This document shows, piece by piece, positions 1-64,000 of a stretch of DNA of 64,000 nt. The position numbers and the translations under genes were made by a program. The notes beneath the pieces are model-generated. The model was not told the origin of the DNA, did not search any database, and worked only from the letters and a program-made list of their open reading frames with translations. Positions within the stretch are counted from its first letter, which is position 1; each line of letters starts with the position of its first letter. Origin of the DNA: Jannaschia faecimaris (GTDB lineage: Bacteria > Pseudomonadota > Alphaproteobacteria > Rhodobacterales > Rhodobacteraceae); assembly GCF_900107415.1 (NCBI RefSeq), contig NZ_FNPX01000017.1:1-64000 (forward strand), given 5' to 3'.

Positions 1-3
1 AAA

Positions 4-30
4 GGGCACCCCGCCTAACCCGGGCTGCCC
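4..30 (-). terminator. Possible terminator at window edge
   Basis: Nine of ten positions pair between 4-13 and 21-30, with a 7-nt loop. Read on the minus strand the hairpin is followed by TTT at the window edge, so it could end the transcript of the YceI gene whose stop is at 91. The flank is cut off, so the length of the T-tract is unknown. Confidence 0.4.
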
Positions 31-90
31 TTCCTCTTGCCAATAATATCCCACGGGGGCCCGGGGGTGTGAAACCACCGGTACCACGCG

Positions 91-666
91 TCAGGCGTCG
101 GCCTTGCCTGCCTCGATGGAGATCATCACTTCGACCTCGTCCGAGACGAAGGGCGCGAAGGCGCCGGCGTCGAAGTCGGAGCGAAGCAGCGTCGTCGTCG
201 CGTCGAAGCCGATCCATGGCTTCTGAGCCTGCGGATGGTCGCCGGTCTGGTTCAGCTTGGCGTCCAGCACGACTTCCTTGGTCACGCCACCCAGCGTCAG
301 ATCGCCAGTGATCTCGGCGGTATCGTCGCCGGTGACCTCGATGCCGGTCGACACGAAGCGCACGATATCGTTCGAGGCGACATCCAAGAAATCGGCTGAG
401 GAAAAGTGCTCGTCCCGCGCTTCCCACCCGGTGAACATCGACGTGGCGGGGATGGAGACCTCGACCGATGAATTTGCCGGGTTTTCGGCATCGAACTGGA
501 TCTCGCCTTCCCAGCCGGAGAACATCCCGTAGGTCGTCGAGAAGCCAAGGTGAGTGTAGGTGAAGACGGTTTGCGCGTGGCTGGAGTCGACGACGTAGAC
601 CTCGGGCTCGGCAAAGGCCGGAGCGGCGACAAGGAGGGCGGCGGTAGCAAGGGTCGTGCGGATCAT
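91..666 (-). CDS. YceI family periplasmic lipocalin-like protein
   Basis: A 191-aa protein with an N-terminal signal peptide (hydrophobic residues 5-18, likely cut after AFA at 19). The mature part begins with the YceI hallmark VVDSSHAQTVFTYTHLGFST and has the family features of a lipid-binding beta-barrel, including a late LRSDFDAG-type segment. Length fits the family (about 190 aa). YceI proteins bind long-chain or isoprenoid lipids in the periplasm; the ligand here is not known. It is transcribed away from the ribosomal protein genes and seems to be monocistronic. The start is the first Met in front of the signal peptide. Confidence 0.9.
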   Translation of the reverse strand: MIRTTLATAALLVAAPAFAEPEVYVVDSSHAQTVFTYTHLGFSTTYGMFSGWEGEIQFDAENPANSSVEVSIPATSMFTGWEARDEHFSSADFLDVASNDIVRFVSTGIEVTGDDTAEITGDLTLGGVTKEVVLDAKLNQTGDHPQAQKPWIGFDATTTLLRSDFDAGAFAPFVSDEVEVMISIEAGKADA

Positions 667-886
667 GAAGAACTCCGTTTGAGGTATTACAGGGTTATAA
701 GGCAGTAATCGCCAAAAGCCGGAGCGTGCGAAATTGGGTGCACTTCAACAAGTCCTGTGCGGGCACGCACTTGGCCCTTGGCAATCTCCCGCTACGCAAG
801 CAGCTGGTCCTGCATCGATCACGGAACTTTAAGCGGTGCACGTCGCCGTTTGAATCAGAACCCGTAAGCGACTGAAAGTAAATTCA

Positions 887-1261
887 ATGCTTCGGATCCT
901 GAGCGCGGCGTCCTCTTCCATGGCGCTGGCAGGCACGGCCTCCGCCGAGTCCCACACCGCCGCGACCGGCACCGAGATGTCCGACACGACGCTGGGGATG
1001 GACGGCAACAACATGATGTATTCCGACGCAGCCATTGTCGACGGCACCGTAAGCATCGGCGAAGTCGAAGACGTGATCCTAGACAAAAGCGGCAAGATGA
1101 TCGGCATCGTGGCCGAAGTCGGCGGCTTCCTCGACATCGGCGACAGGCACGTGTTGCCGCCTGTCAGCGACGGTCGCATCGTGCTCGTCGACGACAAGAC
1201 CCACGCCTTCGTCACCCGCCTGACGGAAGAGCAGCTGGAAGAGCTGTCGTCGTCAACTTGG
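887..1261 (+). pseudogene. PRC-barrel domain remnant with no stop before rpsF
   Basis: The reading frame opens with a short signal-peptide-like segment (MLRILSAASSSMALAGTASA) and then matches the PRC-barrel layout of small exported alphaproteobacterial proteins: IGEVEDVILDKSGKM, then VAEVGGFLDIGDRHV, then a tail LTEEQLEELSSS. Relatives normally continue a few residues after this tail and stop. Here no stop occurs and the frame stays open through the spacer into rpsF (328 codons in total). I read this as a C-terminally damaged gene. An intact gene that ends by fusing to S6 is possible but unlikely, because rpsF has its own GGAG site. The end coordinate is where similarity to the family fades. 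Confidence 0.55.
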
Positions 1262-1391
1262 CCTGGCACAGTTAATATCGGTCGATCGGCAAAATATGAT
1301 CCCTGCGGCCCCATTTTCGTGCCGGGTCAGACGCGATACGCGGGACTTCGGCGTGTTGGACCCGACTTGGGGTCTCGCCGTACGGCACCCC

Positions 1392-1419
1392 TTGCGCCCC
1401 TGCCCCACATCGCTATACC
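1392..1419 (+). promoter_or_regulatory. Candidate rpsF operon promoter
   Basis: TTGCGC at 1392-1397 and TATACC at 1414-1419 are 16 bp apart, which is acceptable for a sigma-70-type promoter. It lies about 100 bp upstream of rpsF and after the PRC-barrel remnant, where a promoter for rpsF-rpsR-rplI is expected. The match to consensus is partial, so this is tentative. Confidence 0.3.
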
Positions 1420-1519
1420 CCGCCCATCCCGCCACGCTTTTAAACCGCGTGGTCTCTCGTGTCCGGGGGGCGGGAACAGCCCGGGCTATGAAACGCGCGA
1501 CGACAAAACAGGAGTTAGC

Positions 1520-1873
1520 ATGCCGCTCTACGAGCATGTCATGATTTCGCGGCAGGATCTGTCCACCGCGCAGGCCGAAGGCCTTGTGGAACACTTCAGC
1601 ACCGTCCTCGCGGACAACGGCGGCACCGTCGTCGAGAGCGAGTATTGGGGCGTGAAGACCATGGCCTACAAAATCAACAAGAACCGCAAGGGCCACTACG
1701 CCTTCCTGCGCACCGACGCCCCTTCGGACGCCGTGCAGGAAATGGAGCGTCTGTGCCGCCTGCATGACGACGTCATGCGCGTGCTGACCGTAAAGGTCGA
1801 CGCCCACGAGGAAGGCCCCTCGGTTCAAATGCAGAAACGCGAAGAGCGGCCCGAACGCCGCGAGCGCCGGTAA
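1520..1873 (+). CDS. rpsF: 30S ribosomal protein S6
   Basis: A 117-aa S6 protein starting MPLYEHVMISRQDL, the invariant S6 beginning, with WGVKTMAYKINKNRKGHY in the middle and a charged Arg/Glu tail (REERPERRERR), as in alphaproteobacterial S6. It binds 16S rRNA with S18 in the small-subunit platform. The start at 1520 is set by homology and by a GGAG site at 1511-1514; the frame is open upstream to 887 but that stretch belongs to a PRC-barrel remnant. It is the first gene of rpsF-rpsR-rplI, with 12 bp to rpsR. Confidence 0.97.
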   Translation: MPLYEHVMISRQDLSTAQAEGLVEHFSTVLADNGGTVVESEYWGVKTMAYKINKNRKGHYAFLRTDAPSDAVQEMERLCRLHDDVMRVLTVKVDAHEEGPSVQMQKREERPERRERR

Positions 1874-1885
1874 GGAGAGAGACAC

Positions 1886-2113
1886 ATGGCTACCAAACCA
1901 TTCTTCCGCCGCCGCAAGTCCGATCCTTTCGAGGGCCCCAACGCCCCAAAGATCGACTACAAGGACACTCGTCTGCTGCAGCGCTACGTATCTGAGCGTG
2001 GCAAAATCGTCCCGTCCCGTATCACGGCCGTTTCAGCCAAGAACCAGCGCCGCCTTGCCAAGGCGATCAAGCGTGCACGGTTCCTGGCTTTGCTGCCCTA
2101 TGCCGTCAAATAA
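1886..2113 (+). CDS. rpsR: 30S ribosomal protein S18
   Basis: A 75-aa S18 protein with the characteristic [20 protein letters not shown] core and [21 protein letters not shown]-terminus. It partners S6 in the 30S platform. An AAGGAGAGA site lies just before the ATG. It sits 12 bp after rpsF and 12 bp before rplI, so the three genes form one transcription unit, the usual bacterial order. Confidence 0.98.
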
Positions 2114-2125
2114 GGAGACTTCGAC

Positions 2126-2761
2126 ATGCAAGTGATCCTTCTGGAACGCGTGGCCAAGCTGGGCCAGATGGGCGACGTCGTCGACGTAAAGCCCGGCTTC
2201 GCACGCAACTTCCTGCTGCCGCAGGGCAAGGCGCTGTCCGCGTCCGAGCAGAACGTGAAGGCCTTCGAAGGCCGTAAGACGCAGCTTGAAGCGCAGAACC
2301 TCGAAACCCGCAAGGAAGCCGAGGCCGCTGGCGAAAAGCTGAACGGCGAGCAATTCGTCATCATCCGCTCCGCTTCCGATTCGGGCGCGCTCTACGGCTC
2401 CGTCACCACTCGTGACGCATCCGACGTGGCGACCGAGAATGGCTTCACGGTCAACCGCTCGCAGGTCATCCTGCAGGCACCGATCAAGGAGTTGGGCATC
2501 CACAAGGTGACGGTTCGCCTGCACCCGGAAGTGGAAGTCGAGATCGAGATGAACGTCGCCCGTTCGCCCGAAGAGGCCGAGCTTCAAGCCGCCGGCAAGT
2601 CGATCCAGGAATTGGCCGCGGAGGAAGAAGCCGCCGCCGAGTTCGAGATCTCCGAGCTGTTTGACGACATCGGTTCCGCCGCTGACGACTTCGGTGACGA
2701 CGAAGACGAAGGCCCTGTGAAGACGCCCGAAGGCCGCGACGACGAGGAGCAGCCTGCCTGA
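2126..2761 (+). CDS. rplI: 50S ribosomal protein L9 with acidic tail
   Basis: A 211-aa L9. The N-terminal domain [20 protein letters not shown] and the following long helix and C-domain are typical, but most bacterial L9 proteins end near residue 150. Here about 55 extra residues follow, rich in Glu and Asp (for example [20 protein letters not shown]). Similar extensions are known in Rhodobacterales L9. L9 lies at the base of the L1 stalk and affects frame maintenance. An AAGGAG site precedes the start, and a clear terminator follows the stop. Confidence 0.97.
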
Positions 2762-2789
2762 TCGGCCGGACGCACCAATAGAAGACCAG

Positions 2790-2817
2790 GGCCGCTCTTT
2801 CCGGGGCGGCCTTTTTT
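2790..2817 (+). terminator. Rho-independent terminator of rpsF-rpsR-rplI
   Basis: A perfect 6-bp GC stem, GGCCGC (2790-2795) with GCGGCC (2806-2811), is followed directly by six T residues (2812-2817), 29 bp after the rplI stop. Confidence 0.85.
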
Positions 2818-2871
2818 CGTGGGCGACTGACGAACCGGTCAAGCTGGCGCGGATCAATGCGGCACTGACGA

Positions 2872-2907
2872 GGTTCGCCTGGGCCCTTGCTCTGGCTCAG
2901 GCGAACC
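2872..2907. repeat. 10-bp perfect inverted repeat in the cpdB leader region
   Basis: GGTTCGCCTG (2872-2881) and CAGGCGAACC (2898-2907) are exact reverse complements with a 16-nt spacer. No T-tract follows, so this is not a standard terminator. It is the only structured element I see in the 300 bp between the rplI terminator and the nucleotidase gene. It could be an operator or an mRNA hairpin. Confidence 0.6.
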
Positions 2908-3119
2908 GGCGCGAAAATGGCTGGAGTCAGCCAGTCGATTGACCACGCGCGGTGATAATCCATCTCGGACAGGCGGAAACCGTCCCCGCCGCTCCAGCTC
3001 GCGCCCTCGCGCAATTCACCGGCATGGAACGGACCAATCCACAGACAAGCGAGATGGGGCTTCACATTGGTATGGTTTGGCGCGTTAGACTGGACGTTCA
3101 ACAAACCCGGAGATTGACC

Positions 3120-5084
3120 ATGACCCTCACCCGCCGCCGCTTTCTGACAACGACCGCCGCCGCCGGAGCGGGCCTGGTTATGGTCCATCCCTTCGCCGCC
3201 CGCGCACAGGCGGGTCAGGCGCATCTGCGCATTGCCGAAACGACGGACCTGCATGTCCACGTCTGGCCCTATGACTACTACGGCGACCGGGAGGTCGACG
3301 CAGTTGGCCTTGCGCGGACGGCCAGCCTAGTCGAACAGGTCCGCGCCGAAGCGGGCAATAGCCTTGTGCTCGACAATGGCGACTTCCTGCAGGGCAACCC
3401 GATGGGCGATTTCATGGCCTACGAGCGCGGCTTGAAGGAAGGCGATCTGCACCCGGTCATCGCCGCGATGAACACTGTGGGCTTCGATGCTGCAACACTT
3501 GGCAATCACGAGTTCAACTACGGCCTCGACTTCCTGATGAAGGCATTGGCCGGTGCCAGCTTCCCTCTGGTGCTGGCCAACATCGCGAAAGAAACTGCCG
3601 CCTCACCCACCGCCGACAAAACGCTGCTGCCGCCCTATGCCCTGATCCGACGGGAGTTGGTGGACGGTGCCGGAGACACGCACCCGATCGTCATCGGCAT
3701 CATCGGCTTCACCCCGCCGCAGATCATGCAATGGGACCGCCGCCACTTGGAAGGCAACGTGCAGGCGCGCGATATCCTCGCCACGGCAGAGGCCTTCGTT
3801 CCCGAAATGAAGGAAGCCGGAGCTGACATCATCATCGCCCTGTCCCATTCCGGCATCGGTGCGGCGGAACCCTCTGAGATGATGGAAAACGCCTCGGTCC
3901 CGCTGGCCGCAATTCCCGGCATCGACGTGGTGCTGACCGGTCACCACCATCGTGAGTTCCCCGGCTCTGCCTACGAGGGGATCGACGGGGTGGATGCGGT
4001 CGCCGGTACGATTCATGGCAAGCCCGCCGTGATGCCCGGCTTCTGGGGCAGCCACATGGGCCTGATCGACCTGTTGTTGGAGCGCGAGGGCGGCGAATGG
4101 CGGATCGCGGCGTCCACCTCTGAATTGCGCCCCATTGCCGTGCGCCAGGAAGATCGCAGCTGGACCCCCCAGATCGAAAGCAGCGCGGCCGTTCTTGACG
4201 CGACGCGCGCCGATCACGAGGCAACACTGGAATACGTGCGCCGCGCCGTCGGCAAGACCGACGCACCGCTGCATTCGTACTTTGCGCTGGTGGCTGATGA
4301 TCCGTCGGTCCAGATCGTATCGATTGCGCAAAAGTGGTATGTCGAACAATTGCTTGCGGGCTCAGAGTACGCTGGCCTTCCGATCCTGTCGGCGGCGGCC
4401 CCGTTCAAAGCGGGCGGTCGCGGCGGCCCGGAGTACTATACTGACGTGCCCGCAGGCGATGTGGCGATCCGCAACGTGGCGGACCTGTACCTCTATCCGA
4501 ACACCGTCCGCGCGGTGAAGGTGACAGGCCAGCAGGTCAAGGACTGGCTGGAGCGATCGGCCGGCATGTTCAACCAGGTGGAAGCGGGCGCGACGGATGC
4601 GCCGCTGCTCAACCCCGATTTCCCAAGCTACAATTTCGACGTGATCGACGGCGTAAGCTACCAGATCGACCTGAGTCAGCCCGCGCGTTTCGATCGTGAC
4701 GGCGCAGCGGTGAACCCCGAGGCGAGCCGCATCGTGAACCTGACCTATCAGGGCGAACCGCTGGACATGGCGGCGGAATTCATCATCGCCACGAACAACT
4801 ACCGCGCATCTGGCGGCGGGTCCTTCCCTGGCGCAGACGGATCGACCATCATTCTGGAGGCACCGGACACGAACCGCGACGTCATCGTCCGCTACATCGT
4901 GGAACAGGGCACAATCAGCCCCTCGGCCGACGGCAACTGGTCCTTCGCGCCCATGGAAAACACAAGCGCCCTGTTCGAGACCGGCCCGGCGGGGGCCGGA
5001 TATGCAGACGGCGTACCGGGGGTCGCGTTGGAAGAAGTCGGAACCAACGACGCCGGGTTCGCACAATACCGCATCAAGCTCTGA
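3120..5084 (+). CDS. cpdB: Periplasmic 2',3'-cyclic-nucleotide 2'-phosphodiesterase/3'-nucleotidase
   Basis: A 654-aa member of the 5'-nucleotidase family with a Tat signal (RRRFLTT at 5-11, then an Ala-rich stretch to about residue 30). The N-terminal metallophosphatase domain has the expected metal motifs: DLHVHV at 43-48, DNGDFLQG at 85-92, GNHEFNYG at 128-135 and GHHHREF at 274-280. The C-terminal half is the nucleotide-binding domain (NNYRASGGGSFPG). It degrades 2',3'-cyclic nucleotides and 3'-nucleotides in the periplasm to recover phosphate and nucleosides. The frame is open 168 bp further upstream, but the Tat signal fixes the start at 3120. The CpdB subtype is inferred from length and motifs. 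Confidence 0.88.
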   Translation: MTLTRRRFLTTTAAAGAGLVMVHPFAARAQAGQAHLRIAETTDLHVHVWPYDYYGDREVDAVGLARTASLVEQVRAEAGNSLVLDNGDFLQGNPMGDFMAYERGLKEGDLHPVIAAMNTVGFDAATLGNHEFNYGLDFLMKALAGASFPLVLANIAKETAASPTADKTLLPPYALIRRELVDGAGDTHPIVIGIIGFTPPQIMQWDRRHLEGNVQARDILATAEAFVPEMKEAGADIIIALSHSGIGAAEPSEMMENASVPLAAIPGIDVVLTGHHHREFPGSAYEGIDGVDAVAGTIHGKPAVMPGFWGSHMGLIDLLLEREGGEWRIAASTSELRPIAVRQEDRSWTPQIESSAAVLDATRADHEATLEYVRRAVGKTDAPLHSYFALVADDPSVQIVSIAQKWYVEQLLAGSEYAGLPILSAAAPFKAGGRGGPEYYTDVPAGDVAIRNVADLYLYPNTVRAVKVTGQQVKDWLERSAGMFNQVEAGATDAPLLNPDFPSYNFDVIDGVSYQIDLSQPARFDRDGAAVNPEASRIVNLTYQGEPLDMAAEFIIATNNYRASGGGSFPGADGSTIILEAPDTNRDVIVRYIVEQGTISPSADGNWSFAPMENTSALFETGPAGAGYADGVPGVALEEVGTNDAGFAQYRIKL

Positions 5085-5268
5085 CCTGAGGGACGCGAGG
5101 GGCCAGCCCCTCGCGCTCCCCGGAGTATTTCAGAAGCAGAGATTGGGGCGGGCATCCAGCGCCAAGACTTGGTATTTCGTCATGTCTGCCGCTCCTGCGC
5201 CCCTTGAATGTGACACGAGCCCATCGCGCCCTATCCTCCTTCCCACTGCAAACGACGGAGAGAAACAC

Positions 5269-6450
5269 ATGCGCGCCGTACCCCTGATCCTGACCCTTCT
5301 GCCCGCAGCCGCCTGCGGACAGGGTTTTACATACGGTGAGCGGAACACCAGCTTTCCGCCCGCCTTTCCCGAACAGTTCCGCGCGCCCCTGACCGACAGC
5401 GAAGTGGCCTTGGAGACGAGCGTTTTCGCCGAAGGTCTGGACCACCCCTGGGGAATCGCCACCCTGCCCGGCAACGCGGGATGGCTGGTAACCGAACGCG
5501 CGGGGCGTCTGCGCCACCTGTCCCGCAACGGCACCCTTTCGGCCCCGATAGCAGGCGTGCCGGAGGTTCTACCGCAAGGCCAAGGCGGCCTGCTGGATGT
5601 AGCGCTGTCTCCGGACTTCAGCGAGACTGGATTAATCCTCTTCACATATGCCAAGCCGGTCGAGGGCGGCAGCGCCACGGCGGCGGCCAGTGCCATCCTA
5701 TCCGACGACATGACCGACCTGTCAGACGTGATCGACATTTTTGTTCAGGACCCGCCCTCGCCCACGGCCAAACATTACGGCAGCCGTATTCTGCAACTGG
5801 CTGACGGCACGTGGGCCATCACCTCGGGCGAGCATTCGTCGGATGCGGAACGCCCCTACGCACAGGATCTCGACAAGACCTATGGCAAGGTCATTCGCGT
5901 GAACATTGACGGGTCGGTGCCGGAAGACAATCCATTCACGGATCAAGCGGGGGCCGTCGATACCATCTGGTCGTACGGCCATCGCAACATCCAGGGCGCG
6001 TCGGTTGATGCCGATGGTGTGTTGTGGACGATTGAGCACGGGCCTGCAGGCGGCGACGAGTTGAACCGCCCACAGGCCGGTTTGAACTACGGCTGGCCGG
6101 TAATCTCCTATGGTAAGCGCTACCGCGGCGGGGCCATCGGCTCTGGCGAGGCGGTACGGTCGGGCATGGAGCAGCCGGTCTATTTCTGGGATCCGGTCAT
6201 CGCTCCGGGCGGCATGGCCTTCCATTCCGGCGAAATGTTCAGCGACTGGAACGGCGACGCGCTGATCGCTTCGTTGCGTCCTGGAGGCGTGGTGCGCCTG
6301 TCGCTGGAAGGCGGGGTTGTCACCCAAGAGGAGCGGCTGCTGATGGAGTTGGGTCGCGTGCGCGACGTCGAAATCCTCAACGACGGCAGCTTTGTCGTAC
6401 TGACCGACCGAGCTGATGGGCAGGTCATCCACGTGACATCAAGCGAATGA
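5269..6450 (+). CDS. PQQ-dependent soluble aldose sugar dehydrogenase family protein
   Basis: A 393-aa protein of the YliI/soluble glucose dehydrogenase family, a six-bladed propeller. Visible signatures include LDHPWGIATLPG near residue 60, GLLDVALSPDF, YGSRILQLADGTW, YGHRNIQGASVD and the calcium/PQQ region EHGPAGGDELNRPQAGLNYG. It has an N-terminal export signal; LPAAAC with Cys16 could be a lipobox, so it may be a lipoprotein. The family oxidises aldoses in the periplasm with PQQ. GGAGAG upstream of 5269 supports the start; the frame extends back into the previous gene but without homology. It follows cpdB by 184 bp. Confidence 0.88.
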   Translation: MRAVPLILTLLPAAACGQGFTYGERNTSFPPAFPEQFRAPLTDSEVALETSVFAEGLDHPWGIATLPGNAGWLVTERAGRLRHLSRNGTLSAPIAGVPEVLPQGQGGLLDVALSPDFSETGLILFTYAKPVEGGSATAAASAILSDDMTDLSDVIDIFVQDPPSPTAKHYGSRILQLADGTWAITSGEHSSDAERPYAQDLDKTYGKVIRVNIDGSVPEDNPFTDQAGAVDTIWSYGHRNIQGASVDADGVLWTIEHGPAGGDELNRPQAGLNYGWPVISYGKRYRGGAIGSGEAVRSGMEQPVYFWDPVIAPGGMAFHSGEMFSDWNGDALIASLRPGGVVRLSLEGGVVTQEERLLMELGRVRDVEILNDGSFVVLTDRADGQVIHVTSSE

Positions 6451-6474
6451 ACGTCGGTCCCTGACATATTGAAA

Positions 6475-6505
6475 TAAAAAGGCCGCCCGGCAAGGGCGGC
6501 CCTTT
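6475..6505. terminator. Bidirectional terminator between sugar dehydrogenase and tig
   Basis: GGCCGCCC (6481-6488) pairs perfectly with GGGCGGCC (6494-6501) around a 5-nt loop. On the minus strand the stem is followed by TTTTTATTT, a strong terminator for tig. On the plus strand only CTTT follows, so it is a weaker stop for the sugar dehydrogenase gene. Confidence 0.85.
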
Positions 6506-6538
6506 GATATCGGAACTGCGGGGCGGACCCCGCCGCGG

Positions 6539-7867
6539 TCACGCTTCTTCAAGCTTCTCGACTTCGGCCTGCAGGTCTTCTTTGCTCACGGCCTTTTCAG
6601 TCACCTTGGCGCGATCCAAAATAAGGTCGATGACCTTGTCTTCGAATAACGGAGCGCGCAGCTGCTGCTGGGCCTGCTGGTTCTGCTGGATGAACTGGAA
6701 GAATTCCCGCTCCTGACCCGGATACTGACGGGCCTGTGTCATGATAGCTTGCGTCATTTCGGCGTCGGACACTTCGACCTTCTCCTTCTGACCCAGTTCG
6801 GCCAGCAGAAGACCAAGACGGACGCGACGGGCGGCCAGCTTGTTGTGCTCCTCTGTCGGCTCGACCTTTTCGTGGTCGTGGCCCTGAACTTCGGGGTTTT
6901 CCTCGTGCCACAACTGGTGCGCAATCTGCTGAGCCTCGGCCTCGACCAGGCTGGGCGGCAGATCGAACGTCACCAGACCGTCAAGCTGATCCAGCAACTG
7001 ACGCTTGACCAACTGCCGGGCGGCCCCGTCGTATTCGGAAACGAGGCGCTCCTTGATTTGACCGGTCAGGGCGTTCAGATCCTCGGCCCCGAACTGCTTG
7101 GCCATTTCGTCATCGATCTTGGCTTCGCCGGGCTTCTTAACTTCCTTGATCTTGCACTCGAACACGGCGGCTTTGCCGGCCAGATGCTCGGCCTGGTAAT
7201 CATCGGGGAAGGAAACTTCGACGTCCTTCTCCTCCTTGGCCTTCACACCGATCAGTTGGTCTTCAAAGCCGGGGATGAAGGAGTTGGAGCCGAGAACCAG
7301 CGGATAGTCTTCGGCCGCACCGCCGTCGAAGGGCTCGCCGTCGACCTTGCCGAGGAAATCAAATACGACCTGATCACCGTTCGCGGCCTTGCCCTTTTTG
7401 GTCTCGAAGACCTGAGCGTTCTTGGCCAGGCCTTGCAGCGCCTCTTGGATGTCAGCCTCGGCAGGCTCGACAGTCATCTTTTCGATAGTCACGCCCGAGA
7501 AGTCTACCTCGGGGACGCTGGGCAGGGCTTCATAAGTGACTGCAACGACGACATCGTCGCCTTCCTTCCAACCTTCCTGGTTCTGCATTTCGATGGCGGG
7601 CTGCATCGCCGGGCGATCACCTGTTTCCTCGAAATGCGCGTTCAGGGCGCCATCCACACTTTCCTGCATCGACTCGCCCAGCAGGCGCTGACCAAACTGC
7701 TTCTTGAGTAAGGCCATGGGTACCTTGCCCTTCCGGAAGCCCTTCATCTCGACTTCGGGCTGCGCCTCTACAAGCTTTTCGTTGACCTTTGCGTCAAGGT
7801 CGGCGGCGGGGACCGTGATGGTATAGCCGCGCTTGAGGCCTTCGTTCAGGGTCTCGGTCACCTGCAT
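6539..7867 (-). CDS. tig: Trigger factor, ribosome-associated chaperone and prolyl isomerase
   Basis: A 442-aa trigger factor. The N-terminal ribosome-binding domain carries the tail-binding signature [17 protein letters not shown] (the GFRxGKxP motif near residue 45). An FKBP-like domain follows at about 160-245 ([20 protein letters not shown]), then the helical C-terminal chaperone domain ([20 protein letters not shown]). It docks at L23 near the tunnel exit and shields nascent chains. The start [10 protein letters not shown] is chosen because AAAGGA lies just upstream; the frame runs another 53 codons back without homology. The gene ends in a strong terminator. clpP-clpX, a frequent neighbour in other bacteria, is absent. 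Confidence 0.97.
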
Positions 7868-7920
7868 GGGTTCATCCTTTGTGTCCGACCGGGCCTGTAA
7901 CCGCCCGGCATATGCAAACG

Positions 7921-7940
7921 CCCCGCCACGAATGGCGGGG
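7921..7940 (-). terminator. Hairpin between the ldtR-like gene and tig
   Basis: CCCCGCCA (7921-7928) and TGGCGGGG (7933-7940) form a perfect 8-bp stem with a 4-nt loop that reads TTCG on the minus strand. Only a short CGTTT follows on that strand, so it may be a weak terminator for the MarR-type gene upstream. Confidence 0.5.
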
Positions 7941-8041
7941 GGGAAATCGAGCACGTCTCTATGTGCCGGACGAATGGGGTGCAAGCCGATTCCGGCGCGG
8001 ACATGGCCAAGCGCCGGGTCGCGCATCGAACAATGTAATGA

Positions 8042-8551
8042 TCAGTAGATGTAGCGGATCTGGTCGGTCCAGTAGCGTTCGACCCGACGCAGCGTGCCCA
8101 CGATCTCGACCAGGCCAGCATCCGACAGCACGCCGGTATGACGAATGCCGTCCGCATGGCGCAAGAAGAGCGCCTCGACCGCGTCACGCACCTCCCGTCC
8201 CTTGACGGTCAGGCGCACGCGGACCGCGCGGCGGTCAATCTCGCACCGCTGGTGGTGCATGTAGCCCATCTCGACCAGTTTCTTGAGATTATAACTGACG
8301 TTTGACCCTTGGTAATATCCGCGGGATTTCAACTCTCCGGCGGTGACCTCGTTATCGGAGACATTGAACAGCAGCAGGCCCTGCACCGCGTTGATCTCGA
8401 GGATGCCGACGCGTTCGAATTCATCCTTGATGACGTCGAGCAGCAAGCGGTGCAATCGCTCGACAAGCGTGAGCGCATCAAGGTAGCCGGACATGAAATC
8501 CGGTTGTTGGCGAGGTTTGAAATTTTCAAGGCGGCTCATGCTGTCAGACAT
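8042..8551 (-). CDS. MarR-family winged-helix regulator, LdtR-like
   Basis: A 169-aa regulator with a MarR winged helix: EINAVQGLLLFNVSDNEVT, then the recognition helix region YYQGSNVSYNLKKLVEMGY and the wing MHHQRCEIDRRAVRVRLT. It resembles the alphaproteobacterial LdtR group, whose studied member in Liberibacter controls an L,D-transpeptidase gene; that role is not shown here. The start at 8551 (MSDSMSRLENF) is preferred; an internal Met at 8539 also fits, and the frame extends back to 8662 over sdhE without homology. An AT-rich stretch at 8585-8635 just upstream is likely its promoter. Confidence 0.8.
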   Translation of the reverse strand: MSDSMSRLENFKPRQQPDFMSGYLDALTLVERLHRLLLDVIKDEFERVGILEINAVQGLLLFNVSDNEVTAGELKSRGYYQGSNVSYNLKKLVEMGYMHHQRCEIDRRAVRVRLTVKGREVRDAVEALFLRHADGIRHTGVLSDAGLVEIVGTLRRVERYWTDQIRYIY

Positions 8552-8630
8552 CCCGTGGCAGTCAGTGTCGCCTGGGTTGTGGCCCTGAAAATATTTACAT
8601 TTCGTTAAAATGCCTAAAAATAAAAATGCT

Positions 8631-8903
8631 TTAGCCGCGAATGCCTGCGGCCCTTTCTCCAAGTATCTGGATCAGCGGCCCGAAGCGCGGCGGGGCCTCC
8701 TGCTGGCCGGTCACCCAAGAATAGAGATCGTGGTCGTTTTCTCCCAGCATCGCCTCGAAAAGCGACAGCTCTCCATCGCTCATTTCGGACAGCTTTTCAT
8801 CGGCATAGCCGCCAAGGATCAGGTCCATTTCCTTGATCCCGCGTCGCCAGGCCCTGATCTTGAGGCGCTTTCGACGGGCATCCACCTCGGAGAGACCGTT
8901 CAT
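8631..8903 (-). CDS. sdhE: FAD assembly factor SdhE
   Basis: A 90-aa protein of the SdhE/SDH5 family. The family signature RGxxE is present as RRGIKEMDLILGGY at about 20-33, followed by the acidic helical segment LFEAMLGENDHDLYSWV. SdhE promotes covalent attachment of FAD to the succinate dehydrogenase flavoprotein subunit. Its ATG overlaps the stop of the upstream XRE-type gene by 4 bp (8900-8903), so the two are translationally coupled. Confidence 0.93.
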   Translation of the reverse strand: MNGLSEVDARRKRLKIRAWRRGIKEMDLILGGYADEKLSEMSDGELSLFEAMLGENDHDLYSWVTGQQEAPPRFGPLIQILGERAAGIRG

Positions 8904-9280
8904 TTCACTCCCTCCAATTCGATGCGCAATCGTCCTTCCAGCCGCTTCAATCGGTCAGCGATCCGCGCGGCATCCCGGCGCAAGCGCTCCACTTCGGCCA
9001 AAAGAGTGCGATCGGCGGACTCGGCGGACGACAGCGCGGGCCCTTCGCCCGCACCGGTCATCAGCCAGACCAGGGACACATTTGTCAGCCCGGCCAGCAT
9101 CGACACCCGGTTGGCCCGCGGTTCAGCGCGGTCCTCCTCCCAGGCGCGGATCGTCTTGGGCTTCACACCCAACCGCCGGGCCAGTTCCTCGACGTCCAGG
9201 CCAGCGATTTCGCGCGCCCCTGTCAAGCGGTCGCCGAAGGTGGTGGTCGCTGGGTCGAACCATTCCGCATCTGTGGGCAT
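8900..9280 (-). CDS. XRE-family helix-turn-helix protein coupled to sdhE
   Basis: A 126-aa protein. Residues about 16-70 form a Cro/C1-type helix-turn-helix (LDVEELARRLGVKPKTIRAW then EEDRAEPRANRVSMLAGL), followed by VSLVWLMTGAGEGP and a C-terminal coiled coil rich in Arg, Leu and Glu (LLAEVERLRRDAARIADRL). The start MPTDAEWFDP is supported by AAGGAG 11 nt upstream; the frame extends to 9715 opposite the aminotransferase gene, without homology. It overlaps sdhE by 4 bp. What it regulates is not known; the coupling suggests a link to respiratory flavoprotein assembly. Confidence 0.85.
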   Translation of the reverse strand: MPTDAEWFDPATTTFGDRLTGAREIAGLDVEELARRLGVKPKTIRAWEEDRAEPRANRVSMLAGLTNVSLVWLMTGAGEGPALSSAESADRTLLAEVERLRRDAARIADRLKRLEGRLRIELEGVK

Positions 9281-9296
9281 TGCAAGCGCTCCTTGA

Positions 9297-10960
<1,664 letters not shown>

Positions 10961-11116
10961 GCCAAAGAGAAACAGTCGCCCTTGGACGCCGGAATTCGGC
11001 GTTGCCCTCATCGAATTGATTTCGTCCCGGCTCGATTGACTTTCGTCAAAGCGAATACGTTCAAAGTGAGATCAAAACTTCGAGAACTCAGTTTCCAGAA
11101 GCAGGATTTCATTAAT

Positions 11117-11905
11117 ATGTTTAAGAATCTCAGCGCACCGTTGGTCCGCCAGATGACATCCGGACTGGCCGTCTGTACCGTTCTCGCAGGGGGGATCGCC
11201 GCAATCGACAATACACTGCTAGTCGGCACCGCATGGGCACAAGACGACGATCACGAAGAGGGCGATCACGAGGAAGGAGCCGGAGGTCAAGGTCAGGGCG
11301 GCCAGGGTCAGGGTGGCCAGGGCGCGCAGTCCGGCCAAGGGAACCAAGGTGGCTCGGGTGCCGGTCAGGGCGGTCCCAGCGGTGATTCCGACGGCGTCGG
11401 CCCGCAATCCGGCGGCCCCGCGGATACCGGCGATGGCGGTGGCAAACCTAGCTGGGCCCAAGAGGGTATTCCGGAAGTCGAACTCGGCCGCCTGAGCGTG
11501 GCACGCTCGCCAGACCAGGTACTCGACCGGTCGCTGGCCGAGGCGCTCGCAAACCTCACCCCCGAGATGGTGGATTTCTACAACCTCGACCTGGGCACCA
11601 TGATCAATGAGTTGTCGCTCAACTGGGACAACATCACGATCTACGACTCGCCGCTGCAGAACCTGGCACTGATGGAGGACATCCTGGAGGACGGACAGAC
11701 GTCATTGCCCGGTGTGACCAACAGCGACGGCACGCTGCTGGCGGTGTTCTTGGGCGTCGCGTCGGACAAGACGGTGCCAATCACCACCGATACGGTCATC
11801 GCGGTCACCACGATCCTTGGTCACCCGCTGACCGACGCATCGGCTGAATCTCTGGCCGTCGCGGCAGAGGCCGTACGTATCGCCGTTCTGGCCGGTCACG
11901 GCTGA
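11117..11905 (+). CDS. Secreted protein with Gly/Gln repeat linker
   Basis: A 262-aa exported protein of unknown function. Residues 1-42 are a long signal peptide ending VGTAWA. The mature N-terminus is acidic (DDDHEEGDHEEG), then a low-complexity Gly/Gln/Ser segment made of GQGGQGQ-type repeats (about 50-110), then a folded C-terminal part (VELGRLSVARSPDQVLDRSL, MINELSLNWDNITIYDSPLQ). The start at 11117 has AGGA 12 nt upstream; the open frame before it is non-coding in appearance. A stable hairpin follows the gene. It could be a surface or matrix protein; the function is not known. Confidence 0.7.
   Translation: MFKNLSAPLVRQMTSGLAVCTVLAGGIAAIDNTLLVGTAWAQDDDHEEGDHEEGAGGQGQGGQGQGGQGAQSGQGNQGGSGAGQGGPSGDSDGVGPQSGGPADTGDGGGKPSWAQEGIPEVELGRLSVARSPDQVLDRSLAEALANLTPEMVDFYNLDLGTMINELSLNWDNITIYDSPLQNLALMEDILEDGQTSLPGVTNSDGTLLAVFLGVASDKTVPITTDTVIAVTTILGHPLTDASAESLAVAAEAVRIAVLAGHG
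11284..11345 (+). repeat. Short in-gene repeats coding Gly-Gln
   Basis: Copies of a roughly 15-nt unit (GGTCAGGGCGGCCAG and variants) lie in tandem and encode GQGGQ-type residues inside the secreted protein gene. Such runs can change length by slippage. Confidence 0.6.
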
Positions 11906-11921
11906 CCGACACATCGAAAAC

Positions 11922-11957
11922 CACGCTGGGCCGAGCCTTATCGCCCCGCCCAGCGTG
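11922..11957 (+). other. Perfect 10-bp hairpin between the two exported-protein genes
   Basis: CACGCTGGGC (11922-11931) pairs exactly with GCCCAGCGTG (11948-11957) with a 16-nt loop. No T-run follows, so it is more likely an mRNA-stabilising or processing hairpin or a weak terminator than a strong stop. It lies between the stop at 11905 and the next start at 11985. Confidence 0.6.
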
Positions 11958-11984
11958 ACTCCGTAGAAAGATCAAGGATCTCCC

Positions 11985-12767
11985 ATGCAAAAGACGAAAG
12001 CGCTCTGTTTCCTGACCGCCGGTCTTGCCGTGGTCACAGCAATCGGGGCGGCATCGCCTCTCATGGCGCAGAACGCCCCCGGGGCGGCATTCCAGCCCTA
12101 TGTCAAGTTCGAGCTAGGCAGCGCGACCCGCGCCAGCGACGAAGGATACTGGCAGCCGCCGGGTGCGGCAGACCCGGACATCTACTTCGACCTCTCCGAT
12201 GAGACGGACGGTTTCTTCGCCGCCTCCTATGGTCTCGACTGGCAGAACGGATTTCGCGGCGATCTGTCCGTCATTGGCTTCGCCAAAGCAAATGTGACGG
12301 CACCCTGGTCACGGACCGTCCCGGTCACCGCCGGTCCCCATGCCGACATCCAGACCAGCGTGCGATCGACGGGCCTCATGCTGACCGGCTACTATTCGCC
12401 ACTGGAGCATCGAGGGCAGGACGTGGCCGTTCAACCGTTCCTTTCCGCCGGGATTGGCATCGCCCGCAACACGATGAGCGATTGGACCAGGACCAATGCG
12501 GCAGCCGGCACGCCTGTTCGCACCTTCAACGGGGACACGTCAACTGATTTTGCATGGTCCCTAGGGGCTGGCGTCGCCTTCGAGATCGCGCGCGGCGGCG
12601 ACAAAAGACCGGTTTTCGTGGAGACCGCCTATCGGTATTTCGACCTCGGGAGTGTTTCGGGGTCAGCTGTCCCCTTGCCCGGCGGTCCTGCGTCGCAGCC
12701 GCGCACACCGTTCCGCTTTGACGCCCGGCAGCACGTCTTCTCGGTCGGCCTCCGCATTCCGATGTAG
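11985..12767 (+). CDS. Outer-membrane beta-barrel protein
   Basis: A 260-aa protein with a signal peptide (residues 1-28, cut after PLMAQ or MAQ-NA) and alternating amphipathic strands typical of small OmpA/OmpW-like barrels: AFQPYVKFELGSATRAS, FRGDLSVIGFAKANV, VAVQPFLSAGIGIARNTM, FAWSLGAGVAFEIARGG and a final strand QHVFSVGLRIPM. Length suits an 8-stranded barrel. The last residue is Met rather than the usual Phe. It is a surface protein with unknown ligand. It follows the Gly/Gln-rich secreted protein by 79 bp and may share its transcript. Confidence 0.72.
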   Translation: MQKTKALCFLTAGLAVVTAIGAASPLMAQNAPGAAFQPYVKFELGSATRASDEGYWQPPGAADPDIYFDLSDETDGFFAASYGLDWQNGFRGDLSVIGFAKANVTAPWSRTVPVTAGPHADIQTSVRSTGLMLTGYYSPLEHRGQDVAVQPFLSAGIGIARNTMSDWTRTNAAAGTPVRTFNGDTSTDFAWSLGAGVAFEIARGGDKRPVFVETAYRYFDLGSVSGSAVPLPGGPASQPRTPFRFDARQHVFSVGLRIPM

Positions 12768-13113
12768 GTCGCTCCAGCCCTACGCGACACCTGCGCCCCC
12801 TGCTTCGGCTGAACACCACTGGGGGGCCGCCCGGGCGGTACGGTGGGTTTTTGTCGCGATCCTCCATTTGCCGCAATCTGTATTCGTCCAAACCTTAGCG
12901 CCCAAGGCCGTGGTTCCCCGGAACCCCGCAGCGTCACAGAGCAGCGCTGCGATCCCCGTGACAACAAAAACCCAAAAGACTGCGTCGGTGCATCCACGAC
13001 CCGACAATCAGCCCCGGACAGCGACATTGTATGAAATGGGATCAAGGCCCGTTTTGGCGGAGAACGCTCGCTATGGTATAATATTTCGCGGCGCTCAGAT
13101 GGGGACAATTGAA
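12768..13113. other. 346-bp intergenic region
   Basis: No convincing gene. The plus frame that runs through it into the next gene looks like random high-GC translation. The only recognisable element is the promoter near its right end (13054-13082). Confidence 0.5.
13054..13082 (+). promoter_or_regulatory. Strong sigma-70-type promoter
   Basis: TTGGCG (13054-13059) and TATAAT (13077-13082) are 17 bp apart, and TGG directly before TATAAT makes an extended -10. The predicted start lies about 25 bp before the cupin gene. This is the best consensus -10 I see in the window. Confidence 0.7.
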
Positions 13114-13650
13114 ATGTGGGACTTGGAACACTTCGTGGCGGACTGTCGGAACGCAATCTCAAAAGGAGAAGGAGCGGGCGGTATCGGCGAGGTGATGGCG
13201 CGGGCGATGTCCAACCCCGCCGCCGTGACCCACGCCTTGGGCGTTCCCGAAAAACCTGGCCTCACCCCCATTTTCAAATCGTCCGACCTGACGATACTGA
13301 ATCTGGTCTGGAAACCATCGATGACAGTTCAGCCCCACGATCATCACATGTGGGCGGTGATCGGGATTTATGGCGGACGTGAGGACAACATCTTCTGGCG
13401 CAGGATCAAAGACGATCCGGACGGGCGCGTAGAGGCCGCCGGAGCGCGCAACCTCGGCACCGGCGATTGGTCCACGCTCGGGCCGGACGTGATCCACTCG
13501 GTCACCAATCCGATCCCGAAACTTACCGGCGCACTGCATGTTTACGGCGGTGACTTCTTTGAAGCCGAGCGCAGCGAGTGGGATCCCGAAAACCTGCACG
13601 AAGGTATGTTAGATATCGACCGGGTGAAGGCGATGTTCCACGAAAGCTAG
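13114..13650 (+). CDS. Cysteine-dioxygenase-like cupin protein
   Basis: A 178-aa cupin. The metal motif is visible in QPHDHHMWAVIGIYGGRED (His-x-His-His arrangement near residue 75), and a later conserved His lies in GPDVIHSVTNP and LHVYGGDFF. This is the layout of the cysteine dioxygenase-like family, which oxidises small thiols with iron; the substrate is not known. The start at 13114 has GGGGA 8 nt upstream and sits about 25 nt after a TATAAT promoter; a Met at 13099 in the same frame is an alternative. It is followed by a monooxygenase-fold gene 48 bp later. Confidence 0.75.
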   Translation: MWDLEHFVADCRNAISKGEGAGGIGEVMARAMSNPAAVTHALGVPEKPGLTPIFKSSDLTILNLVWKPSMTVQPHDHHMWAVIGIYGGREDNIFWRRIKDDPDGRVEAAGARNLGTGDWSTLGPDVIHSVTNPIPKLTGALHVYGGDFFEAERSEWDPENLHEGMLDIDRVKAMFHES

Positions 13651-13698
13651 CCTCTCCCGGGGGCTGCCGGTCGCTCGCACACGTGAAAGGAAAGCCGC

Positions 13699-14034
13699 AT
13701 GATCATCCGCATTTTCCAAGTCTTGGTCAGGCCGGGAAAGGAAAGCGCGTTCAGCGATTTCTTCCACCGGACGGCGATCCCGCTGATGCGGGGTACCGAC
13801 GGCATCATCTCGGTCCTGCCGGGTGCTGCGCGACCCGAAAGCCCGCGCGAATTCAGCTTCGTCATGGTCTGGAAGGATATTGACGCACTGAAGCGGTTTG
13901 CGGGCGAGGATTATCAGAACCCGCACATCGATCCGGCCGAAGCCGAACTGGTCCAGTCCCGGTCTATCAAGCATTACGATCTGGTTCAGAACACGACCCA
14001 CGGCAAAGGATTCGAGTCGACCGAAAGTCTTTGA
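13699..14034 (+). CDS. Antibiotic biosynthesis monooxygenase (ABM) domain protein
   Basis: A 111-aa single-domain protein of the dimeric alpha/beta-barrel (ABM) fold: MIIRIFQVLVRPGKESAFSD, then the turn GIISVLPGAARPESPREF and SFVMVWKDIDALKRFAGEDY. Members are cofactor-free or heme monooxygenases, or have no known activity. GAAAGGAAA lies just before the ATG. It probably shares the promoter of the upstream cupin gene, so the two may act on a common small molecule; that is an inference. Confidence 0.75.
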   Translation: MIIRIFQVLVRPGKESAFSDFFHRTAIPLMRGTDGIISVLPGAARPESPREFSFVMVWKDIDALKRFAGEDYQNPHIDPAEAELVQSRSIKHYDLVQNTTHGKGFESTESL

Positions 14035-14075
14035 CAGGCCGTGACAACTGACCGGCCCTGCCCTAAGCCGATGCC

Positions 14076-14858
14076 ATGAAAATCGCCACATATAACGTCA
14101 ACGGCATCAAGGCCCGTTACGAGACCGTCGCCACCTGGCTGCGGGAGGACGCGCCCGATGTCGCCGTCCTGCAGGAGATCAAGTCCATCGACGAGGCTTT
14201 CCCCCGCGAATTGGTCGAAGACACCGGGTATGATCTGCACACCCACGGGCAGAAGGGGTTCAACGGCGTGGCCCTCCTGTCGAAGACCCCTTTGGAGGAC
14301 GTGACGCGCGGCCTGCCCGATGACGACGAGGACGAGCAGGCCCGGTATATCGAGGGCACGGTCATCGGTGAAACAGGTGCAGTGCGTATCTGCGGGCTAT
14401 ACCTGCCCAACGGGAACCCGGCTCCGGGGCCGAAGTACGATTACAAGCTCGCGTGGATGGCACGACTTGAGGCACGGGCTAAGGCGCTGCTGGCCGAAGA
14501 AACGCCGTTCCTTATGACCGGTGATTTCAACGTCATTCCAGACGACCGCGATGCAACGCGCCCAGAGGCCTGGGCAAATGACGCGCTGGCCCTGCCGCAG
14601 ACGCGCGCGGCGTTCCGGCGGATCGTAAACCTCGGCCTGACCGAGGCATTCCGCGCCCGGACGCAGGGTGCCGGGCATTACTCGTTCTGGGATTACCAGG
14701 CCGGGGCCTGGAATCGGAACGACGGCATCCGCATCGACCACTTCCTGTTGTCGCCCGCCGTGGCCGACCGGATGCGGGACTGCACCATCCAGACCGAGAT
14801 GCGCGGGCGCGAAAAACCCAGCGACCACGTACCGGTCTGGCTTGATCTCGATCTTTAG
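14076..14858 (+). CDS. xth: Exodeoxyribonuclease III / AP endonuclease
   Basis: A 260-aa ExoIII family enzyme: MKIATYNVNGIKARYETVAT at the start, LQEIKSID (metal-binding Glu near residue 34), GDFNVIPDDRDA near 150, NDGIRIDHFLLSP and the terminal SDHVPVWLDL with the catalytic Asp-His pair. It incises DNA at abasic sites and has 3'-exonuclease activity in base excision repair. Length is normal for the family. It stands 41 bp after the ABM gene and 136 bp before an aldo/keto reductase gene. Confidence 0.95.
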   Translation: MKIATYNVNGIKARYETVATWLREDAPDVAVLQEIKSIDEAFPRELVEDTGYDLHTHGQKGFNGVALLSKTPLEDVTRGLPDDDEDEQARYIEGTVIGETGAVRICGLYLPNGNPAPGPKYDYKLAWMARLEARAKALLAEETPFLMTGDFNVIPDDRDATRPEAWANDALALPQTRAAFRRIVNLGLTEAFRARTQGAGHYSFWDYQAGAWNRNDGIRIDHFLLSPAVADRMRDCTIQTEMRGREKPSDHVPVWLDLDL

Positions 14859-14994
14859 AGGTCAGGGCCTCCAGCGAGGGAATTTATCAACGGAAAAACC
14901 GAGCCCTTCCCCGAGCAGCCAAGGGCGTGCATGGGCTGGACCTTTTGGCAAGGGCCGCGCATCTACGGGCAAATCGTTCTGAAGGATATAGAAG

Positions 14995-16038
14995 ATGCGC
15001 ACAGTTCCCCTCGGCCGCAACGATACGATCTCGGAAATCATGCTGGGCACCATGACCTTCGGCACGCAGACCGCCGAGGCCGATGCGCATACGCAGATGG
15101 ATATGGCCGCGGACGCCGGTGTGACCTGGCTGGATACGGCCGAGATGTATCCGGTCAATCCGATCAAGGCGGAGACGGTCGGGCTGACCGAGGAGATCGT
15201 GGGAAACTGGGTCGCCAAGGGAAACGCGGGCCGATTGCGCATTGCAACCAAGCATTCGGGCGAAGGGGCGCATGCCCGTGACGGCGCACCCATCACGGGC
15301 GAAAGCATTCCGCAGGCGATCGAAGGCTCATTGAAGCGGCTGAAGTCCGAGACGATCGACCTTTACCAGTTTCATTGGCCCAACCGCGGGAGCTTCCAGT
15401 TCCGCAAGTACTGGACCTACCGCCCCGAAGGTGAGCGTGACGCGATCCTCCAGAACATGGCCGATTGCATGGGCGCGCTGGAGCAGGAGGTCGCGCGCGG
15501 CACGATCGGGGCATTCGGCCTGTCGAACGAGAGCACCTGGGGCATGGACCAGTGGATGATGCTGGCCAGTGACGAGGATGGCGGCGACGGCCCCGCCCGG
15601 CCCGCAGCCATCCAGAACGAATACTCCGTGCTGTTCCGCATGGCCGACACCGACCTGTCTGAAATGATGACCTACGAGAACATCACCATGCTGGCCTTCT
15701 CCCCTTTGGCGACCGGCCTGATCACGGGGAAGTACCAAGGCGGAAACATCCCCGAAGGCTCGCGCCGGTCCCTTAACGAAGGGCTTGGCGGGCGTTGGTC
15801 CGACCGGGTGGAGGGCACGGTGGATGCCTATCTCAAGCTGGCGGCGGCGCATGGGATCGACCCGGTGCACATGGCGCTGGCGTGGTTGCAGTCGCGGCCC
15901 TTCGCTTGCTCCGCCCTCCTGGGCGCGACGACGACCGCGCAGTTGGAGCACGGGCTGAAGGCACAGGACATGGTACTGTCGGACGAATTGCTCAGCGCCA
16001 TTGACGACCTGAACAAGGCGCATCCGCTGCCCTACTGA
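14995..16038 (+). CDS. Aldo/keto reductase
   Basis: A 347-aa AKR of the Tas-like group: LGTMTFGTQTAEADAHTQMD, then GVTWLDTAEMYPVNP (catalytic Asp and Tyr near residues 45-50), the Lys in IATKHSG and the His in LYQFHWPNRG. The C-terminal NADP-binding segment is ALLGATTTAQLEHGLKA. It reduces carbonyl compounds with NADPH; the natural substrate is not known. The start MRTVPLGRND has GAAGGA 12-15 nt upstream, good for this family. Confidence 0.9.
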   Translation: MRTVPLGRNDTISEIMLGTMTFGTQTAEADAHTQMDMAADAGVTWLDTAEMYPVNPIKAETVGLTEEIVGNWVAKGNAGRLRIATKHSGEGAHARDGAPITGESIPQAIEGSLKRLKSETIDLYQFHWPNRGSFQFRKYWTYRPEGERDAILQNMADCMGALEQEVARGTIGAFGLSNESTWGMDQWMMLASDEDGGDGPARPAAIQNEYSVLFRMADTDLSEMMTYENITMLAFSPLATGLITGKYQGGNIPEGSRRSLNEGLGGRWSDRVEGTVDAYLKLAAAHGIDPVHMALAWLQSRPFACSALLGATTTAQLEHGLKAQDMVLSDELLSAIDDLNKAHPLPY

Positions 16039-16214
16039 GGTCGGACAGCTCCAAAACAGCCAGGGACGCGCCACCTGCATGGCGGTCCTCCGGCTTGGAT
16101 TGAAGTGAACCCGCTGAAGCCTCAGCCGCGTCTGCGCGGTGGGCTAATGAAGGCAATGCGACGTAAGTGCGCCAGCACGCCGTGGCATCGGAACACGAAC
16201 CAACGGCAAGCCGC

Positions 16215-16670
16215 TCAGTTCAGGTTCAGCCTTTCCAGCCAGCGTTCGACCCGCGCCTCGTTCACACCCAGGTCGGACTGGCCAAAGCGCGAGCGGCTGT
16301 AGATCGACAGGGTCGTCCCCTCGCCCGCCTGCGTGGCCGACACCGAAATCGCGTCAGGATAGCCCATGAGTTTGGATCGCTGGACATAGGTCACCCGTCC
16401 CTCGGCCGCAGATCCGGCAAGACGAGTGACGCCACGCTCTGCCGTGGCGACGGCATCAAGCCGGTCCAGAACAGCCTCGACCGTCTCGGGCACGGTGATC
16501 GCGGGGCGGTCACCCCCCTCGGCCACGAGGTAGTCGTTGGGCTTGCCGGTGCGCGCCGCAGTGGCGGCATCCACGTGCCAGACCCCCGGGTCCATCGGGG
16601 CGAAGCGGATATATCCAAGCCCGGCCACGACAGCGCCGGCGGCAACGATAAGAAGGGTGCGTTTGATCAT
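16215..16670 (-). CDS. DUF1499 domain protein, membrane-anchored
   Basis: A 151-aa protein with an N-terminal hydrophobic segment (MIKRTLLIVAAGAVVAGLGY), then a soluble domain with the DUF1499 pattern: GDRPAITVPETVEAVLDRLD, VTYVQRSKLMGYPDAISV and STLSIYSRSRFGQSDLGVNE-type residues. The family is widespread and of unknown function. It lies downstream of the glycerate kinase gene on the same strand with 45 bp between them, so co-transcription is likely. Confidence 0.8.
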   Translation of the reverse strand: MIKRTLLIVAAGAVVAGLGYIRFAPMDPGVWHVDAATAARTGKPNDYLVAEGGDRPAITVPETVEAVLDRLDAVATAERGVTRLAGSAAEGRVTYVQRSKLMGYPDAISVSATQAGEGTTLSIYSRSRFGQSDLGVNEARVERWLERLNLN

Positions 16671-16715
16671 GTTGTTGAGATAGCACCGGGAGCGCGGGTG
16701 TCATCCCCCAAGGGA

Positions 16716-17909
16716 TCACCCAACACGCAGAATCTGCAGGTCGGCCACGTTGGTCCCCGTGCCCCCCGTAATCAGCAGGTCACCCGCCGCCGCAAGCGCG
16801 GGATAGCTGTCGTTCTCGGCCAGCATTGCCGATACATCCAACCCCGCCGCAGCGATACGCCCAAGCGTGCCGTGGTCAACGATCGCGCCCGCCGCGTCGG
16901 TCGGCCCATCACGCCCGTCAGTGCCCCCCGAAAGGAACGCCCAGGGCCGGTCGATATCTTGCAGCGCAAGCGCCACGCGCAGGGCCAGTTCCTGATTGCG
17001 CCCCCCGCGCCCTTGCCCACGCAGGACCACGGTCGTCTCGCCGCCCCAAAGGGTGGTGCCCGCCCCACTCCGCGCACGACGGGCGATGCGGGATGCGGCC
17101 TCGGCGACGTCCCCTTCCAGCGGCACGGGGTCGAGCGTCGCACCGGGGGCTGCCGCCAGCATCGCTTCGGCGGACAACCGGTTGGAGCCGACAAGCCGGG
17201 TCGGCACCGGCGGCACCGGTCCGGGTTTGGCAGTTTTCAGTGCAGCGCGGCAGCTTTCGGGAACACGGTCCCATAGCCCCGTATCGTGTAAAAGGTCGCG
17301 CGCCTCCGCCGGACCACCCAGCGGCGGCACTGTGGGTCCAGACGCGATCGCGCCCAGATCGTCGCCCACCACGTCAGACAGGATCAGCGCCTCCATTGTT
17401 GCGGGCGCGCAAGCGCGCGCGAGGCCCCCGCCCTTAAGTCGGCTCAGGTTTTGGCGCACGAGATTCATCGCCTTGATATCCAGCCCCGCGCTCAGCAGCA
17501 GGCGCGAGACTTCGGCCTTGTCCTCCAATGTCACCTCCGCGACAGGGGCCACGGCCAGTGCGGATCCCCCCCCGGAGATGAGCGCCAGGCAATGCTGCCC
17601 CGCCGTCAGGGCACCCGCGGCCCTGAGCACCGCATCCCCGGCTGCCGCGCTGCCGGCATCGGGCACGGGATGACCGCCCAGCATCACACGCGCGCCAGAC
17701 AAGTCGACAGCGTTCTCGGGGTTGGTTACAATCAGGCAGTCCGTGCCGGGGAAACGGGCGAGCGCCGCGCGAGCCATTGAAACCGCAGCCTTCCCGATCG
17801 AGAGGATCAGGTCGGGCTGCCCGGGACCGCCGAGTGCCGCCGTAACCGCCGCGCCCGGATCAGCCCGCGCCACGCCTGCCTTGAATATTGCAATCATCTC
17901 GTCCCGCAT
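16716..17909 (-). CDS. Glycerate 2-kinase (MOFRL family)
   Basis: A 397-aa protein of the GckA/TtuD family. The N-terminal domain has ILSIGKAAVSMARAALARF and the Gly-rich ALISGGGSALAV motif; the MOFRL domain follows with GRGGRNQELALRVALAL and FLSGGTDGRDGPTDAAGAIV. It phosphorylates D-glycerate to 2-phosphoglycerate, linking the serine/glyoxylate routes to glycolysis. The start at 17909 has GAGGG upstream; the frame stays open to 18185 but that part has no similarity I recognise. Older annotations call this family hydroxypyruvate reductase. Confidence 0.9.
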   Translation of the reverse strand: MRDEMIAIFKAGVARADPGAAVTAALGGPGQPDLILSIGKAAVSMARAALARFPGTDCLIVTNPENAVDLSGARVMLGGHPVPDAGSAAAGDAVLRAAGALTAGQHCLALISGGGSALAVAPVAEVTLEDKAEVSRLLLSAGLDIKAMNLVRQNLSRLKGGGLARACAPATMEALILSDVVGDDLGAIASGPTVPPLGGPAEARDLLHDTGLWDRVPESCRAALKTAKPGPVPPVPTRLVGSNRLSAEAMLAAAPGATLDPVPLEGDVAEAASRIARRARSGAGTTLWGGETTVVLRGQGRGGRNQELALRVALALQDIDRPWAFLSGGTDGRDGPTDAAGAIVDHGTLGRIAAAGLDVSAMLAENDSYPALAAAGDLLITGGTGTNVADLQILRVG

Positions 17910-18555
17910 CGCCCACCCTCCGAATTCAGCCTCGCCATCGGTGCCCGTGAGGATGCCAAGGTCAAGCCGATAGACCCGCCCCGCAATCTTCGCTTTCGGA
18001 TCCCCATTGATCAGATCGGGGAAATGTCCGCCCGGATCTTGGGCGAGTGCTCGGAATCCCTTCCTCGTGCCGATCTCAACGTTGCCCGTGCCCTTAGCTC
18101 TTGGGTTCGCGATCCTCAGACTGCCGGAGCAATGGATCTTGCGAACTCCGAGGTATCGCAGCCGCTGCCAAGGTCGGCATTCCAACTGGCCTGCTGAGCA
18201 GAATAAGCATGACGACCGGCCTGGATCCGTTGAGGTTGGGGAAATGCCGGTCTACAGCCTGATCGCGGGGTTGCGCCGGGGCACCAGCAGCCCCCCATCT
18301 GGGCAATGAGAATTGCGACCAAGAAAGCGTTTGGCTGACCAGGTGAAAGCGTCCGGGGTTGGACCGTTGCAGCCCCGATATTGGAAGGAGGGAGCCGATC
18401 CTCGCGGCAATCCTGAACCCAACAAGGGTTCAGGCATCGGAGTGCATGGGCCTGCCGGGCGGCGGGTCATTATCTGGGTGGCCCTTCGGCTGCCCAGAGC
18501 CCCGACCGGGCCCATGGACCGGGAGCCGAGGGATGCTCCCGGTTCCGGTTTCACG
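17910..18555. other. 646-bp region without a recognisable gene
   Basis: Several overlapping short frames exist on both strands, but none has a plausible start site, codon pattern or family signature. It separates the glycerate kinase gene from the exported hypothetical gene. It could hold degraded DNA. I see no repeat ends, tRNA or terminator here. Confidence 0.5.
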
Positions 18556-19197
18556 TCATTGCGTCAAGACCGCACGCTGTTCCGGACGCGCTTCGACAGG
18601 CACCATGAGGTGCACGTAGGGCGTGCCGGTCCACATCACGTAGGGGCCATCGGTCTGTATCACTGTTGGTAACCCTTCGAATGCACTGGGATCAGGCGTG
18701 ATGATCATGATGTGCGGCCCCTCGACGACCCATTCGTTCTCGGCAGTCGGTTCGCTGGCTGCGGGATCGATGTTGCTGGCTCCGCCATCAGGTTCGTCAC
18801 CTGCAAGCATGTAGGCAACGGCCACACGTTCAGCAGTGAAGGGCGTGCCGCCCATCCACGCAGCCATCCAGCGTCGCCACTCGGCATCCATGCACATCGG
18901 TCCGGCGATTCCTGACGGCGCAGGAAAGCACGTATAGTCGCTCGTTCCTTCCCGCAGGATATTCCCTTCCAAATCAGACACGGTCGCGGTTTCAAGAATA
19001 CCCGCAGGAGCGGCGCGCAGGGCGTCGGCGATGAGTGCCTCGGCATCTGGCGCAGATTGGGCGAATGCGGATGTGACCAGACCGGCGCAGGCGACGGCTA
19101 TCCCCGCCGCAGCAGGAATGCCGTAAAGCATCCTCGGCACGCGGTTGGCCGACCGGGAGGTATGGGCGTGGCGAAGTGACATCATGTGCGAAAGCAT
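18556..19197 (-). CDS. Exported conserved hypothetical protein
   Basis: A 213-aa protein with a basic N-terminus, then a hydrophobic signal-like stretch (IPAAAGIAVACAGLVTSAFA, about 27-46) and cleavage near AFA-QS. The mature part contains ILREGTSDYTCFPAP, GPMCMDAEWRRWMAAW, VAYMLAGDEPDGGASNIDP, WVVEGPHIMIITPDP and YVMWTGTPYVHLMVPV. I recall similar proteins of unknown function in proteobacteria; no catalytic motif is evident. Two cysteines (in YTCF and GPMCMD) might form a disulfide. The start could be the Met nearer the signal (MLYGIPAAAG). Confidence 0.7.
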   Translation of the reverse strand: MLSHMMSLRHAHTSRSANRVPRMLYGIPAAAGIAVACAGLVTSAFAQSAPDAEALIADALRAAPAGILETATVSDLEGNILREGTSDYTCFPAPSGIAGPMCMDAEWRRWMAAWMGGTPFTAERVAVAYMLAGDEPDGGASNIDPAASEPTAENEWVVEGPHIMIITPDPSAFEGLPTVIQTDGPYVMWTGTPYVHLMVPVEARPEQRAVLTQ

Positions 19198-19325
19198 ATC
19201 GAATCTCCTTCAAGCAGTTGCTCGCCTGTCCGTCTTGGTATGGCGAGGCTTACTTGAGGGTGCCGCGACAAACCGCTGCACGATAGTACAGAAACTGGAC
19301 TGCAAACCGCGTTCGGGGTTTGAAG

Positions 19326-20018
19326 TCAGTGCACCAGTTTCGCCTGCGCCGCGAACGGACTGAGCCCCAGCCAGCTTTGCATCGCGCGGGCGATGTTGGG
19401 ATCGCCATCAAGCTCGATCCGGTCGCGCGCGTCCGAAACGCTGGTAAGCCCCATCCAGATGGCAGTCATCGTGCGCAGGTCGGTCGTCACGAAAAGGTCG
19501 ACATCGTAACCCGGATCGGTCGAACACAGATCGACCCCGACCGCGGGGTCCACGACCAGCCACCAATCGCGGCGGCCTTCGGTCAGTTCGGGATACCTGA
19601 AGTTGACCACGGTCCGGCGTGCGGGCATGGGCGACGGGTCAAGATTACGGCGCATGTCCCACATAAGAAGCGATGGATCGAGGTTCTTCAACGTCGCTTG
19701 GGTTTCGATCCACTTTTGCCCCCAAAGCCCGAATGCCTCGACCACGGATTTCAGATCTCGTCCCGCTTCTGTCAGGCGATAGTCATGCACGCCCGGATCC
19801 TCGGGTGCGGGCGTACGGGTTATGACCCCGGCGGCCTCGAGCTCCTTCAAACGCTGTGACAATAGGCTTGGCGACATGCGCGGCACGCCTCGGCGCAGGT
19901 CGTTAAACCGGGTAGAGCCGGCCACCATTTCGCGCACCAGAACCATGGTCCAGCGCGTGCATAGCATTTCTGCCGCCATCGCGACCGGACAGAATTGTCC
20001 GTAACTCCCTCGTGTCAT
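19326..20018 (-). CDS. HxlR-family transcriptional regulator
   Basis: A 230-aa regulator. The N-terminal HxlR winged helix has the family Cys in QFCPVAMAAEMLCTRWTMVL, then RRGVPRMSPSLLSQRLKELE (recognition helix) and YRLTEAGRDLKSVVEAFGLW. About 100 extra C-terminal residues (RRTVVNFRYPELTEGRRDWW) resemble an SCP2-like ligand domain found in some HxlR proteins. It is divergent from the FAD oxidoreductase gene (20179), with 160 bp between, so it probably controls that gene. The start at 20018 is preferred to two upstream in-frame starts because it begins at the HxlR domain. Confidence 0.83.
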   Translation of the reverse strand: MTRGSYGQFCPVAMAAEMLCTRWTMVLVREMVAGSTRFNDLRRGVPRMSPSLLSQRLKELEAAGVITRTPAPEDPGVHDYRLTEAGRDLKSVVEAFGLWGQKWIETQATLKNLDPSLLMWDMRRNLDPSPMPARRTVVNFRYPELTEGRRDWWLVVDPAVGVDLCSTDPGYDVDLFVTTDLRTMTAIWMGLTSVSDARDRIELDGDPNIARAMQSWLGLSPFAAQAKLVH

Positions 20019-20178
20019 TGCCCCAACCCTTCGCAACAATCTAACCATCAGATGGCCACAGCCTAGCACGAACGGCCCCGAACCGGCAGCAAAAGAGCCG
20101 GTACAGTTTCATGACTAGCCAGAATGCGAGCAAGGGCGCAGCCTTGAACGTAAGGAAACCCTTATCGGAGCGCGCGTC

Positions 20179-21618
20179 ATGACCCTGACCATGAAGACAT
20201 TTAACGGAACAGCCATCGACATCCCGAATGGCAAACTGACGAGCCTCCAGTCGTCACTTCGCGGCAAGTTGATCAACAAAGCCGACGCAGGTTATGACGA
20301 TGCCCGGTCGCTTTGGAACGGCATGATCGATCGACGCCCCGGCCTGATCATATCCGCGCAGGACACGAACGACATCCGGCTTGCGGTGAACTTTGCGCGT
20401 GAGAACGGCCTGTTGCTGGCCGTAAAAAGTGGTGGGCACCAGATCGCGGGACATGCCGTGGCTGACGGTGCTCTTCTGCTGAACCTGTCTGAGATGCGGG
20501 GTGTCCATGTGGATGCCGATAAGGCGACCGCAAAGGTTGAACCGGGCTGCCTGCTGTCCGACGTGGATCAGGAAACCCAGCGTTATGGTCTTGCCGTGCC
20601 GCTGGGCATCAATTCAACGACCGGCGTCGCCGGCCTGACGCTTGGTGGCGGTTTTGGCTGGATCACCGGCAAGCACGGTCTGACCATCGACAACCTGTTG
20701 TCGGCCGAGGTTATCTGCGCCGATGGCGAGGTGCGCGTTGCAAGCGCCACGCAGCACGCCGACCTGTTCTGGGCCATCCGCGGGGGCGGCGGCAATTTTG
20801 GTGTCGTCTCATCTTTTGAATTTGCGCTGCATCCGATCGGACCCGAAGTCTTGTCCGGCCTTATCGTGCATCCGCTGGCCGACGCACGTGGTCTGTTGCA
20901 AAGCTATCGTGACATCTGCGCGCGCGCCCCTGACGAGCTTACAATATGGGCGGTCATGCGACAGGCCCCCCCGCTGCCGTTCATTCCCGAAGACTGGCAC
21001 GGCAAGGAGGTCCTGATCTTTGCTGCTTGCTATGCTGGCGACATGAAAGACGGCGAGAAGGCGCTGGAGGAGTTGCGTGATCTCGGCAATCCGCTCGCCG
21101 ACGTGATCGGCCCGCACCCCTATGCGGGGTGGCAACAAGCATTCGATCCCCTTTTGACGCCCGGTGCGCGCAATTACTGGAAAAGCAATGATTTTCTGAA
21201 ACTCACGGATGGGGTCATCGACAGCACTCTTGCCGCGGTTGTTGACCTTCCCGACCCACAATCCGAGATATTCATCGCCCACCTGGGCGGCGCGATGGCA
21301 AGGGTTGACCCCGCGGCGACTCCGTTCCCGCAGCGCAAGCGGCATTTCGTCATGAACGTCCATACGCGGTGGTCGGAACCGGCAAAGGATCAGACCTGCA
21401 TCGCCTGGGCCCGGGCCCTTTTCGACCGCACGGCACCCGATGCGGCGGGCAGTGTCTATGTCAACTTCATGCCGTCCGACGACGACGGCCGGATGCAGGA
21501 AGCCTATGGCCCCAACATTGAGAAGCTGCGCAGGATCAAGGCCGAGTATGACCCGAAGAACCTGTTCCGCCTGAACCACAACATCAATGTGGAGGCATCT
21601 GAGAAGTTGGCGACGTGA
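20179..21618 (+). CDS. FAD-binding oxidoreductase of the berberine-bridge-enzyme type
   Basis: A 479-aa protein of the PCMH/BBE family. The FAD-binding domain has AVKSGGHQIAGHAVADGALL (the His of SGGH is the usual covalent FAD site), TTGVAGLTLGGGFGWITGKH and WAIRGGGGNFGVVSSFEF. The BBE C-terminal segment is YDPKNLFRLNHNI. The second, Cys, attachment site of bicovalent members is not seen: the segment reads GKHGLTIDN. The reaction is oxidation of an alcohol, sugar or amine with oxygen; the substrate is not known. It is divergent from an HxlR regulator, which likely senses its substrate. Confidence 0.88.
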   Translation: MTLTMKTFNGTAIDIPNGKLTSLQSSLRGKLINKADAGYDDARSLWNGMIDRRPGLIISAQDTNDIRLAVNFARENGLLLAVKSGGHQIAGHAVADGALLLNLSEMRGVHVDADKATAKVEPGCLLSDVDQETQRYGLAVPLGINSTTGVAGLTLGGGFGWITGKHGLTIDNLLSAEVICADGEVRVASATQHADLFWAIRGGGGNFGVVSSFEFALHPIGPEVLSGLIVHPLADARGLLQSYRDICARAPDELTIWAVMRQAPPLPFIPEDWHGKEVLIFAACYAGDMKDGEKALEELRDLGNPLADVIGPHPYAGWQQAFDPLLTPGARNYWKSNDFLKLTDGVIDSTLAAVVDLPDPQSEIFIAHLGGAMARVDPAATPFPQRKRHFVMNVHTRWSEPAKDQTCIAWARALFDRTAPDAAGSVYVNFMPSDDDGRMQEAYGPNIEKLRRIKAEYDPKNLFRLNHNINVEASEKLAT

Positions 21619-22100
21619 CGCCCTGTGCCGTTCGTCGGATGCACGCCCGGCGGCGGTGCCGACTAAACGCCGATGATCAAGGTTAAACGCTTTCGCTCAA
21701 CATTCTCATATGGCCATTTGGGGTGAAGACTTAATGACCAAGCATGCCACCAGATATGCCGACATGCTCCGCGTCATAGCCACAATCCCGCCGCACCGCT
21801 GGCCGCCATCTACGTGAACAGGGGTGCGGGCGGAAAGGTCAACGGCGAAATCCTCGCGCGCAAAGCCATCGCCGTGCGTAGTACTGCAATTACCGCGCAA
21901 TGTGCGGTGGTGAAGGCGATACGTACGATCCCCGTGCCAAAGACCGCTGACCAAAGAAACGCCAGTGCGACGAAGACAGGGAAGACACTGGCGGCGCTCC
22001 ACGCGAAGGCGACCATTGTGCGCGGCCCGTCGGGCAAACCAGGGTCCGTCAGCACCGCCGCGCTTTCTTTTGTCCCCCGACAAAGACGTGGGCTACGGCC
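21619..22100. other. Non-coding or decayed stretch after the FAD oxidoreductase gene
   Basis: No intact gene. On the minus strand 21810-22055 gives a hydrophobic translation (FPVFVALAFLWSAVFGTG) that may be the remains of a membrane protein gene, but I cannot assign it. Together with the next pseudogene it marks a decayed patch. Confidence 0.4.
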
Positions 22101-22994
22101 TTAACGGCCACCGAGGATCGTACTGCATATTTGCGCGCGCCCCTGGCTCGGGCTGGGTGGATAGATGCATTGCATATTGATTAACGCCTTCATCGCCGTC
22201 CCCTCGGCGCGGGTCTTGCCGATCTGGCGGTTCCAAACGTTGGTGAAGACAGCCCCGTAGGACCCAAGATCGACGCGTGTCGCGTAGAACGGCTGCGCGT
22301 AGGCCACGGGCGACAATCCGAGAAGATCGTGCACCGCGTTCCGACTTGCGGCGACACCCATCAGGATCGCGTGCTGGAAAGGTATGCGTATGGGATGATC
22401 GGGCTCGGTGAGGCCACGCGCCAGATCACCCGAGGCATAGATCAACGGGTGCCTTTCGCCACGCAGAAACGCATCGACGTGCAGACGGCCCGCCGCATCA
22501 AGGACGCTGTGAAAGAAGAGGCTCTCGGCCCCGTCTTGAAAATCACTGTTCGGGCGGCGAGATGCTGACCGTCGCTCAGCGCGATCGCATCTGTCTTTAA
22601 ACGCGTCGGCGCGACACAGGGCATGAAGGTCCCGACGGCCTCCGCCAACGCGGCAGCGATGTGCTTGGCAAGGGTGTCCCTAGTGACGCACCGGGTACCG
22701 TTCCACGATCACTCAGTCCAAGTCAGATGCCATCGCCCAACCGCTTCCGAAACTTGGTGACAATTTCCAGCCCGGTGAAGCTTGCCCCCCACACAACGAC
22801 AGTACCCACAGCGGCACCAACATCGTGTCGTCGGTGCCTTCACAAAGTCGCGGACAAATGCACATCTGGTCCGTGTCCGAGACGGGCGTGATCCCGGAAA
22901 CGTTGCTCCCGGGCAGGAACCGTTCGACCGCAGCCGACATCGCCACCCACACGCCGGCAAATCCGCCCTCCACCGGTTTCCGGCAACCCGACAA
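22101..22994 (-). pseudogene. Decayed NAD(P)/FAD-dependent oxidoreductase (NDH-2-like)
   Basis: Pieces of one type II NADH dehydrogenase-like protein are spread over different frames. The N-terminal nucleotide motif region GGFAGVWVAMSAAVERFLPG and VSDTDQMCICPRLCEGT lie in one frame (about 22800-22970). A second Rossmann segment, GASFTGLEIVTKFRKRLGDG, follows almost at once in another frame, so the stretch normally between them is deleted. The C-terminal part, YASGDLARGLTEPDHP and QPFYATRVDLGSYGAVFTNV, is in a third frame ending near 22162. Frameshifts occur near 22440-22500 and around 22770. The protein cannot be made. Outer limits are approximate. Confidence 0.75.
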
Positions 22995-23460
22995 GATCGG
23001 GCAATCGCTGGACGGCCCGGTCTTTCACCGCAACCAGGGGCTGTATTCACCAACGGAATTCGGTGCAGAGATCGTGCTGGCCGCAGGGCGGATGGAGCAG
23101 GAAACCGCGCGGATCACCCGGCGCGACTGGACGTGATCAACCGCTGAGCGGAACCGTCTCGATCACTGCGACCAAGGCCTTTGCACCGTTCTTTTTGGCC
23201 GTCATCTGGCTGGCATCGGGGCTGCGCATTCATGTCCTGTCCGGAGAACAGGTACTGAGCCTTGCAGCCCGCGATTCCGATCTTGCCATCCGTCGCGCAC
23301 AACTTTGGCGAGCTCTGGATCGTCTGCCACAAGACCTTAGCCATGGTGCAGAATATCGCTCAGGGGCATCCCAGAAGCGACAGGGCCGCGCAGCGCAGGA
23401 GCGCCGAAAGTGACAAGGAACAAACCACGCCCAAACGATGAAAGTGCTAACTAAGTGACA
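22995..23460. other. Unassigned stretch before the tRNA gene
   Basis: No recognisable gene. A plus-strand frame at 23063-23413 contains one hydrophobic segment (FAPFFLAVIWLASGLRIHVL), but its start and flanks do not look coding. It is probably part of the same decayed patch as the NDH-2 remnant. Confidence 0.4.
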
Positions 23461-23464
23461 AACC

Positions 23465-23492
23465 GCCGGGGCCAGTTTTCGCCGACCCCGGC
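23465..23492 (-). terminator. GC hairpin downstream of tRNA-Leu
   Basis: GCCGGGG (23465-23471) pairs with CCCCGGC (23486-23492). It lies just beyond the tRNA 3' end on the minus strand and is followed there by GGTTTGTC, so it may end the tRNA transcript. Confidence 0.5.
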
Positions 23493-23500
23493 TAAGTCAT

Positions 23501-23585
23501 TGGTGCGGGTGAAGGGACTCGAACCCCCACGCCTTGCGGCGCCAGAACCTAAATCTGGTGCGTCTACCAGTTCCGCCACACCCGC
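23501..23585 (-). tRNA. tRNA-Leu (anticodon UAG)
   Basis: On the minus strand the sequence begins GCGGGTG and ends CACCCGCACCA, giving a 7-bp acceptor stem, discriminator A and encoded CCA. The anticodon arm is CCAGA-TTTAGGT-TCTGG, so the anticodon is TAG. A long variable arm (GCGCCGCAAGGCGT) and the GGTTCGAGTCC T-arm fit a class II leucine tRNA. Confidence 0.95.
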
Positions 23586-23717
23586 TCTCCGCAGGACGTA
23601 GCATCCCACCCTGAGACTGAAAAGGGTCTAAAAGAGTCCCGGTTTCTGCCCAGATCGTGCCCCAATTGGCCGTCACTAAGGGATATCGCCCGGAAACCAA
23701 TAGTCAGGATCACTGCC

Positions 23718-24227
23718 ATGACCGTCCAGCTTCGCCAGAATGCCGAAACGTTGACTGCGCATGCCGCAGCTTGCGTGAACCTGCGTCCTGTCAGGGGCGG
23801 CATCGCACGTGGAACCGTGGTCTTGACCGGCAAAGGTGAAGTCGCCGTTGAAAACCTCAAAGTCGGTGACCGTGTCATTACGCGCGAACGTGGTATTGCC
23901 GTTATAAAGGCGATCAACAGCATGGCCTCGCCTGCCTGCATGATCCGCGCTGACAGCCTGGGCCTTGGTCGCCCCGAGCGGGATACGACCGTCGCCTACG
24001 ACCAGCATGTCATGCTGCGAGACTGGCGCGCCGAGACGCTTTTTGATTGCGACGTTGCGCTGGTCCCGGCCCGACGTCTTGCCGACGGAAAGCAGATCGC
24101 CGCACTTGGCGATACGGACTTCTTCCGCCTCGACTTCGGCAAGCCGCTGACTATCTACGCCAACGGCCTGGAGGCTCCCACGGGTCGCACCGAAGCTGGC
24201 GTTGTCGAAATAACCGACGAAGACTGA
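23718..24227 (+). CDS. Stand-alone Hint-domain protein, first copy
   Basis: A 169-aa protein in which about residues 27-150 form a Hedgehog/intein (Hint) domain: ARGTVVLTGKGEVAVENLKV-GDRVITRERG, then DQHVMLRDWRAETLF and FFRLDFGKPLTIYANGLEAP. In self-processing Hint proteins the domain opens with Cys (CFTxGT); here that position is Gly (GIARGT). The block-B-like His is kept (DQHVML). Self-cleavage by the usual mechanism is therefore unlikely. There is no signal peptide or partner domain. Function unknown. A terminator follows, and a paralog lies 228 bp downstream. Confidence 0.8.
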   Translation: MTVQLRQNAETLTAHAAACVNLRPVRGGIARGTVVLTGKGEVAVENLKVGDRVITRERGIAVIKAINSMASPACMIRADSLGLGRPERDTTVAYDQHVMLRDWRAETLFDCDVALVPARRLADGKQIAALGDTDFFRLDFGKPLTIYANGLEAPTGRTEAGVVEITDED

Positions 24228-24281
24228 CTCCCAAACGTGTAAACCGGCTCTGCTGATCCGGACGCTTGATATCGCTTGAAG

Positions 24282-24312
24282 AACCTGAATGCGGACGCGT
24301 TTGGGTTTTTTT
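24282..24312 (+). terminator. Rho-independent terminator after the first Hint gene
   Basis: A 10-bp stem with three G-T pairs (24282-24291 with 24296-24305) and a 4-nt loop runs directly into eight T residues (24305-24312). Confidence 0.75.
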
Positions 24313-24454
24313 TATGTCAAAATTGCGTTCATTAACGATTTCGCAACACTTTTGACTGCAAAAATCAAGTTCCGGATCAGAAACCTGATGCGCGCCTGCA
24401 GGCGGCTGACCTATCGTTTTGGGATAATTAGCGTCCAAACGCGCGAGCAGACTT

Positions 24455-24948
24455 ATGACATTGATGCCCCCCTCAGCCTCGCCGCTTGGCGCACCGGTGC
24501 TGCCCGACAGCAGCTTACGACACGCCATTCCCGCCGGTAGCCGCGTGCTGATGTCCCAAGGCGAAGCACCGATTGAAACGTTGGTCCCCGGCGACCGCAT
24601 CATCACCCGTGACCACGGCATGACCGCCATCCGCGACCTGATCCGTCTTGACGTGGAACCCGGCACAATGATGATCCGGATCCCGCTGAATGCCTTGGGA
24701 ATCGGCAAGCCTGATCGCGACGTGATGCTGCTGCCAGACCAACCGGTCGTGCTGCGCAATTGGCGGGCGCGGACGATTTTTCGCGCGAAGGAGGCGCGCG
24801 TCGCCGCGCAGCGCCTGATCGACGGCAGCGTCATACGCCCCGTTCCCTTCGCGGGTGGCCCAGTGTGGTGCATTGTGCTCGACCGGCCGTCGGCAATCTA
24901 CGTTGACGGGTTGGAGTTGGTATCGGGCGCGAAGGACGCCATGATCGC

Positions 24949-24952
<4 letters not shown>
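24455..24952 (+). CDS. Stand-alone Hint-domain protein, second copy
   Basis: A 165-aa paralog of the previous protein, aligned along its length: IPAGSRVLMSQGEAPIETLV-PGDRIITRDHGMTAIRDLI, then LLPDQPVVLRNWRARTIFRA and WCIVLDRPSAIYVDGLELVS. The Hint catalytic Cys is replaced by Ala (AIPAGS) and the conserved His by Pro (DQPVVL), so it is even further from a self-splicing domain than its neighbour. The Arg-Asn-Trp-Arg-Ala segment after it is shared by both copies. Tandem duplication is likely. Its stop overlaps the convergent nnrDE stop. Confidence 0.78.
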
Positions 24953-27039
<2,087 letters not shown>

Positions 27040-27079
27040 ACCACCAAATACACGTTTTTACCAAGGGAAAGGGATCTTC

Positions 27080-28483
27080 ATGGCAAATGCCCTGATCAAG
27101 CTCATCGAGGACGAAGACATCGAGTATGTCGACATCCGCTTTACCGACCCACGTGGCAAGCTGCAGCACGTGACCGTTGTCGCGGACCTGGTCGACGAGG
27201 ACTTCATTGAGGAAGGCTTTATGTTCGACGGCTCGTCGATCGCTGGCTGGAAGTCGATCGAAGCCTCCGACATGAAGCTGATGCTGGACGTCGACAGCGC
27301 CTACATCGACCCGTTCTATGCCGAAAAAACCGTCTGTGTGCATTGCTCGGTCGTCGAGCCCGACACGAACGAGCCCTACGACCGTGACCCGCGCGGCACC
27401 GCCGAAAAGGCCGAGGCCTATCTGATTTCGTCGGGAATCGGCGATAAGTTCTTCTGCGGACCGGAAGCCGAATTCTTCCTGTTCGACGACGTCCGTTTCT
27501 CGAACTCCATGAACAAGGTCGGCTTCGAAGTCGACGCGGCCGACGCCGCATGGAACACGGGCACCGAATATGAAATGGGCAATATGGGCCACCGTCCCGG
27601 CGTCAAGGGCGGTTACTTCCCCGTGAACCCGACCGATGCCGCCCAGGATCTGCGCTCCGAGATGCTCTCGACCATGAAGCGCATCGGCATGAAGGTCGAC
27701 AAACACCACCACGAGGTGGCGTCGTGCCAGCACGAGCTGGGTCTCATCTTCGGCACGCTGACCAAGCAGGCCGATGAGTTGCAGAAGTACAAGTACGTTA
27801 TTCACAACGTGGCCCATGCCTATGGCAAGTCGGCCACCTTCATGCCCAAGCCCATCGCGGGCGATAACGGCACCGGCATGCACGTGAACATGTCGATCTG
27901 GAAAGACGGCAAGCCGCTCTTCGCCGGGGACCAATATGCGGACCTGTCAAATGAAGCGCTGTACTTTATCGGCGGCATCCTGAAGCACGCGAAGGCCCTG
28001 AACGCCTTCACGAACCCCTCGACCAATTCATACAAGCGCCTGATCCCGGGCTTCGAAGCGCCTGTTCTGCGCGCCTACTCGGCCCGTAACCGTTCGGGCT
28101 GCGTCCGCATCCCGTGGACCGAGTCGCCCAAGGCCAAGCGCGTCGAGGCCCGCTTCCCCGATCCGTCGGCCAACCCCTATCTGTGCTTTGCGGCGCTGAT
28201 GATGGCGGGCTTGGACGGGATCAAGAACAAGATCCACCCCGGTGAGCCGTCGGACAAGGACCTGTACGACCTGCCCCCCGAGGAGTTGGCGACCATCCCG
28301 ACCGTTTGCGGCTCCCTCCGGGAAGCGCTGGACGAGCTGGAAAAGGATCACGACTTCCTGCTGGCCGGCGATGTGTTCACCAAGGACCAGATCGAGGGTT
28401 ACGCCGCGATCAAGTGGGAAGAGGTTTACGCCTACGAGCACACACCCCACCCGATCGAGTACCAGATGTACTACTCCTGCTGA
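27080..28483 (+). CDS. glnA: Glutamine synthetase type I
   Basis: A 467-aa GSI. Visible motifs: [19 protein letters not shown], the metal/substrate residues in [27 protein letters not shown]-type segment, the ATP motif [40 protein letters not shown], and the adenylylation loop DLYDLPPEE with Tyr396. It makes glutamine from glutamate and ammonia. Adenylylation by GlnE under PII control is expected. GGGAAAGGGATC lies just before the ATG. It is the second gene of glnBA, with a hairpin terminator after the stop. Confidence 0.98.
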
Positions 28484-28544
28484 CCGACAGGGGGCGGCAT
28501 CCGCCCCTCCCCGCATTGGCTAACGTCGCTCAGGTCAAAACTGC

Positions 28545-28570
28545 AAGGGCGGCCCTCAGGGGCCGCCTTT
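28545..28570 (+). terminator. Terminator of glnBA
   Basis: GGCGGCC (28548-28554) and GGCCGCC (28561-28567) form a perfect stem with a 6-nt loop, extended by AAG/TTT pairs; a short T-run closes it, about 60 bp after glnA. Confidence 0.7.
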
Positions 28571-28671
28571 CGCGTTCCGGAGGCAGTTGCTCTGCCGCCA
28601 TGACAAACCTCCCGAATGCGGGTCCCGCGATTTTCCTTGCCCCCATCCCGCCCCGCGGCTTTCATACGTGC

Positions 28672-29049
28672 ATGACCGACAGATACCAGACAGGCATGAC
28701 CGTCCGCCGCAAGATCTTGGGCGCTGCGCATGTGGATGCCGCCGAGGCGGCACGTACACCGCTTGATGACCCGTTCCAGACGCTGATCACCGAAGGGGCA
28801 TGGGGTACGGTCTGGGCATCGGACGCGATCACCCGGCGCGAACGCTCTATGCTGACACTCGCGCTGCTGGCAGCGACTGGTAACTTCGACGAGATCCCGA
28901 TGCACGTCCGCGCCACGGCCCGTACCGGGGCGAGTCCGACCGACATGGCCGAGGCGATGCAGCACGTCGCGATCTATGCCGGTGTGCCGCGCGCAAACCG
29001 GGCGCTGAAACTGATAAAGGCCACCTTGGCCGAGATGGAGGGCGAGTGA
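28672..29049 (+). CDS. pcaC: 4-carboxymuconolactone decarboxylase
   Basis: A 125-aa CMD-family protein. It has GAWGTVWASDAITRRERSML, the active-site helix region LALLAATGNFDEIPMHVRAT and the C-terminal MAEAMQHVAIYAGVPRANRA. In the beta-ketoadipate route it decarboxylates gamma-carboxymuconolactone. The start MTDRYQTGM suits PcaC; the long frame upstream lies inside glnA. The stop overlaps the GTG start of pcaH. pcaC-pcaH-pcaG form one coupled unit for protocatechuate ring cleavage. Confidence 0.92.
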   Translation: MTDRYQTGMTVRRKILGAAHVDAAEAARTPLDDPFQTLITEGAWGTVWASDAITRRERSMLTLALLAATGNFDEIPMHVRATARTGASPTDMAEAMQHVAIYAGVPRANRALKLIKATLAEMEGE

Positions 29050-29765
29050 CCGGCCCTTTCACCGGCAACCTCGCGCCGCGCGCTGCGGGCCTCCATCCGC
29101 CCGCCCTGTCGCCTGCCTATCGCAGCACCCGGTTGCGCAGCCCGGCACAGGCACCGATCGGCTTTCCGTCAACCGCGACCGAAGAAGCCGGCCCAACCTT
29201 CGGCCACGACCTGATCGGGGCCTTGGACGCGGACCTGACGCGCAACTTCGGCCCAGGCGGTGCCATCGGTGAGCAGATCCTAGTCTTGGGCCATTTGCGC
29301 GACGAGGAGTGTCGCCCCGTTCCGGCTGCCCTGATCGAAGTCTGGCAGGCCAACGCCGGCGGGCGGTATCGGCACAAGAACGACGGATACCTCGCCCCGC
29401 TGGACCCCGGATTCGGTGGGTGCGGCCGTTGCATGACGGACGCGCAGGGGGCCTTTATGTTTCGTACCGTACGCCCCGGTGCCTATCCTTGGCCCAACGG
29501 CGGCAATGACTGGCGGCCTGCTCATATTCACTTTTCGGTCTTCGGGCGCGCCTTTGGTCAGCGTCTGATCACCCAGATGTATTTCGAAGGCGATCCCCAT
29601 ATCGCGCTTTGCCCCATCGTGCAGTCTATCCCTGACAAAAGCGCGATCGACCGCCTGACCGCACGTCTGGACATGGGCGCGACGGTGCCCTTCGATGCGC
29701 GCGCCTACCGCTTCGACATCACGTTGCGCGGTCTGAACGCAACGCCGTTCGAGGGGCCCCCATGA
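29046..29765 (+). CDS. pcaH: Protocatechuate 3,4-dioxygenase beta subunit
   Basis: A 239-aa beta subunit with the non-heme Fe(III) ligands visible at Tyr108 (GGRYRHKNDGY), Tyr147 (PGAYPWPNGGNDW) and His160/His162 (RPAHIHFSVFG). Upstream, FGPGGAIGEQILVLGHLRDE is the typical entry to the beta-sandwich. With PcaG it opens protocatechuate between the hydroxyls to 3-carboxymuconate. The start is GTG, overlapping the pcaC stop (GTGA), and its own stop overlaps pcaG by 4 bp, so all three genes are translationally coupled. Confidence 0.96.
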   Translation: MTGPFTGNLAPRAAGLHPPALSPAYRSTRLRSPAQAPIGFPSTATEEAGPTFGHDLIGALDADLTRNFGPGGAIGEQILVLGHLRDEECRPVPAALIEVWQANAGGRYRHKNDGYLAPLDPGFGGCGRCMTDAQGAFMFRTVRPGAYPWPNGGNDWRPAHIHFSVFGRAFGQRLITQMYFEGDPHIALCPIVQSIPDKSAIDRLTARLDMGATVPFDARAYRFDITLRGLNATPFEGPP

Positions 29766-30310
29766 CCCGCGAAAGCGCCAGCCAGACGGCAGGCCCCTAT
29801 CTGCACATCGGCTTGCTGCCAAATGCATCCGGCCTGCCGATGTATGATCGCGATCTGGGAACCGCCATGGTGACCGACGTGACGCAGGGCGAACGGCTGA
29901 CCCTGACCGGGTACGTTCTTGATGGCGATGGCGCACCTGCGCCCGACGCCATGGTCGAGCTGTGGCAAGCGGATGCGGCGGGCAACATGCCGTCCCGTGA
30001 CCCGGCCTTCACCGGATGGGGCCGGTCCGGATGCGACGCGACCGGGCAGTTTCGTTTCCAGACGATCCGCCCCGGTGCACAGGCTGGCCAAGCCCCCCAC
30101 CTGACGCTTTGGATCGTAGCGCGCGGCATCGGACTGGGCTTGCACACGCGGGTCTATTTCGACGGCGAGCCGCTGAACGACTGCGACCCGATCCTGTCCG
30201 GCGTTCCCGCCGCACGACGCGACACGCTGATTGCCCGCCGAAATGGGCCGGATTGGAACATGAACGTCGTCCTGCAAGGCCATGATGAAACAGTGTTTCT
30301 CGATATATAG
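29762..30310 (+). CDS. pcaG: Protocatechuate 3,4-dioxygenase alpha subunit
   Basis: A 182-aa alpha subunit. It begins ESASQTAGPYLHIGLLPNAS and contains VLDGDGAPAPDAMVELWQAD, FRFQTIRPGAQAGQAPHLTL and the late TRVYFDGEPLNDCDPILS. It has the intradiol dioxygenase fold without a full set of iron ligands, as expected for the alpha chain, and completes the active site of PcaH. Start ATG overlaps the pcaH stop. No pcaQ, pcaD or pcaB is in the window, so the rest of the pathway must lie elsewhere. Confidence 0.95.
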   Translation: MTRESASQTAGPYLHIGLLPNASGLPMYDRDLGTAMVTDVTQGERLTLTGYVLDGDGAPAPDAMVELWQADAAGNMPSRDPAFTGWGRSGCDATGQFRFQTIRPGAQAGQAPHLTLWIVARGIGLGLHTRVYFDGEPLNDCDPILSGVPAARRDTLIARRNGPDWNMNVVLQGHDETVFLDI

Positions 30311-30377
30311 ACGTCAAGCAAGCACTACGCAAAGACCCGAACACTTCGTTTCACGACAAACCTCGGGGCGGACACGC

Positions 30378-32831
30378 TCACATCCTCAGGCGTGTTCCGT
30401 TGGGATCGTACATTGGCTTGAAGGACACCTCCGCCCCGATGCGCCGCCCCGCGACTTCGATCTCGTACTTGGAGGCCAGACTGTCGTTTATGCTCTCCCC
30501 ATCGCATGGCACGTATCCAAGCCCAATAGCCCCGCCAAGTGTATGGCCATAGGCCCCTGATGTAATCTGTCCGACAATATGACCGTCCCTCACGATTGGC
30601 TCGTTATGATATAACATCACGTTCGGATCGCTCAGCCTGAATTGTAGCATCCGGCGGGTCAGCCCCTCTTCCCGCTTGCGCAGAACAGCGTCTTTGCCGA
30701 TGAAATCCGATGACTTCCCGGTTTTGACCGCAAAACCCAATCCCGCCTCAACCACGTGGTCTTCGGGGGTGATGTCGTAGCCCATATGGCGAAAGGCCCG
30801 CTCAATTCGGCAACTGTCCATGGCGTGCAGGCCGACGGGACGGGCAACCGTCCCGGCCTCTGTCAGTGTCTCCAGAACATGCGCGGCCATGTCAGCGGGG
30901 ATGTATATCTCCCACCCCAACTCACCCACGTAGGAGACACGGTGCGCGCGGGCGATTCCCATCCCGATGTCGATCTCCTGCGCGTCACCGAAGGGGAAAG
31001 CCTCGTTCGATAAGTCGGCGGGGCTGATCGCGCCCAGCACCTCGCGCGATCGCGGCCCCATCACGGCCAGCACCGCCTCACCCGCCGTCACATCGGTCAG
31101 GAAAACCGGGTCCGCCGGGTCAACGTACCTGCGCAACCGGGCCATGTCCTTCACCCGCGTCGCCGCCGGCGTTACCATCAGATAACTGTCCTCCGTCAGG
31201 CGCGTGACGGTCACATCCGCCTCGACCCCGCCGCGGGAATTTAGCATCTGGGTATAGACGATCCGGCCCGGCTCCACCGACATATCACCGCCGCAGACGC
31301 GGTTCAGAAAGGCCTCGGCGTGCCACCCGTCGATCTTGATCTTGCCGAAGGAAGACATGTCGTAGAAACCGCAGCCTTCGCGGATATGCGCATGTTCGCG
31401 GGCGGCGTTCGCAAACCAGTTCTGCTTTCCCCATGCGTAGTCGTACTCGCGCGCCTGACCGGGCTCGGCGAACCAATTGGCCCGCTCCCAGCCCGCCAAT
31501 TCGCCGAAGACCGCGCCCAATTCATTCAGGTGTGCATGAAACGGCGAGCGCCGGATTCCACGCGCCGTTTCCTTCTGCCGAAAAGGCCAGTGGTCGGCAT
31601 AGAGCAGGCCCAGGCTTTCCGTCGCACGCATGCGCAGGTACCGGCGGTTGCGCTGAAACGTCTGGTTCCGGGCAATGTCCACGTCAACAAGGTCGAACGG
31701 CATCTCTCTGTCTTCCATCCACTGTGCCAGCGCCATGCCCGCGCCCCCGGCGGACTGGATCCCGATGGAGTTGAAACCGGCCGCAACCCAGAGGTTCGGC
31801 ACTTCGGGCGACGGCCCCAAGTGATAGGCGTCGTCGGGCGTAAAGCTTTCGGGGCCGTTGAAGAACGTGTGAATCCCCGCATTTTCCAGCATCGGCACCC
31901 GCGCGACCGCTTTTTCAAGTATTGGCTCGAAATGGTCGAAATCCGGCGGTAGCTCGTCAAATTCAAAGCTGCTTGGGATGCCGTCCATACCCCACGGCTT
32001 GGCAACCGGCTCAAAGGCCCCAAGCAGAATCTTGCCCGCATCCTCCTTGAAATACGCGCACTCGTCGGGCACCCGCAGGACCGGCAGGCGAGCCAGGCCG
32101 GGGATGTTTTCGGTCACGATATAGAAGTGTTCGCACGCGTGGAGCGGCACGCTCACACCTGCCATTTGCCCGACCTCATGGCCCCACATGCCGCCGCAGT
32201 TGACAACATGATCACAGACGATGGTGCCCTGCTCGCCCCCGGCCTCCCACCCGACGGATCGCACTGTGCGATGGTCGGCCTGCATCCCGGTGACCCGCAC
32301 GTCTTCCAAAATGCGCACGCCGTTTTGTCGCGCCCCTTTGGCCAGAGCGAGCGCGATGTTCGACGGGTCGCCCTGTCCATCGCCGGGAAGCCATACGCCC
32401 CCCGTCACACCGTGGAGGTTGATATGGGGATACTTCCCGCCCACCCCATCGGGGGTCAGCTCCGACACCTCTACGCCGAAGGCCCGCGCCATCGAAGCCG
32501 TGCGCCGCAGCTCCTCCAGCCGCGCTTCGGTCAAGGCCACGGTCACGGAGCCGCATTGGCGCAACCCGGTCGCCACGCCGGTCTCTGCCTCCAGCCGGGC
32601 ATAAAGGTCAGCCGAATATTTGGCGAGCCGCGTGGCGGATTGTGACGCGCGCAATTGCGCGATCAACCCCGCGGCGTGCCAAGTCGTCCCGGAGGTGAGC
32701 TTCTTGCGCTCCAGCAGGACGATGTCACGCCAGCCCAGCTTGGCCAGGTGATAGGCAACCGAACAACCGATCACTCCGCCGCCGACAATTACAACGCGTG
32801 CCCTTTCAGGGACTTGAGGGGCGATATTCAT
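30378..32831 (-). CDS. Dimethylglycine/sarcosine dehydrogenase-type FAD-GcvT fusion, A
   Basis: An 817-aa two-domain enzyme. The FAD domain starts with VVIVGGGVIGCSVAYHLAKL and has SGTTWHAAGLIAQL, where the His is the usual covalent FAD site of this family; VAAGFNSIGIQSAGGAGMAL is the closing FAD motif. The C-terminal 400 residues are a GcvT-type folate-binding domain (YLMVTPAATRVKDMARLRRY, GYDITPEDHVVEAGLGFAVK). It oxidatively demethylates an N-methyl amine such as dimethylglycine and passes the C1 unit to tetrahydrofolate. The exact substrate cannot be read from sequence. Its start overlaps the stop of the upstream paralog by 4 bp. Confidence 0.87.
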   Translation of the reverse strand: MNIAPQVPERARVVIVGGGVIGCSVAYHLAKLGWRDIVLLERKKLTSGTTWHAAGLIAQLRASQSATRLAKYSADLYARLEAETGVATGLRQCGSVTVALTEARLEELRRTASMARAFGVEVSELTPDGVGGKYPHINLHGVTGGVWLPGDGQGDPSNIALALAKGARQNGVRILEDVRVTGMQADHRTVRSVGWEAGGEQGTIVCDHVVNCGGMWGHEVGQMAGVSVPLHACEHFYIVTENIPGLARLPVLRVPDECAYFKEDAGKILLGAFEPVAKPWGMDGIPSSFEFDELPPDFDHFEPILEKAVARVPMLENAGIHTFFNGPESFTPDDAYHLGPSPEVPNLWVAAGFNSIGIQSAGGAGMALAQWMEDREMPFDLVDVDIARNQTFQRNRRYLRMRATESLGLLYADHWPFRQKETARGIRRSPFHAHLNELGAVFGELAGWERANWFAEPGQAREYDYAWGKQNWFANAAREHAHIREGCGFYDMSSFGKIKIDGWHAEAFLNRVCGGDMSVEPGRIVYTQMLNSRGGVEADVTVTRLTEDSYLMVTPAATRVKDMARLRRYVDPADPVFLTDVTAGEAVLAVMGPRSREVLGAISPADLSNEAFPFGDAQEIDIGMGIARAHRVSYVGELGWEIYIPADMAAHVLETLTEAGTVARPVGLHAMDSCRIERAFRHMGYDITPEDHVVEAGLGFAVKTGKSSDFIGKDAVLRKREEGLTRRMLQFRLSDPNVMLYHNEPIVRDGHIVGQITSGAYGHTLGGAIGLGYVPCDGESINDSLASKYEIEVAGRRIGAEVSFKPMYDPNGTRLRM

Positions 32832-35257
32832 GCGCGCATCCGTTTGTTTTGCGGGTCGTAGAGCACGCCTTCGGCGTGGACGGTCGCGCGGATAATGTGA
32901 CCGAAGGCCTCGACCTCCAGCGCCGTGGCAGTGCGCGTTTCCGCGCGCTTCAACATGGCCAGCGCGATGGGTTTGCCCGTGCGATGCCCGAACGCGGCGG
33001 AGGTGACTTCGCCGATTATCCTGCCGTCCGCACGCACGGGCGACATGGGCAATGGGTCATAGCCGATATCATCAAGGATCAGCATATGCAGGCAGCGATC
33101 CGGATCTTCTCCAAGGTTCTCCTTGCGGATGAAGCGGTCGGCCCCGACTTCCCGCAGAGTATAGCCGGGCGACAGGTCCGATCCCCAGGCGCGATACCCC
33201 TTTTCGAGGCGCATGGAGTTAAGCGCAAACATCCCAAAGGGTCGCGCGTCCGCGTCAGCAAGCGCGGCATAGATCGCCGGCATGTCGTCCCGCGCCCCGT
33301 GGATTTCCCAACCGAGTTCACCCGCGAAACTGACCCGCTTCAGGCGTACAGGGCAGTCGCAGACGGCGGTTTCCTGCACCGACAGCCAAGGCGCGCGCAG
33401 GTCATCAGCCGTCAGCGGCGTCAGGGTCTCTCGCGCCGTCGGGCCGGTGACCAGCAGGCAGGACATGTCGTCCGTCCGGTCCGTCAGGGTCAGCGCATCC
33501 GGCAGCATGTGGTACAACAGATCGCGATCATGGTCGCGCGCGACGGCGGCGGTGATCAGTGTAATGCGATCTGTATCCCATCGGCTGACGGACATCTCTG
33601 TGGCGAATTTCCCCGTCGGCCCCGCGAAATAGCACAGCGTCATTCGCCCGACCTTGGGCAGGTGCCCTGCGATCAGCCGCCCAAGCCATTCGCCCGCGCC
33701 CGGCCCTTCCAGGTCGAACCGGGCGAAACCGGACAGATCCAGAACACCGGTGCCGGTCTGCACCGCCGCCACTTCCTCGGCCACGCGCGCCTGCCACGGG
33801 CCGTCGCGCCGCCATGTCTGCGTCGCCTCGAACGATGTATCGTCACCGGCCCTGGCAAACCAGTTCGCCCGCTCCCAGCCGCCAAAGGGGGCCATTTGCG
33901 CGCCCTGCGCCTTCAACGCCGCATGGTTGGGCGATGTCAGCATGTCCGCACCGGCGGGCCAGCGCATATGCGGAAAATGCATCGCATATTCGTGGCCGTA
34001 GACTTCTTCGGCCTTGGCCTTGCAGTACATGGGGTCCGAGGCCCACGCCCCAAAGCGACGCGGGTCCACGTCGAAGCAATCCCAGTCGGGCGCGCCTTTG
34101 ACGATCCAATCGGCCAGCACCTTGCCCGCGCCGCCGGCCTGCGCAATGCCGAAGGTAAAGACATTGGCATCATAGGCATTCCTGACACCCGGCATCGGTC
34201 CGATCAGCGGCAGGCCGTCGGGGGTATATGGGATGGGGCCGTTGATGACGCTGCTAACCCCTGCGGTGGCCAATAGGGGAACCCGCTGCACCGCGTCGGC
34301 GATGTAGTCCTCGATCCGATCCAGATCCTCCTGCCAGAGTTGGAACGAGAAATCGTCGGGCATTTCGCCGCCGTTGTCCGGGCCTGTCCAGACGGCCTTG
34401 CAGGGGTTTTCATAAGGCCCAAGGTTCAGGCCCGTCTTTTCCTGTCGCAGGTAATAGCTGACGTCAGGGTCGCGGATCATCGGCAGCTTGCGACCGTGTT
34501 CCCTGGTCCATGCCTCGATTTCGGGGATCGGCTCGGTCAGAAGGAACTGGTGCGACATGACCGTCATGGGCAACGGGGGGCGGCCATACGGCGCAAACCA
34601 TTTGGCGACCCGCGCGGCATAATACCCGGCCGCATTTACCACCTTTTCGCAGGCCACGTCGTCCATTTCGGTGTGCACGATCCAGCCGTCACCGTCCCGC
34701 GTGACACCCGTGGCCGGGCAGTGACGAACAATTCTGGCCCCCAGATCGCGGGCTCCTTTGGCCAGCGCCTGCGTCAGCTGCGCGGGGTCGATGTCGCCAT
34801 CCTCCGGGTCCCAGAGACCGCCCTCCAAGTCATGCACCTCACCTATGGGATAGCGGGCCTTCATCTCGGCGGTGTCACACATCGTCATCTTCAGACCTTG
34901 GATTTCACCCATGGCACGAACGTGGCCGAACTCTTCCATCCGCGTCGGGCCGTGGGCCAGGCGCAGCGCGCCGGTCACATGGTAGTTCATCGGATAGTCA
35001 ACCGCTTCGGCCAGACCGCGGTACAGCGCCATGGAGTAGCGCTGGATGTTCATAATCGTCCAAGACGCGGCAAAGTTCGGGCAATTGCCCGCCGCGTGCC
35101 AGGTCGATCCGGCGGTCAGCTCGCTCCGCTCCAGCAGAAGGCAATCCGACCAGCCCAGTCTCGCAAGATGATAGAGTGAGGAAACGCCAACCACCCCCCC
35201 ACCGATGATGACGACTTTGGCCTGTTCGGGCAGGCGACCCTTGTCACTTGTGTTCAT
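32828..35257 (-). CDS. Dimethylglycine/sarcosine dehydrogenase-type FAD-GcvT fusion, B
   Basis: An 809-aa paralog with the same layout: VVIIGGGVVGVSSLYHLARL, AGSTWHAAGNCPNFAASW (His for FAD attachment), FGIAQAGGAGKVLADWIVKG, then a GcvT-type C-terminal half (GWERANWFARAG, FAGELGWEIHGARDDMPAIY, RLEKGYRAWGSDLSPGYT). It is clearly diverged from its neighbour, so the two probably handle different N-methylated substrates (for example dimethylglycine and sarcosine). It is the first gene of a two-gene operon with a 4-bp overlap. No glycine-betaine transporter or GcvH/P gene is adjacent. Confidence 0.87.
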   Translation of the reverse strand: MNTSDKGRLPEQAKVVIIGGGVVGVSSLYHLARLGWSDCLLLERSELTAGSTWHAAGNCPNFAASWTIMNIQRYSMALYRGLAEAVDYPMNYHVTGALRLAHGPTRMEEFGHVRAMGEIQGLKMTMCDTAEMKARYPIGEVHDLEGGLWDPEDGDIDPAQLTQALAKGARDLGARIVRHCPATGVTRDGDGWIVHTEMDDVACEKVVNAAGYYAARVAKWFAPYGRPPLPMTVMSHQFLLTEPIPEIEAWTREHGRKLPMIRDPDVSYYLRQEKTGLNLGPYENPCKAVWTGPDNGGEMPDDFSFQLWQEDLDRIEDYIADAVQRVPLLATAGVSSVINGPIPYTPDGLPLIGPMPGVRNAYDANVFTFGIAQAGGAGKVLADWIVKGAPDWDCFDVDPRRFGAWASDPMYCKAKAEEVYGHEYAMHFPHMRWPAGADMLTSPNHAALKAQGAQMAPFGGWERANWFARAGDDTSFEATQTWRRDGPWQARVAEEVAAVQTGTGVLDLSGFARFDLEGPGAGEWLGRLIAGHLPKVGRMTLCYFAGPTGKFATEMSVSRWDTDRITLITAAVARDHDRDLLYHMLPDALTLTDRTDDMSCLLVTGPTARETLTPLTADDLRAPWLSVQETAVCDCPVRLKRVSFAGELGWEIHGARDDMPAIYAALADADARPFGMFALNSMRLEKGYRAWGSDLSPGYTLREVGADRFIRKENLGEDPDRCLHMLILDDIGYDPLPMSPVRADGRIIGEVTSAAFGHRTGKPIALAMLKRAETRTATALEVEAFGHIIRATVHAEGVLYDPQNKRMRA

Positions 35258-35576
35258 GCGGATGCTCGCAGCGGAGGCGCGTAGCGCGGTGCGGAGGCGG
35301 GGTGCGCGGACGCGCGCCCCGAACGGACGTCAGGCCGCGGTCCGGTCCGGCGGCGCGTCCATGACATCCATCATCGTCACGGCGACGGCCACGCCCTGAA
35401 GCGCCCCGTGGGGGAAGATGAAATGCGGAGTGAGTCGCGGCACGATCATGCAACAGCCTTGTCCACTGACCGCGTTTCGGTCAAGCCCTGCGACATTCCC
35501 GCCATATCAGCGCGCCCGCCGCACGGCGCGCGTTGGAACGGCATCGCATCTGCGCTAGGAGCACTCCAGACCGGAG
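35258..35576. other. 319-bp intergenic region
   Basis: It separates the two divergent units (dehydrogenase pair and aroQ). I see no tRNA or strong terminator. It should contain both promoters, though none matches consensus clearly. One 39-codon minus-strand frame (35330-35449) is noted separately. Confidence 0.5.
35330..35449 (-). CDS. Possible 39-residue open reading frame
   Basis: An ATG-started minus-strand frame encodes MIVPRLTPHFIFPHGALQGV followed by AVAVTMMDVMDAPPDRTAA. It lies upstream of the dehydrogenase pair on the same strand, 72 bp before it. There is no clear ribosome site and no known family. It could be a leader peptide, a gene remnant or chance. Confidence 0.2.
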   Translation of the reverse strand: MIVPRLTPHFIFPHGALQGVAVAVTMMDVMDAPPDRTAA

Positions 35577-36017
35577 ATGCACATGACCAAGACCCTGATC
35601 CTGAATGGCCCGAACCTGAACCTTCTGGGCCAGCGTCAGCCCGAAATCTACGGAGCCGAGACGCTGGCGGACGTGGAAGCGGCCTGCGCCGCGCTGGCCA
35701 CCGACCTGGGGCTGGGCGCAGTCGCCTGCCTGCAATCAAACCACGAGGGCCAACTCGTCGACTGGATTCAGGAGGCTCGTGGCACCCGCGACGCCATCGT
35801 CATCAATCCCGGAGCCTATTCCCACACCTCTGTCGCGATCCTCGATGCGCTGAACGCGTTCGACGGCCTCGTGGTGGAGGTCCACATCTCCAATATCCAC
35901 AGGCGCGAGGCGTTCCGCCATCACTCCTACGTATCAGGCCGCGCGGACGCGGTGATCGCGGGACTGGGGACCGAGGGCTACATGGCCGCACTGCGTTACC
36001 TGGCGCGTCATGCCTGA
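35577..36017 (+). CDS. aroQ: 3-dehydroquinate dehydratase, type II
   Basis: A 146-aa type II dehydroquinase with all family blocks: [20 protein letters not shown] (lid Arg and catalytic Tyr), [34 protein letters not shown] (Asn and His) and [19 protein letters not shown]. It removes water from 3-dehydroquinate in the shikimate pathway, or runs in quinate breakdown. The Met at 35583 is an equally good start. The kinase gene downstream overlaps its 3' end by 8 bp. Confidence 0.96.
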
Positions 36018-36627
36018 GGCGTTGACACTCAAGGCCCTCGTCGCCCGGTTGTCCGATCTGCCAGCGGGGCGTCGTCTGGTCGCGGTATCGGGGCCGCCCG
36101 CTTCGGGCAAGTCCACCATTACCGAAGACCTGGCTACGGCGCTGACGTCGAAGGGTCGGACGGCGCAGGTCGTTCCGATGGATGGCTTCCACCTCGATAA
36201 CGCCACGCTGGACAAGATGGGCTTGCGCGCGCGCAAGGGTGCGCCCGAGACCTTCGATGCCGCCGGATTGCTGGACTTGGTCAAGGCCGTCCGCGCGGGC
36301 GGGGCCGTGCCTTTCCCGACCTTCGATCGGAGCCTTGATGCAACCGTGCCGAACGGCGGCACCTTTGACGCCGACATCGCGGTCTTCGAGGGTAATTACC
36401 TGCTTCTGGACGAAGAGCCTTGGCGCGCGCTTCATCCCCATTGGGATGCGAGCATCGCGCTTGATGTGCCCGAAGACGTACTGCGCGCCCGCCTCATCGA
36501 TCGTTGGGTCACCCACGGGATGACCACCGAGGACGGTCTGGCGCGGGCCGAAGCCAACGATCTGCCCAACGCCCGACGGGTGCTGCGCGGATCGATCGCC
36601 CCAGACTACGTGATCGTTAACCACTGA
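36010..36627 (+). CDS. Nucleoside/nucleotide kinase family protein
   Basis: A 205-aa P-loop kinase of the uridine kinase/pantothenate kinase-like group. Walker A is [15 protein letters not shown] near residue 30; [20 protein letters not shown] carries the substrate Asp; [18 protein letters not shown] is the Walker B-like block and [20 protein letters not shown] the lid. It resembles FrcK-like kinases linked to sugar transport in rhizobia. The true substrate (nucleoside, pantothenate-like or sugar) is not known. It overlaps aroQ by 8 bp. Confidence 0.82.
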
Positions 36628-36690
36628 CAGACGCGCAAACCTCTCCCGGACCAGTTGACGTTTCGCGCCGCGCGCCGCACCTGTCCGCGT

Positions 36691-37734
36691 ATGAGCTTCA
36701 CCCTGACCGCCCTGCCCCGCGCCGCCGGCCTCGATTTCGATGACATCATCGACGTGCGCTCCCCGTCCGAATTCGCCGAGGATCACATCCCCGGCGCGAT
36801 CAACCTGCCCGCCCTGTCAGACGAGGAGCGGGCGCAGGTCGGCACGATCTATGTTCAGCAGGATCGGTTTCTGGCCCGCAAGATCGGCGCGGCAATGGTG
36901 TCGCGCAACGTCGCCGCACACCTGGATGGGCCGCTGACCGACCGGGACGGGTCATGGCGGCCGCTGGTCTATTGCTGGCGCGGCGGGCAGAGGTCGGGGT
37001 CGGTTGCGACCATATTCGAACAGATCGGCTGGCGCGTTGCAAAGCTGGAGGGTGGCTACAAGGCTTATCGCAGATTGGTCGCGGACCGTCTCTACGACCA
37101 GCCTCTGAAATTGCGCGTGATCCTGATCGACGGGGGCACCGGCACCGGCAAGACGCAGCTTCTGGATCACCTTGCCGCCAAGGGCGCACAGGTGATCGAC
37201 TTGGAGGGGCTGGCGAACCATCGCGGGTCGAACTTCGGTGGATGGCCGGACGGCCAACCCGCCCAGAAGATGTTCGAGAGCAGGCTGGCCCGCGCCCTGG
37301 CCAACATCGACCCGGCCCGCCCGGTGTTTGTCGAATCCGAAAGCAACGCCATCGGGCGAGTCCTGTTGCCGCCCTCCCTCTGGGCGGCCATGGGCACGGC
37401 GGAAGTCATCGGGCTGCGGGCCCCAATCCCGGCACGTGCGCGGTTCTTGACGACGACGTATCCTGACCTGACCGCAGATGCCGATCTGCTGCGCGACCGC
37501 ATCGAAAAGCTACGCAATTATCAGCCCGGTCAGCGCATCACCGATTGGCACGTGCTGGCCGAAACGGGCGATTATACCGCGTTGGCCGAAGGCCTGATCG
37601 AGCACCATTATGACCCACGCTATCGCCGCCCGGACGGGTCGAACCGCATCGACATCGGCGTGGTCGAAATGACATCGGTCGATGACGCGGCGCTGGACCG
37701 TGCCGCGGACAAGGTAATCGCGCTGGCCGGTTAG
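36691..37734 (+). CDS. mnmH: tRNA 2-selenouridine synthase
   Basis: A 347-aa enzyme. The rhodanese domain (about 10-125) has DIIDVRSPSEFAEDHIPGAI and the catalytic Cys95 in VYCWRGGQRSGS. A P-loop domain follows (GGTGTGKTQ at 148-156, then LEGLANHRGSNFGG). It replaces 2-thiouridine sulfur by selenium in the wobble base of certain tRNAs, using selenophosphate. It is convergent with the selD fusion; their stops overlap (37731-37734). The two therefore supply donor and acceptor steps side by side. A 12-codon upstream extension lacks family similarity. Confidence 0.95.
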   Translation: MSFTLTALPRAAGLDFDDIIDVRSPSEFAEDHIPGAINLPALSDEERAQVGTIYVQQDRFLARKIGAAMVSRNVAAHLDGPLTDRDGSWRPLVYCWRGGQRSGSVATIFEQIGWRVAKLEGGYKAYRRLVADRLYDQPLKLRVILIDGGTGTGKTQLLDHLAAKGAQVIDLEGLANHRGSNFGGWPDGQPAQKMFESRLARALANIDPARPVFVESESNAIGRVLLPPSLWAAMGTAEVIGLRAPIPARARFLTTTYPDLTADADLLRDRIEKLRNYQPGQRITDWHVLAETGDYTALAEGLIEHHYDPRYRRPDGSNRIDIGVVEMTSVDDAALDRAADKVIALAG

Positions 37735-39893
37735 ACGCAGGCGATTGCGGGCATGCCGGCTGTGAATGTGCCGATCCGTGCGGCCTCGTGCCCCGCATCC
37801 CGCAGACGCGCCAGCAGCGCCTTCGCCTGATCCGCCGGCACCGCCGCCAGCATACCACCCGCCGTCTGCGGGTCGTGCAGGAGTGCCAACTTCGCCCCTG
37901 ACCCGCCGGTCACCGGCGCGCCGCGCACATTCGCCGCGTGCAGCGAGGAGAAATGGCCCGCGTCAGACAATTCCACCGCTCCGTCATAGACCGGGACCGC
38001 GTCCAGTGTGACCTCGGCCGCCACGCCGCTGGCCCGGCAGATCGCCATCAGGTGCCCGGCAAGGCCGAAGCCCGTGACGTCGGTCATCGCATGCGCCCCG
38101 GACAGGATCGCGGCGGCGTCCCCCTGTGGAGCGGCCATCCGTTCCAGCATCGCCAATACGTCCCCCCCTCGCGCCGCCCCGGCCATTTCGGCGGCCAATA
38201 CGACGCCGGTGCCGATCGGCCGGGTCAGCAGGAGAGCATCGCCCGGCTTCGCACCGTCATGCCCGATCGGCGCATCACACAGGCCGGTGACGGTAAAGCC
38301 AATCACTGCCTCGGCCCCCATGGTCGAATGGCCGCCAACCAAATCTGCCCCGGCGGCGGTGAACACGTCCGACGCGGCGCGCAGCACCTCCTCCAGCGTG
38401 CGCGCCTGCAGGGTTTCCGAAAGACGCGGCAGGGTGATCTGCGCCAGCGCGGCCTGCGGCTTTGCCCCCATCGACCACACGTCGCCCAACGCATGCACGG
38501 CGGCGATCCGCGTCATCAGCGCCGGATCGTTGGTAAAGGCGCGCAAATGGTCGGTGGTAATGACCTGTCGTTCGTCCCCATGGGCCAGCACGGCGGCATC
38601 GTCACCCGGCCGTGACAGAACGTCGGCACGCACCGATGGGGCAACGGCGGTCAGCGCCTGAGCCAAGGCATCGCCCGCAATTTTGGAGCCGCACCCGGCG
38701 CAAAGCATCTTGGCCGCGTCGCCCCCCATGGCCCGCACGTTGGGAACCGCAGGCGCGGACATCACCGGCAGCTTTTTCAGCTTGTCCATGAAGGTCCGGT
38801 CGATATGGTCCTTCCACCGCCACAGCAGCGACCCCGAGAAAGTCAGCCCGCCCTTCTCTGCCAGCGCCGATTTCCCGCCCATCGATATCAGCTTGAGATA
38901 GGTCGACTGCGGAACGAAGGACTTCATCCGCCCACCCGAAAGCGCCGCCCGCAGGTTGTCGTGCAGGATTGGGGCCTGCCGCACGGCAAAAACGCCCGCC
39001 TTGGGGCGCGGCGCGTGGGTCAGATGCGCGCAGTCGCCCGCGGCGAACAGATCGCCCCGCCCTTCCACGGCGAGGGTCCGCCCGACGCAGATAAACCCAT
39101 CCTCCAGTGGCAGGCCGGTCCCGGCAATCCAGCCATGGGGCCGCGCCCCGGCGGCGGCGGTCACAAAGGCCGCCGGGATGGTCGCGCCCCCATCCAGAGC
39201 GACGTGATCTTCGGCGATCCGGTCAACGCGCGCGCCGGTGCAAGGCGAAACGCCCAGCCCCTTCATCGCCGCCAACAGCACCCTGCGCGCCTTGTCTCCT
39301 GTGCCAGTCAGATGCTCCGCCGCCTCGATCACGGTCACTTGCGGGACCTTGCCAGCCGACTTCATCGCGTGAGCCATGGCCAGCGACAGTTCCACCCCGG
39401 CGACACCGCCGCCGATGACGGCGACCTGCGGCGGCTTCGTTCCGGCCGTCACCTCGGCCAGGAAGGCGCGCCAGCGCGCCGCGAACCGACCCAGCGGTTT
39501 GGCCCCGGTGCCATGGTCGGTAAAGCCCTTAATCTCGGGCATTTCCGCCGTGATGCCCACATCAATCGAAGCCACGTCATACTCCAACGCCCCCCACCCG
39601 GCGATAGAGATGCGCCGGGCGTCGGCGTCGATGTGGTCCACCGCCCCGTCAATCAGCCGGGCGTTCGCGAACCGCGCCAATCGCACCAGATCGATATCCA
39701 GATCGTCCCGCGAATAATGCCCTGCGACATGACCCGGCAACATGCCCGTGTAGGGCGCGGTCGGCCCCGGATTGATCACGGTCAGCCGCGCGCCGGGCAA
39801 CGGATTCATCCCCCAGCGACGCATCACCAGCGCATGTGCATGACCGCCGCCGATCAGCACGAGGTCACGGGTCAGGGGAAGATCGGTTTGCAT
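37731..39893 (-). CDS. selD: Selenophosphate synthase fused to an NADH-dehydrogenase-like domain
   Basis: A 720-aa fusion. Residues about 1-370 are an NDH-2-like FAD/NAD(P) oxidoreductase (LVLIGGGHAHALVMRRWGMN, AVIGGGVAGVELSLAMAHAM, DLFAAGDCAHLTHAPRPKAG). Residues about 395-720 are SelD (MLCAGCGSKIAGDALAQALT with Cys rather than Sec in the active site, SRPGDDAAVLAHGDERQVIT, VGGHSTMGAEAVIGFTVTG, TDVTGFGLAGHL). It makes selenophosphate from selenide and ATP. The fused flavoprotein may handle selenium reduction, which is not proven. A GTG 45 bp upstream is an alternative start. Confidence 0.93.
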   Translation of the reverse strand: MQTDLPLTRDLVLIGGGHAHALVMRRWGMNPLPGARLTVINPGPTAPYTGMLPGHVAGHYSRDDLDIDLVRLARFANARLIDGAVDHIDADARRISIAGWGALEYDVASIDVGITAEMPEIKGFTDHGTGAKPLGRFAARWRAFLAEVTAGTKPPQVAVIGGGVAGVELSLAMAHAMKSAGKVPQVTVIEAAEHLTGTGDKARRVLLAAMKGLGVSPCTGARVDRIAEDHVALDGGATIPAAFVTAAAGARPHGWIAGTGLPLEDGFICVGRTLAVEGRGDLFAAGDCAHLTHAPRPKAGVFAVRQAPILHDNLRAALSGGRMKSFVPQSTYLKLISMGGKSALAEKGGLTFSGSLLWRWKDHIDRTFMDKLKKLPVMSAPAVPNVRAMGGDAAKMLCAGCGSKIAGDALAQALTAVAPSVRADVLSRPGDDAAVLAHGDERQVITTDHLRAFTNDPALMTRIAAVHALGDVWSMGAKPQAALAQITLPRLSETLQARTLEEVLRAASDVFTAAGADLVGGHSTMGAEAVIGFTVTGLCDAPIGHDGAKPGDALLLTRPIGTGVVLAAEMAGAARGGDVLAMLERMAAPQGDAAAILSGAHAMTDVTGFGLAGHLMAICRASGVAAEVTLDAVPVYDGAVELSDAGHFSSLHAANVRGAPVTGGSGAKLALLHDPQTAGGMLAAVPADQAKALLARLRDAGHEAARIGTFTAGMPAIACV

Positions 39894-39988
39894 GGGCGGC
39901 GTCCTCGGATGTCTTTGCCAAGGGCATGACCGTTCCACGAGGGGCCGTCAAACCAGTGCCGGTCGCGTTCGCGTGTTCCGGCCTGCGG

Positions 39989-40996
39989 TCAGACCGTGGC
40001 ACCCGGCACAAGCGGCGTGGGGATAAGCTGGATATCTTGCACCGCGTCACCCTTCAGGCGCATGACCATCGCTTCGGCCGCCATCTTGCCAAGCCGCGCC
40101 GCCGGGATCTCGGTCGTGGTCAGGCGCCGCGGCAGGATCGACGCCGCTTCCATCGCGCCCCAGCCCGCGATTCCGATATTTTCGGGGACTCGAATGCCCT
40201 TGGTCGCCAAATACGCCATGCCGCCGATCGCCATCTCATCGTCGTGAAAATAAAGCCCGTCCAGGTCGCGACGACGGGTCAGGATCGTCTCGGTTCCGAC
40301 ATAGCCCGCGTAGAAGCTCGGCCTGTCATGCAACACTTCGATGCCGGCAAAGTCGAGGCCTGCGTCTAGAAGCGCCGCCCGGAAACCCCGCTGCCGCGCC
40401 CGTCCCATGGTGTCGACCCCGGCCATCGCGCCCACATAGCCGATCCGCCGCCGCCCCCTGGAGACCATGAATCGCCCCATGTCATACCCGCTGTCATGAT
40501 GAGAGAAACCCACCGCCATATCCACCGGGGTCGTAGTCAGGTCCCAGATCTCGATGACTGGCACCGCCAGATCGCGCAGCAATTCAAGCGTGCGTATCGT
40601 GTGCCGCGTCCCCGCCAGCAGAACGCCCGCCGGTCGCCAAGACGCCAGCGATTGCAACCATTGCTCCTCCTCTACGGGGGTCTGGTCGTGACTGCCGATC
40701 ATGGTCTGGTATCCCAGACGCGCGAAATTCGCGTTCAACGCCTCGATCACCTGACCGAAAAGCGACGAGGTGAACCTTGGCACACAAACACCGACAAGAG
40801 TGCTCGCCCCACCCTTGCCAAATGCGGCAGCAAGCCGGTCCGGCAGGTAGTTCAGGCGCGACGCCTCGGCCATGACCTTGTCGCGGGTATCTTCCGAAAA
40901 CCCGGTCCCCCCGCGCAGCACTCGACTGACGGTCATCTTCGATACACCTGCCCCGCGGGCGATGTCTTCCAGGTTGGGCTTTGTCTTTCGGACCAT
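39989..40996 (-). CDS. LacI-family regulator 1
   Basis: A 335-aa regulator. The N-terminal LacI helix-turn-helix is NLEDIARGAGVSKMTVSRVL followed by the hinge region RLNYLPDRLAAAFG; the periplasmic-binding-like effector domain follows (STLVGVCVPRFTSSLFGQVI, RIGYVGAMAGVDTMGRARQR, VPENIGIAGWGAMEAASILP). It is divergent from the first sugar ABC transporter and likely represses it; a perfect 12-bp palindrome lies between them. Family resemblance is to gluconate/idonate-type GntR regulators. The effector is not known. Confidence 0.9.
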   Translation of the reverse strand: MVRKTKPNLEDIARGAGVSKMTVSRVLRGGTGFSEDTRDKVMAEASRLNYLPDRLAAAFGKGGASTLVGVCVPRFTSSLFGQVIEALNANFARLGYQTMIGSHDQTPVEEEQWLQSLASWRPAGVLLAGTRHTIRTLELLRDLAVPVIEIWDLTTTPVDMAVGFSHHDSGYDMGRFMVSRGRRRIGYVGAMAGVDTMGRARQRGFRAALLDAGLDFAGIEVLHDRPSFYAGYVGTETILTRRRDLDGLYFHDDEMAIGGMAYLATKGIRVPENIGIAGWGAMEAASILPRRLTTTEIPAARLGKMAAEAMVMRLKGDAVQDIQLIPTPLVPGATV

Positions 40997-41044
40997 CCGA
41001 AGGCGCTTCCTTTTTATTCTCCGTCGCTACCAGACAGAGCCAGA

Positions 41045-41056
41045 GTTATCGATAAC
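41045..41056. promoter_or_regulatory. LacI-type operator, perfect palindrome
   Basis: GTTATCGATAAC is a perfect 12-bp palindrome with a central CG, as is usual for LacI-family sites. It lies 49 bp upstream of lacI 1 and 9 bp before the -35 box of the transporter promoter. Confidence 0.75.
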
Positions 41057-41064
41057 AAAATTGC

Positions 41065-41093
41065 TTGACAGAACGGGCAGCAGACCGAATGGT
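41065..41093 (+). promoter_or_regulatory. Promoter of the first sugar ABC operon
   Basis: TTGACA at 41065-41070 is a perfect -35. With 17-bp spacing the -10 would be AATGGT (41088-41093), a weak match. It lies between two operator-like palindromes. Confidence 0.55.
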
Positions 41094-41101
41094 AAAGCAA
41101 C

Positions 41102-41113
41102 GTTACCGGTAAA
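41102..41113. promoter_or_regulatory. Second LacI-type operator
   Basis: GTTACCGGTAAA contains the perfect palindrome TTACCGGTAA. It lies just after the predicted transcription start of the transporter operon, 57 bp from the first operator, which suits repression by a LacI protein. Confidence 0.55.
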
Positions 41114-41159
41114 CCAAGGCGGGGAGGCCAAGGATCGGGCACGTATCGGGAGGACGACC

Positions 41160-42653
41160 ATGCAGCCAAGCGACGGCCTTTTCTTCGACAGCATCGTCAA
41201 GACGTTCGGAGGCACACATGCCCTGTCCGGTGTCTCGCTGAAGGTCGAACGCGGCGAGATCGTCGCTCTTCTGGGTGAGAACGGCGCTGGAAAATCAACT
41301 CTGATCAAGGCTTTGGGCGGCATCCATTCCCCCGATAGCGGCGACGTTTTGGTTGATGGTGTACCTTATCGCCACGTCGCCGGTAAAATAAGTCAGAAAC
41401 AGGCCGTCGCCTTCATCCACCAGGATCTGGGTTTGATCGAATGGATGTCCGTGGCCGAGAACATCGCGCTGGCCATAGGATACGTGAAGCGACGCGGGCG
41501 CATCGACTGGCGTGCGACCGAGGCCCGCGCACGGGACGCGCTGGCGCATGTCGAGGCCGATTTCGAGCCGACCACCCGCGTTGCCAATCTCAGCCGGACC
41601 GAGAAATCCCTCGTGGCCATTGCCCGGGCCCTGGCCGTGGAATGCGATTTCCTGGTCTTGGACGAACCCACCGCGTCCTTGCCCGCGGACGAGGTGGAGC
41701 GCCTGTTCCGCGCCCTTCGCCCGCTGCGCGACAAGGGCGTGGGAATGATCTATGTCAGTCACCGGTTGGACGAGATCTTCCAGATTGCCGACCGCGTCGC
41801 CGTTCTGCGCGATGGCAAGATGGTCGGAATGCGCGACATCGCCCACACCAACGCCGAAGACCTGGTCAGTCTGATCGTCGGGCGCAAGGCGCGCGACATC
41901 GCGCTGCCCGATGCACAGGACGGGACCGAGGTTCTGACCGTCGCGAACCTGTCGACCCGTGCCGTGTCGGACGTCAGCTTCAAGGTAAGACGCGGGGAAC
42001 TCGTGGGCCTGGTCGGCCTGCGCGGTGCCGGTCACGAGGATGTGGGTCGGGCGCTGTTTGGCCTGGCGGCGCACACCGGCGAGGTTCTGCTGGATGGATC
42101 GCCCCCCGACCTGACCAACGCACGGACCGCGATGAAATCGGGCATCGGATTCGTCGCGCGGGACCGGGTCGTCGAAAGCATCGCCCCAGCCCTGACGATC
42201 CGCGAGAACGCCTTCATCAACCCCGAAGCGACGGGCCGCAAACTGCTGAGTTTCCTGCGGCCTGCGGTCGAAGATGACATGAGCGTCAAGCTGGGCCGCC
42301 GTGTTGGCCTGTCGCCCAACGACCCGACCCTTGCAATCGAGGCTTTGTCGGGCGGCAACCAGCAGAAGATCGTCGTCGGACGCTGGCTTGACACCGGCCG
42401 GCGGTTCCTGATCGCCGAGGATCCGACCGCGGGCGTCGATGTCGGGGCCAAGGCGGAAATCTACCATCTGCTCTACGAGGTGCTGGCGTCCGGCATGGGC
42501 GTCCTCGTGGTCTCTACGGATTTCGAGGAGGTCGCCAACATCTGCCACCGCGCCATCGTGTTCAGCCGAGGCCGCATCGTCGACGAATTGTCGGGCGTCA
42601 GCCTGTCCACACAATCCCTGATCCAGGCCGCCTCGGCCAGTGATGCAGCCTGA
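41160..42653 (+). CDS. Sugar ABC transporter ATPase with two ATP-binding domains (CUT2)
   Basis: A 497-aa RbsA/XylG-type ATPase. The first half has Walker A GENGAGKSTLIKALGG near residue 40, signature LSRTEKSLVAIARAL and Walker B LVLDEPTASLP. The second half has the degenerate Walker region VGLVGLRGAGHEDVGRALFG and signature LSGGNQQKIVVGRWLDTGRR. The first signature lacks the usual GGQ. It powers monosaccharide import with the permease and binding protein that follow. GGAGGAC precedes the ATG. Confidence 0.92.
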   Translation: MQPSDGLFFDSIVKTFGGTHALSGVSLKVERGEIVALLGENGAGKSTLIKALGGIHSPDSGDVLVDGVPYRHVAGKISQKQAVAFIHQDLGLIEWMSVAENIALAIGYVKRRGRIDWRATEARARDALAHVEADFEPTTRVANLSRTEKSLVAIARALAVECDFLVLDEPTASLPADEVERLFRALRPLRDKGVGMIYVSHRLDEIFQIADRVAVLRDGKMVGMRDIAHTNAEDLVSLIVGRKARDIALPDAQDGTEVLTVANLSTRAVSDVSFKVRRGELVGLVGLRGAGHEDVGRALFGLAAHTGEVLLDGSPPDLTNARTAMKSGIGFVARDRVVESIAPALTIRENAFINPEATGRKLLSFLRPAVEDDMSVKLGRRVGLSPNDPTLAIEALSGGNQQKIVVGRWLDTGRRFLIAEDPTAGVDVGAKAEIYHLLYEVLASGMGVLVVSTDFEEVANICHRAIVFSRGRIVDELSGVSLSTQSLIQAASASDAA

Positions 42654-42668
42654 GCCGGAGCGAACCGC

Positions 42669-43691
42669 ATGAATTCCGTTGAATCCGACGCCCTGGAGCC
42701 GACCCGCGATGAACTGGCTGGCCTGAGCCTCGCATCCAAGGTGATCCGTCTGACCCCGGTCTATGGACTGGTGATCCTGATGGTCGGCCTCATCATCCTG
42801 TTCTCGATCATGCTGCCCAATACGTTCCCGACGGTTCTGAACCTGCGGGCGATCATTTCGGACAAGGCGATCATCGCGCTTCTTGCGCTGGCGGCGATGA
42901 TTCCGATGGTGGCCGGGCGTATCGACCTGACGGTCGGCTATGGCATCGTGCTGTGGCACATCCTCGCCATCTCGCTTCAGACCCTTTACGGCCTCCCGTG
43001 GCCTCTGGCCTGCGTGGTGGTTCTGGCACTGGGTGCGCTGACGGGCATTTTCAACGGCTTCCTCGTCGAAGTCGCCAAGATCGACGCCTTCATTGCCACG
43101 CTGGGCACGGGCACCGTACTTTATGCGCTGGCGCTTTGGCACACAGGCGGGCGGCAGATGGTGGGCGTGCTGCCGCAGGGGTTCTATGACCTCAACGGCA
43201 CCTTCGTCTTCGGCCTGCCGATCACCGGGTTCTATGTGCTGGCGATCACGGTAACACTCTGGCTCGTGCTGGAATATACGCCCGTCGGGCGATATCTCTA
43301 TGCCATCGGGGCAAACCCGAAGGCGGCCGAGCTCAACGGTATCCCCACGCGGAAATTCGTTGTGGGGGCTTTCGTCGTATCGGGCACGCTGACGGCGCTG
43401 GCGGGCGTACTGCTGGCGTCCAAGCTGCGTATCGGACAGGCCAGCGTCGGTCTGGAATTCCTGCTGCCAGCGCTGGTGGGCGCGTTTCTCGGATCCACGA
43501 CGATCAAGCCGGGGCGCGTCAACGTCTGGGGCACAATCGTCGGGGTCGTCATCCTGGCCGTGGGTATTTCCGGCATTCAGCAATTTGGCGGATCCTTCTG
43601 GGTAGAGCCGATGTTCAACGGCCTGACCCTGCTGATCGCTATCGGTATCGCGGGCTATGCCCAGCGCAAAAAGGGCGCGGCCCACAAGTAG
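42669..43691 (+). CDS. Sugar ABC transporter permease (CUT2)
   Basis: A 340-aa BPD_transp_2 permease with about eight to ten hydrophobic helices. Typical segments are IIALLALAAMIPMVAGRIDL-TVGYG, where most relatives read GIDLSVG, GFLVEVAKIDAFIATLGTGT and AIGANPKAAELNGIPTRKFV. It forms the membrane channel for the RbsA-type ATPase just upstream (15 bp apart). The substrate is a monosaccharide or sugar acid that cannot be told from sequence. Confidence 0.9.
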   Translation: MNSVESDALEPTRDELAGLSLASKVIRLTPVYGLVILMVGLIILFSIMLPNTFPTVLNLRAIISDKAIIALLALAAMIPMVAGRIDLTVGYGIVLWHILAISLQTLYGLPWPLACVVVLALGALTGIFNGFLVEVAKIDAFIATLGTGTVLYALALWHTGGRQMVGVLPQGFYDLNGTFVFGLPITGFYVLAITVTLWLVLEYTPVGRYLYAIGANPKAAELNGIPTRKFVVGAFVVSGTLTALAGVLLASKLRIGQASVGLEFLLPALVGAFLGSTTIKPGRVNVWGTIVGVVILAVGISGIQQFGGSFWVEPMFNGLTLLIAIGIAGYAQRKKGAAHK

Positions 43692-43716
43692 CGTTCATTT
43701 CAACGGGAGAGAGATC

Positions 43717-44763
43717 ATGGAAAAGAGAACACTTCTGAAGACCCTGCTGACCACCACGATCGTCGCCGGACTCGGCCTGCCGGCAATCGCGCAGGAGGCC
43801 TTTGATGGGCCTACGACGGGGCCTGCGGCAGCAGCGGACAAGACCATCGTCGTATTGGCGGGGGATCTGAAAAACGGCGGCATCCTGGGGGTCACAAGCG
43901 GCATCGAAGAAGCTGTGGAGGTCATCGGCTGGGACGTGCGCGTCCTCGACGGTGCCGGGTCGGTCCAAGGGCGCACGGGTGCCATCGGCCAGGCTCTGGC
44001 CCTGCAACCCGACGGTATCGTCATCAACGGCTTCGACGCGGTCGAACAGCAGGCGGCACTGGAAGCCGTGGTCGCCGCCGGTGTCCCGATGGTTGCCTGG
44101 CACTCGGGTCCCAAGATCGGTTGCGACGCGCCCGGCGGCATCTTCGCCAACGTCTCGACCGATGCGATGGCCGTCTCCGAAGTGGCGGCCGAATGGGCCA
44201 TGAACGACGGCGGTGACACTGTTGGCGTGGTGATCTTCACCGACAGCACCTATCAGATCGCCATCGACAAGGCCGACCGCATTCAGGAAACGATCGAGGC
44301 CATGGGAGGTGCCGTCCTGGAATACGTCGACACGCCGATCGCCGACACCTCAAGCAGGATGGCCCCCCTGACCACCAGCCTTCTGCAGAAATACGGCGAC
44401 AGCTGGACCCATGCGCTGGCCATCAACGACCTGTATTTCGATTTCATGGGCCCGGCCCTCGCCGCCGCAGGCATTCCGGGCGATGGCGCGCCCAAGGCCG
44501 GCTCGGCCGGGGATGGATCGGAAGCCGCTTTCCAGCGTATTCGCGGGCAGCAGTATCAGGCCATCACCGTGGCCGAGCCGTTGAACCTGCAAGGCTGGCA
44601 ACTGGTGGATGAACTCAACCGCGCCATCCAGGGTGAAACCTGCTCCGGCTATGTCACCACGCCCGCGCTGGTGACCACCGAAGGATTGCAGAAGATGGGC
44701 GACAGCAACGCCTTCGACCCCGACGTGCCCTACCGCGAGGCCTACACGGCGATCTGGAACTGA
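43717..44763 (+). CDS. Periplasmic sugar-binding protein (CUT2)
   Basis: A 348-aa binding protein with a signal peptide (residues 1-25, cut near AIA-QE). The mature part has the Peripla_BP_4 pattern: KTIVVLAGDLKNGGILGVTS, GQALALQPDGIVINGFDAVE and VPMVAWHSGPKIGC. It delivers a sugar to the permease encoded just before it. The order ATPase, permease, binding protein differs from the usual rbs order. A GC hairpin at 44777-44798 follows and may separate this operon from the next transporter. Confidence 0.88.
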   Translation: MEKRTLLKTLLTTTIVAGLGLPAIAQEAFDGPTTGPAAAADKTIVVLAGDLKNGGILGVTSGIEEAVEVIGWDVRVLDGAGSVQGRTGAIGQALALQPDGIVINGFDAVEQQAALEAVVAAGVPMVAWHSGPKIGCDAPGGIFANVSTDAMAVSEVAAEWAMNDGGDTVGVVIFTDSTYQIAIDKADRIQETIEAMGGAVLEYVDTPIADTSSRMAPLTTSLLQKYGDSWTHALAINDLYFDFMGPALAAAGIPGDGAPKAGSAGDGSEAAFQRIRGQQYQAITVAEPLNLQGWQLVDELNRAIQGETCSGYVTTPALVTTEGLQKMGDSNAFDPDVPYREAYTAIWN

Positions 44764-44776
44764 CACCTCACTGACC

Positions 44777-44798
44777 GGGGCGGTGCCTGCGCCGCCCC
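44777..44798 (+). terminator. GC hairpin between the two CUT2 transporters
   Basis: GGGGCGGTG (44777-44785) pairs with CGCCGCCCC (44790-44798) with one G-T pair and a 4-nt loop. Only CTT follows, so it is a weak terminator or attenuator. Confidence 0.5.
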
Positions 44799-44844
44799 CT
44801 TCCAGACCCAAAATGCAAACGATTCCAATAACGAAGGACGCGCG

Positions 44845-45633
44845 ATGAAAGCTCAAGACATGGACGCCGCACCGATCATCGAAATGCGCGGTATCACCAA
44901 GCGTTTCGGCGGGGTGACCGCCCTGAACGGCGTCGATCTGCGCGCCTATGCGGGCGAAGTGCTGGCAATCGTCGGCGATAACGGCGCTGGTAAATCCACA
45001 CTGATCAAGGTGTTGACCGGGGTGTATCAATCCACCGCCGGAGAGATCTTCTTCGAAGGCCGCCCCTTGACGATGAGCAGCCATGCCGACGCCATCAAGA
45101 ACGGCATCGACGCTGTCTACCAGAACCTTGCCATCGCGGACCATCTGACCCCTGCCGAGAACCTGTTTCTGGGGTCGGAGCTGACACGAAAGGTGCTGGG
45201 CATCACCTTCCTGGATAACAAGGCGATGAAGATGCAGGCGACGGCCGTGCTCAAGGACCGGCTGGGTGTCCAGCTCAAGAACATGGACGTCGCCACCGAA
45301 AGCCTTTCGGGCGGCCAACGTCAGGCCGTCGCCATCGCCCGCGCCGTGCGCCATGAGGACTTGAAGGTCCTGGTCATGGACGAGCCCACGGCCGCGCTAG
45401 GGCCTCAGGAAACAGCGCGGACCCTCAAGCTCATCCAGACGCTCAAAGCCCAAGGGTTGGCCGTCATCCTGATCTCCCATGCGCTCGACGACGTGTTCGA
45501 CGTCTCCGACCGCATCCACGTCATGCGGCGTGGCGAATGTGTTGGCGTCGTCCGCACGGCCGCCACCACATCCGAGGAGGTTCTTGGCCTGCTGACAGGG
45601 GCCACGAAAATGGCCAAGGAGGCCATGCTGTGA
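44845..45633 (+). CDS. Sugar ABC transporter ATPase with one ATP-binding domain (FrcA-like)
   Basis: A 262-aa ATPase with one nucleotide-binding domain: Walker A GDNGAGKSTLIKVLTG near residue 48, signature LSGGQRQAVAIARAV, Walker B VLVMDEPTAALGP and the switch His in ILISHALDDV. It resembles FrcA of fructose-type CUT2 systems, which use a single-domain ATPase that dimerises. It is the first gene of the second transporter operon; the permease GTG start overlaps its stop. Confidence 0.92.
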   Translation: MKAQDMDAAPIIEMRGITKRFGGVTALNGVDLRAYAGEVLAIVGDNGAGKSTLIKVLTGVYQSTAGEIFFEGRPLTMSSHADAIKNGIDAVYQNLAIADHLTPAENLFLGSELTRKVLGITFLDNKAMKMQATAVLKDRLGVQLKNMDVATESLSGGQRQAVAIARAVRHEDLKVLVMDEPTAALGPQETARTLKLIQTLKAQGLAVILISHALDDVFDVSDRIHVMRRGECVGVVRTAATTSEEVLGLLTGATKMAKEAML

Positions 45634-46757
45634 CCGATACGACCACACAAAACGCCGCCGCCCCGACCAGCCTGACCGCCCGGATCGAGCCGTATATCGG
45701 CATCCTCGGCCCAATGGTCATGATCGCGATGATCGCGCTTTTCATGGGCGCGGTCGAACCGGCCCGGTATTTCCGCACGTCCAACATCAACCAGATCCTG
45801 CTCGATGCGGCGCTCTATATGCCGATGGCGATGGCGATGACCTTCGTCATCACCCAGCGCGGCATCGATCTGAGCATCGGATCAGTCGCCGCCCTCTCGG
45901 CCATCATCATGGCATTCCTGATCAAGCAGTACGATTTTCACGTCCTGGTCGCCCTGCCGATCTGCATCCTGCTCGGAGCGGGCATGGGCCTGATCAACGG
46001 GCTCGTCATCACCAAGTTCCGGGTGCCCGACCTGATCGGCACGCTGGCGATGGACCTGGTATACCGCGGCTTCGCGCTGGTGCTTGCCAAGGGTCTCGTG
46101 CTGGCCCGCTTTCCCGATCTGATTACCGACATCGGGCGGGGTCAGACCTTCAACATCCTGCCGACTCCGGTGGTCATCGGCGTGCTGACGCTGCTCGGCG
46201 GATATGTTCTGCTGCGCACCACGCATTTCGGACGCTACTCCATCGCCATCGGCTCCAACCCCGAAGCGACGGCGATGACGGGGATAAGCGTCGACCGCCA
46301 CCGCGTCTATGCCTATGTCCTCATGGGCGCGATGGCCGCGCTGGCGGGCGTGATGCTGACGGGCAAGCTCAACGCGGTGCAGGCCACCTCGGCCCCCTAC
46401 TTCAACCTGCACGTCATCGCTGCCGTGGTCGTGGGTGGGACATCGCTTTTCGGCGGTCGCGCATCAATGATCGGCTCGCTGGCGGGGGTGCTGCTTCTGT
46501 CGATGATGATCAACGCCCTGGTCACCCTGCGGATCGAGTTCTTCTGGCAATCCGTCGCGTCGGGCGTCGTCATCATCACTTCGGTGGCGATCTACACCTG
46601 GTTGCAGAAGAAAGACCGCGACGGCGGCGGCGGCCTGCACGCGGCCTTCGCCAGCCCCGACAATCGAAAGCTGGCGGTGATGACCGGCGCGATTGTCGGA
46701 GCGTTGCTGATCCTGCTGGCGCTTGGCGGTCTGACCGCCTCGCCGCCGGCTACTTGA
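45630..46757 (+). CDS. Sugar ABC transporter permease (FrcC-like)
   Basis: A 375-aa BPD_transp_2 permease. It has FVITQRGIDLSIGSVAALSA (the conserved GIDLSIGS motif), GLVITKFRVPDLIGTLAMDL and AIGSNPEATAMTGISVDRHR. About nine membrane helices are visible, with a last one near the C-terminus (MTGAIVGALLILLALGGLTA). The GTG start overlaps the ATPase stop by 4 bp. It pairs with the single-domain ATPase upstream. Confidence 0.9.
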   Translation: MTDTTTQNAAAPTSLTARIEPYIGILGPMVMIAMIALFMGAVEPARYFRTSNINQILLDAALYMPMAMAMTFVITQRGIDLSIGSVAALSAIIMAFLIKQYDFHVLVALPICILLGAGMGLINGLVITKFRVPDLIGTLAMDLVYRGFALVLAKGLVLARFPDLITDIGRGQTFNILPTPVVIGVLTLLGGYVLLRTTHFGRYSIAIGSNPEATAMTGISVDRHRVYAYVLMGAMAALAGVMLTGKLNAVQATSAPYFNLHVIAAVVVGGTSLFGGRASMIGSLAGVLLLSMMINALVTLRIEFFWQSVASGVVIITSVAIYTWLQKKDRDGGGGLHAAFASPDNRKLAVMTGAIVGALLILLALGGLTASPPAT

Positions 46758-46804
46758 ATAATAACCGGGGCATCCCGCCCCAATACTCTCTGGGAGGAGA
46801 CACC

Positions 46805-47938
46805 ATGAAACTTAAGATTCTGCTGATGACGACACTGCTCGCCACGGGCGCTGCCCATGCCGACGGCCACCTGCCGCTCAAGACGATGCCCGACGATGCG
46901 GAGCGCGACTACTGGGTCCCCGAACAGGTCAACGCCGACGGCGCGCTTGAGGCCCTGCAGGCGGTCGTCGGTGCCAAGGCCGTCCCATACAAAGGCACGC
47001 TGGAGAACCCGCTGCAGATCGCACTGATCTACCCCTCTGCCGATACCTCGGACTTCTGGGCCCGCAACTATCTCGCCATGACCAAACGGCTTGAGGAACT
47101 GGGTATCGCCTTCGAGACGACCGAGTTCGCAAGCCGCCAGGTCGAACATTCGCTTCAGGCCACCTATGCGTCGCAAGTCGATCAGGACGCCGACCTTTAC
47201 GATTTCGTCATCTTCGGCCCGTCGGAGCTTGCCACGCAGGCCGACAACATCGACAAATTGGCCGCCAACCCCGACATCACGACGTTCGTATGGGCCTTCC
47301 ACACACCGCTCAAATATCTTGAGAACCAGCCCGCCAACTGGTTCGACTTCTCGTCGGCCGCCGGGGCGCTCATCATCTGCGACTACATGCTTGAACGCCT
47401 GGGCAACGACGTCACCTACGCCATGAACCGTGGCATTCCGGGCATTACCGACAACCAGCGCTCCGGCGACTGGGCCGCCTGTGTCGAGGAAAAGGGAAAC
47501 TGGCAACTGGCCTACGAGCACTACGGTGAATACACCCGCGAAGGCGGGTTCGAGGGCACGTCCCTCATGCTTCAGGCCTACCCCGAGGCGGGCGTGATCC
47601 ATAATGCGAACACCGCGATGGCCATGGGGTCGGTCGAGGCGCAATTGGCCGTCAACAAGGCCGGGGAAGTTTTCTCGACCGGCTGGGGCGGGACGGGTCT
47701 GGAACTCGACGCGATCCGACGCGGCGAACTCGACGCGACACCGATGCGAATGGGCGACGACGTCGGGGCCGCGACGGCCGAGGCGATCAAGTTCCACCTG
47801 GAAGATCGAAGCGACGAGCTGCCCTTCGTCTTCCTCGGCCGCATCCAGATCGCCCACGACGAGATGTCAACGGAAGAATTGGACGCGCTGCAAACCGAAG
47901 CCTTCCGTTTCTCGGGCGTCGGCGCTCTTGAGCGGTAA
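46805..47938 (+). CDS. Periplasmic sugar-binding protein (second CUT2 system)
   Basis: A 377-aa binding protein with a signal peptide (MKLKILLMTTLLATGAAHA). The mature part has LQIALIYPSADTSDFWARNY, VIFGPSELATQADNID and VIHNANTAMAMGSVEAQLAV. The layout matches Peripla_BP_4 proteins, but the first 55 mature residues (LPLKTMPDDAERDYWVPEQV) are an extra N-terminal segment. It probably serves the FrcA/FrcC-like components upstream. GGAGGAGA precedes its ATG. A terminator follows. Confidence 0.87.
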   Translation: MKLKILLMTTLLATGAAHADGHLPLKTMPDDAERDYWVPEQVNADGALEALQAVVGAKAVPYKGTLENPLQIALIYPSADTSDFWARNYLAMTKRLEELGIAFETTEFASRQVEHSLQATYASQVDQDADLYDFVIFGPSELATQADNIDKLAANPDITTFVWAFHTPLKYLENQPANWFDFSSAAGALIICDYMLERLGNDVTYAMNRGIPGITDNQRSGDWAACVEEKGNWQLAYEHYGEYTREGGFEGTSLMLQAYPEAGVIHNANTAMAMGSVEAQLAVNKAGEVFSTGWGGTGLELDAIRRGELDATPMRMGDDVGAATAEAIKFHLEDRSDELPFVFLGRIQIAHDEMSTEELDALQTEAFRFSGVGALER

Positions 47939-47960
47939 GCTTTCGCCTGAACCAACCACG

Positions 47961-47985
47961 GGCCATCCCTGCGGGGGTGGCCTTT
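47961..47985 (+). terminator. Terminator of the second CUT2 operon
   Basis: GGCCATCCC (47961-47969) pairs with GGGGTGGCC (47974-47982) with one G-T pair and is followed by TTT, 22 bp after the binding protein gene. Confidence 0.7.
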
Positions 47986-47994
47986 CGTCCCGGC

Positions 47995-49008
47995 TCAGCC
48001 GCGCCTGACCGTCGATTGCCCGACCTGCAGAACCGGGGTGATCCGCTCGACGCGTCCCGTCCCGGGGTGCGCCAACAAGTCAAGCACCATCGCCGCCGTC
48101 CGGTCGCCGATATCGACAGGTGACGGATCGACCGTGGTCAGCGTCGGCACGCAGATCCCTGCGATGTCATAGGCACCGAAACCAGCGACCGCCATGGCGT
48201 CCGGAACCGCGACACCGCGCCGCTGACATTCCGTCAATGCCCCGAAAGCCGACAGATCAGACACGCAGATCACAGCCTCTGCATCTGGCTGGGTATCAAG
48301 CAGGTGCGCCATTGCCGCGGCCCCTTCATGCATCGAAATCGGCGGCTGTCCCGCACCGATCAACCGCGTGGCATCCAGGCCCCGCACCTGCATCGCGGCC
48401 ACGAACCCGCGCCGCCGGTCCGCCCCACGCGTATCGCCATCCACGTCGCCGCCGATAAATGCGATCCGGCTGTGCCCCTGCGCCACCAGATGCGCCACCA
48501 GCAAGTCCATGCACGCCGCGTTGGAAAAGCCGACGACATGACCGATGGGGGCCTCGGGCAGGTCCCAGGTCTCGATCACGGGGACGCCCGATTGCGCCAG
48601 CAGGCGGCGCGCCCGTTCGGTATGCCGCCCGCCAGTCACCACGATGGCTTCGGGGCGGCGGCGCAGAAACTCCTCGATCAGCTGCTCCTCGCGCAGGGTG
48701 TCGTAATTGGTATGCCCCAAAAGCACCTGGTACCCCGCCCGCGACAGACGGGTGGTCATCGCTTCCACCGTGCCCGCGAAGTTCGCATTGTTGAGCGAAG
48801 GGATCGTCACCGCCACGAAATGACTGCGCTGGCTGCGCAGGTTGGCTGCCGTGCTGTCGAAAACATAGCCCAACTCTTCGGCCGCCGCATGGATGCGTTG
48901 GCGGGTCTGTTCACCGACGGAAGCATCGCTCTTGAAAGCGCGGCTGACCGTCATCACGGACACTCCGGCGGCCTTGGCCACGTCTTTCATCGTTGGCGTG
49001 CGTCGCAT
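47995..49008 (-). CDS. LacI-family regulator 2
   Basis: A 337-aa regulator with helix-turn-helix TMKDVAKAAGVSVMTVSRAF, then the effector domain (FVAVTIPSLNNANFAGTVEA, RIAFIGGDVDGDTRGADRRR, VPDAMAVAGFGAYDIAGICV). The recognition helix begins MTVSR, as in LacI 1. The start MRRTPTMKDV at 49008 is chosen because the ten codons before it are not conserved and cover an operator-like site. It is convergent with the second CUT2 transporter, so it may control that transporter or other island genes. Effector unknown. Confidence 0.88.
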   Translation of the reverse strand: MRRTPTMKDVAKAAGVSVMTVSRAFKSDASVGEQTRQRIHAAAEELGYVFDSTAANLRSQRSHFVAVTIPSLNNANFAGTVEAMTTRLSRAGYQVLLGHTNYDTLREEQLIEEFLRRRPEAIVVTGGRHTERARRLLAQSGVPVIETWDLPEAPIGHVVGFSNAACMDLLVAHLVAQGHSRIAFIGGDVDGDTRGADRRRGFVAAMQVRGLDATRLIGAGQPPISMHEGAAAMAHLLDTQPDAEAVICVSDLSAFGALTECQRRGVAVPDAMAVAGFGAYDIAGICVPTLTTVDPSPVDIGDRTAAMVLDLLAHPGTGRVERITPVLQVGQSTVRRG

Positions 49009-49024
49009 GGCGGTTCCAGCCCGT

Positions 49025-49036
49025 GTTAACGATACC
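49025..49036. promoter_or_regulatory. LacI-type operator before lacI 2
   Basis: GTTAACGATACC; on the minus strand GGTATCGTTAAC. It matches the motif GTTATCGNTAAC in 11 of 12 positions in that orientation and lies 16 bp before the lacI 2 start, suggesting autoregulation. Confidence 0.6.
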
Positions 49037-49047
49037 ATAAGGCCAGA

Positions 49048-50077
49048 TCAGACCTCCGCTTGCAACCGTTTCGGCTGTGCGCGCGTGGTCCCGCCGGGCT
49101 GGACCTTGATAGGCAGCGCGGTCGCGCGCGCGACCCCGACGCCGTGCAACCTTGCCAGAAGGGTGCGCGCACCGGTTACACCCATCAGGTGCCGCGGTGT
49201 AGACACCGTCGTCAGCGGTACCGGCAGCACCGTGTTGAGGCCCAGGGCATTGAACCCCACGACGCCCATGTCCTCGGGCACGCGCAGGCCAAGTTCCTGC
49301 GCGACGGTCAAGCCCCCAAAAGCCATCAGATCGTTGAGAAAGAACACGACGTCGGGGCGGTGATCCTTCAGCAAGGCGCGCGCGCTCCGCGCCCATGCGG
49401 AACGCATTTTCCGGGGCGGCACCTGTGCGCACAACTGGGGCCCTGAACACCGTTTCCAAACCGCGCAGCCGTGCATCCGCCCGTGGATCCATCCCCACCC
49501 GCGCGCCTACGAACGCTGGCGAACGATAGCCCAGTTCGTGCACATAACGCGCCAAGTCCGCGCCCGCCGGCACATGGTCGAGATCGACGCAGACGTCGAT
49601 TGGATCAAGCGAGAAATCCCACGTATCCAGCGTCGGCACACCCGCCGCACGCAACGTCGACCGCGAATCTGGATAATGGCCTATCCCCGTCAAGATCAGC
49701 GCCGCTGGGCGCACGGACAACAGCCGCGACACCCAGCGCAATTCCACCTCCATGTTGTAGTCGGTCATGTCGATGACGGTGAAATAACCGGCCTTCTGGA
49801 TTGTGCCGCGCGTGCCTTGCAACACATCCGCGAACACATCGTTAAGCAGGTTCGGCACCGAAATCCCGATCAGGTCGGCGTTGGCCTGCGACAGTGCCCG
49901 CGCGTTGGAATTTGGCACGTAATTCAGCCGCCGCGCGATCTGCAGGATCGCTTCGCGCCTGGCCGTCGAAACCCCCTCTACGCCTCGCATCGCGCGGCTG
50001 ACGGTCATCACAATAACCCAGGCTTCGGCGGCGACGGCATAGATGCCCGACGTGGTGTCACGGGTACGACCGGCCAT
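49048..50077 (-). pseudogene. LacI-family regulator 3, frameshifted
   Basis: The N-terminal two-thirds (MAGRTRDTTSGIYAVAAEAW-VIVMTVSRAMRG and ANADLIGISVPNLLNDVFAD) are in one frame. The remaining C-terminus (DHRPDVVFFLNDLMAFGGLT, VPEDMGVVGFNALGLNTVLP) is in another frame. The frame changes within the run GCGCGCGCGC at 49376-49385. In addition the turn of the helix-turn-helix reads AWVIVMT where relatives have AGVSVMT, which would harm DNA binding. The gene is divergent from the broken CUT1 operon it presumably controlled. A sequencing error in the GC run is possible. Confidence 0.82.
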
Positions 50078-50112
50078 GGGGCATCCTGATAAGGCGGGGA
50101 AGACGGGCTTAC

Positions 50113-50124
50113 GTAAACGTTAAC
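50113..50124. promoter_or_regulatory. LacI-type operator, lacI 3 side
   Basis: GTAAACGTTAAC has the central ACGT/CG typical of LacI sites and matches the local motif at 10 of 12 positions. It lies 36 bp upstream of the broken lacI 3. Confidence 0.45.
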
Positions 50125-50169
50125 GCTCTTCCATGACAAGCTGGCTTCCTCCACGGCGGGGGCTGTAGT

Positions 50170-50181
50170 GTTATCGTTATC
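50170..50181. promoter_or_regulatory. LacI-type operator, CUT1 side
   Basis: GTTATCGTTATC, within the larger imperfect palindrome GTGTTATCGTTATCAC (50168-50183). It lies 22 bp before the start of the CUT1 ATPase gene. Confidence 0.55.
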
Positions 50182-50202
50182 ACCCAGGCAGGGCAGGGCC
50201 AG

Positions 50203-51284
50203 GTGCCCGAGATCATCTTTTACAACATGGAGAAGTCCTACGGGTCGCCCCGCATGCTGGGACCTTTCAACCTGCATCTCGACGACAGCGATTTTACCGT
50301 GCTCGTCGGCCCCTCGGGCTGCGGCAAGTCCACGACGCTGCGTATTCTGGCGGGGCTTGAAACGCTTCCGGGCGGGGAGATCACTTTCGACGGCAAACCG
50401 ATCAGCCACCTCGACCCCAAGGCCCGCGACATCGCCATGGTGTTTCAGGACTACGCCCTCTACCCGCACATGAACATCGCCAAGAACATGTCCTTCGCCC
50501 TGCGCCTGCAGAAGGTGAAAAGTACGGAAATCGACGAACGCGTGCAGCGGACCGCCGACCTGCTCAACATCGGCCACTTCCTCGACCGCGAACCGGCGGA
50601 GTTGTCGGGCGGCCAACGGCAGCGCGTCGCGATGGGCCGCGCCATGGTGCGCGACGCGGGCACGTTTCTCTTCGATGAACCGCTGTCCAACCTCGATGCC
50701 AAGCTGCGAGCCAAGATGCGCACCGAACTAGCCGAGATGCGCAATACCATCGACAAGAACATGGTCTACTTCACGCACGACCAGGTGGAGGCAGTGACGC
50801 TGGGCGACCGAACCGTCGTTATGGCGAACGGCGTCATCCAGCAGCAGGATACGCCCGAGGGCCTGCTCAAATCGCCAATAAGCAAATTCGTGGCAGGCTT
50901 CATCGGAAGCCCGACGATGAACTTACTCGACGGCGATCTGACCGACGGGGGCAGCACGGTCATGGTGGCGGCGAAGGCTTCGAACTGCCCCTTCCCGGCG
51001 CGCTGGCCACCCGCCTGCGCGCCCATAACATCAGGGCCGTGACGTCGGGCCTGCGCCCGTCGTCGGTTTCGCTGGAACAGACGCCCGGCACCCCGATCGA
51101 TCTGCGCGTGATCGTGGCGGAATACCTCGGCGCTGAATCCGTCCTCGTGACCCGCTGCGGCACCGAAGACGTGCTGGTGGAAGCCAACAGCGCCACCCCC
51201 ATCGCCTGCGGCACCATGCGGTCCTTTGGCGTCCTGACCGACGAACTGATGGACTTCGACCGTACCTCCGGCCTGCGAATCTAA
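50203..51284 (+). pseudogene. CUT1 sugar ABC ATPase (MalK/UgpC-like), frameshifted
   Basis: The ATPase domain is complete: GPSGCGKSTTLRILAGLE (Walker A), LSGGQRQRVAMGRAMVRD (signature), LFDEPLSNLDAKLR (Walker B) and MVYFTHDQVEAVTLGDR. After FVAGFIGSPTMNLLDGDLTD the frame shifts near 50963-50975. The rest of the regulatory domain (VTSGLRPSSVSLEQTPGTP, GAESVLVTRCGTEDVLV) is in another frame to 51284. A truncated 279-aa protein would still hold the ATP-binding domain. The GTG start is taken because MEKSYGS alone would cut the first strand. Confidence 0.85.
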
Positions 51285-51314
51285 CCACATAAACAGCAAC
51301 TCAGAGAGAGACAT

Positions 51315-52556
51315 ATGCTTAACTTCAGAACCACGCTCACAGGTGCCACGCTGGCCGCGCTTGCCGCGGGAACCGCACTCGCCAATCCCTACGCCCCATA
51401 CAAAGGGACGACCCTGATCGTAGACTTCCCCGCACAGCCATATTACGACGCGGCGATAAACGTGCTGGACCAGTTCACCGAAGAGACCGGCATCGAGGTC
51501 GGGGTCGATCAGCTTCAATACCTGCGCATGCGGGAGCGTCAGACGCTGGAGCTGGCCAAGTATTTCATGAACCCCGCGCCGGCCGACCCGACCTATGACC
51601 AGTCGGACCTGATCACCGGCTACGTGCAGAACATCGGTGTCGCAGGCGGCGAAAAGGGCTATCTGCCCGGCGCGCTCGGCTTCGCCTAGGGCATCCCCTT
51701 CGGCTCCGAGACATCGGTCCTCGCCTACCGCAAGGACATCTTCGAAAAGCACGGAATCGAGGTGCTCACCAACTACGACGAGCTTCAGGAAATCCCCCGC
51801 CAGATCCCCGAGGTGGAGCCGGGCATGGACGGCATGGCGTCGCGCGCGGCCTCCGGCCACCAGGCCAGCCATGCGTTCCTTTTGCACCTCGCCCCGCTGG
51901 GCGGGCGCATCTTCGACGAACGGTGGAACCCGATCATCAACAACGAGGCCGGCGTTGCCGCCGCCAACGCACTCAAGACGATCGTGGATTGCGGCCCCGA
52001 GGGCGGCGGCACGACTTTTGGCCCCGCCGGAGCGGCCCCCTTCAAGCAGGGTCAGGCCGCGATGTTCATGGACTCGATCGCTTTCGCCGCCGGGTTTGAA
52101 GACCCGACCGAGTCGACGGTCGCGGGCAACGTCGGTCACGCCATGCACCCCGAAGGCGTGCGCCGTGGCAGCCAGACCGGCGGGTTCGGCCTCGCCATTC
52201 CGGCGAACGCGCCCAGTAAGGAAGCGGCCTTCCTGATGATCCAGTGGCTGACCTGCAAGAAAGGTGACCTGGCAGTGGCCATGGAGGGCGGAAACCCCTC
52301 GCGCTTCTCGACCTACCGGAACGCGGAGTTGAACGAGAAGTCCCCCTACTCCGCCACCTTCGGCGAAGCGCTGCAGTTCGCCGATCCCGACTGGTGCCCG
52401 ATCATCCCCGCCTCGGGGTCAATCAACGCCGACATCGGTACCACGATGAGCCAGGTCCTGACCGAGGGTCTCGACATCCAGGAAGCACTGCACGGCGTGG
52501 CCGAGCGCACCCGCGCGACCATGCAACAAGAGGGTTACTACGCCTGGCAGGAGTGA
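51315..52556 (+). pseudogene. CUT1 sugar-binding protein with an in-frame amber stop
   Basis: One frame runs from a signal peptide (MLNFRTTLTGATLAALAAGT) through the SBP_bac_1 fold (IVDFPAQPYYDAAINVLDQF) to the end (LHGVAERTRATMQQEGYYAW), but TAG at 51687-51689 interrupts it. The context is LGFA-stop-GIPFGSETSVLAYRK. Relatives commonly have Gln in that place, and CAG to TAG is one base change. The product would be cut at 124 residues. A coding frame continues past the stop without other damage, so the lesion looks recent. Confidence 0.88.
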
Positions 52557-52685
52557 CCTGCACCCGGTAACGACGTCCGGTCCCCGATCCGGGGGCTGGG
52601 CCCACGGCCTCCACGTCCGACGCAGATCACCCGTAGATCACCCGCGCATCCGACGTGAAATCCGTCCCAGTTCTGGACGCCCGAG

Positions 52686-53600
52686 ATGATCGCCAACGCC
52701 AACCGCCTTACACCTTATCTTTTCCTTGCGCCTGCGGTTCTGATCCTTGCCGTCGCGCTGATGTATCCGGTCGGCTACATGATATGGGCCAGCTTCCTCG
52801 ACTGGAATCCGAGCCAGCGGATCGGCGAGGCGGAGTTCGTCGGCCTTCGCAATTACATCAACCTTTTCAGCGAAGAAGCCTTTCTGGAAAGCATGGGCGT
52901 GACCCTGCGCTTTGCCGCCGTCGCCGTCTCTGTCGAGATGGTCCTGGGCGTCAGCTTGGCCCTGTTGCTGGACCGTCAGCTCAAGGGTATGACGATCCTT
53001 CGGACGGTGTTCATCCTGCCGATGATGATCGCCCCGATCATGGTCGGGTTGATGTGGCGCGACATGTACCATCCGACCGTCGGCATCCTGAATCGTACAT
53101 TGAAATCAATCAGCTTGGACCCGGTCCCTTGGCTCTCCGACGGCGGCTGGGCCTTCACGTCTGTGGCTATCGCAGACGTCTGGCAACGGACGCCCTTCAT
53201 AATCTTCCTGTCCTTAGCCGCGCTCCAGTCGCTTCCCTGCTCGGCCATGGAGGCCGCGCGCATCGACGGCGCTACGGGCTGGCAGATGATCGTCTACATC
53301 AAGCTGCCGCTAATGCTTCCAGCGCTGCTCGTGACCGCGCTCCTGCGCCTGATCGACGCCTTCAAGGTGCTGGAGGTCATCCTTGTAATGACCAACGGCG
53401 GACCGGGGCTATCAACTGAGATCTTTGCCTTGCGAATCTCCCGAACGGCCAGTGAATTCAAAGAGCTGGGCTACACCGCGGCGATGTCCAACCTCCTCTT
53501 GATTTTGCTGATGATCCTGACGCTCGCCATGTTCTTCTATGGCAAGGTCATGGACGCCCGAGCCGCCCGCATCCGCGCCGAATCCGAGGAGGCCCACTGA
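52686..53600 (+). CDS. CUT1 sugar ABC transporter permease (first), intact
   Basis: A 304-aa MalF-like permease with six predicted helices (LTPYLFLAPAVLILAVALMY first). It carries the EAA loop MEAARIDGATGWQMIVYIKL-PLMLP near residue 195, and MTNGGPGLSTEIFALRISRT before the last helix. It should pair with the next permease to form the channel, but its ATPase, binding protein and partner permease genes are all damaged. It is thus probably useless, although intact. Its stop overlaps the next start. Confidence 0.88.
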   Translation: MIANANRLTPYLFLAPAVLILAVALMYPVGYMIWASFLDWNPSQRIGEAEFVGLRNYINLFSEEAFLESMGVTLRFAAVAVSVEMVLGVSLALLLDRQLKGMTILRTVFILPMMIAPIMVGLMWRDMYHPTVGILNRTLKSISLDPVPWLSDGGWAFTSVAIADVWQRTPFIIFLSLAALQSLPCSAMEAARIDGATGWQMIVYIKLPLMLPALLVTALLRLIDAFKVLEVILVMTNGGPGLSTEIFALRISRTASEFKELGYTAAMSNLLLILLMILTLAMFFYGKVMDARAARIRAESEEAH

Positions 53601-54473
53601 TGGCCAAACCCACCACACTCGCGGCGAACCCCGCGTTCTATGCCTTGCTGGTCGCACTGACCGTGATGTCAGTGGGGCCGATTTTTCTGATGCTGGCGAC
53701 CTCGTTCAAGCTGAACGTGGACATCATGTCCGACACCTCGGCCCTGCTGTTCTTCCCCACGATCCGAAACTACGAGACCGCGCTCTGCGACATGCTATGG
53801 TGCGAGGTCGAGCACGTTCGTCGCTGCGACCCGACCTTCGGGCGCGCATTGGTCAATTCGCTGATCGTGGCGACCGTTTCGACGGCGCTCACGCTCATCA
53901 TCGGGTGCGTGGCGGCCTATGCGCTTGTGCGGTTCCGCCTCATGGGGCGCGATACGGTGTCCATGACCACGCTGATGATGCGCATGGTCCCGCCCGCGGT
54001 CCTGTTGGTGTCGGTGTTTCGGAATCTGGACGTTCCAGTACGGCATCGACGGCACACGCTTTGGCCTCATTCTCAATTACACGGCGATGAACCTGCCCTT
54101 CGTAATCTGGATATTGCAGTCGTTCATTGTGCGGGTGCCAATCCAGCTGGAGGAAGCCGCACGGATGGACGGGGCCAATCCGTTCCAGGCGTTCTTCATG
54201 GTGGTTCTTCCGCTCATCAAGCCCGGTCTTGCCGCGGCCGCCATTTTCACCTTCTGCGTGGCGGGGAACGAGTTCCTTCTGGGCAACGCGCTGGCCGACC
54301 GGAACAGCCGGACGGTGCCGGTGACCAAAGTGAACTCCCTCACCGAATATGATATCGATTGGGGGGCGATCATGGCGACAGGGATGTTGCTGGCGATCCC
54401 GCCGGTCATCTTCACCTTCGTCGCCTCGCGCCAGATCATCACCGGCATGACCGTTGGGGCCGTAAAGGGGTGA
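53600..54473 (+). pseudogene. CUT1 sugar ABC transporter permease (second), frameshifted
   Basis: A MalG-like permease. The first 140 residues (LVALTVMSVGPIFLMLATSF, LIIGCVAAYALVRFRLMGRD) are in frame with the start. After PPAVLLVSVF the frame changes near 54014-54021. The continuation GIWTFQYGIDGTRFGLILNY, then MNLPFVIWILQSFIVRVPIQ and the EAA loop LEEAARMDGANPFQAFFMVV are in another frame, ending at 54473. One base too many or too few in GTTTCGG explains it. Confidence 0.88.
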
Positions 54474-54479
54474 GATCCG

Positions 54480-55170
54480 ATTTGGGAGTGGCTCCTCCAA
54501 CCGATTGACAGCAGCCGGGTCCATGACCTGGGGGACGTCATCAAGCTGCATGGACGGATCATGATGCTGTCCTGGGGCGTGATAGCGCCGCTGGCCGTGC
54601 TGATCACGCGCTATATGAAAGTGATCCCGGGGCAGGACTACCCGGCCAATCTGGACAGTCAGGTCTGGTGGAACATTCACCGCTTCGGGCAGATCACCGC
54701 CGTACTCATCATGTTCGTAGGGGTCGCAATCATCTTGCAGTCCAAGGGCGCGGACTCCACCACCTGAACACTTTGGCTGCACCACTGGATGGGTTGGGCG
54801 TTAACCAGTTTCGGAGCGGTACAGGCGGCCTCCGGTTTTCTGGGCGGGACCAAGGGCGGGCCCACCGACCCCGTGGGTGAGCAGGGCGACCACTACGACG
54901 ACCGTGCGCCGGATCGTGTTCGAAGCAGTACACAAAGGGCTTGGTTACGGAGTGCTCGCCTTGGGCGCAATCACGATACTGACAGGCATGTGGCAAGCGA
55001 ACGGCCCGATCTGGATGTGCGTCGTGGTTTTGGGATGGTGGGCGTTGCTTTTGCTGATCGCCTGGTTCCTGCAACGGCTTGGACTTGCGATGGACAGCTA
55101 CCGTGCGATTTGGGGGCCGTGCGCGCCGCGCCCGCGCCGCATCGACGAAGGCCACTCACCCGGAGAGTGA
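54480..55170 (+). pseudogene. Cytochrome b561-family gene, decayed
   Basis: The order of family segments is preserved: WEWLLQPIDSSRVHDLGDVI, KLHGRIMMLSWGVIAPLAVL, WWNIHRFGQITAVLIMFVGV, LHHWMGWALTSFGAVQ, GGTKGGPTDP, then FEAVHKGLGYGVLALGAITI and GLAMDSYRAIWGP. Three faults are visible. The codon where the start belongs is ATT (54480), 6 bp after the permease stop. A TGA at 54765-54767 breaks the frame. The frame changes near 54900, in the sequence after GDHYD. Heme His residues (KLHGR, NIHRF, LHHW) remain. No functional product can be made. Confidence 0.8.
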
Positions 55171-55175
55171 CCAGC

Positions 55176-55202
55176 AAAAAAGGGCACCCTGACAGGGTGC
55201 CC
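55176..55202 (-). terminator. Strong terminator of the idonate operon
   Basis: GGGCACCCT (55182-55190) pairs perfectly with AGGGTGCCC (55194-55202) with a 3-nt loop. On the minus strand it is followed by TTTTTT (55181-55176), 24 bp after the last gene of the operon ending at 55227. Confidence 0.9.
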
Positions 55203-55226
55203 GACGCTTGCTCAAATCCGTTCGGC

Positions 55227-55568
55227 TCAATTGCCTTGGAGTTGATAGTGATGCGCGGTTGTAACGTGATGATGAACGACGCCGGTATAGAAGCGCCCCA
55301 GCACCGACTGCGTCGCTTCGCGCCCCTCGATCCGCACCGGCGACTCGAGCGCCACCTGAACCGCGTCCATGTCAGGATACTCCGTGGCGAGGATCACCGG
55401 AAACTCGGGCGCGCCTTCGTCGCGGCTGTCGCCGAACGTGACGTGAACGGCGGTTGCGCCCGGCATCCGCTTCCACACGGGCACCAGTTCTTTCAGAACC
55501 GCGGCGCGGAACGCCTCGGTCTGGCCGTCGTGGACGGTACCCTGAAACAGGGCGTAGCGCGTGATCAT
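55227..55568 (-). CDS. ABM/EthD-like small alpha-beta barrel protein
   Basis: A 113-aa protein: MITRYALFQGTVHDGQTEAF, ELVPVWKRMPGATAVHVTFG and EFPVILATEYPDMDAVQVAL. The pattern is that of the dimeric alpha/beta barrel (ABM or EthD-like) fold. The His-rich C-terminus (VVHHHVTTAHHYQ) could bind a metal. Its ATG overlaps the stop of the dehydrogenase gene upstream by 4 bp, and it is the last gene of a four-gene operon with a strong terminator. A role in sugar-acid breakdown is inferred only from context. Confidence 0.75.
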   Translation of the reverse strand: MITRYALFQGTVHDGQTEAFRAAVLKELVPVWKRMPGATAVHVTFGDSRDEGAPEFPVILATEYPDMDAVQVALESPVRIEGREATQSVLGRFYTGVVHHHVTTAHHYQLQGN

Positions 55569-56449
55569 TGGTCCAACTCCTCGGGGCCATTGAAGAATTC
55601 CATCAGCGCCGCCTGATCCTCGCCGCCCAGACCGGCGGCCGTCAGCAGGCGATGCACCTCCGCGCAGAGTGCAGTCATCGGCATCGGCGTATTGGTGCGC
55701 CGGGCCAGATCCTGTGCGCCGTTCAAATCCTTGACCATGTTGTCGATGCGGCCCGTGCGGCGGTAGTCTCGGGCGACATAGCGCGGCATGTATTCTTGCA
55801 GGATCGCGCTGTCGGCCCGACCGCCCTTCAGCGCCTGCGGAATCTTGGCCGCATCGACACCGGCGTCTTCGGCCAGCTTGGTGGCTTCGGCCACGGCAAG
55901 GAAATTCAGACCGCACAGCACCTGATTGATGAGCTTAGTCGTCTGCCCGGCCCCTGCCGGACCCATATGCGTGATGTTCGACGCGACATGCTGCAATGCC
56001 ATGCGCGCGTCGGCCACGTCCTTCTCTGCGCCGCCCGCCATCAGCGTAAGCTCACCGACGAGGGCCTTGGGCGCGCCGCCCGACAAGGGGCTGTCGACCC
56101 AGCGCAGACCGGCTTCGACCGCTTTGGCGGCGAGGTCTTTCGTCGCCTCGGGATCGATAGACGACATGTCGATAATCAGGGTGCCGGGCCGGGCCCCCTC
56201 GGCAACGCCGCCTGCGCCGAAGACGGCGCTGTCCACGATATGCGGTCCGTTGAGCGAGATGATGACGACGTCCGATACCGCCGCGGCCTCGGCGGCACTG
56301 CCGGCGGCGGTTCCGCCCTTGTCGACGAGCGCCTGCACGACATCGGCATTCAGGTCGAATACGGCCAACCTCTGGCCGGTTTCCAGAAGGCGGGTGCCGA
56401 TCGCGCCGCCCATGGCCCCTGCGCCGATCAAGGCGAGTCCCAGGCTCAA
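55565..56449 (-). CDS. 3-hydroxyisobutyrate dehydrogenase family protein
   Basis: A 294-aa beta-hydroxyacid dehydrogenase. The N-terminal Rossmann motif is LALIGAGAMGGAIGTRLLET; WVDSPLSGGAPKALVGELTL carries the substrate-binding segment; GAGQTTKLINQVLCGLNFLA holds the catalytic Lys. The family includes 3-hydroxyisobutyrate, tartronate semialdehyde and related acid dehydrogenases. Its position after gluconokinase suggests a sugar-acid or 3-hydroxyacid substrate. The ATG overlaps the gntK stop by 4 bp. Confidence 0.88.
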   Translation of the reverse strand: MSLGLALIGAGAMGGAIGTRLLETGQRLAVFDLNADVVQALVDKGGTAAGSAAEAAAVSDVVIISLNGPHIVDSAVFGAGGVAEGARPGTLIIDMSSIDPEATKDLAAKAVEAGLRWVDSPLSGGAPKALVGELTLMAGGAEKDVADARMALQHVASNITHMGPAGAGQTTKLINQVLCGLNFLAVAEATKLAEDAGVDAAKIPQALKGGRADSAILQEYMPRYVARDYRRTGRIDNMVKDLNGAQDLARRTNTPMPMTALCAEVHRLLTAAGLGGEDQAALMEFFNGPEELDQ

Positions 56450-56949
56450 CGGTCGATTACCGTGACCGCGTCGACTGTGGCCGCGATCAAAGCCTCGGGC
56501 GGCTGGTCGATGTCCAGGGTCACGGCGCGTTCGTCCGTCCCGGGCATCTCCAGCGTGGCAAGCTGGCTGTCGAGCAGTTTCGTCGGCATAAAATGCCCAT
56601 CGCGTTTGCTCATCCGGTCGGACAACACCGCGTAGCTGCCGTGCAGATGCGCAAAAACGACGGGCAGCCCGGCGGCAGCGATGATCCTGTCACGATAGAC
56701 GCGCTTGAGCGCGGAACAGGCGACGACACGGGGCGGTTCGCCTTGCCGCAGGCTCTCGCCGACGGCTTGCAACCATGGCCAGCGGTCCTCGTCGGTCAGA
56801 GGTGTTCCGGCGCTCATCTTCTCAATGTTGGCCTTCGGATGAAGATCGTCGCCGTCGATAAACGTTCCGCCCAGCGCCTGTGCAAGGCCCTTGCCGACGG
56901 TGCTCTTGCCGCAGCCCGATACGCCCATGACGACATAAAAGCCGGTCAT
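56446..56949 (-). CDS. gntK: Gluconokinase
   Basis: A 167-aa gluconokinase of the GntK/IdnK type. The P-loop is GVSGCGKSTVGKGLA at about 9-23; GGTFIDGDDLHPKANIEKM is the substrate-binding block; VVACSALKRVYRDRIIAAA and GHFMPTKLLDSQLATLEMP are also typical. It phosphorylates gluconate to 6-phosphogluconate, which enters the Entner-Doudoroff or pentose phosphate route. Start and stop each overlap a neighbour by 4 bp, so it is co-translated with the SDR gene before it and the dehydrogenase after it. Confidence 0.95.
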   Translation of the reverse strand: MTGFYVVMGVSGCGKSTVGKGLAQALGGTFIDGDDLHPKANIEKMSAGTPLTDEDRWPWLQAVGESLRQGEPPRVVACSALKRVYRDRIIAAAGLPVVFAHLHGSYAVLSDRMSKRDGHFMPTKLLDSQLATLEMPGTDERAVTLDIDQPPEALIAATVDAVTVIDR

Positions 56950-57713
56950 AGCGATGCGGTGATCCCGCCGTCGACATAAACCACGGTGCCGTTCACAAAG
57001 CTGGACGCGGGCGACGACAGGAAGATGCAGGTCCCGACCAACTCCTCCACGTTGCCCCAGCGGCCTGCGGGCGTACGGTTCGACAGCCACTCAGTGAACT
57101 TCGGATCGTCGACCAACGCCTTGTTGAGCGGGGTGTCGAAATAGCCGGGTGCCAGCCCGTTGCATTGCAGGCCGTACTTGGCCCAATCGGTCGCCATGCC
57201 CTTGGTCAGGTTCGCCACGGCACCCTTTGTCGCTGTGTAAGGCGCAATGCCCGGGCGGGCGAGTGCCGTCTGGACCGAGCAGATGTTGACGATTTTTCCC
57301 GCCCCGCGCTTGATCATGTGGCGCGCGACCGCCTGGCCGACATGGAAGACCGAAGCGATGTTGGTTTGCAGCAAACGCTCGAACGCGTCCGCCGGGAAAT
57401 CCTCCAACGGGGTGCGGTGCTGCATGCCTGCGTTGTTGACCAGGATGTTGATCGGACCGCTTTCCGCCTCGAACCCGTCGACCGCAGCACGGACGCCGTC
57501 GTGATCGGTGGCGTCGAAAACCAGCGCAGCGACATGCGCCCCTTCGGCACGAAGGGTCTTGGCGGCAGCCTCCAGCTTGGCTTCGTCGCGCCCGTTGAGC
57601 ACAATCGAGGCCCCGGCCGCAGCCAACCCGCGGGCAAGCGCGAAGCCGATCCCCTGCGACGACCCGGTGATGAGCGCGCGCTTGCCGGTCAGATCGAAAA
57701 GAGAGAGGCTCAT
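56946..57713 (-). CDS. idnO: SDR oxidoreductase, 5-keto-gluconate reductase-like
   Basis: A 255-aa short-chain dehydrogenase. TGSSQGIGFALARGLAAAGA is the cofactor motif (residues 15-34), NNAGMQHRTPLEDF follows, and the catalytic set is Ser in NICSVQTALARPG with Tyr and Lys in YTATKGAVANLTKGM. The C-terminal FVNGTVVYVDGGITASL is standard. It closely resembles IdnO, which reduces 5-keto-D-gluconate to D-gluconate with NADPH. It is the first gene of the four-gene operon and is divergent from the idonate dehydrogenase gene; an operator-like site lies between. Confidence 0.85.
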   Translation of the reverse strand: MSLSLFDLTGKRALITGSSQGIGFALARGLAAAGASIVLNGRDEAKLEAAAKTLRAEGAHVAALVFDATDHDGVRAAVDGFEAESGPINILVNNAGMQHRTPLEDFPADAFERLLQTNIASVFHVGQAVARHMIKRGAGKIVNICSVQTALARPGIAPYTATKGAVANLTKGMATDWAKYGLQCNGLAPGYFDTPLNKALVDDPKFTEWLSNRTPAGRWGNVEELVGTCIFLSSPASSFVNGTVVYVDGGITASL

Positions 57714-57755
57714 GGCAGGGTCCTTGGTCTCGACAGGGGAAGATGTGCCGTTTAT

Positions 57756-57767
57756 GTTATCGTTAAC
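57756..57767. promoter_or_regulatory. LacI-type operator between idnO and idnD
   Basis: GTTATCGTTAAC, a 12-bp near-palindrome with only one mismatched pair. It lies 43 bp upstream of idnO and 39 bp upstream of idnD, so one protein could control both. Confidence 0.7.
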
Positions 57768-57806
57768 AACCCGAGTCAACAGCGCCGCTTGTCGGAAGGA
57801 CATCCC

Positions 57807-58850
57807 ATGACAGAGCAGACCAAAGCCATCGTCATCCACGCCCCCCATGACTTGCGGATCGAAACACGGGACGTGACAGCCCCCACGCCCGGCCAGGTGC
57901 AGATCACCATGGCCGCAGGCGGCATCTGCGGTTCGGACCTGCATTATTATCACAACGGCGGCTTCGGCACGATCAAGCTGCGTGAGCCGATGGTGCTGGG
58001 CCACGAAGTCGCGGGGCACATCACCGCTTTGGGCGATGGGGTAACAGGGCTGGAGGTCGGGCAACTGGTCGCGGTGTCGCCATCGCGCCCCTGCAACAGC
58101 TGCAAATTCTGCCTGGAAGGGGCGCAGAACCAGTGCCTGAACATGCGCTTCTACGGATCAGCGATGCCCTTCCCGCATATACAGGGCGCGTTCAGACAAG
58201 TGCTCAACGTCGATCCGTCGCAATGCGCGATCGCCATTGGACTGACTGCCGGCGAGGCGGCGATGGCCGAACCGTTGGCCGTATGCCTTCACGCGACGCG
58301 ACGGGCCGGGAACCTCGTGGGCAAGTCGGTTCTTGTGACGGGCTGCGGGCCGATCGGCATCCTGTCGATCATCTGTGCCCGCCGCGCGGGCGCGGATTTC
58401 ATCGTGGCAACTGACCTGTCGGATTTCACGCTGGCGATGGCCAAGCGTGTGGGTGCGGACCTGACCATCAACATGGGGGCCGCGTCCGACGGGCTGGCGC
58501 AATTCACAGCCGACAAGGGGACGTTCGACGTTCTGTACGAATGTTCGGGCGCGGCCCCGGCGCTGACGGCGGGCATCCACGCAATGCGTCCGGGCGGCAC
58601 GATCATGCAGTTGGGTCTGGGTGGAGACATGTCGCTGCCGATGCAGGCGATCACCGCGAAGGAGCTTTCGCTGAAGGGCTCGTTCCGGTTTCACGGGGAA
58701 TTCCACACCGGCGTCAGCCTGATGCAGAAGGGCCTGATCGACGTGAAACCGTTGATCACGCACACGGTCGGCATCGACGATGCGGTGGCGGGGTTCGATC
58801 TTGCGGGCGACCGCAGTCAGACGATGAAGGCGCAGATCAGCTTCGCCTGA
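57807..58850 (+). CDS. idnD: L-idonate 5-dehydrogenase
   Basis: A 347-aa zinc alcohol dehydrogenase. Catalytic zinc residues are Cys41 (GGICGSDLHYYHNGG) and His66 with Glu67 (GHEVAGH); the structural zinc cysteines are 96, 99, 102 and 110 (PCNSCKFCLEGAQNQC). The NAD motif is VLVTGCGPIGILSIICARRA. The HYYHNGGFG segment is typical of IdnD. It oxidises L-idonate to 5-keto-gluconate, the substrate of IdnO. GGAAGGA precedes the ATG. It is divergent from idnO. Confidence 0.88.
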   Translation: MTEQTKAIVIHAPHDLRIETRDVTAPTPGQVQITMAAGGICGSDLHYYHNGGFGTIKLREPMVLGHEVAGHITALGDGVTGLEVGQLVAVSPSRPCNSCKFCLEGAQNQCLNMRFYGSAMPFPHIQGAFRQVLNVDPSQCAIAIGLTAGEAAMAEPLAVCLHATRRAGNLVGKSVLVTGCGPIGILSIICARRAGADFIVATDLSDFTLAMAKRVGADLTINMGAASDGLAQFTADKGTFDVLYECSGAAPALTAGIHAMRPGGTIMQLGLGGDMSLPMQAITAKELSLKGSFRFHGEFHTGVSLMQKGLIDVKPLITHTVGIDDAVAGFDLAGDRSQTMKAQISFA

Positions 58851-58859
58851 GCAACCGGC

Positions 58860-59276
58860 CTAAACCTCCGCCCCGATGGCGCGCAGCGCGGCCTCGGCGA
58901 CGGCGATGTCCTGCTCTCCGGTACCCGATCCAACACCGATCCCGCCAAGCAGATGGCCGTCCAGCCGGATCGGCAGGCCACCGGGCAGCCCGGTGATGCC
59001 CCCGTCGGTGGCAGCGGCGATGGCGGGGCGCACCACCTCGGGTATGAGGACAGTCGCCCCGCCGGTGCTGGCCGCTGTCATGGCCTTGGCAAGGGCGGAT
59101 TTGCGGCTGAGGAACTTGGCCCCGATCATCCGCACTTCGGCCAACACCTCACCGGCAGCATCGACGATCACAATGCACTGCGGCTGACCTATTTCCTCGG
59201 CCTTGGCGACGCCCGCGCGAAGCATTTCCATCGCACCGGTATGGGTCAGGATGCGTGTCGCGGCGGTATAGTGCAT
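58860..59276 (-). CDS. GlcG/HbpS heme-binding-like protein
   Basis: A 138-aa protein of the GlcG/HbpS (DUF336) family: MHYTAATRILTHTGAMEMLR, CIVIVDAAGEVLAEVRMIGA, AASTGGATVLIPEVVRPAI and the hallmark GLPGGLPIRLDGHLLGGIGV. Some members bind heme and others occur beside glycolate or aldonate genes; function is generally unknown. It is convergent with idnD and divergent from the SMP-30 lactonase gene, with an operator-like site between. The start at MHYTAATRI is chosen over the longer frame. Confidence 0.85.
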   Translation of the reverse strand: MHYTAATRILTHTGAMEMLRAGVAKAEEIGQPQCIVIVDAAGEVLAEVRMIGAKFLSRKSALAKAMTAASTGGATVLIPEVVRPAIAAATDGGITGLPGGLPIRLDGHLLGGIGVGSGTGEQDIAVAEAALRAIGAEV

Positions 59277-59307
59277 GGGAGGCCTTCCGGGTTTGACGCA
59301 GGAAAGT

Positions 59308-59319
59308 GTTATCGATACC
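59308..59319. promoter_or_regulatory. LacI-type operator before the SMP-30 gene
   Basis: GTTATCGATACC differs from the perfect palindrome at 41045-41056 at one base. It lies 36 bp before the SMP-30 gene and 31 bp before the divergent GlcG-like gene. Confidence 0.65.
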
Positions 59320-59355
59320 AATCTCGCACCCCTCCCTGAGAAGGACAAGCGGCAC

Positions 59356-60252
59356 ATGTCAGATTTCGAAGTCATCGACCCCATCTTCGGGCACTATGTT
59401 CTGGGTAATGCGCCGGTCAAGCGGCTGGCCACAGGCTTCGACTGGGCCGAGGGGCCGGTGTGGTTCGGCGACGCGGGATGCCTGCTGTTCTCGGACATCC
59501 CGAACAACCGCATCCTGCGCTGGACGGAGGCGGATGGCATCTCGACCTATCGCGCGCCGGCGAACTACTCCAACGGGCATACGCGCGACCTTCAGGGGCG
59601 ACTGGTCAGTTGCGAGCATGGCGCGCGGCGGGTGACGCGAACGGAATACGATGGGTCGATTACCGTGATCGCCGACGGGTTCGACGGCAAGCGATTGAAT
59701 TCACCCAATGACGTGGTGGTGAAATCAGATGGGTCGATCTGGTTCAGCGACCCGCATTACGGGATAATGACCGATTACGAGGGGTTCCGAGGTGAGCAGG
59801 AAAACCCCTGCGTCGTTTACCGCGTGGACCCCGACAGCAGCGCGATGCACGTTGTGGTTTGGGACATGAATTGCCCCAACGGGCTGGCTTTCTCGGCGGA
59901 TGAAAGCCTTTTGTATGTCGCCGACACCGGCAGAATGTTCAGCGACGACCCAAAGCAGATGCGGGTCTATCCCGTTCAGGGCGATAGCCTTGGAGAAGGG
60001 GCGCATTTCCACACCGTATCTCCGGGCGCGGCGGACGGATTTCGGTTGGACACCCATGGCAACATCTGGACCTCGGCCGGGGACGGTGTGCAATGCATTG
60101 CACCCGATGGGCGGCTGTTGGGAAAAATCCATGTGCCGGAGGTGGTGTCGAACGTCTGCTTCGGCGGGCGTGCGAAACACCAACTCTACATCACTGCAAC
60201 GACCAGTCTCTACCGTATCACGCTGGCCGTCAGCGGCGTGCAGCGACCCTAG
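59356..60252 (+). CDS. SMP-30/gluconolactonase family protein
   Basis: A 298-aa six-bladed propeller lactonase. Typical pieces are EGPVWFGDAGCLLFSDIPNN (metal Glu), RLNSPNDVVVKSDGSIWFSD (Asn and Asp metal ligands), NCPNGLAFSADESLLYVADT (third ligand Asn and Asp) and GFRLDTHGNIWTSAGDGVQC. The family opens sugar lactones to aldonic acids with a divalent metal. In this cluster it may supply gluconate or idonate from lactones. Its stop overlaps the convergent racemase gene. Confidence 0.9.
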   Translation: MSDFEVIDPIFGHYVLGNAPVKRLATGFDWAEGPVWFGDAGCLLFSDIPNNRILRWTEADGISTYRAPANYSNGHTRDLQGRLVSCEHGARRVTRTEYDGSITVIADGFDGKRLNSPNDVVVKSDGSIWFSDPHYGIMTDYEGFRGEQENPCVVYRVDPDSSAMHVVVWDMNCPNGLAFSADESLLYVADTGRMFSDDPKQMRVYPVQGDSLGEGAHFHTVSPGAADGFRLDTHGNIWTSAGDGVQCIAPDGRLLGKIHVPEVVSNVCFGGRAKHQLYITATTSLYRITLAVSGVQRP

Positions 60253-60914
60253 ACAAAGGCCGGGACGACAGTGCCCGGTCGGGCGGCTTCGATCCGGGAC
60301 AGGATGTCGGTGACCGGCAGCCCCGTGGCCGCGCGCAGTGCCGCCTTGTAGGGGGGCAGGTTCGTGCATTCGAGTAGGATATGGCGATGCGCGGGGCGAC
60401 GATGCCGCGCGACCAGCGCCACAACCTCGGCCCCTGCCCTGTCGGTGTCGAGCTTGGTGAGATCACCGACAATCACCCGTCGTAAATGGCTGTCTGGCGG
60501 CAAGCCGACGATGCCCTGGGCAAAGACTGCGTGCCGGCCAAGATGGGCCGGCCCCAAAATGCTCGCATCGAACGTTATGATCAGGATCTGGTCAGGAGAA
60601 TGAGTGAGCGACAGATCGTCGAGCGCACCCAGGGCCGACGCAATAACGGGTCGGCCCGTCCGGGCCGCAAGCCGGTCCTGAAATGGGGCGAGGAAGCCGC
60701 AGGAAGTCGCGATGACTTCGCCCTGTGCCAGTGCGATCGCGGCCTCGAACGGCGCGATATCGATGGCATCGGGATTGGACGTGACCACATGCGCAACCGT
60801 GGCTCGGGGGATGCGAAGTACCTGAACGGTGCCGGTATAGGTCGCCGCGCAGCCCACGTCGCCGGGCACGCGCGGGAAGCCCGTATCGAGTTGAAGCACC
60901 GTAAGCGCGGTCAC
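60249..60914 (-). CDS. Aspartate/glutamate racemase family protein
   Basis: A 221-aa protein with the two catalytic Cys of the family: Cys72 in IATSCGFLAPFQ and Cys183 in ILLECTNLPPYKAAL. The spacing and the Asp/Glu/hydantoin racemase fold pattern fit. The substrate could be an amino acid, hydantoin or a malonate-type acid; it cannot be decided. The GTG start overlaps the TRAP large-permease stop (GTGA at 60911-60914), so it is translated as part of the TRAP operon. Confidence 0.8.
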   Translation of the reverse strand: MTALTVLQLDTGFPRVPGDVGCAATYTGTVQVLRIPRATVAHVVTSNPDAIDIAPFEAAIALAQGEVIATSCGFLAPFQDRLAARTGRPVIASALGALDDLSLTHSPDQILIITFDASILGPAHLGRHAVFAQGIVGLPPDSHLRRVIVGDLTKLDTDRAGAEVVALVARHRRPAHRHILLECTNLPPYKAALRAATGLPVTDILSRIEAARPGTVVPAFV

Positions 60915-62209
60915 CGCAGGTTGTCGGGCAGCCACGTCGCAAGCCCCGGAAACGCCACCAGCAGGACCACCATCAGCAACATCAGCCCCACCATCGGCAA
61001 GGCCACCTTGGAGATGTAGCCGATCTCGTGTCGGGTCATGCCTTGCAGCACGAAAAGGTTGAACCCGATGGGCGGCGTCACCTGCGCCATTTCCACCACG
61101 ACAACGATGAAAATGCCGAACCAAATCGGGTCAATGCCCGCCGTGCGGATCATCGGCTCCACGATAGCCATGGTCAGGACAACCGACGAAATCCCGTCGA
61201 GAAACATGCCCAAGATGATATAGAAAATCGTCAACGCCGCGATCAGCGCGATGGGCGACAGGTTGATGCTGTCGATATAGGCCGCCAGCGCGCGTGGCAG
61301 GCCGGTAAAGCCCATCGACAGCGACAGGAACGCCGCCCCCATCAGGATCAGTGCGATCATGGCAGAGGTGCGAGTGGCCCCCATCAAACTCTCGAAGAAG
61401 GTGGAAGCCGAGAGCGAGCGCTGGAAGGCAGCCAGGGTCAGCGCACCCAGAACACCCACGGCCGCAGCCTCGGTCGCGGTGGCCCAGCCGAAGTACATCG
61501 ACCCGATGACCGCGAAGACGAGACAGAGGACTGGAATCAGAAACCGGCTTTCGGCCAACATTTCGCGCAGGGAAATCGACGGCTCGGGCGGGGGTCGTTG
61601 ACCCGGTTGCAGGAAATGCCAGCCGACGATGTAGGACATGAACAGCGCCGCCAAAACCAAGCCGGGTATGATGCCTGCCATGAAGAGCTTGATGATGCTT
61701 TCGTTGATCGACACGCCATAGACGATCAGCGTCAGGGACGGCGGGATCATCAGGCCCAGCGTGGCCGCCCCCGCAAGCGTGCCCACGATCATGTATTCCG
61801 GGTAGCCGCGCTTGCGCAGCTCCGGAATGGACATCTTGCCCACCGTCGTCAGCGTCGCCGCCGAGGAACCGGAAACGGCGGCGAAGATCGTGCAGCCCGC
61901 AATGTTGGTATGCAGCAACCCGCCTGGCAGGAAGCGCATCCAGGGGGCCAGGCCGCGGAACATGTCCTGACTCAGACGCGTGCGGTACAGAATTTCGCCC
62001 ATCCAGATGAACAGAGGCAGCGCGGTCAGGGTCCAACTGCTGGACGAGGTCCAGATGGTTGTGATCATCGCGTCGCCCGCCGGCCGCGTCGTGAAGAGTT
62101 CCATCCCCACGTAGGCCACACCCATGAGCGCAAGGCCGATCCAGATGGAGGAGCCGAGCAGCGTGAAAAGGACAAAAAGGAAGACAATCGTCGCGTAGGC
62201 TTCGGTCAT
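60911..62209 (-). CDS. dctM: TRAP transporter large permease (DctM)
   Basis: A 432-aa DctM subunit with about twelve membrane helices. It shows FLPGGLLHTNIAGCTIFAAV then SGSSAATLTTVGKMSIPELR, ATLGLMIPPSLTLIVYGVSI and VVEMAQVTPPIGFNLFVLQG, all typical. It uses the sodium gradient to import the acid bound by DctP. Its start overlaps the dctQ stop by 4 bp. It is the third gene of dctP-dctQ-dctM-racemase. Confidence 0.93.
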   Translation of the reverse strand: MTEAYATIVFLFVLFTLLGSSIWIGLALMGVAYVGMELFTTRPAGDAMITTIWTSSSSWTLTALPLFIWMGEILYRTRLSQDMFRGLAPWMRFLPGGLLHTNIAGCTIFAAVSGSSAATLTTVGKMSIPELRKRGYPEYMIVGTLAGAATLGLMIPPSLTLIVYGVSINESIIKLFMAGIIPGLVLAALFMSYIVGWHFLQPGQRPPPEPSISLREMLAESRFLIPVLCLVFAVIGSMYFGWATATEAAAVGVLGALTLAAFQRSLSASTFFESLMGATRTSAMIALILMGAAFLSLSMGFTGLPRALAAYIDSINLSPIALIAALTIFYIILGMFLDGISSVVLTMAIVEPMIRTAGIDPIWFGIFIVVVVEMAQVTPPIGFNLFVLQGMTRHEIGYISKVALPMVGLMLLMVVLLVAFPGLATWLPDNLR

Positions 62210-62919
62210 TCCACGGCCTCCGATACGATTGGGTTGGTGCCCGTGACCGCCATTCGGCAGAGCGTGTCCCAAAGGGCAATCGCCAGCAGGACCGTGCCCG
62301 CCGACATGGCCAGTTGCGGGATCCACAGCGGCGTATAGACCAAGCCATCGCCCGCCCCGGCCATCGCCGAACCCCATTCACCGGGCGCGCGGCTGGGCAG
62401 CGACAGCAGGGTGACGATCCATTCTGGGATCTGGTCCTGGCCCTGCGTCCGGTCGTTAAGCAGAGCCGAGAACCCATTGGCCTTGATGGCGTAGCGGGCG
62501 AAATAGGTGGCGATGACAGCGGCCCCGAAGACCGCAAACAGGTCGAGCCAGCGTTTCAGGAAGGCATTCGCATTCAGTATGATGGACACCCGGATATGCG
62601 CCCCCCGCGTCAGCGCATGGCAGAGCGCGAAGAACGACGTGCCCGCCATGGCGTAACCTGCGAATTCGGTGGTGCCCGGCAAGGTAACGCCGGTCCAGCG
62701 GGCGATCATCTGCGCCACGATCAAAAGCAGGATCATTACCATGAACACCGCCGAAAGGCATCCTGACGCCAGATAAAGCACGTCAAGCGCCCGCCAGATC
62801 GGTCGCAGACGCGGCTCCAGCCGGGGACCCGCGACGTAGCAAGCGGTGGCGATAAGGCTGGGCAGGATGAACAGCCAGACCCATAGCGGAAGGCCCAGCA
62901 CGGGTGCCCAGTCGGTCAT
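62206..62919 (-). CDS. dctQ: TRAP transporter small permease (DctQ)
   Basis: A 237-aa DctQ-type subunit, longer than the usual 160-190 aa. It has an extra N-terminal helix (LPLWVWLFILPSLIATACYV), then the core ALDVLYLASGCLSAVFMVMI, LPGTTEFAGYAMAGTSFFAL and THISVT-like segment GAHIRVSIILNANAF, with a long loop before the last helix. It links DctP and DctM. A strong hairpin lies between dctP and this gene. Confidence 0.85.
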   Translation of the reverse strand: MTDWAPVLGLPLWVWLFILPSLIATACYVAGPRLEPRLRPIWRALDVLYLASGCLSAVFMVMILLLIVAQMIARWTGVTLPGTTEFAGYAMAGTSFFALCHALTRGAHIRVSIILNANAFLKRWLDLFAVFGAAVIATYFARYAIKANGFSALLNDRTQGQDQIPEWIVTLLSLPSRAPGEWGSAMAGAGDGLVYTPLWIPQLAMSAGTVLLAIALWDTLCRMAVTGTNPIVSEAVE

Positions 62920-62942
62920 CGGAAATTCCTTGTGTCGGGAAC

Positions 62943-62968
62943 GGCCGGCCCCGCGCCGGGGGCCGGCC
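62943..62968 (-). other. Perfect 10-bp hairpin between dctP and dctQ
   Basis: GGCCGGCCCC (62943-62952) and GGGGCCGGCC (62959-62968) pair exactly with a 6-nt loop. It lies 10 bp after the dctP stop on the minus strand with no T-run. Such hairpins often protect the binding-protein mRNA and reduce read-through, giving more DctP than DctQM. Confidence 0.7.
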
Positions 62969-62977
62969 GACGCTGCA

Positions 62978-63964
62978 TCAGTTCGCGTTGTAGGCGTCGA
63001 GGATGGCCTGACCCGACTCGCCGGCTTCAGCCAGCCAGGTTGCGGTCATCTTGGCCCCGATGGCCTCCAGCTCGGCCAGGAACTCGGGGCTGGCGTCGGT
63101 GACGTCCATGCCGTTTTCGGCCAGGCCGTCGAAGTAGAAGTTCGTCAACTCTTCGGATCGGGCAATGCAGCTGGCCGCCGTCTCGTCTGCGGCGCGCTGC
63201 ACGGCGGCCTGGGTGTCGGCATCCAGACCGTCCCACACCGTCTTGTTCACCATGACGTAGTTGTGCGGCATCCAGGCGTTCACCTTGTAGTAGTGGCTGA
63301 GGTATTCCCAAACCTTCTGGTCATAGCCAGTGGCACCGGAGGAAATGAACGCCTCCGCCACGCCGGTGGCCAGCGCCTGCGCCAGTTCCGCAGCCTCAAC
63401 CTGCACCGGGACCATGCCAAGCTCTTCCGCGAAGGTGGCCGTCGCGGTGTTGTAGGAGCGGAACTTGATGCCCTGCGTGTCTGCGGAGCTGTTCACTTCC
63501 TTGTTGAAGTAGAAGCCCTGTCCCGGCCACGGGCAGGTGTAGAGGGTCACGAGCTGTTGCTCGGCCAACGCCTCGTCCACTGCACCCCTGGCGGCCTGCC
63601 ACAACTTCTCGTTCGCCTCGTAGCTGGTGGCCACGAAGGGCAGGTTGTCCCAGCCCAGCAGCGGCGTCTCGTTGGCGTGGCTGGACATCAGACGCTCTCC
63701 AATAGGCACCTGTCCCGTCTGAATCGCGCGCTTGATATCGCCCCCTCCGAAGAGCGAGCCGCCCGGATGTACGGTGATATCGACCGCGCCGTCGGTGTAT
63801 TCGCGCACCTTGTCGGCAAAGATCACCCCTTGTTCGGAGTGAAAGTTCGACGCGGCATAGGCCATCGGCATGTCCCACGACTGGGCGTGGCCGTCGGCAA
63901 GCGCGGTGGTGGCGGATAGCGCGGCGATGGTACCCGCGGCAGCAAGGGTCATTGTCTTGGTCAT
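62978..63964 (-). CDS. dctP: TRAP transporter solute-binding protein (DctP)
   Basis: A 328-aa DctP with a signal peptide (MTKTMTLAAAGTIAALSATT, cut near ALA-DG). The mature part has WDMPMAYAASNFHSEQGVIF, ITVHPGGSLFGGGDIKRAIQ, the family Arg in QGIKFRSYNTATATFAEELG and GVAEAFISSGATGYDQKVWE. These proteins bind carboxylates, including aldonic and uronic acids. Beside gluconate/idonate genes, a sugar acid is a reasonable guess for the ligand. Its start is 36 bp from the window end, so its promoter is not covered. Confidence 0.92.
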   Translation of the reverse strand: MTKTMTLAAAGTIAALSATTALADGHAQSWDMPMAYAASNFHSEQGVIFADKVREYTDGAVDITVHPGGSLFGGGDIKRAIQTGQVPIGERLMSSHANETPLLGWDNLPFVATSYEANEKLWQAARGAVDEALAEQQLVTLYTCPWPGQGFYFNKEVNSSADTQGIKFRSYNTATATFAEELGMVPVQVEAAELAQALATGVAEAFISSGATGYDQKVWEYLSHYYKVNAWMPHNYVMVNKTVWDGLDADTQAAVQRAADETAASCIARSEELTNFYFDGLAENGMDVTDASPEFLAELEAIGAKMTATWLAEAGESGQAILDAYNAN

Positions 63965-64000
63965 ATCTGTCTCCCTGGATGTCACGCTTGGCGCGCGACG

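Follow-up and report, generated by a model that had tools for sequence, protein, structure and literature searches.

Candidate operators of GntR/IdnR-like LacI repressors in a sugar-acid island of Jannaschia faecimaris

Results

The window analyzed here, a 64-kb stretch (64,000 nucleotides) of Jannaschia faecimaris DNA, carries an island of genes for transporting and catabolizing sugar acids. Two ribose-type sugar ABC transporters occupy 41160..47938 on the + strand (abcA1-perm1-sbp1, 41160-44763; abcA2-perm2-sbp2, 44845-47938), and a MalK/UgpC-type ABC transporter lies at 50203..54473 (+). The latter is mostly broken in the window assembly, with malK and the second permease gene frameshifted, the binding protein interrupted, and the first permease intact, whereas its genes are intact in the related genomes G019 and G011. 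Three catabolic genes are found on the - strand: a GarR/GlxR-like reductase gene (55565..56449; 228.6 bits to the 2-hydroxy-3-oxopropionate reductase model, under its cut-off of 397), gntK for a gluconokinase (56446..56955, start provisional; TIGR01313, 195.2 bits, above the cut-off of 113.75), and idnO (56946..57713) for an SDR of the gluconate 5-dehydrogenase (5-ketogluconate reductase) type. The idnO product scores 481 bits, above the cut-off, with SDR subfamily NF005711, and 317.5, under the cut-off of 408, with the gluconate 5-dehydrogenase model NF005983. Divergent from idnO is idnD (57807..58850, +), an L-idonate 5-dehydrogenase-like gene (NF007375, 347.5 bits, under the cut-off of 469); the idnD and gluconate 5-dehydrogenase models are the best specific matches even though they fall under their cut-offs. 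A second divergent pair encodes a GlcG/HbpS-like protein (58860..59276, -; PF03928) and an SMP-30/gluconolactonase-like protein (59356..60252, +; PF08450).

The initial annotation had counted three lacI genes in the island. This holds for lacI1 (39989..40996, -) and lacI2 (47995..49008, -), whose products match LacI-family models (HTH plus sugar-binding domain) over their full length and read GVSKMTVSR (K17) and GVSVMTVSR (V17), respectively. By contrast, lacI3 (49048..50077, -) is broken in the assembly by a frame-breaking 2-base gap; it is intact in G019 and G011, where the HTH turn reads AGVS as opposed to AWVI in the window. GntR/IdnR models are the best matches for LacI 1 and LacI 2. Of the two pieces of LacI 3, the N-terminal one likewise matches GntR/IdnR models best, and for the C-terminal one CytR is marginally ahead of GntR (57.6 versus 57.4 bits). 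The best NCBIfam model for both full-length proteins is that of Pseudomonas GntR (221.8 for LacI 1 and 282.8 for LacI 2, cut-off 400), and they score 176.9 and 148.8 with E. coli GntR (cut-off 433) and 188.1 and 189.3 with IdnR (cut-off 500). Because all of these scores are under the curated equivalog cut-offs, we call neither protein GntR or IdnR.

Seven copies of a 12-bp palindrome had been reported beside the lacI genes and at the idnO/idnD and GlcG-like/SMP-30 promoters, and every one of them is read exactly and in that position (no strand is assigned). Upstream of abcA1 are GTTATCGATAAC at 41045..41056, which is of the TCGA class and lies 7 bp upstream of a conserved CTTGACA, and the CCGG-class GTTACCGGTAAA at 41102..41113, near the putative abcA1 start site and 57 bp from the former. 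GTTAACGATACC (49025..49036) is directly upstream of lacI2 and has the same sequence in G019 and G011. The lacI3/malK gap contains GTAAACGTTAAC on the lacI3 side (50113..50124) and GTTATCGTTATC on the malK side (50170..50181), again at a distance of 57 bp, and the divergent idnO/idnD and glcG/smp30 promoters contain GTTATCGTTAAC (57756..57767) and GTTATCGATACC (59308..59319), respectively. All seven are intergenic, provided that the start codons of lacI2 and smp30 are at 49008 and 59356, respectively. A decayed copy missing from the earlier list, GCAAACGATTCC, is found between sbp1 and abcA2 at 44815..44826, where G019 has a good site, GTTAACGATACC.

With a weight matrix built from the seven sites and scanned over the 64-kb window, all seven rank within the top eight. 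The window contains eight sites, 36610 included, that score at least as well as the weakest of the seven, compared with a mean of 0.2 and a maximum of 2 in 100 Markov-1 simulations. Six of the seven keep a rank of 1-8 in a leave-one-out analysis, and 41102 (GTTACCGGTAAA) drops to rank 18, yet is conserved in relatives. The initial annotation had staked its proposal on the motif not occurring at chance frequency throughout the genome, and the motif proved rare outside the island: GTTAWCGWTAAC with at most one mismatch occurs at 19 places in the whole 3.81-Mb genome, against 5 for a reversed-pattern control. Seven of these places fall within 36610-59319 (36610 and six of the seven sites, 41102 differing by two mismatches and thus lying outside this count) and 12 elsewhere, and the only perfect matches are 41045 and 57756. 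Since GTTAWCGWTAAC was derived from the sites themselves, the independent tests are the leave-one-out analysis and other genomes. We considered 36610 as an eighth operator and rejected it; it falls in the last part of a kinase ORF, no counterpart was seen in G019, and it is therefore probably a chance match. Places outside the window were likewise not accepted as added regulon members: 8 of the 12 were inspected by eye, several of them lying within unrelated ORFs. Two of the 12 (on C3 and C47) are of the G class.

Conservation at orthologous promoters, on which the proposal had also been made to depend, was observed as well. The palindromes recur at matching promoters of relatives; among the 29 genomes (window included) in which the idnO promoter can be read, 28 carry one there. 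At loci picked by LacI protein homology alone (1.24 Mb), GTTANCGNTAAC has 78 perfect and 70 one-mismatch matches, compared with 0 and 38 for the control. A class-wide search for LacI 1 was positive in 2 of 385 genomes, its own included.

At the lacI1/abcA1 promoter, the CTTGACA at 41064..41070 (+), a putative -35 box of the abcA1 operon, is present in the window and in all 12 aligned relatives; our sigma-70 scan did not pick it up, and the assignment is based on this conservation. In all 11 close lacI1 orthologues, representing nine genera, the -35 box is preceded by a TCGA-like operator, which a CCGG-like one follows at a distance of 54-58 bp. None of 15 distant homologues (41-45% identity) has this mixed pair: six have a CCGG site, two a WCGW site, and seven none at one mismatch. 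G434 and G233, which have no lacI1 beside abcA1, keep the TCGA site while the CCGG site has decayed. A fixed 57-bp spacing serving as a ruler for a DNA loop was discarded, because the spacing varies from 57 bp in the window to 54-58 bp in the close orthologues and 59 bp at lacI3/malK in G019 and G011, so that the operators are not helically locked. Among the four promoters scanned for sigma-70 elements, only that of idnD was found: TCGACA-17-TATGTT at 57730..57758 (+; one found, 0.1 expected), with its -10 overlapping operator 57756.

At NT-2, the position adjoining the central CpG, the seven sites separate into two classes, CCGG and TCGA-like, and the class tracks repressor residue 17: K in LacI 1 with CCGG, V in LacI 2 and LacI 3 with TCGA-like, and, away from the island, E in a GapR-like LacI with GCGC. 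The E17 protein (G000:C12) is the one further intact LacI with xMTVSR that was found in the genome. In raw counts with ties included, C is the majority base at NT-2 in 10 of 11 named loci with K/R17 versus 1 of 34 others; with the 4-5 independent switches on which this link is based, too few for significance, the tree-corrected test gave a median p of 0.5 (range 0.125-1). Counter-examples are lacI2 of G179 (P17), with GTTACCGGTAAC at its own promoter, and lacI1 of G179 and G149 (K17), with GTTAACGATAAC only. Across 11 genomes, a hand tally that leaves out one G269 site and all G361 sites found G at NT-2 in none of the 29 listed perfect island sites and in 41 of 46 outside the island.

Discussion

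The seven conserved, central-CpG palindromes look like real repressor binding sites, and are predicted to be operators at the promoters of regulators and targets alike. Judged from site location, the targets are gluconate/idonate genes: idnD, idnO, gntK, the SMP-30 lactonase gene, and the ABC transporters, in line with the earlier suggestion that a single local regulon serves to transport and catabolize a sugar acid. We consider it highly probable, on sequence grounds, that these are operators of GntR/IdnR-like LacI repressors governing a local L-idonate/gluconate regulon. That all of them arose by chance is hardly credible; 36610 illustrates that single chance matches occur, but the excess over expectation and the conservation at orthologous promoters are far beyond this.

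This kind of regulon is already known. E. coli GntR and IdnR are likewise a paralogous LacI-family pair with a KMTVSR helix, gluconokinase, idnD, and idnO adjoin the regulators, and the gntR/gntK gap contains a central-CpG palindrome, GTTATCGGTAAC; no such 12-mer was found at two mismatches in the idnD/idnK gap. Unlike in E. coli, the island has ABC transporters instead of GntU/IdnT, one paralogue has V17, and there are two operator classes; identity is only 31-33% to GntR and 29-31% to IdnR. The GntR proteins of P. plecoglossicida and P. aeruginosa are also of the LacI family. According to the available portions of two reports (PMC5902321, PMC12195362), their footprinted operators have a central CpG and the targets are gntP and their own gene, plus gntK in P. 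plecoglossicida, with release in P. aeruginosa by gluconate and 6-phosphogluconate; the core AGCGCT has G at NT-2, unlike the island sites. The only directly relevant paper on Rhodobacteraceae that we found is that of Ravcheev et al. 2014 (PMC4052901); the regulon may already figure in its supplement or in RegPrecise, both of which lie outside this comparison.

The same paper, in the part available, describes Rhodobacteraceae GapR as a LacI-type global regulator of central carbon metabolism with a 20-bp palindrome and with zwf, edd, and gapA as members. In the present genome, GTTAGCGCTAAC-type (GCGC/GCGG-type) sites outside the island precede these same genes; the E17 protein, which would correspond to GapR, may pair with them. 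It shares MTVSR with the island repressors, and one could thus ascribe the island sites to it. We regard this as very improbable: the zwf, edd, and gapA sites lie outside the island and carry a G at NT-2 that the listed island sites lack. MTVSR had been taken to make overlapping specificity plausible, yet the E17 protein has the same motif and appears to go with another operator class, so the motif is not evidence for common specificity. Partial overlap of LacI 1 and LacI 2 is nonetheless likely on other grounds, since G351 and G269, in which LacI 1 but no LacI 2 or LacI 3 was found, have retained TCGA-like operators at lacI1, as well as GTTACCGATAAC at idnO/idnD. The proposal of one shared LacI-type motif is accordingly borne out as to the type of operator, but in place of one motif we see two NT-2 classes.

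These two genomes would also fit an undifferentiated motif that LacI 1 and LacI 2 bind equally at all sites, with the CCGG/TCGA difference reflecting drift, as would the tree-corrected result and the recognition of IdnR sites by E. coli GntR (PMC4052901, available text). We think this rather unlikely, given that the class order at lacI1/abcA1 is conserved in nine genera, that CCGG decays and TCGA is kept where lacI1 is missing, and that the raw counts follow residue 17. The base pair next to the operator center probably tells related repressors apart. In the accessible text of Camas et al. 2010 (PMC2978694), AA-15/16 (LacI 17/18) determine LacI-family specificity and NT-2 correlates with AA-55, AA-15, and AA-5; NT-2/AA-15 is secondary there, ranked below AA-55, whereas the link examined here is that to residue 17.

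We suspect that the two paralogues, LacI 1 and LacI 2, repress the regulon and that a sugar acid, which may be gluconate, 5-ketogluconate, idonate, or 6-phosphogluconate, causes their release. LacI 2 would act on the TCGA-like sites at its own promoter, idnO-gntK/idnD, glcG/smp30, and lacI3/malK, the last of which it may formerly have shared with LacI 3. The targets of LacI 1 would be the CCGG-like site where its own ABC operon starts and, probably, the adjoining TCGA site, which would leave the abcA1 promoter flanked by one operator of each class and possibly under joint control. We lean toward this assignment of operator classes to proteins. The fuller model, to which we give slightly less than an even chance, is that related LacI repressors share a GTTA-N-CG-N-TAAC scaffold and are separated by the NT-2 base, which residue 17 would recognize (V: T/A, K: C, E: G), with a conserved two-key transporter promoter that combines a private LacI 1 operator with one common to LacI 1 and LacI 2.

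The analysis proposes regulators for a sugar-acid regulon of the Rhodobacteraceae and cautions that a common recognition-helix motif does not entail common operators. With the same half-sites and a difference of one base pair and one residue, the island would offer a test case, provided by nature, for the way in which cross-talk between paralogous repressors is avoided.

Results

The sugar-acid island encodes two full-length LacI proteins, LacI 1 (39989-40996) and LacI 2 (47995-49008), which in NCBIfam both match Pseudomonas GntR, IdnR and E. coli GntR best, with every score below the curated cut-off. Nearby lie two ribose-type ABC transporters, one MalK-type ABC transporter, a GarR/GlxR-like reductase, a gluconokinase, an idnO-type SDR, an idnD-like dehydrogenase, a GlcG/HbpS protein and an SMP-30 lactonase-like protein. 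The seven 12-bp palindromes that the initial annotation placed at 41045, 41102, 49025, 50113, 50170, 57756 and 59308 are all found at exactly these positions. Scored with a weight matrix derived from these sites, all seven fall within the top eight of the 64-kb window, and 100 simulations gave a mean of 0.2 sites scoring at least as high as the weakest. When the matrix was rebuilt without each site in turn, six of the seven stayed at rank 1-8 in the window; 41102, owing to its CCGG centre, fell to rank 18. A genome-wide pattern scan (3.81 Mb, 48 contigs) returned 19 places matching GTTAWCGWTAAC with at most one mismatch. The interval 36610-59319 holds seven, namely six of the palindromes and 36610, which falls within the last part of a kinase gene and for which no counterpart was found in the related genome G019. 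Only 41045 and 57756 are perfect matches genome-wide.

Among 394 genomes of the family, counting this one, 44 have a LacI 2 match and 24 a LacI 1 match at E <= 1e-75. Among stretches from genomes carrying either protein, 30 have an idnO match of at least 70%; two were excluded, G027 (contig end) and G446b (other end of the idnO counted for G446). The promoter site (at most one outer mismatch, at most 200 bp upstream) occurs in 27 of the remaining 28, with none within 200 bp upstream of idnO in G058, so that conservation at orthologous idnO promoters stands at 28/29 with the window counted. G019 also keeps sites before glcG/smp30, lacI2 and lacI3/malK, and a second relative, G011, before lacI2 and lacI3/malK. 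In 80 named loci (1.24 Mb) selected by protein homology only, GTTANCGNTAAC has 78 perfect and 70 one-mismatch occurrences versus 0 and 38 for a reversed-halves control. This enrichment, together with the conservation in relatives, makes the sites predicted operators of the LacI 1/LacI 2 subfamily.

A decayed operator lies ahead of abcA2 at 44815-44826; G019 and G361 have GGTATCGTTAAC at abcA2. Two idnO promoters (L055:8875-8900 and L281:3511-3536) carry overlapping operator pairs 14 bp apart, and E. coli gntKU also has overlapping sites according to an excerpt of PMC4052901.

An operator family is thus borne out, but the single motif first proposed is not, since the base adjoining the central CpG (NT-2) splits it into classes. 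This base co-varies with the residue preceding MTVSR (LacI residue 17, AA-15 of Camas et al. 2010). Of the 80 loci, 45 contain one or more perfect sites and encode a LacI protein with M at residue 18 (35 excluded). In these 45, C is the majority base in 10/11 K or R loci versus 1/34 others, some ties being settled by the first-seen base. Across 105 proteins, a CCGG-type site lies near 32/40 K/R entries versus 5/65 others, two of these five (L060 and L061) having a CCGG/TCGA pair as at lacI1. The tree-corrected test was not significant, with 4-5 independent comparisons of which a mean of 2.7 agree and 0.4 disagree. Beside malK-type transporters, R17 proteins have paired GTTACCGGTCAC/GTGACCGGTAAC operators 22-23 bp, about two helical turns, apart (L281:15460-15493, L282:15524-15557, L293:7790-7823, L294:16571-16605).

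Both classes meet at the lacI1/abcA1 promoter. All 11 close lacI1 orthologues (identity at least 59%, nine genera, window counted) have CTTGACA, all 11 a TCGA-like operator 6-8 bp ahead of it, and all 11 a CCGG-like operator starting 54-58 bp past the TCGA-like one. The distal operator is CCGG in nine (exceptions TCGG in G351 and CCGA in G409), and the proximal one lacks C in ten (exception TCGG in G003). The mixed pair is absent from 15 distant homologues (41-45% identity), which have CCGG sites in six cases, a WCGW site in two and none in seven. In G434 and G233, where abcA1 has no adjoining lacI1, the TCGA site and CTTGACA are unharmed and the second operator is reduced to CCGGTAAA; these genomes, 89% and 71% complete, may share one loss event.

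Among 11 matches examined, xMTVSR occurs only in LacI 1, LacI 2, the broken LacI 3 and one GapR-like E17 protein (G000:C12:250890). Upstream of edd (G000:C42:215836), zwf (C6:47943) and gapA (C22:43925) there are perfect GCGC/GCGG-type sites, which have G at NT-2; EDD and G6PD were confirmed by Pfam, gapA by eye with an internal start codon assumed. These genes belong to the GapR regulon (Ravcheev et al. 2014, PMC4052901, in excerpt), and the E17 protein is presumably GapR; no G-class site was found at its own locus, L300. In a hand count over 11 genomes (75 of 76 sites listed, G361 excluded), 29/29 island sites lack G at NT-2 and 41/46 outside sites carry it in at least one half. Two more G-class sites, C3:50597 and C47:93261, adjoin genes without clear relation.

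Of the three lacI genes initially described, LacI 3 is not intact, its reading frame being disrupted and its HTH turn reading AWVI (AGVS in G019 and G011). Across 49048-55241, lacI3, malK, the binding protein, the second permease and a b561-like gene (named by eye) are broken here and intact in both relatives; operators 50113 and 50170 persist. Relative to G011, lacI3 has a 2-base gap, malK and the second permease one base each, the binding-protein gene 87 bases with its frame interrupted as well, and the b561-like gene 2 and 62 bases. No gaps were found in LacI 2, the first permease or idnO, nor any frame-breaking gap between G011 and G019 among the genes compared, gntK being left out of both counts. 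Substitutions in the broken genes still fall mainly in third codon positions, which points to recent decay unless the assembly is at fault.

Discussion

A probable overlap in specificity between LacI 1 and LacI 2 can be approached through G351 and G269, which carry LacI 1 and an E17 LacI, and in which LacI 2 and LacI 3 were not found. Both retain the TCGA-like operator at lacI1, and their idnO/idnD site is GTTACCGATAAC, with one half per class. Together with GTTATCGGTAAC ahead of gntK in E. coli, whose GntR has K17, these sites suggest that LacI 1 probably tolerates TCGA. TCGA would then be the class common to LacI 1 and LacI 2, and CCGG that of LacI 1. Awkward for this scheme are G222, where the idnO site is TCGA and no LacI 2 was found, and G179, where a P17 lacI2 has CCGG at its own promoter.

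The idnD operator shares bases with a promoter-like TCGACA-17-TATGTT, as repression would predict; a sigma-70 scan gave no match at the other three promoters scanned. P. aeruginosa GntR is released by gluconate and 6-phosphogluconate (PMC5902321, in excerpt). For the regulon described here, the effector, the sign of control and the protein-site pairings are inferred.

The initial reading as a regulon was mostly right, with LacI 3 and the motif classes corrected: sequence comparison predicts a local GntR/IdnR-like regulon, of a kind already known. Because Camas et al. (2010; PMC2978694, in excerpt) reported correlations of NT-2 with AA-55, AA-15 and AA-5, the residue-17 rule, for which only AA-15 of these three was compared, would extend known work. 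The points of interest are the split in operator class and the mixed lacI1/abcA1 promoter.
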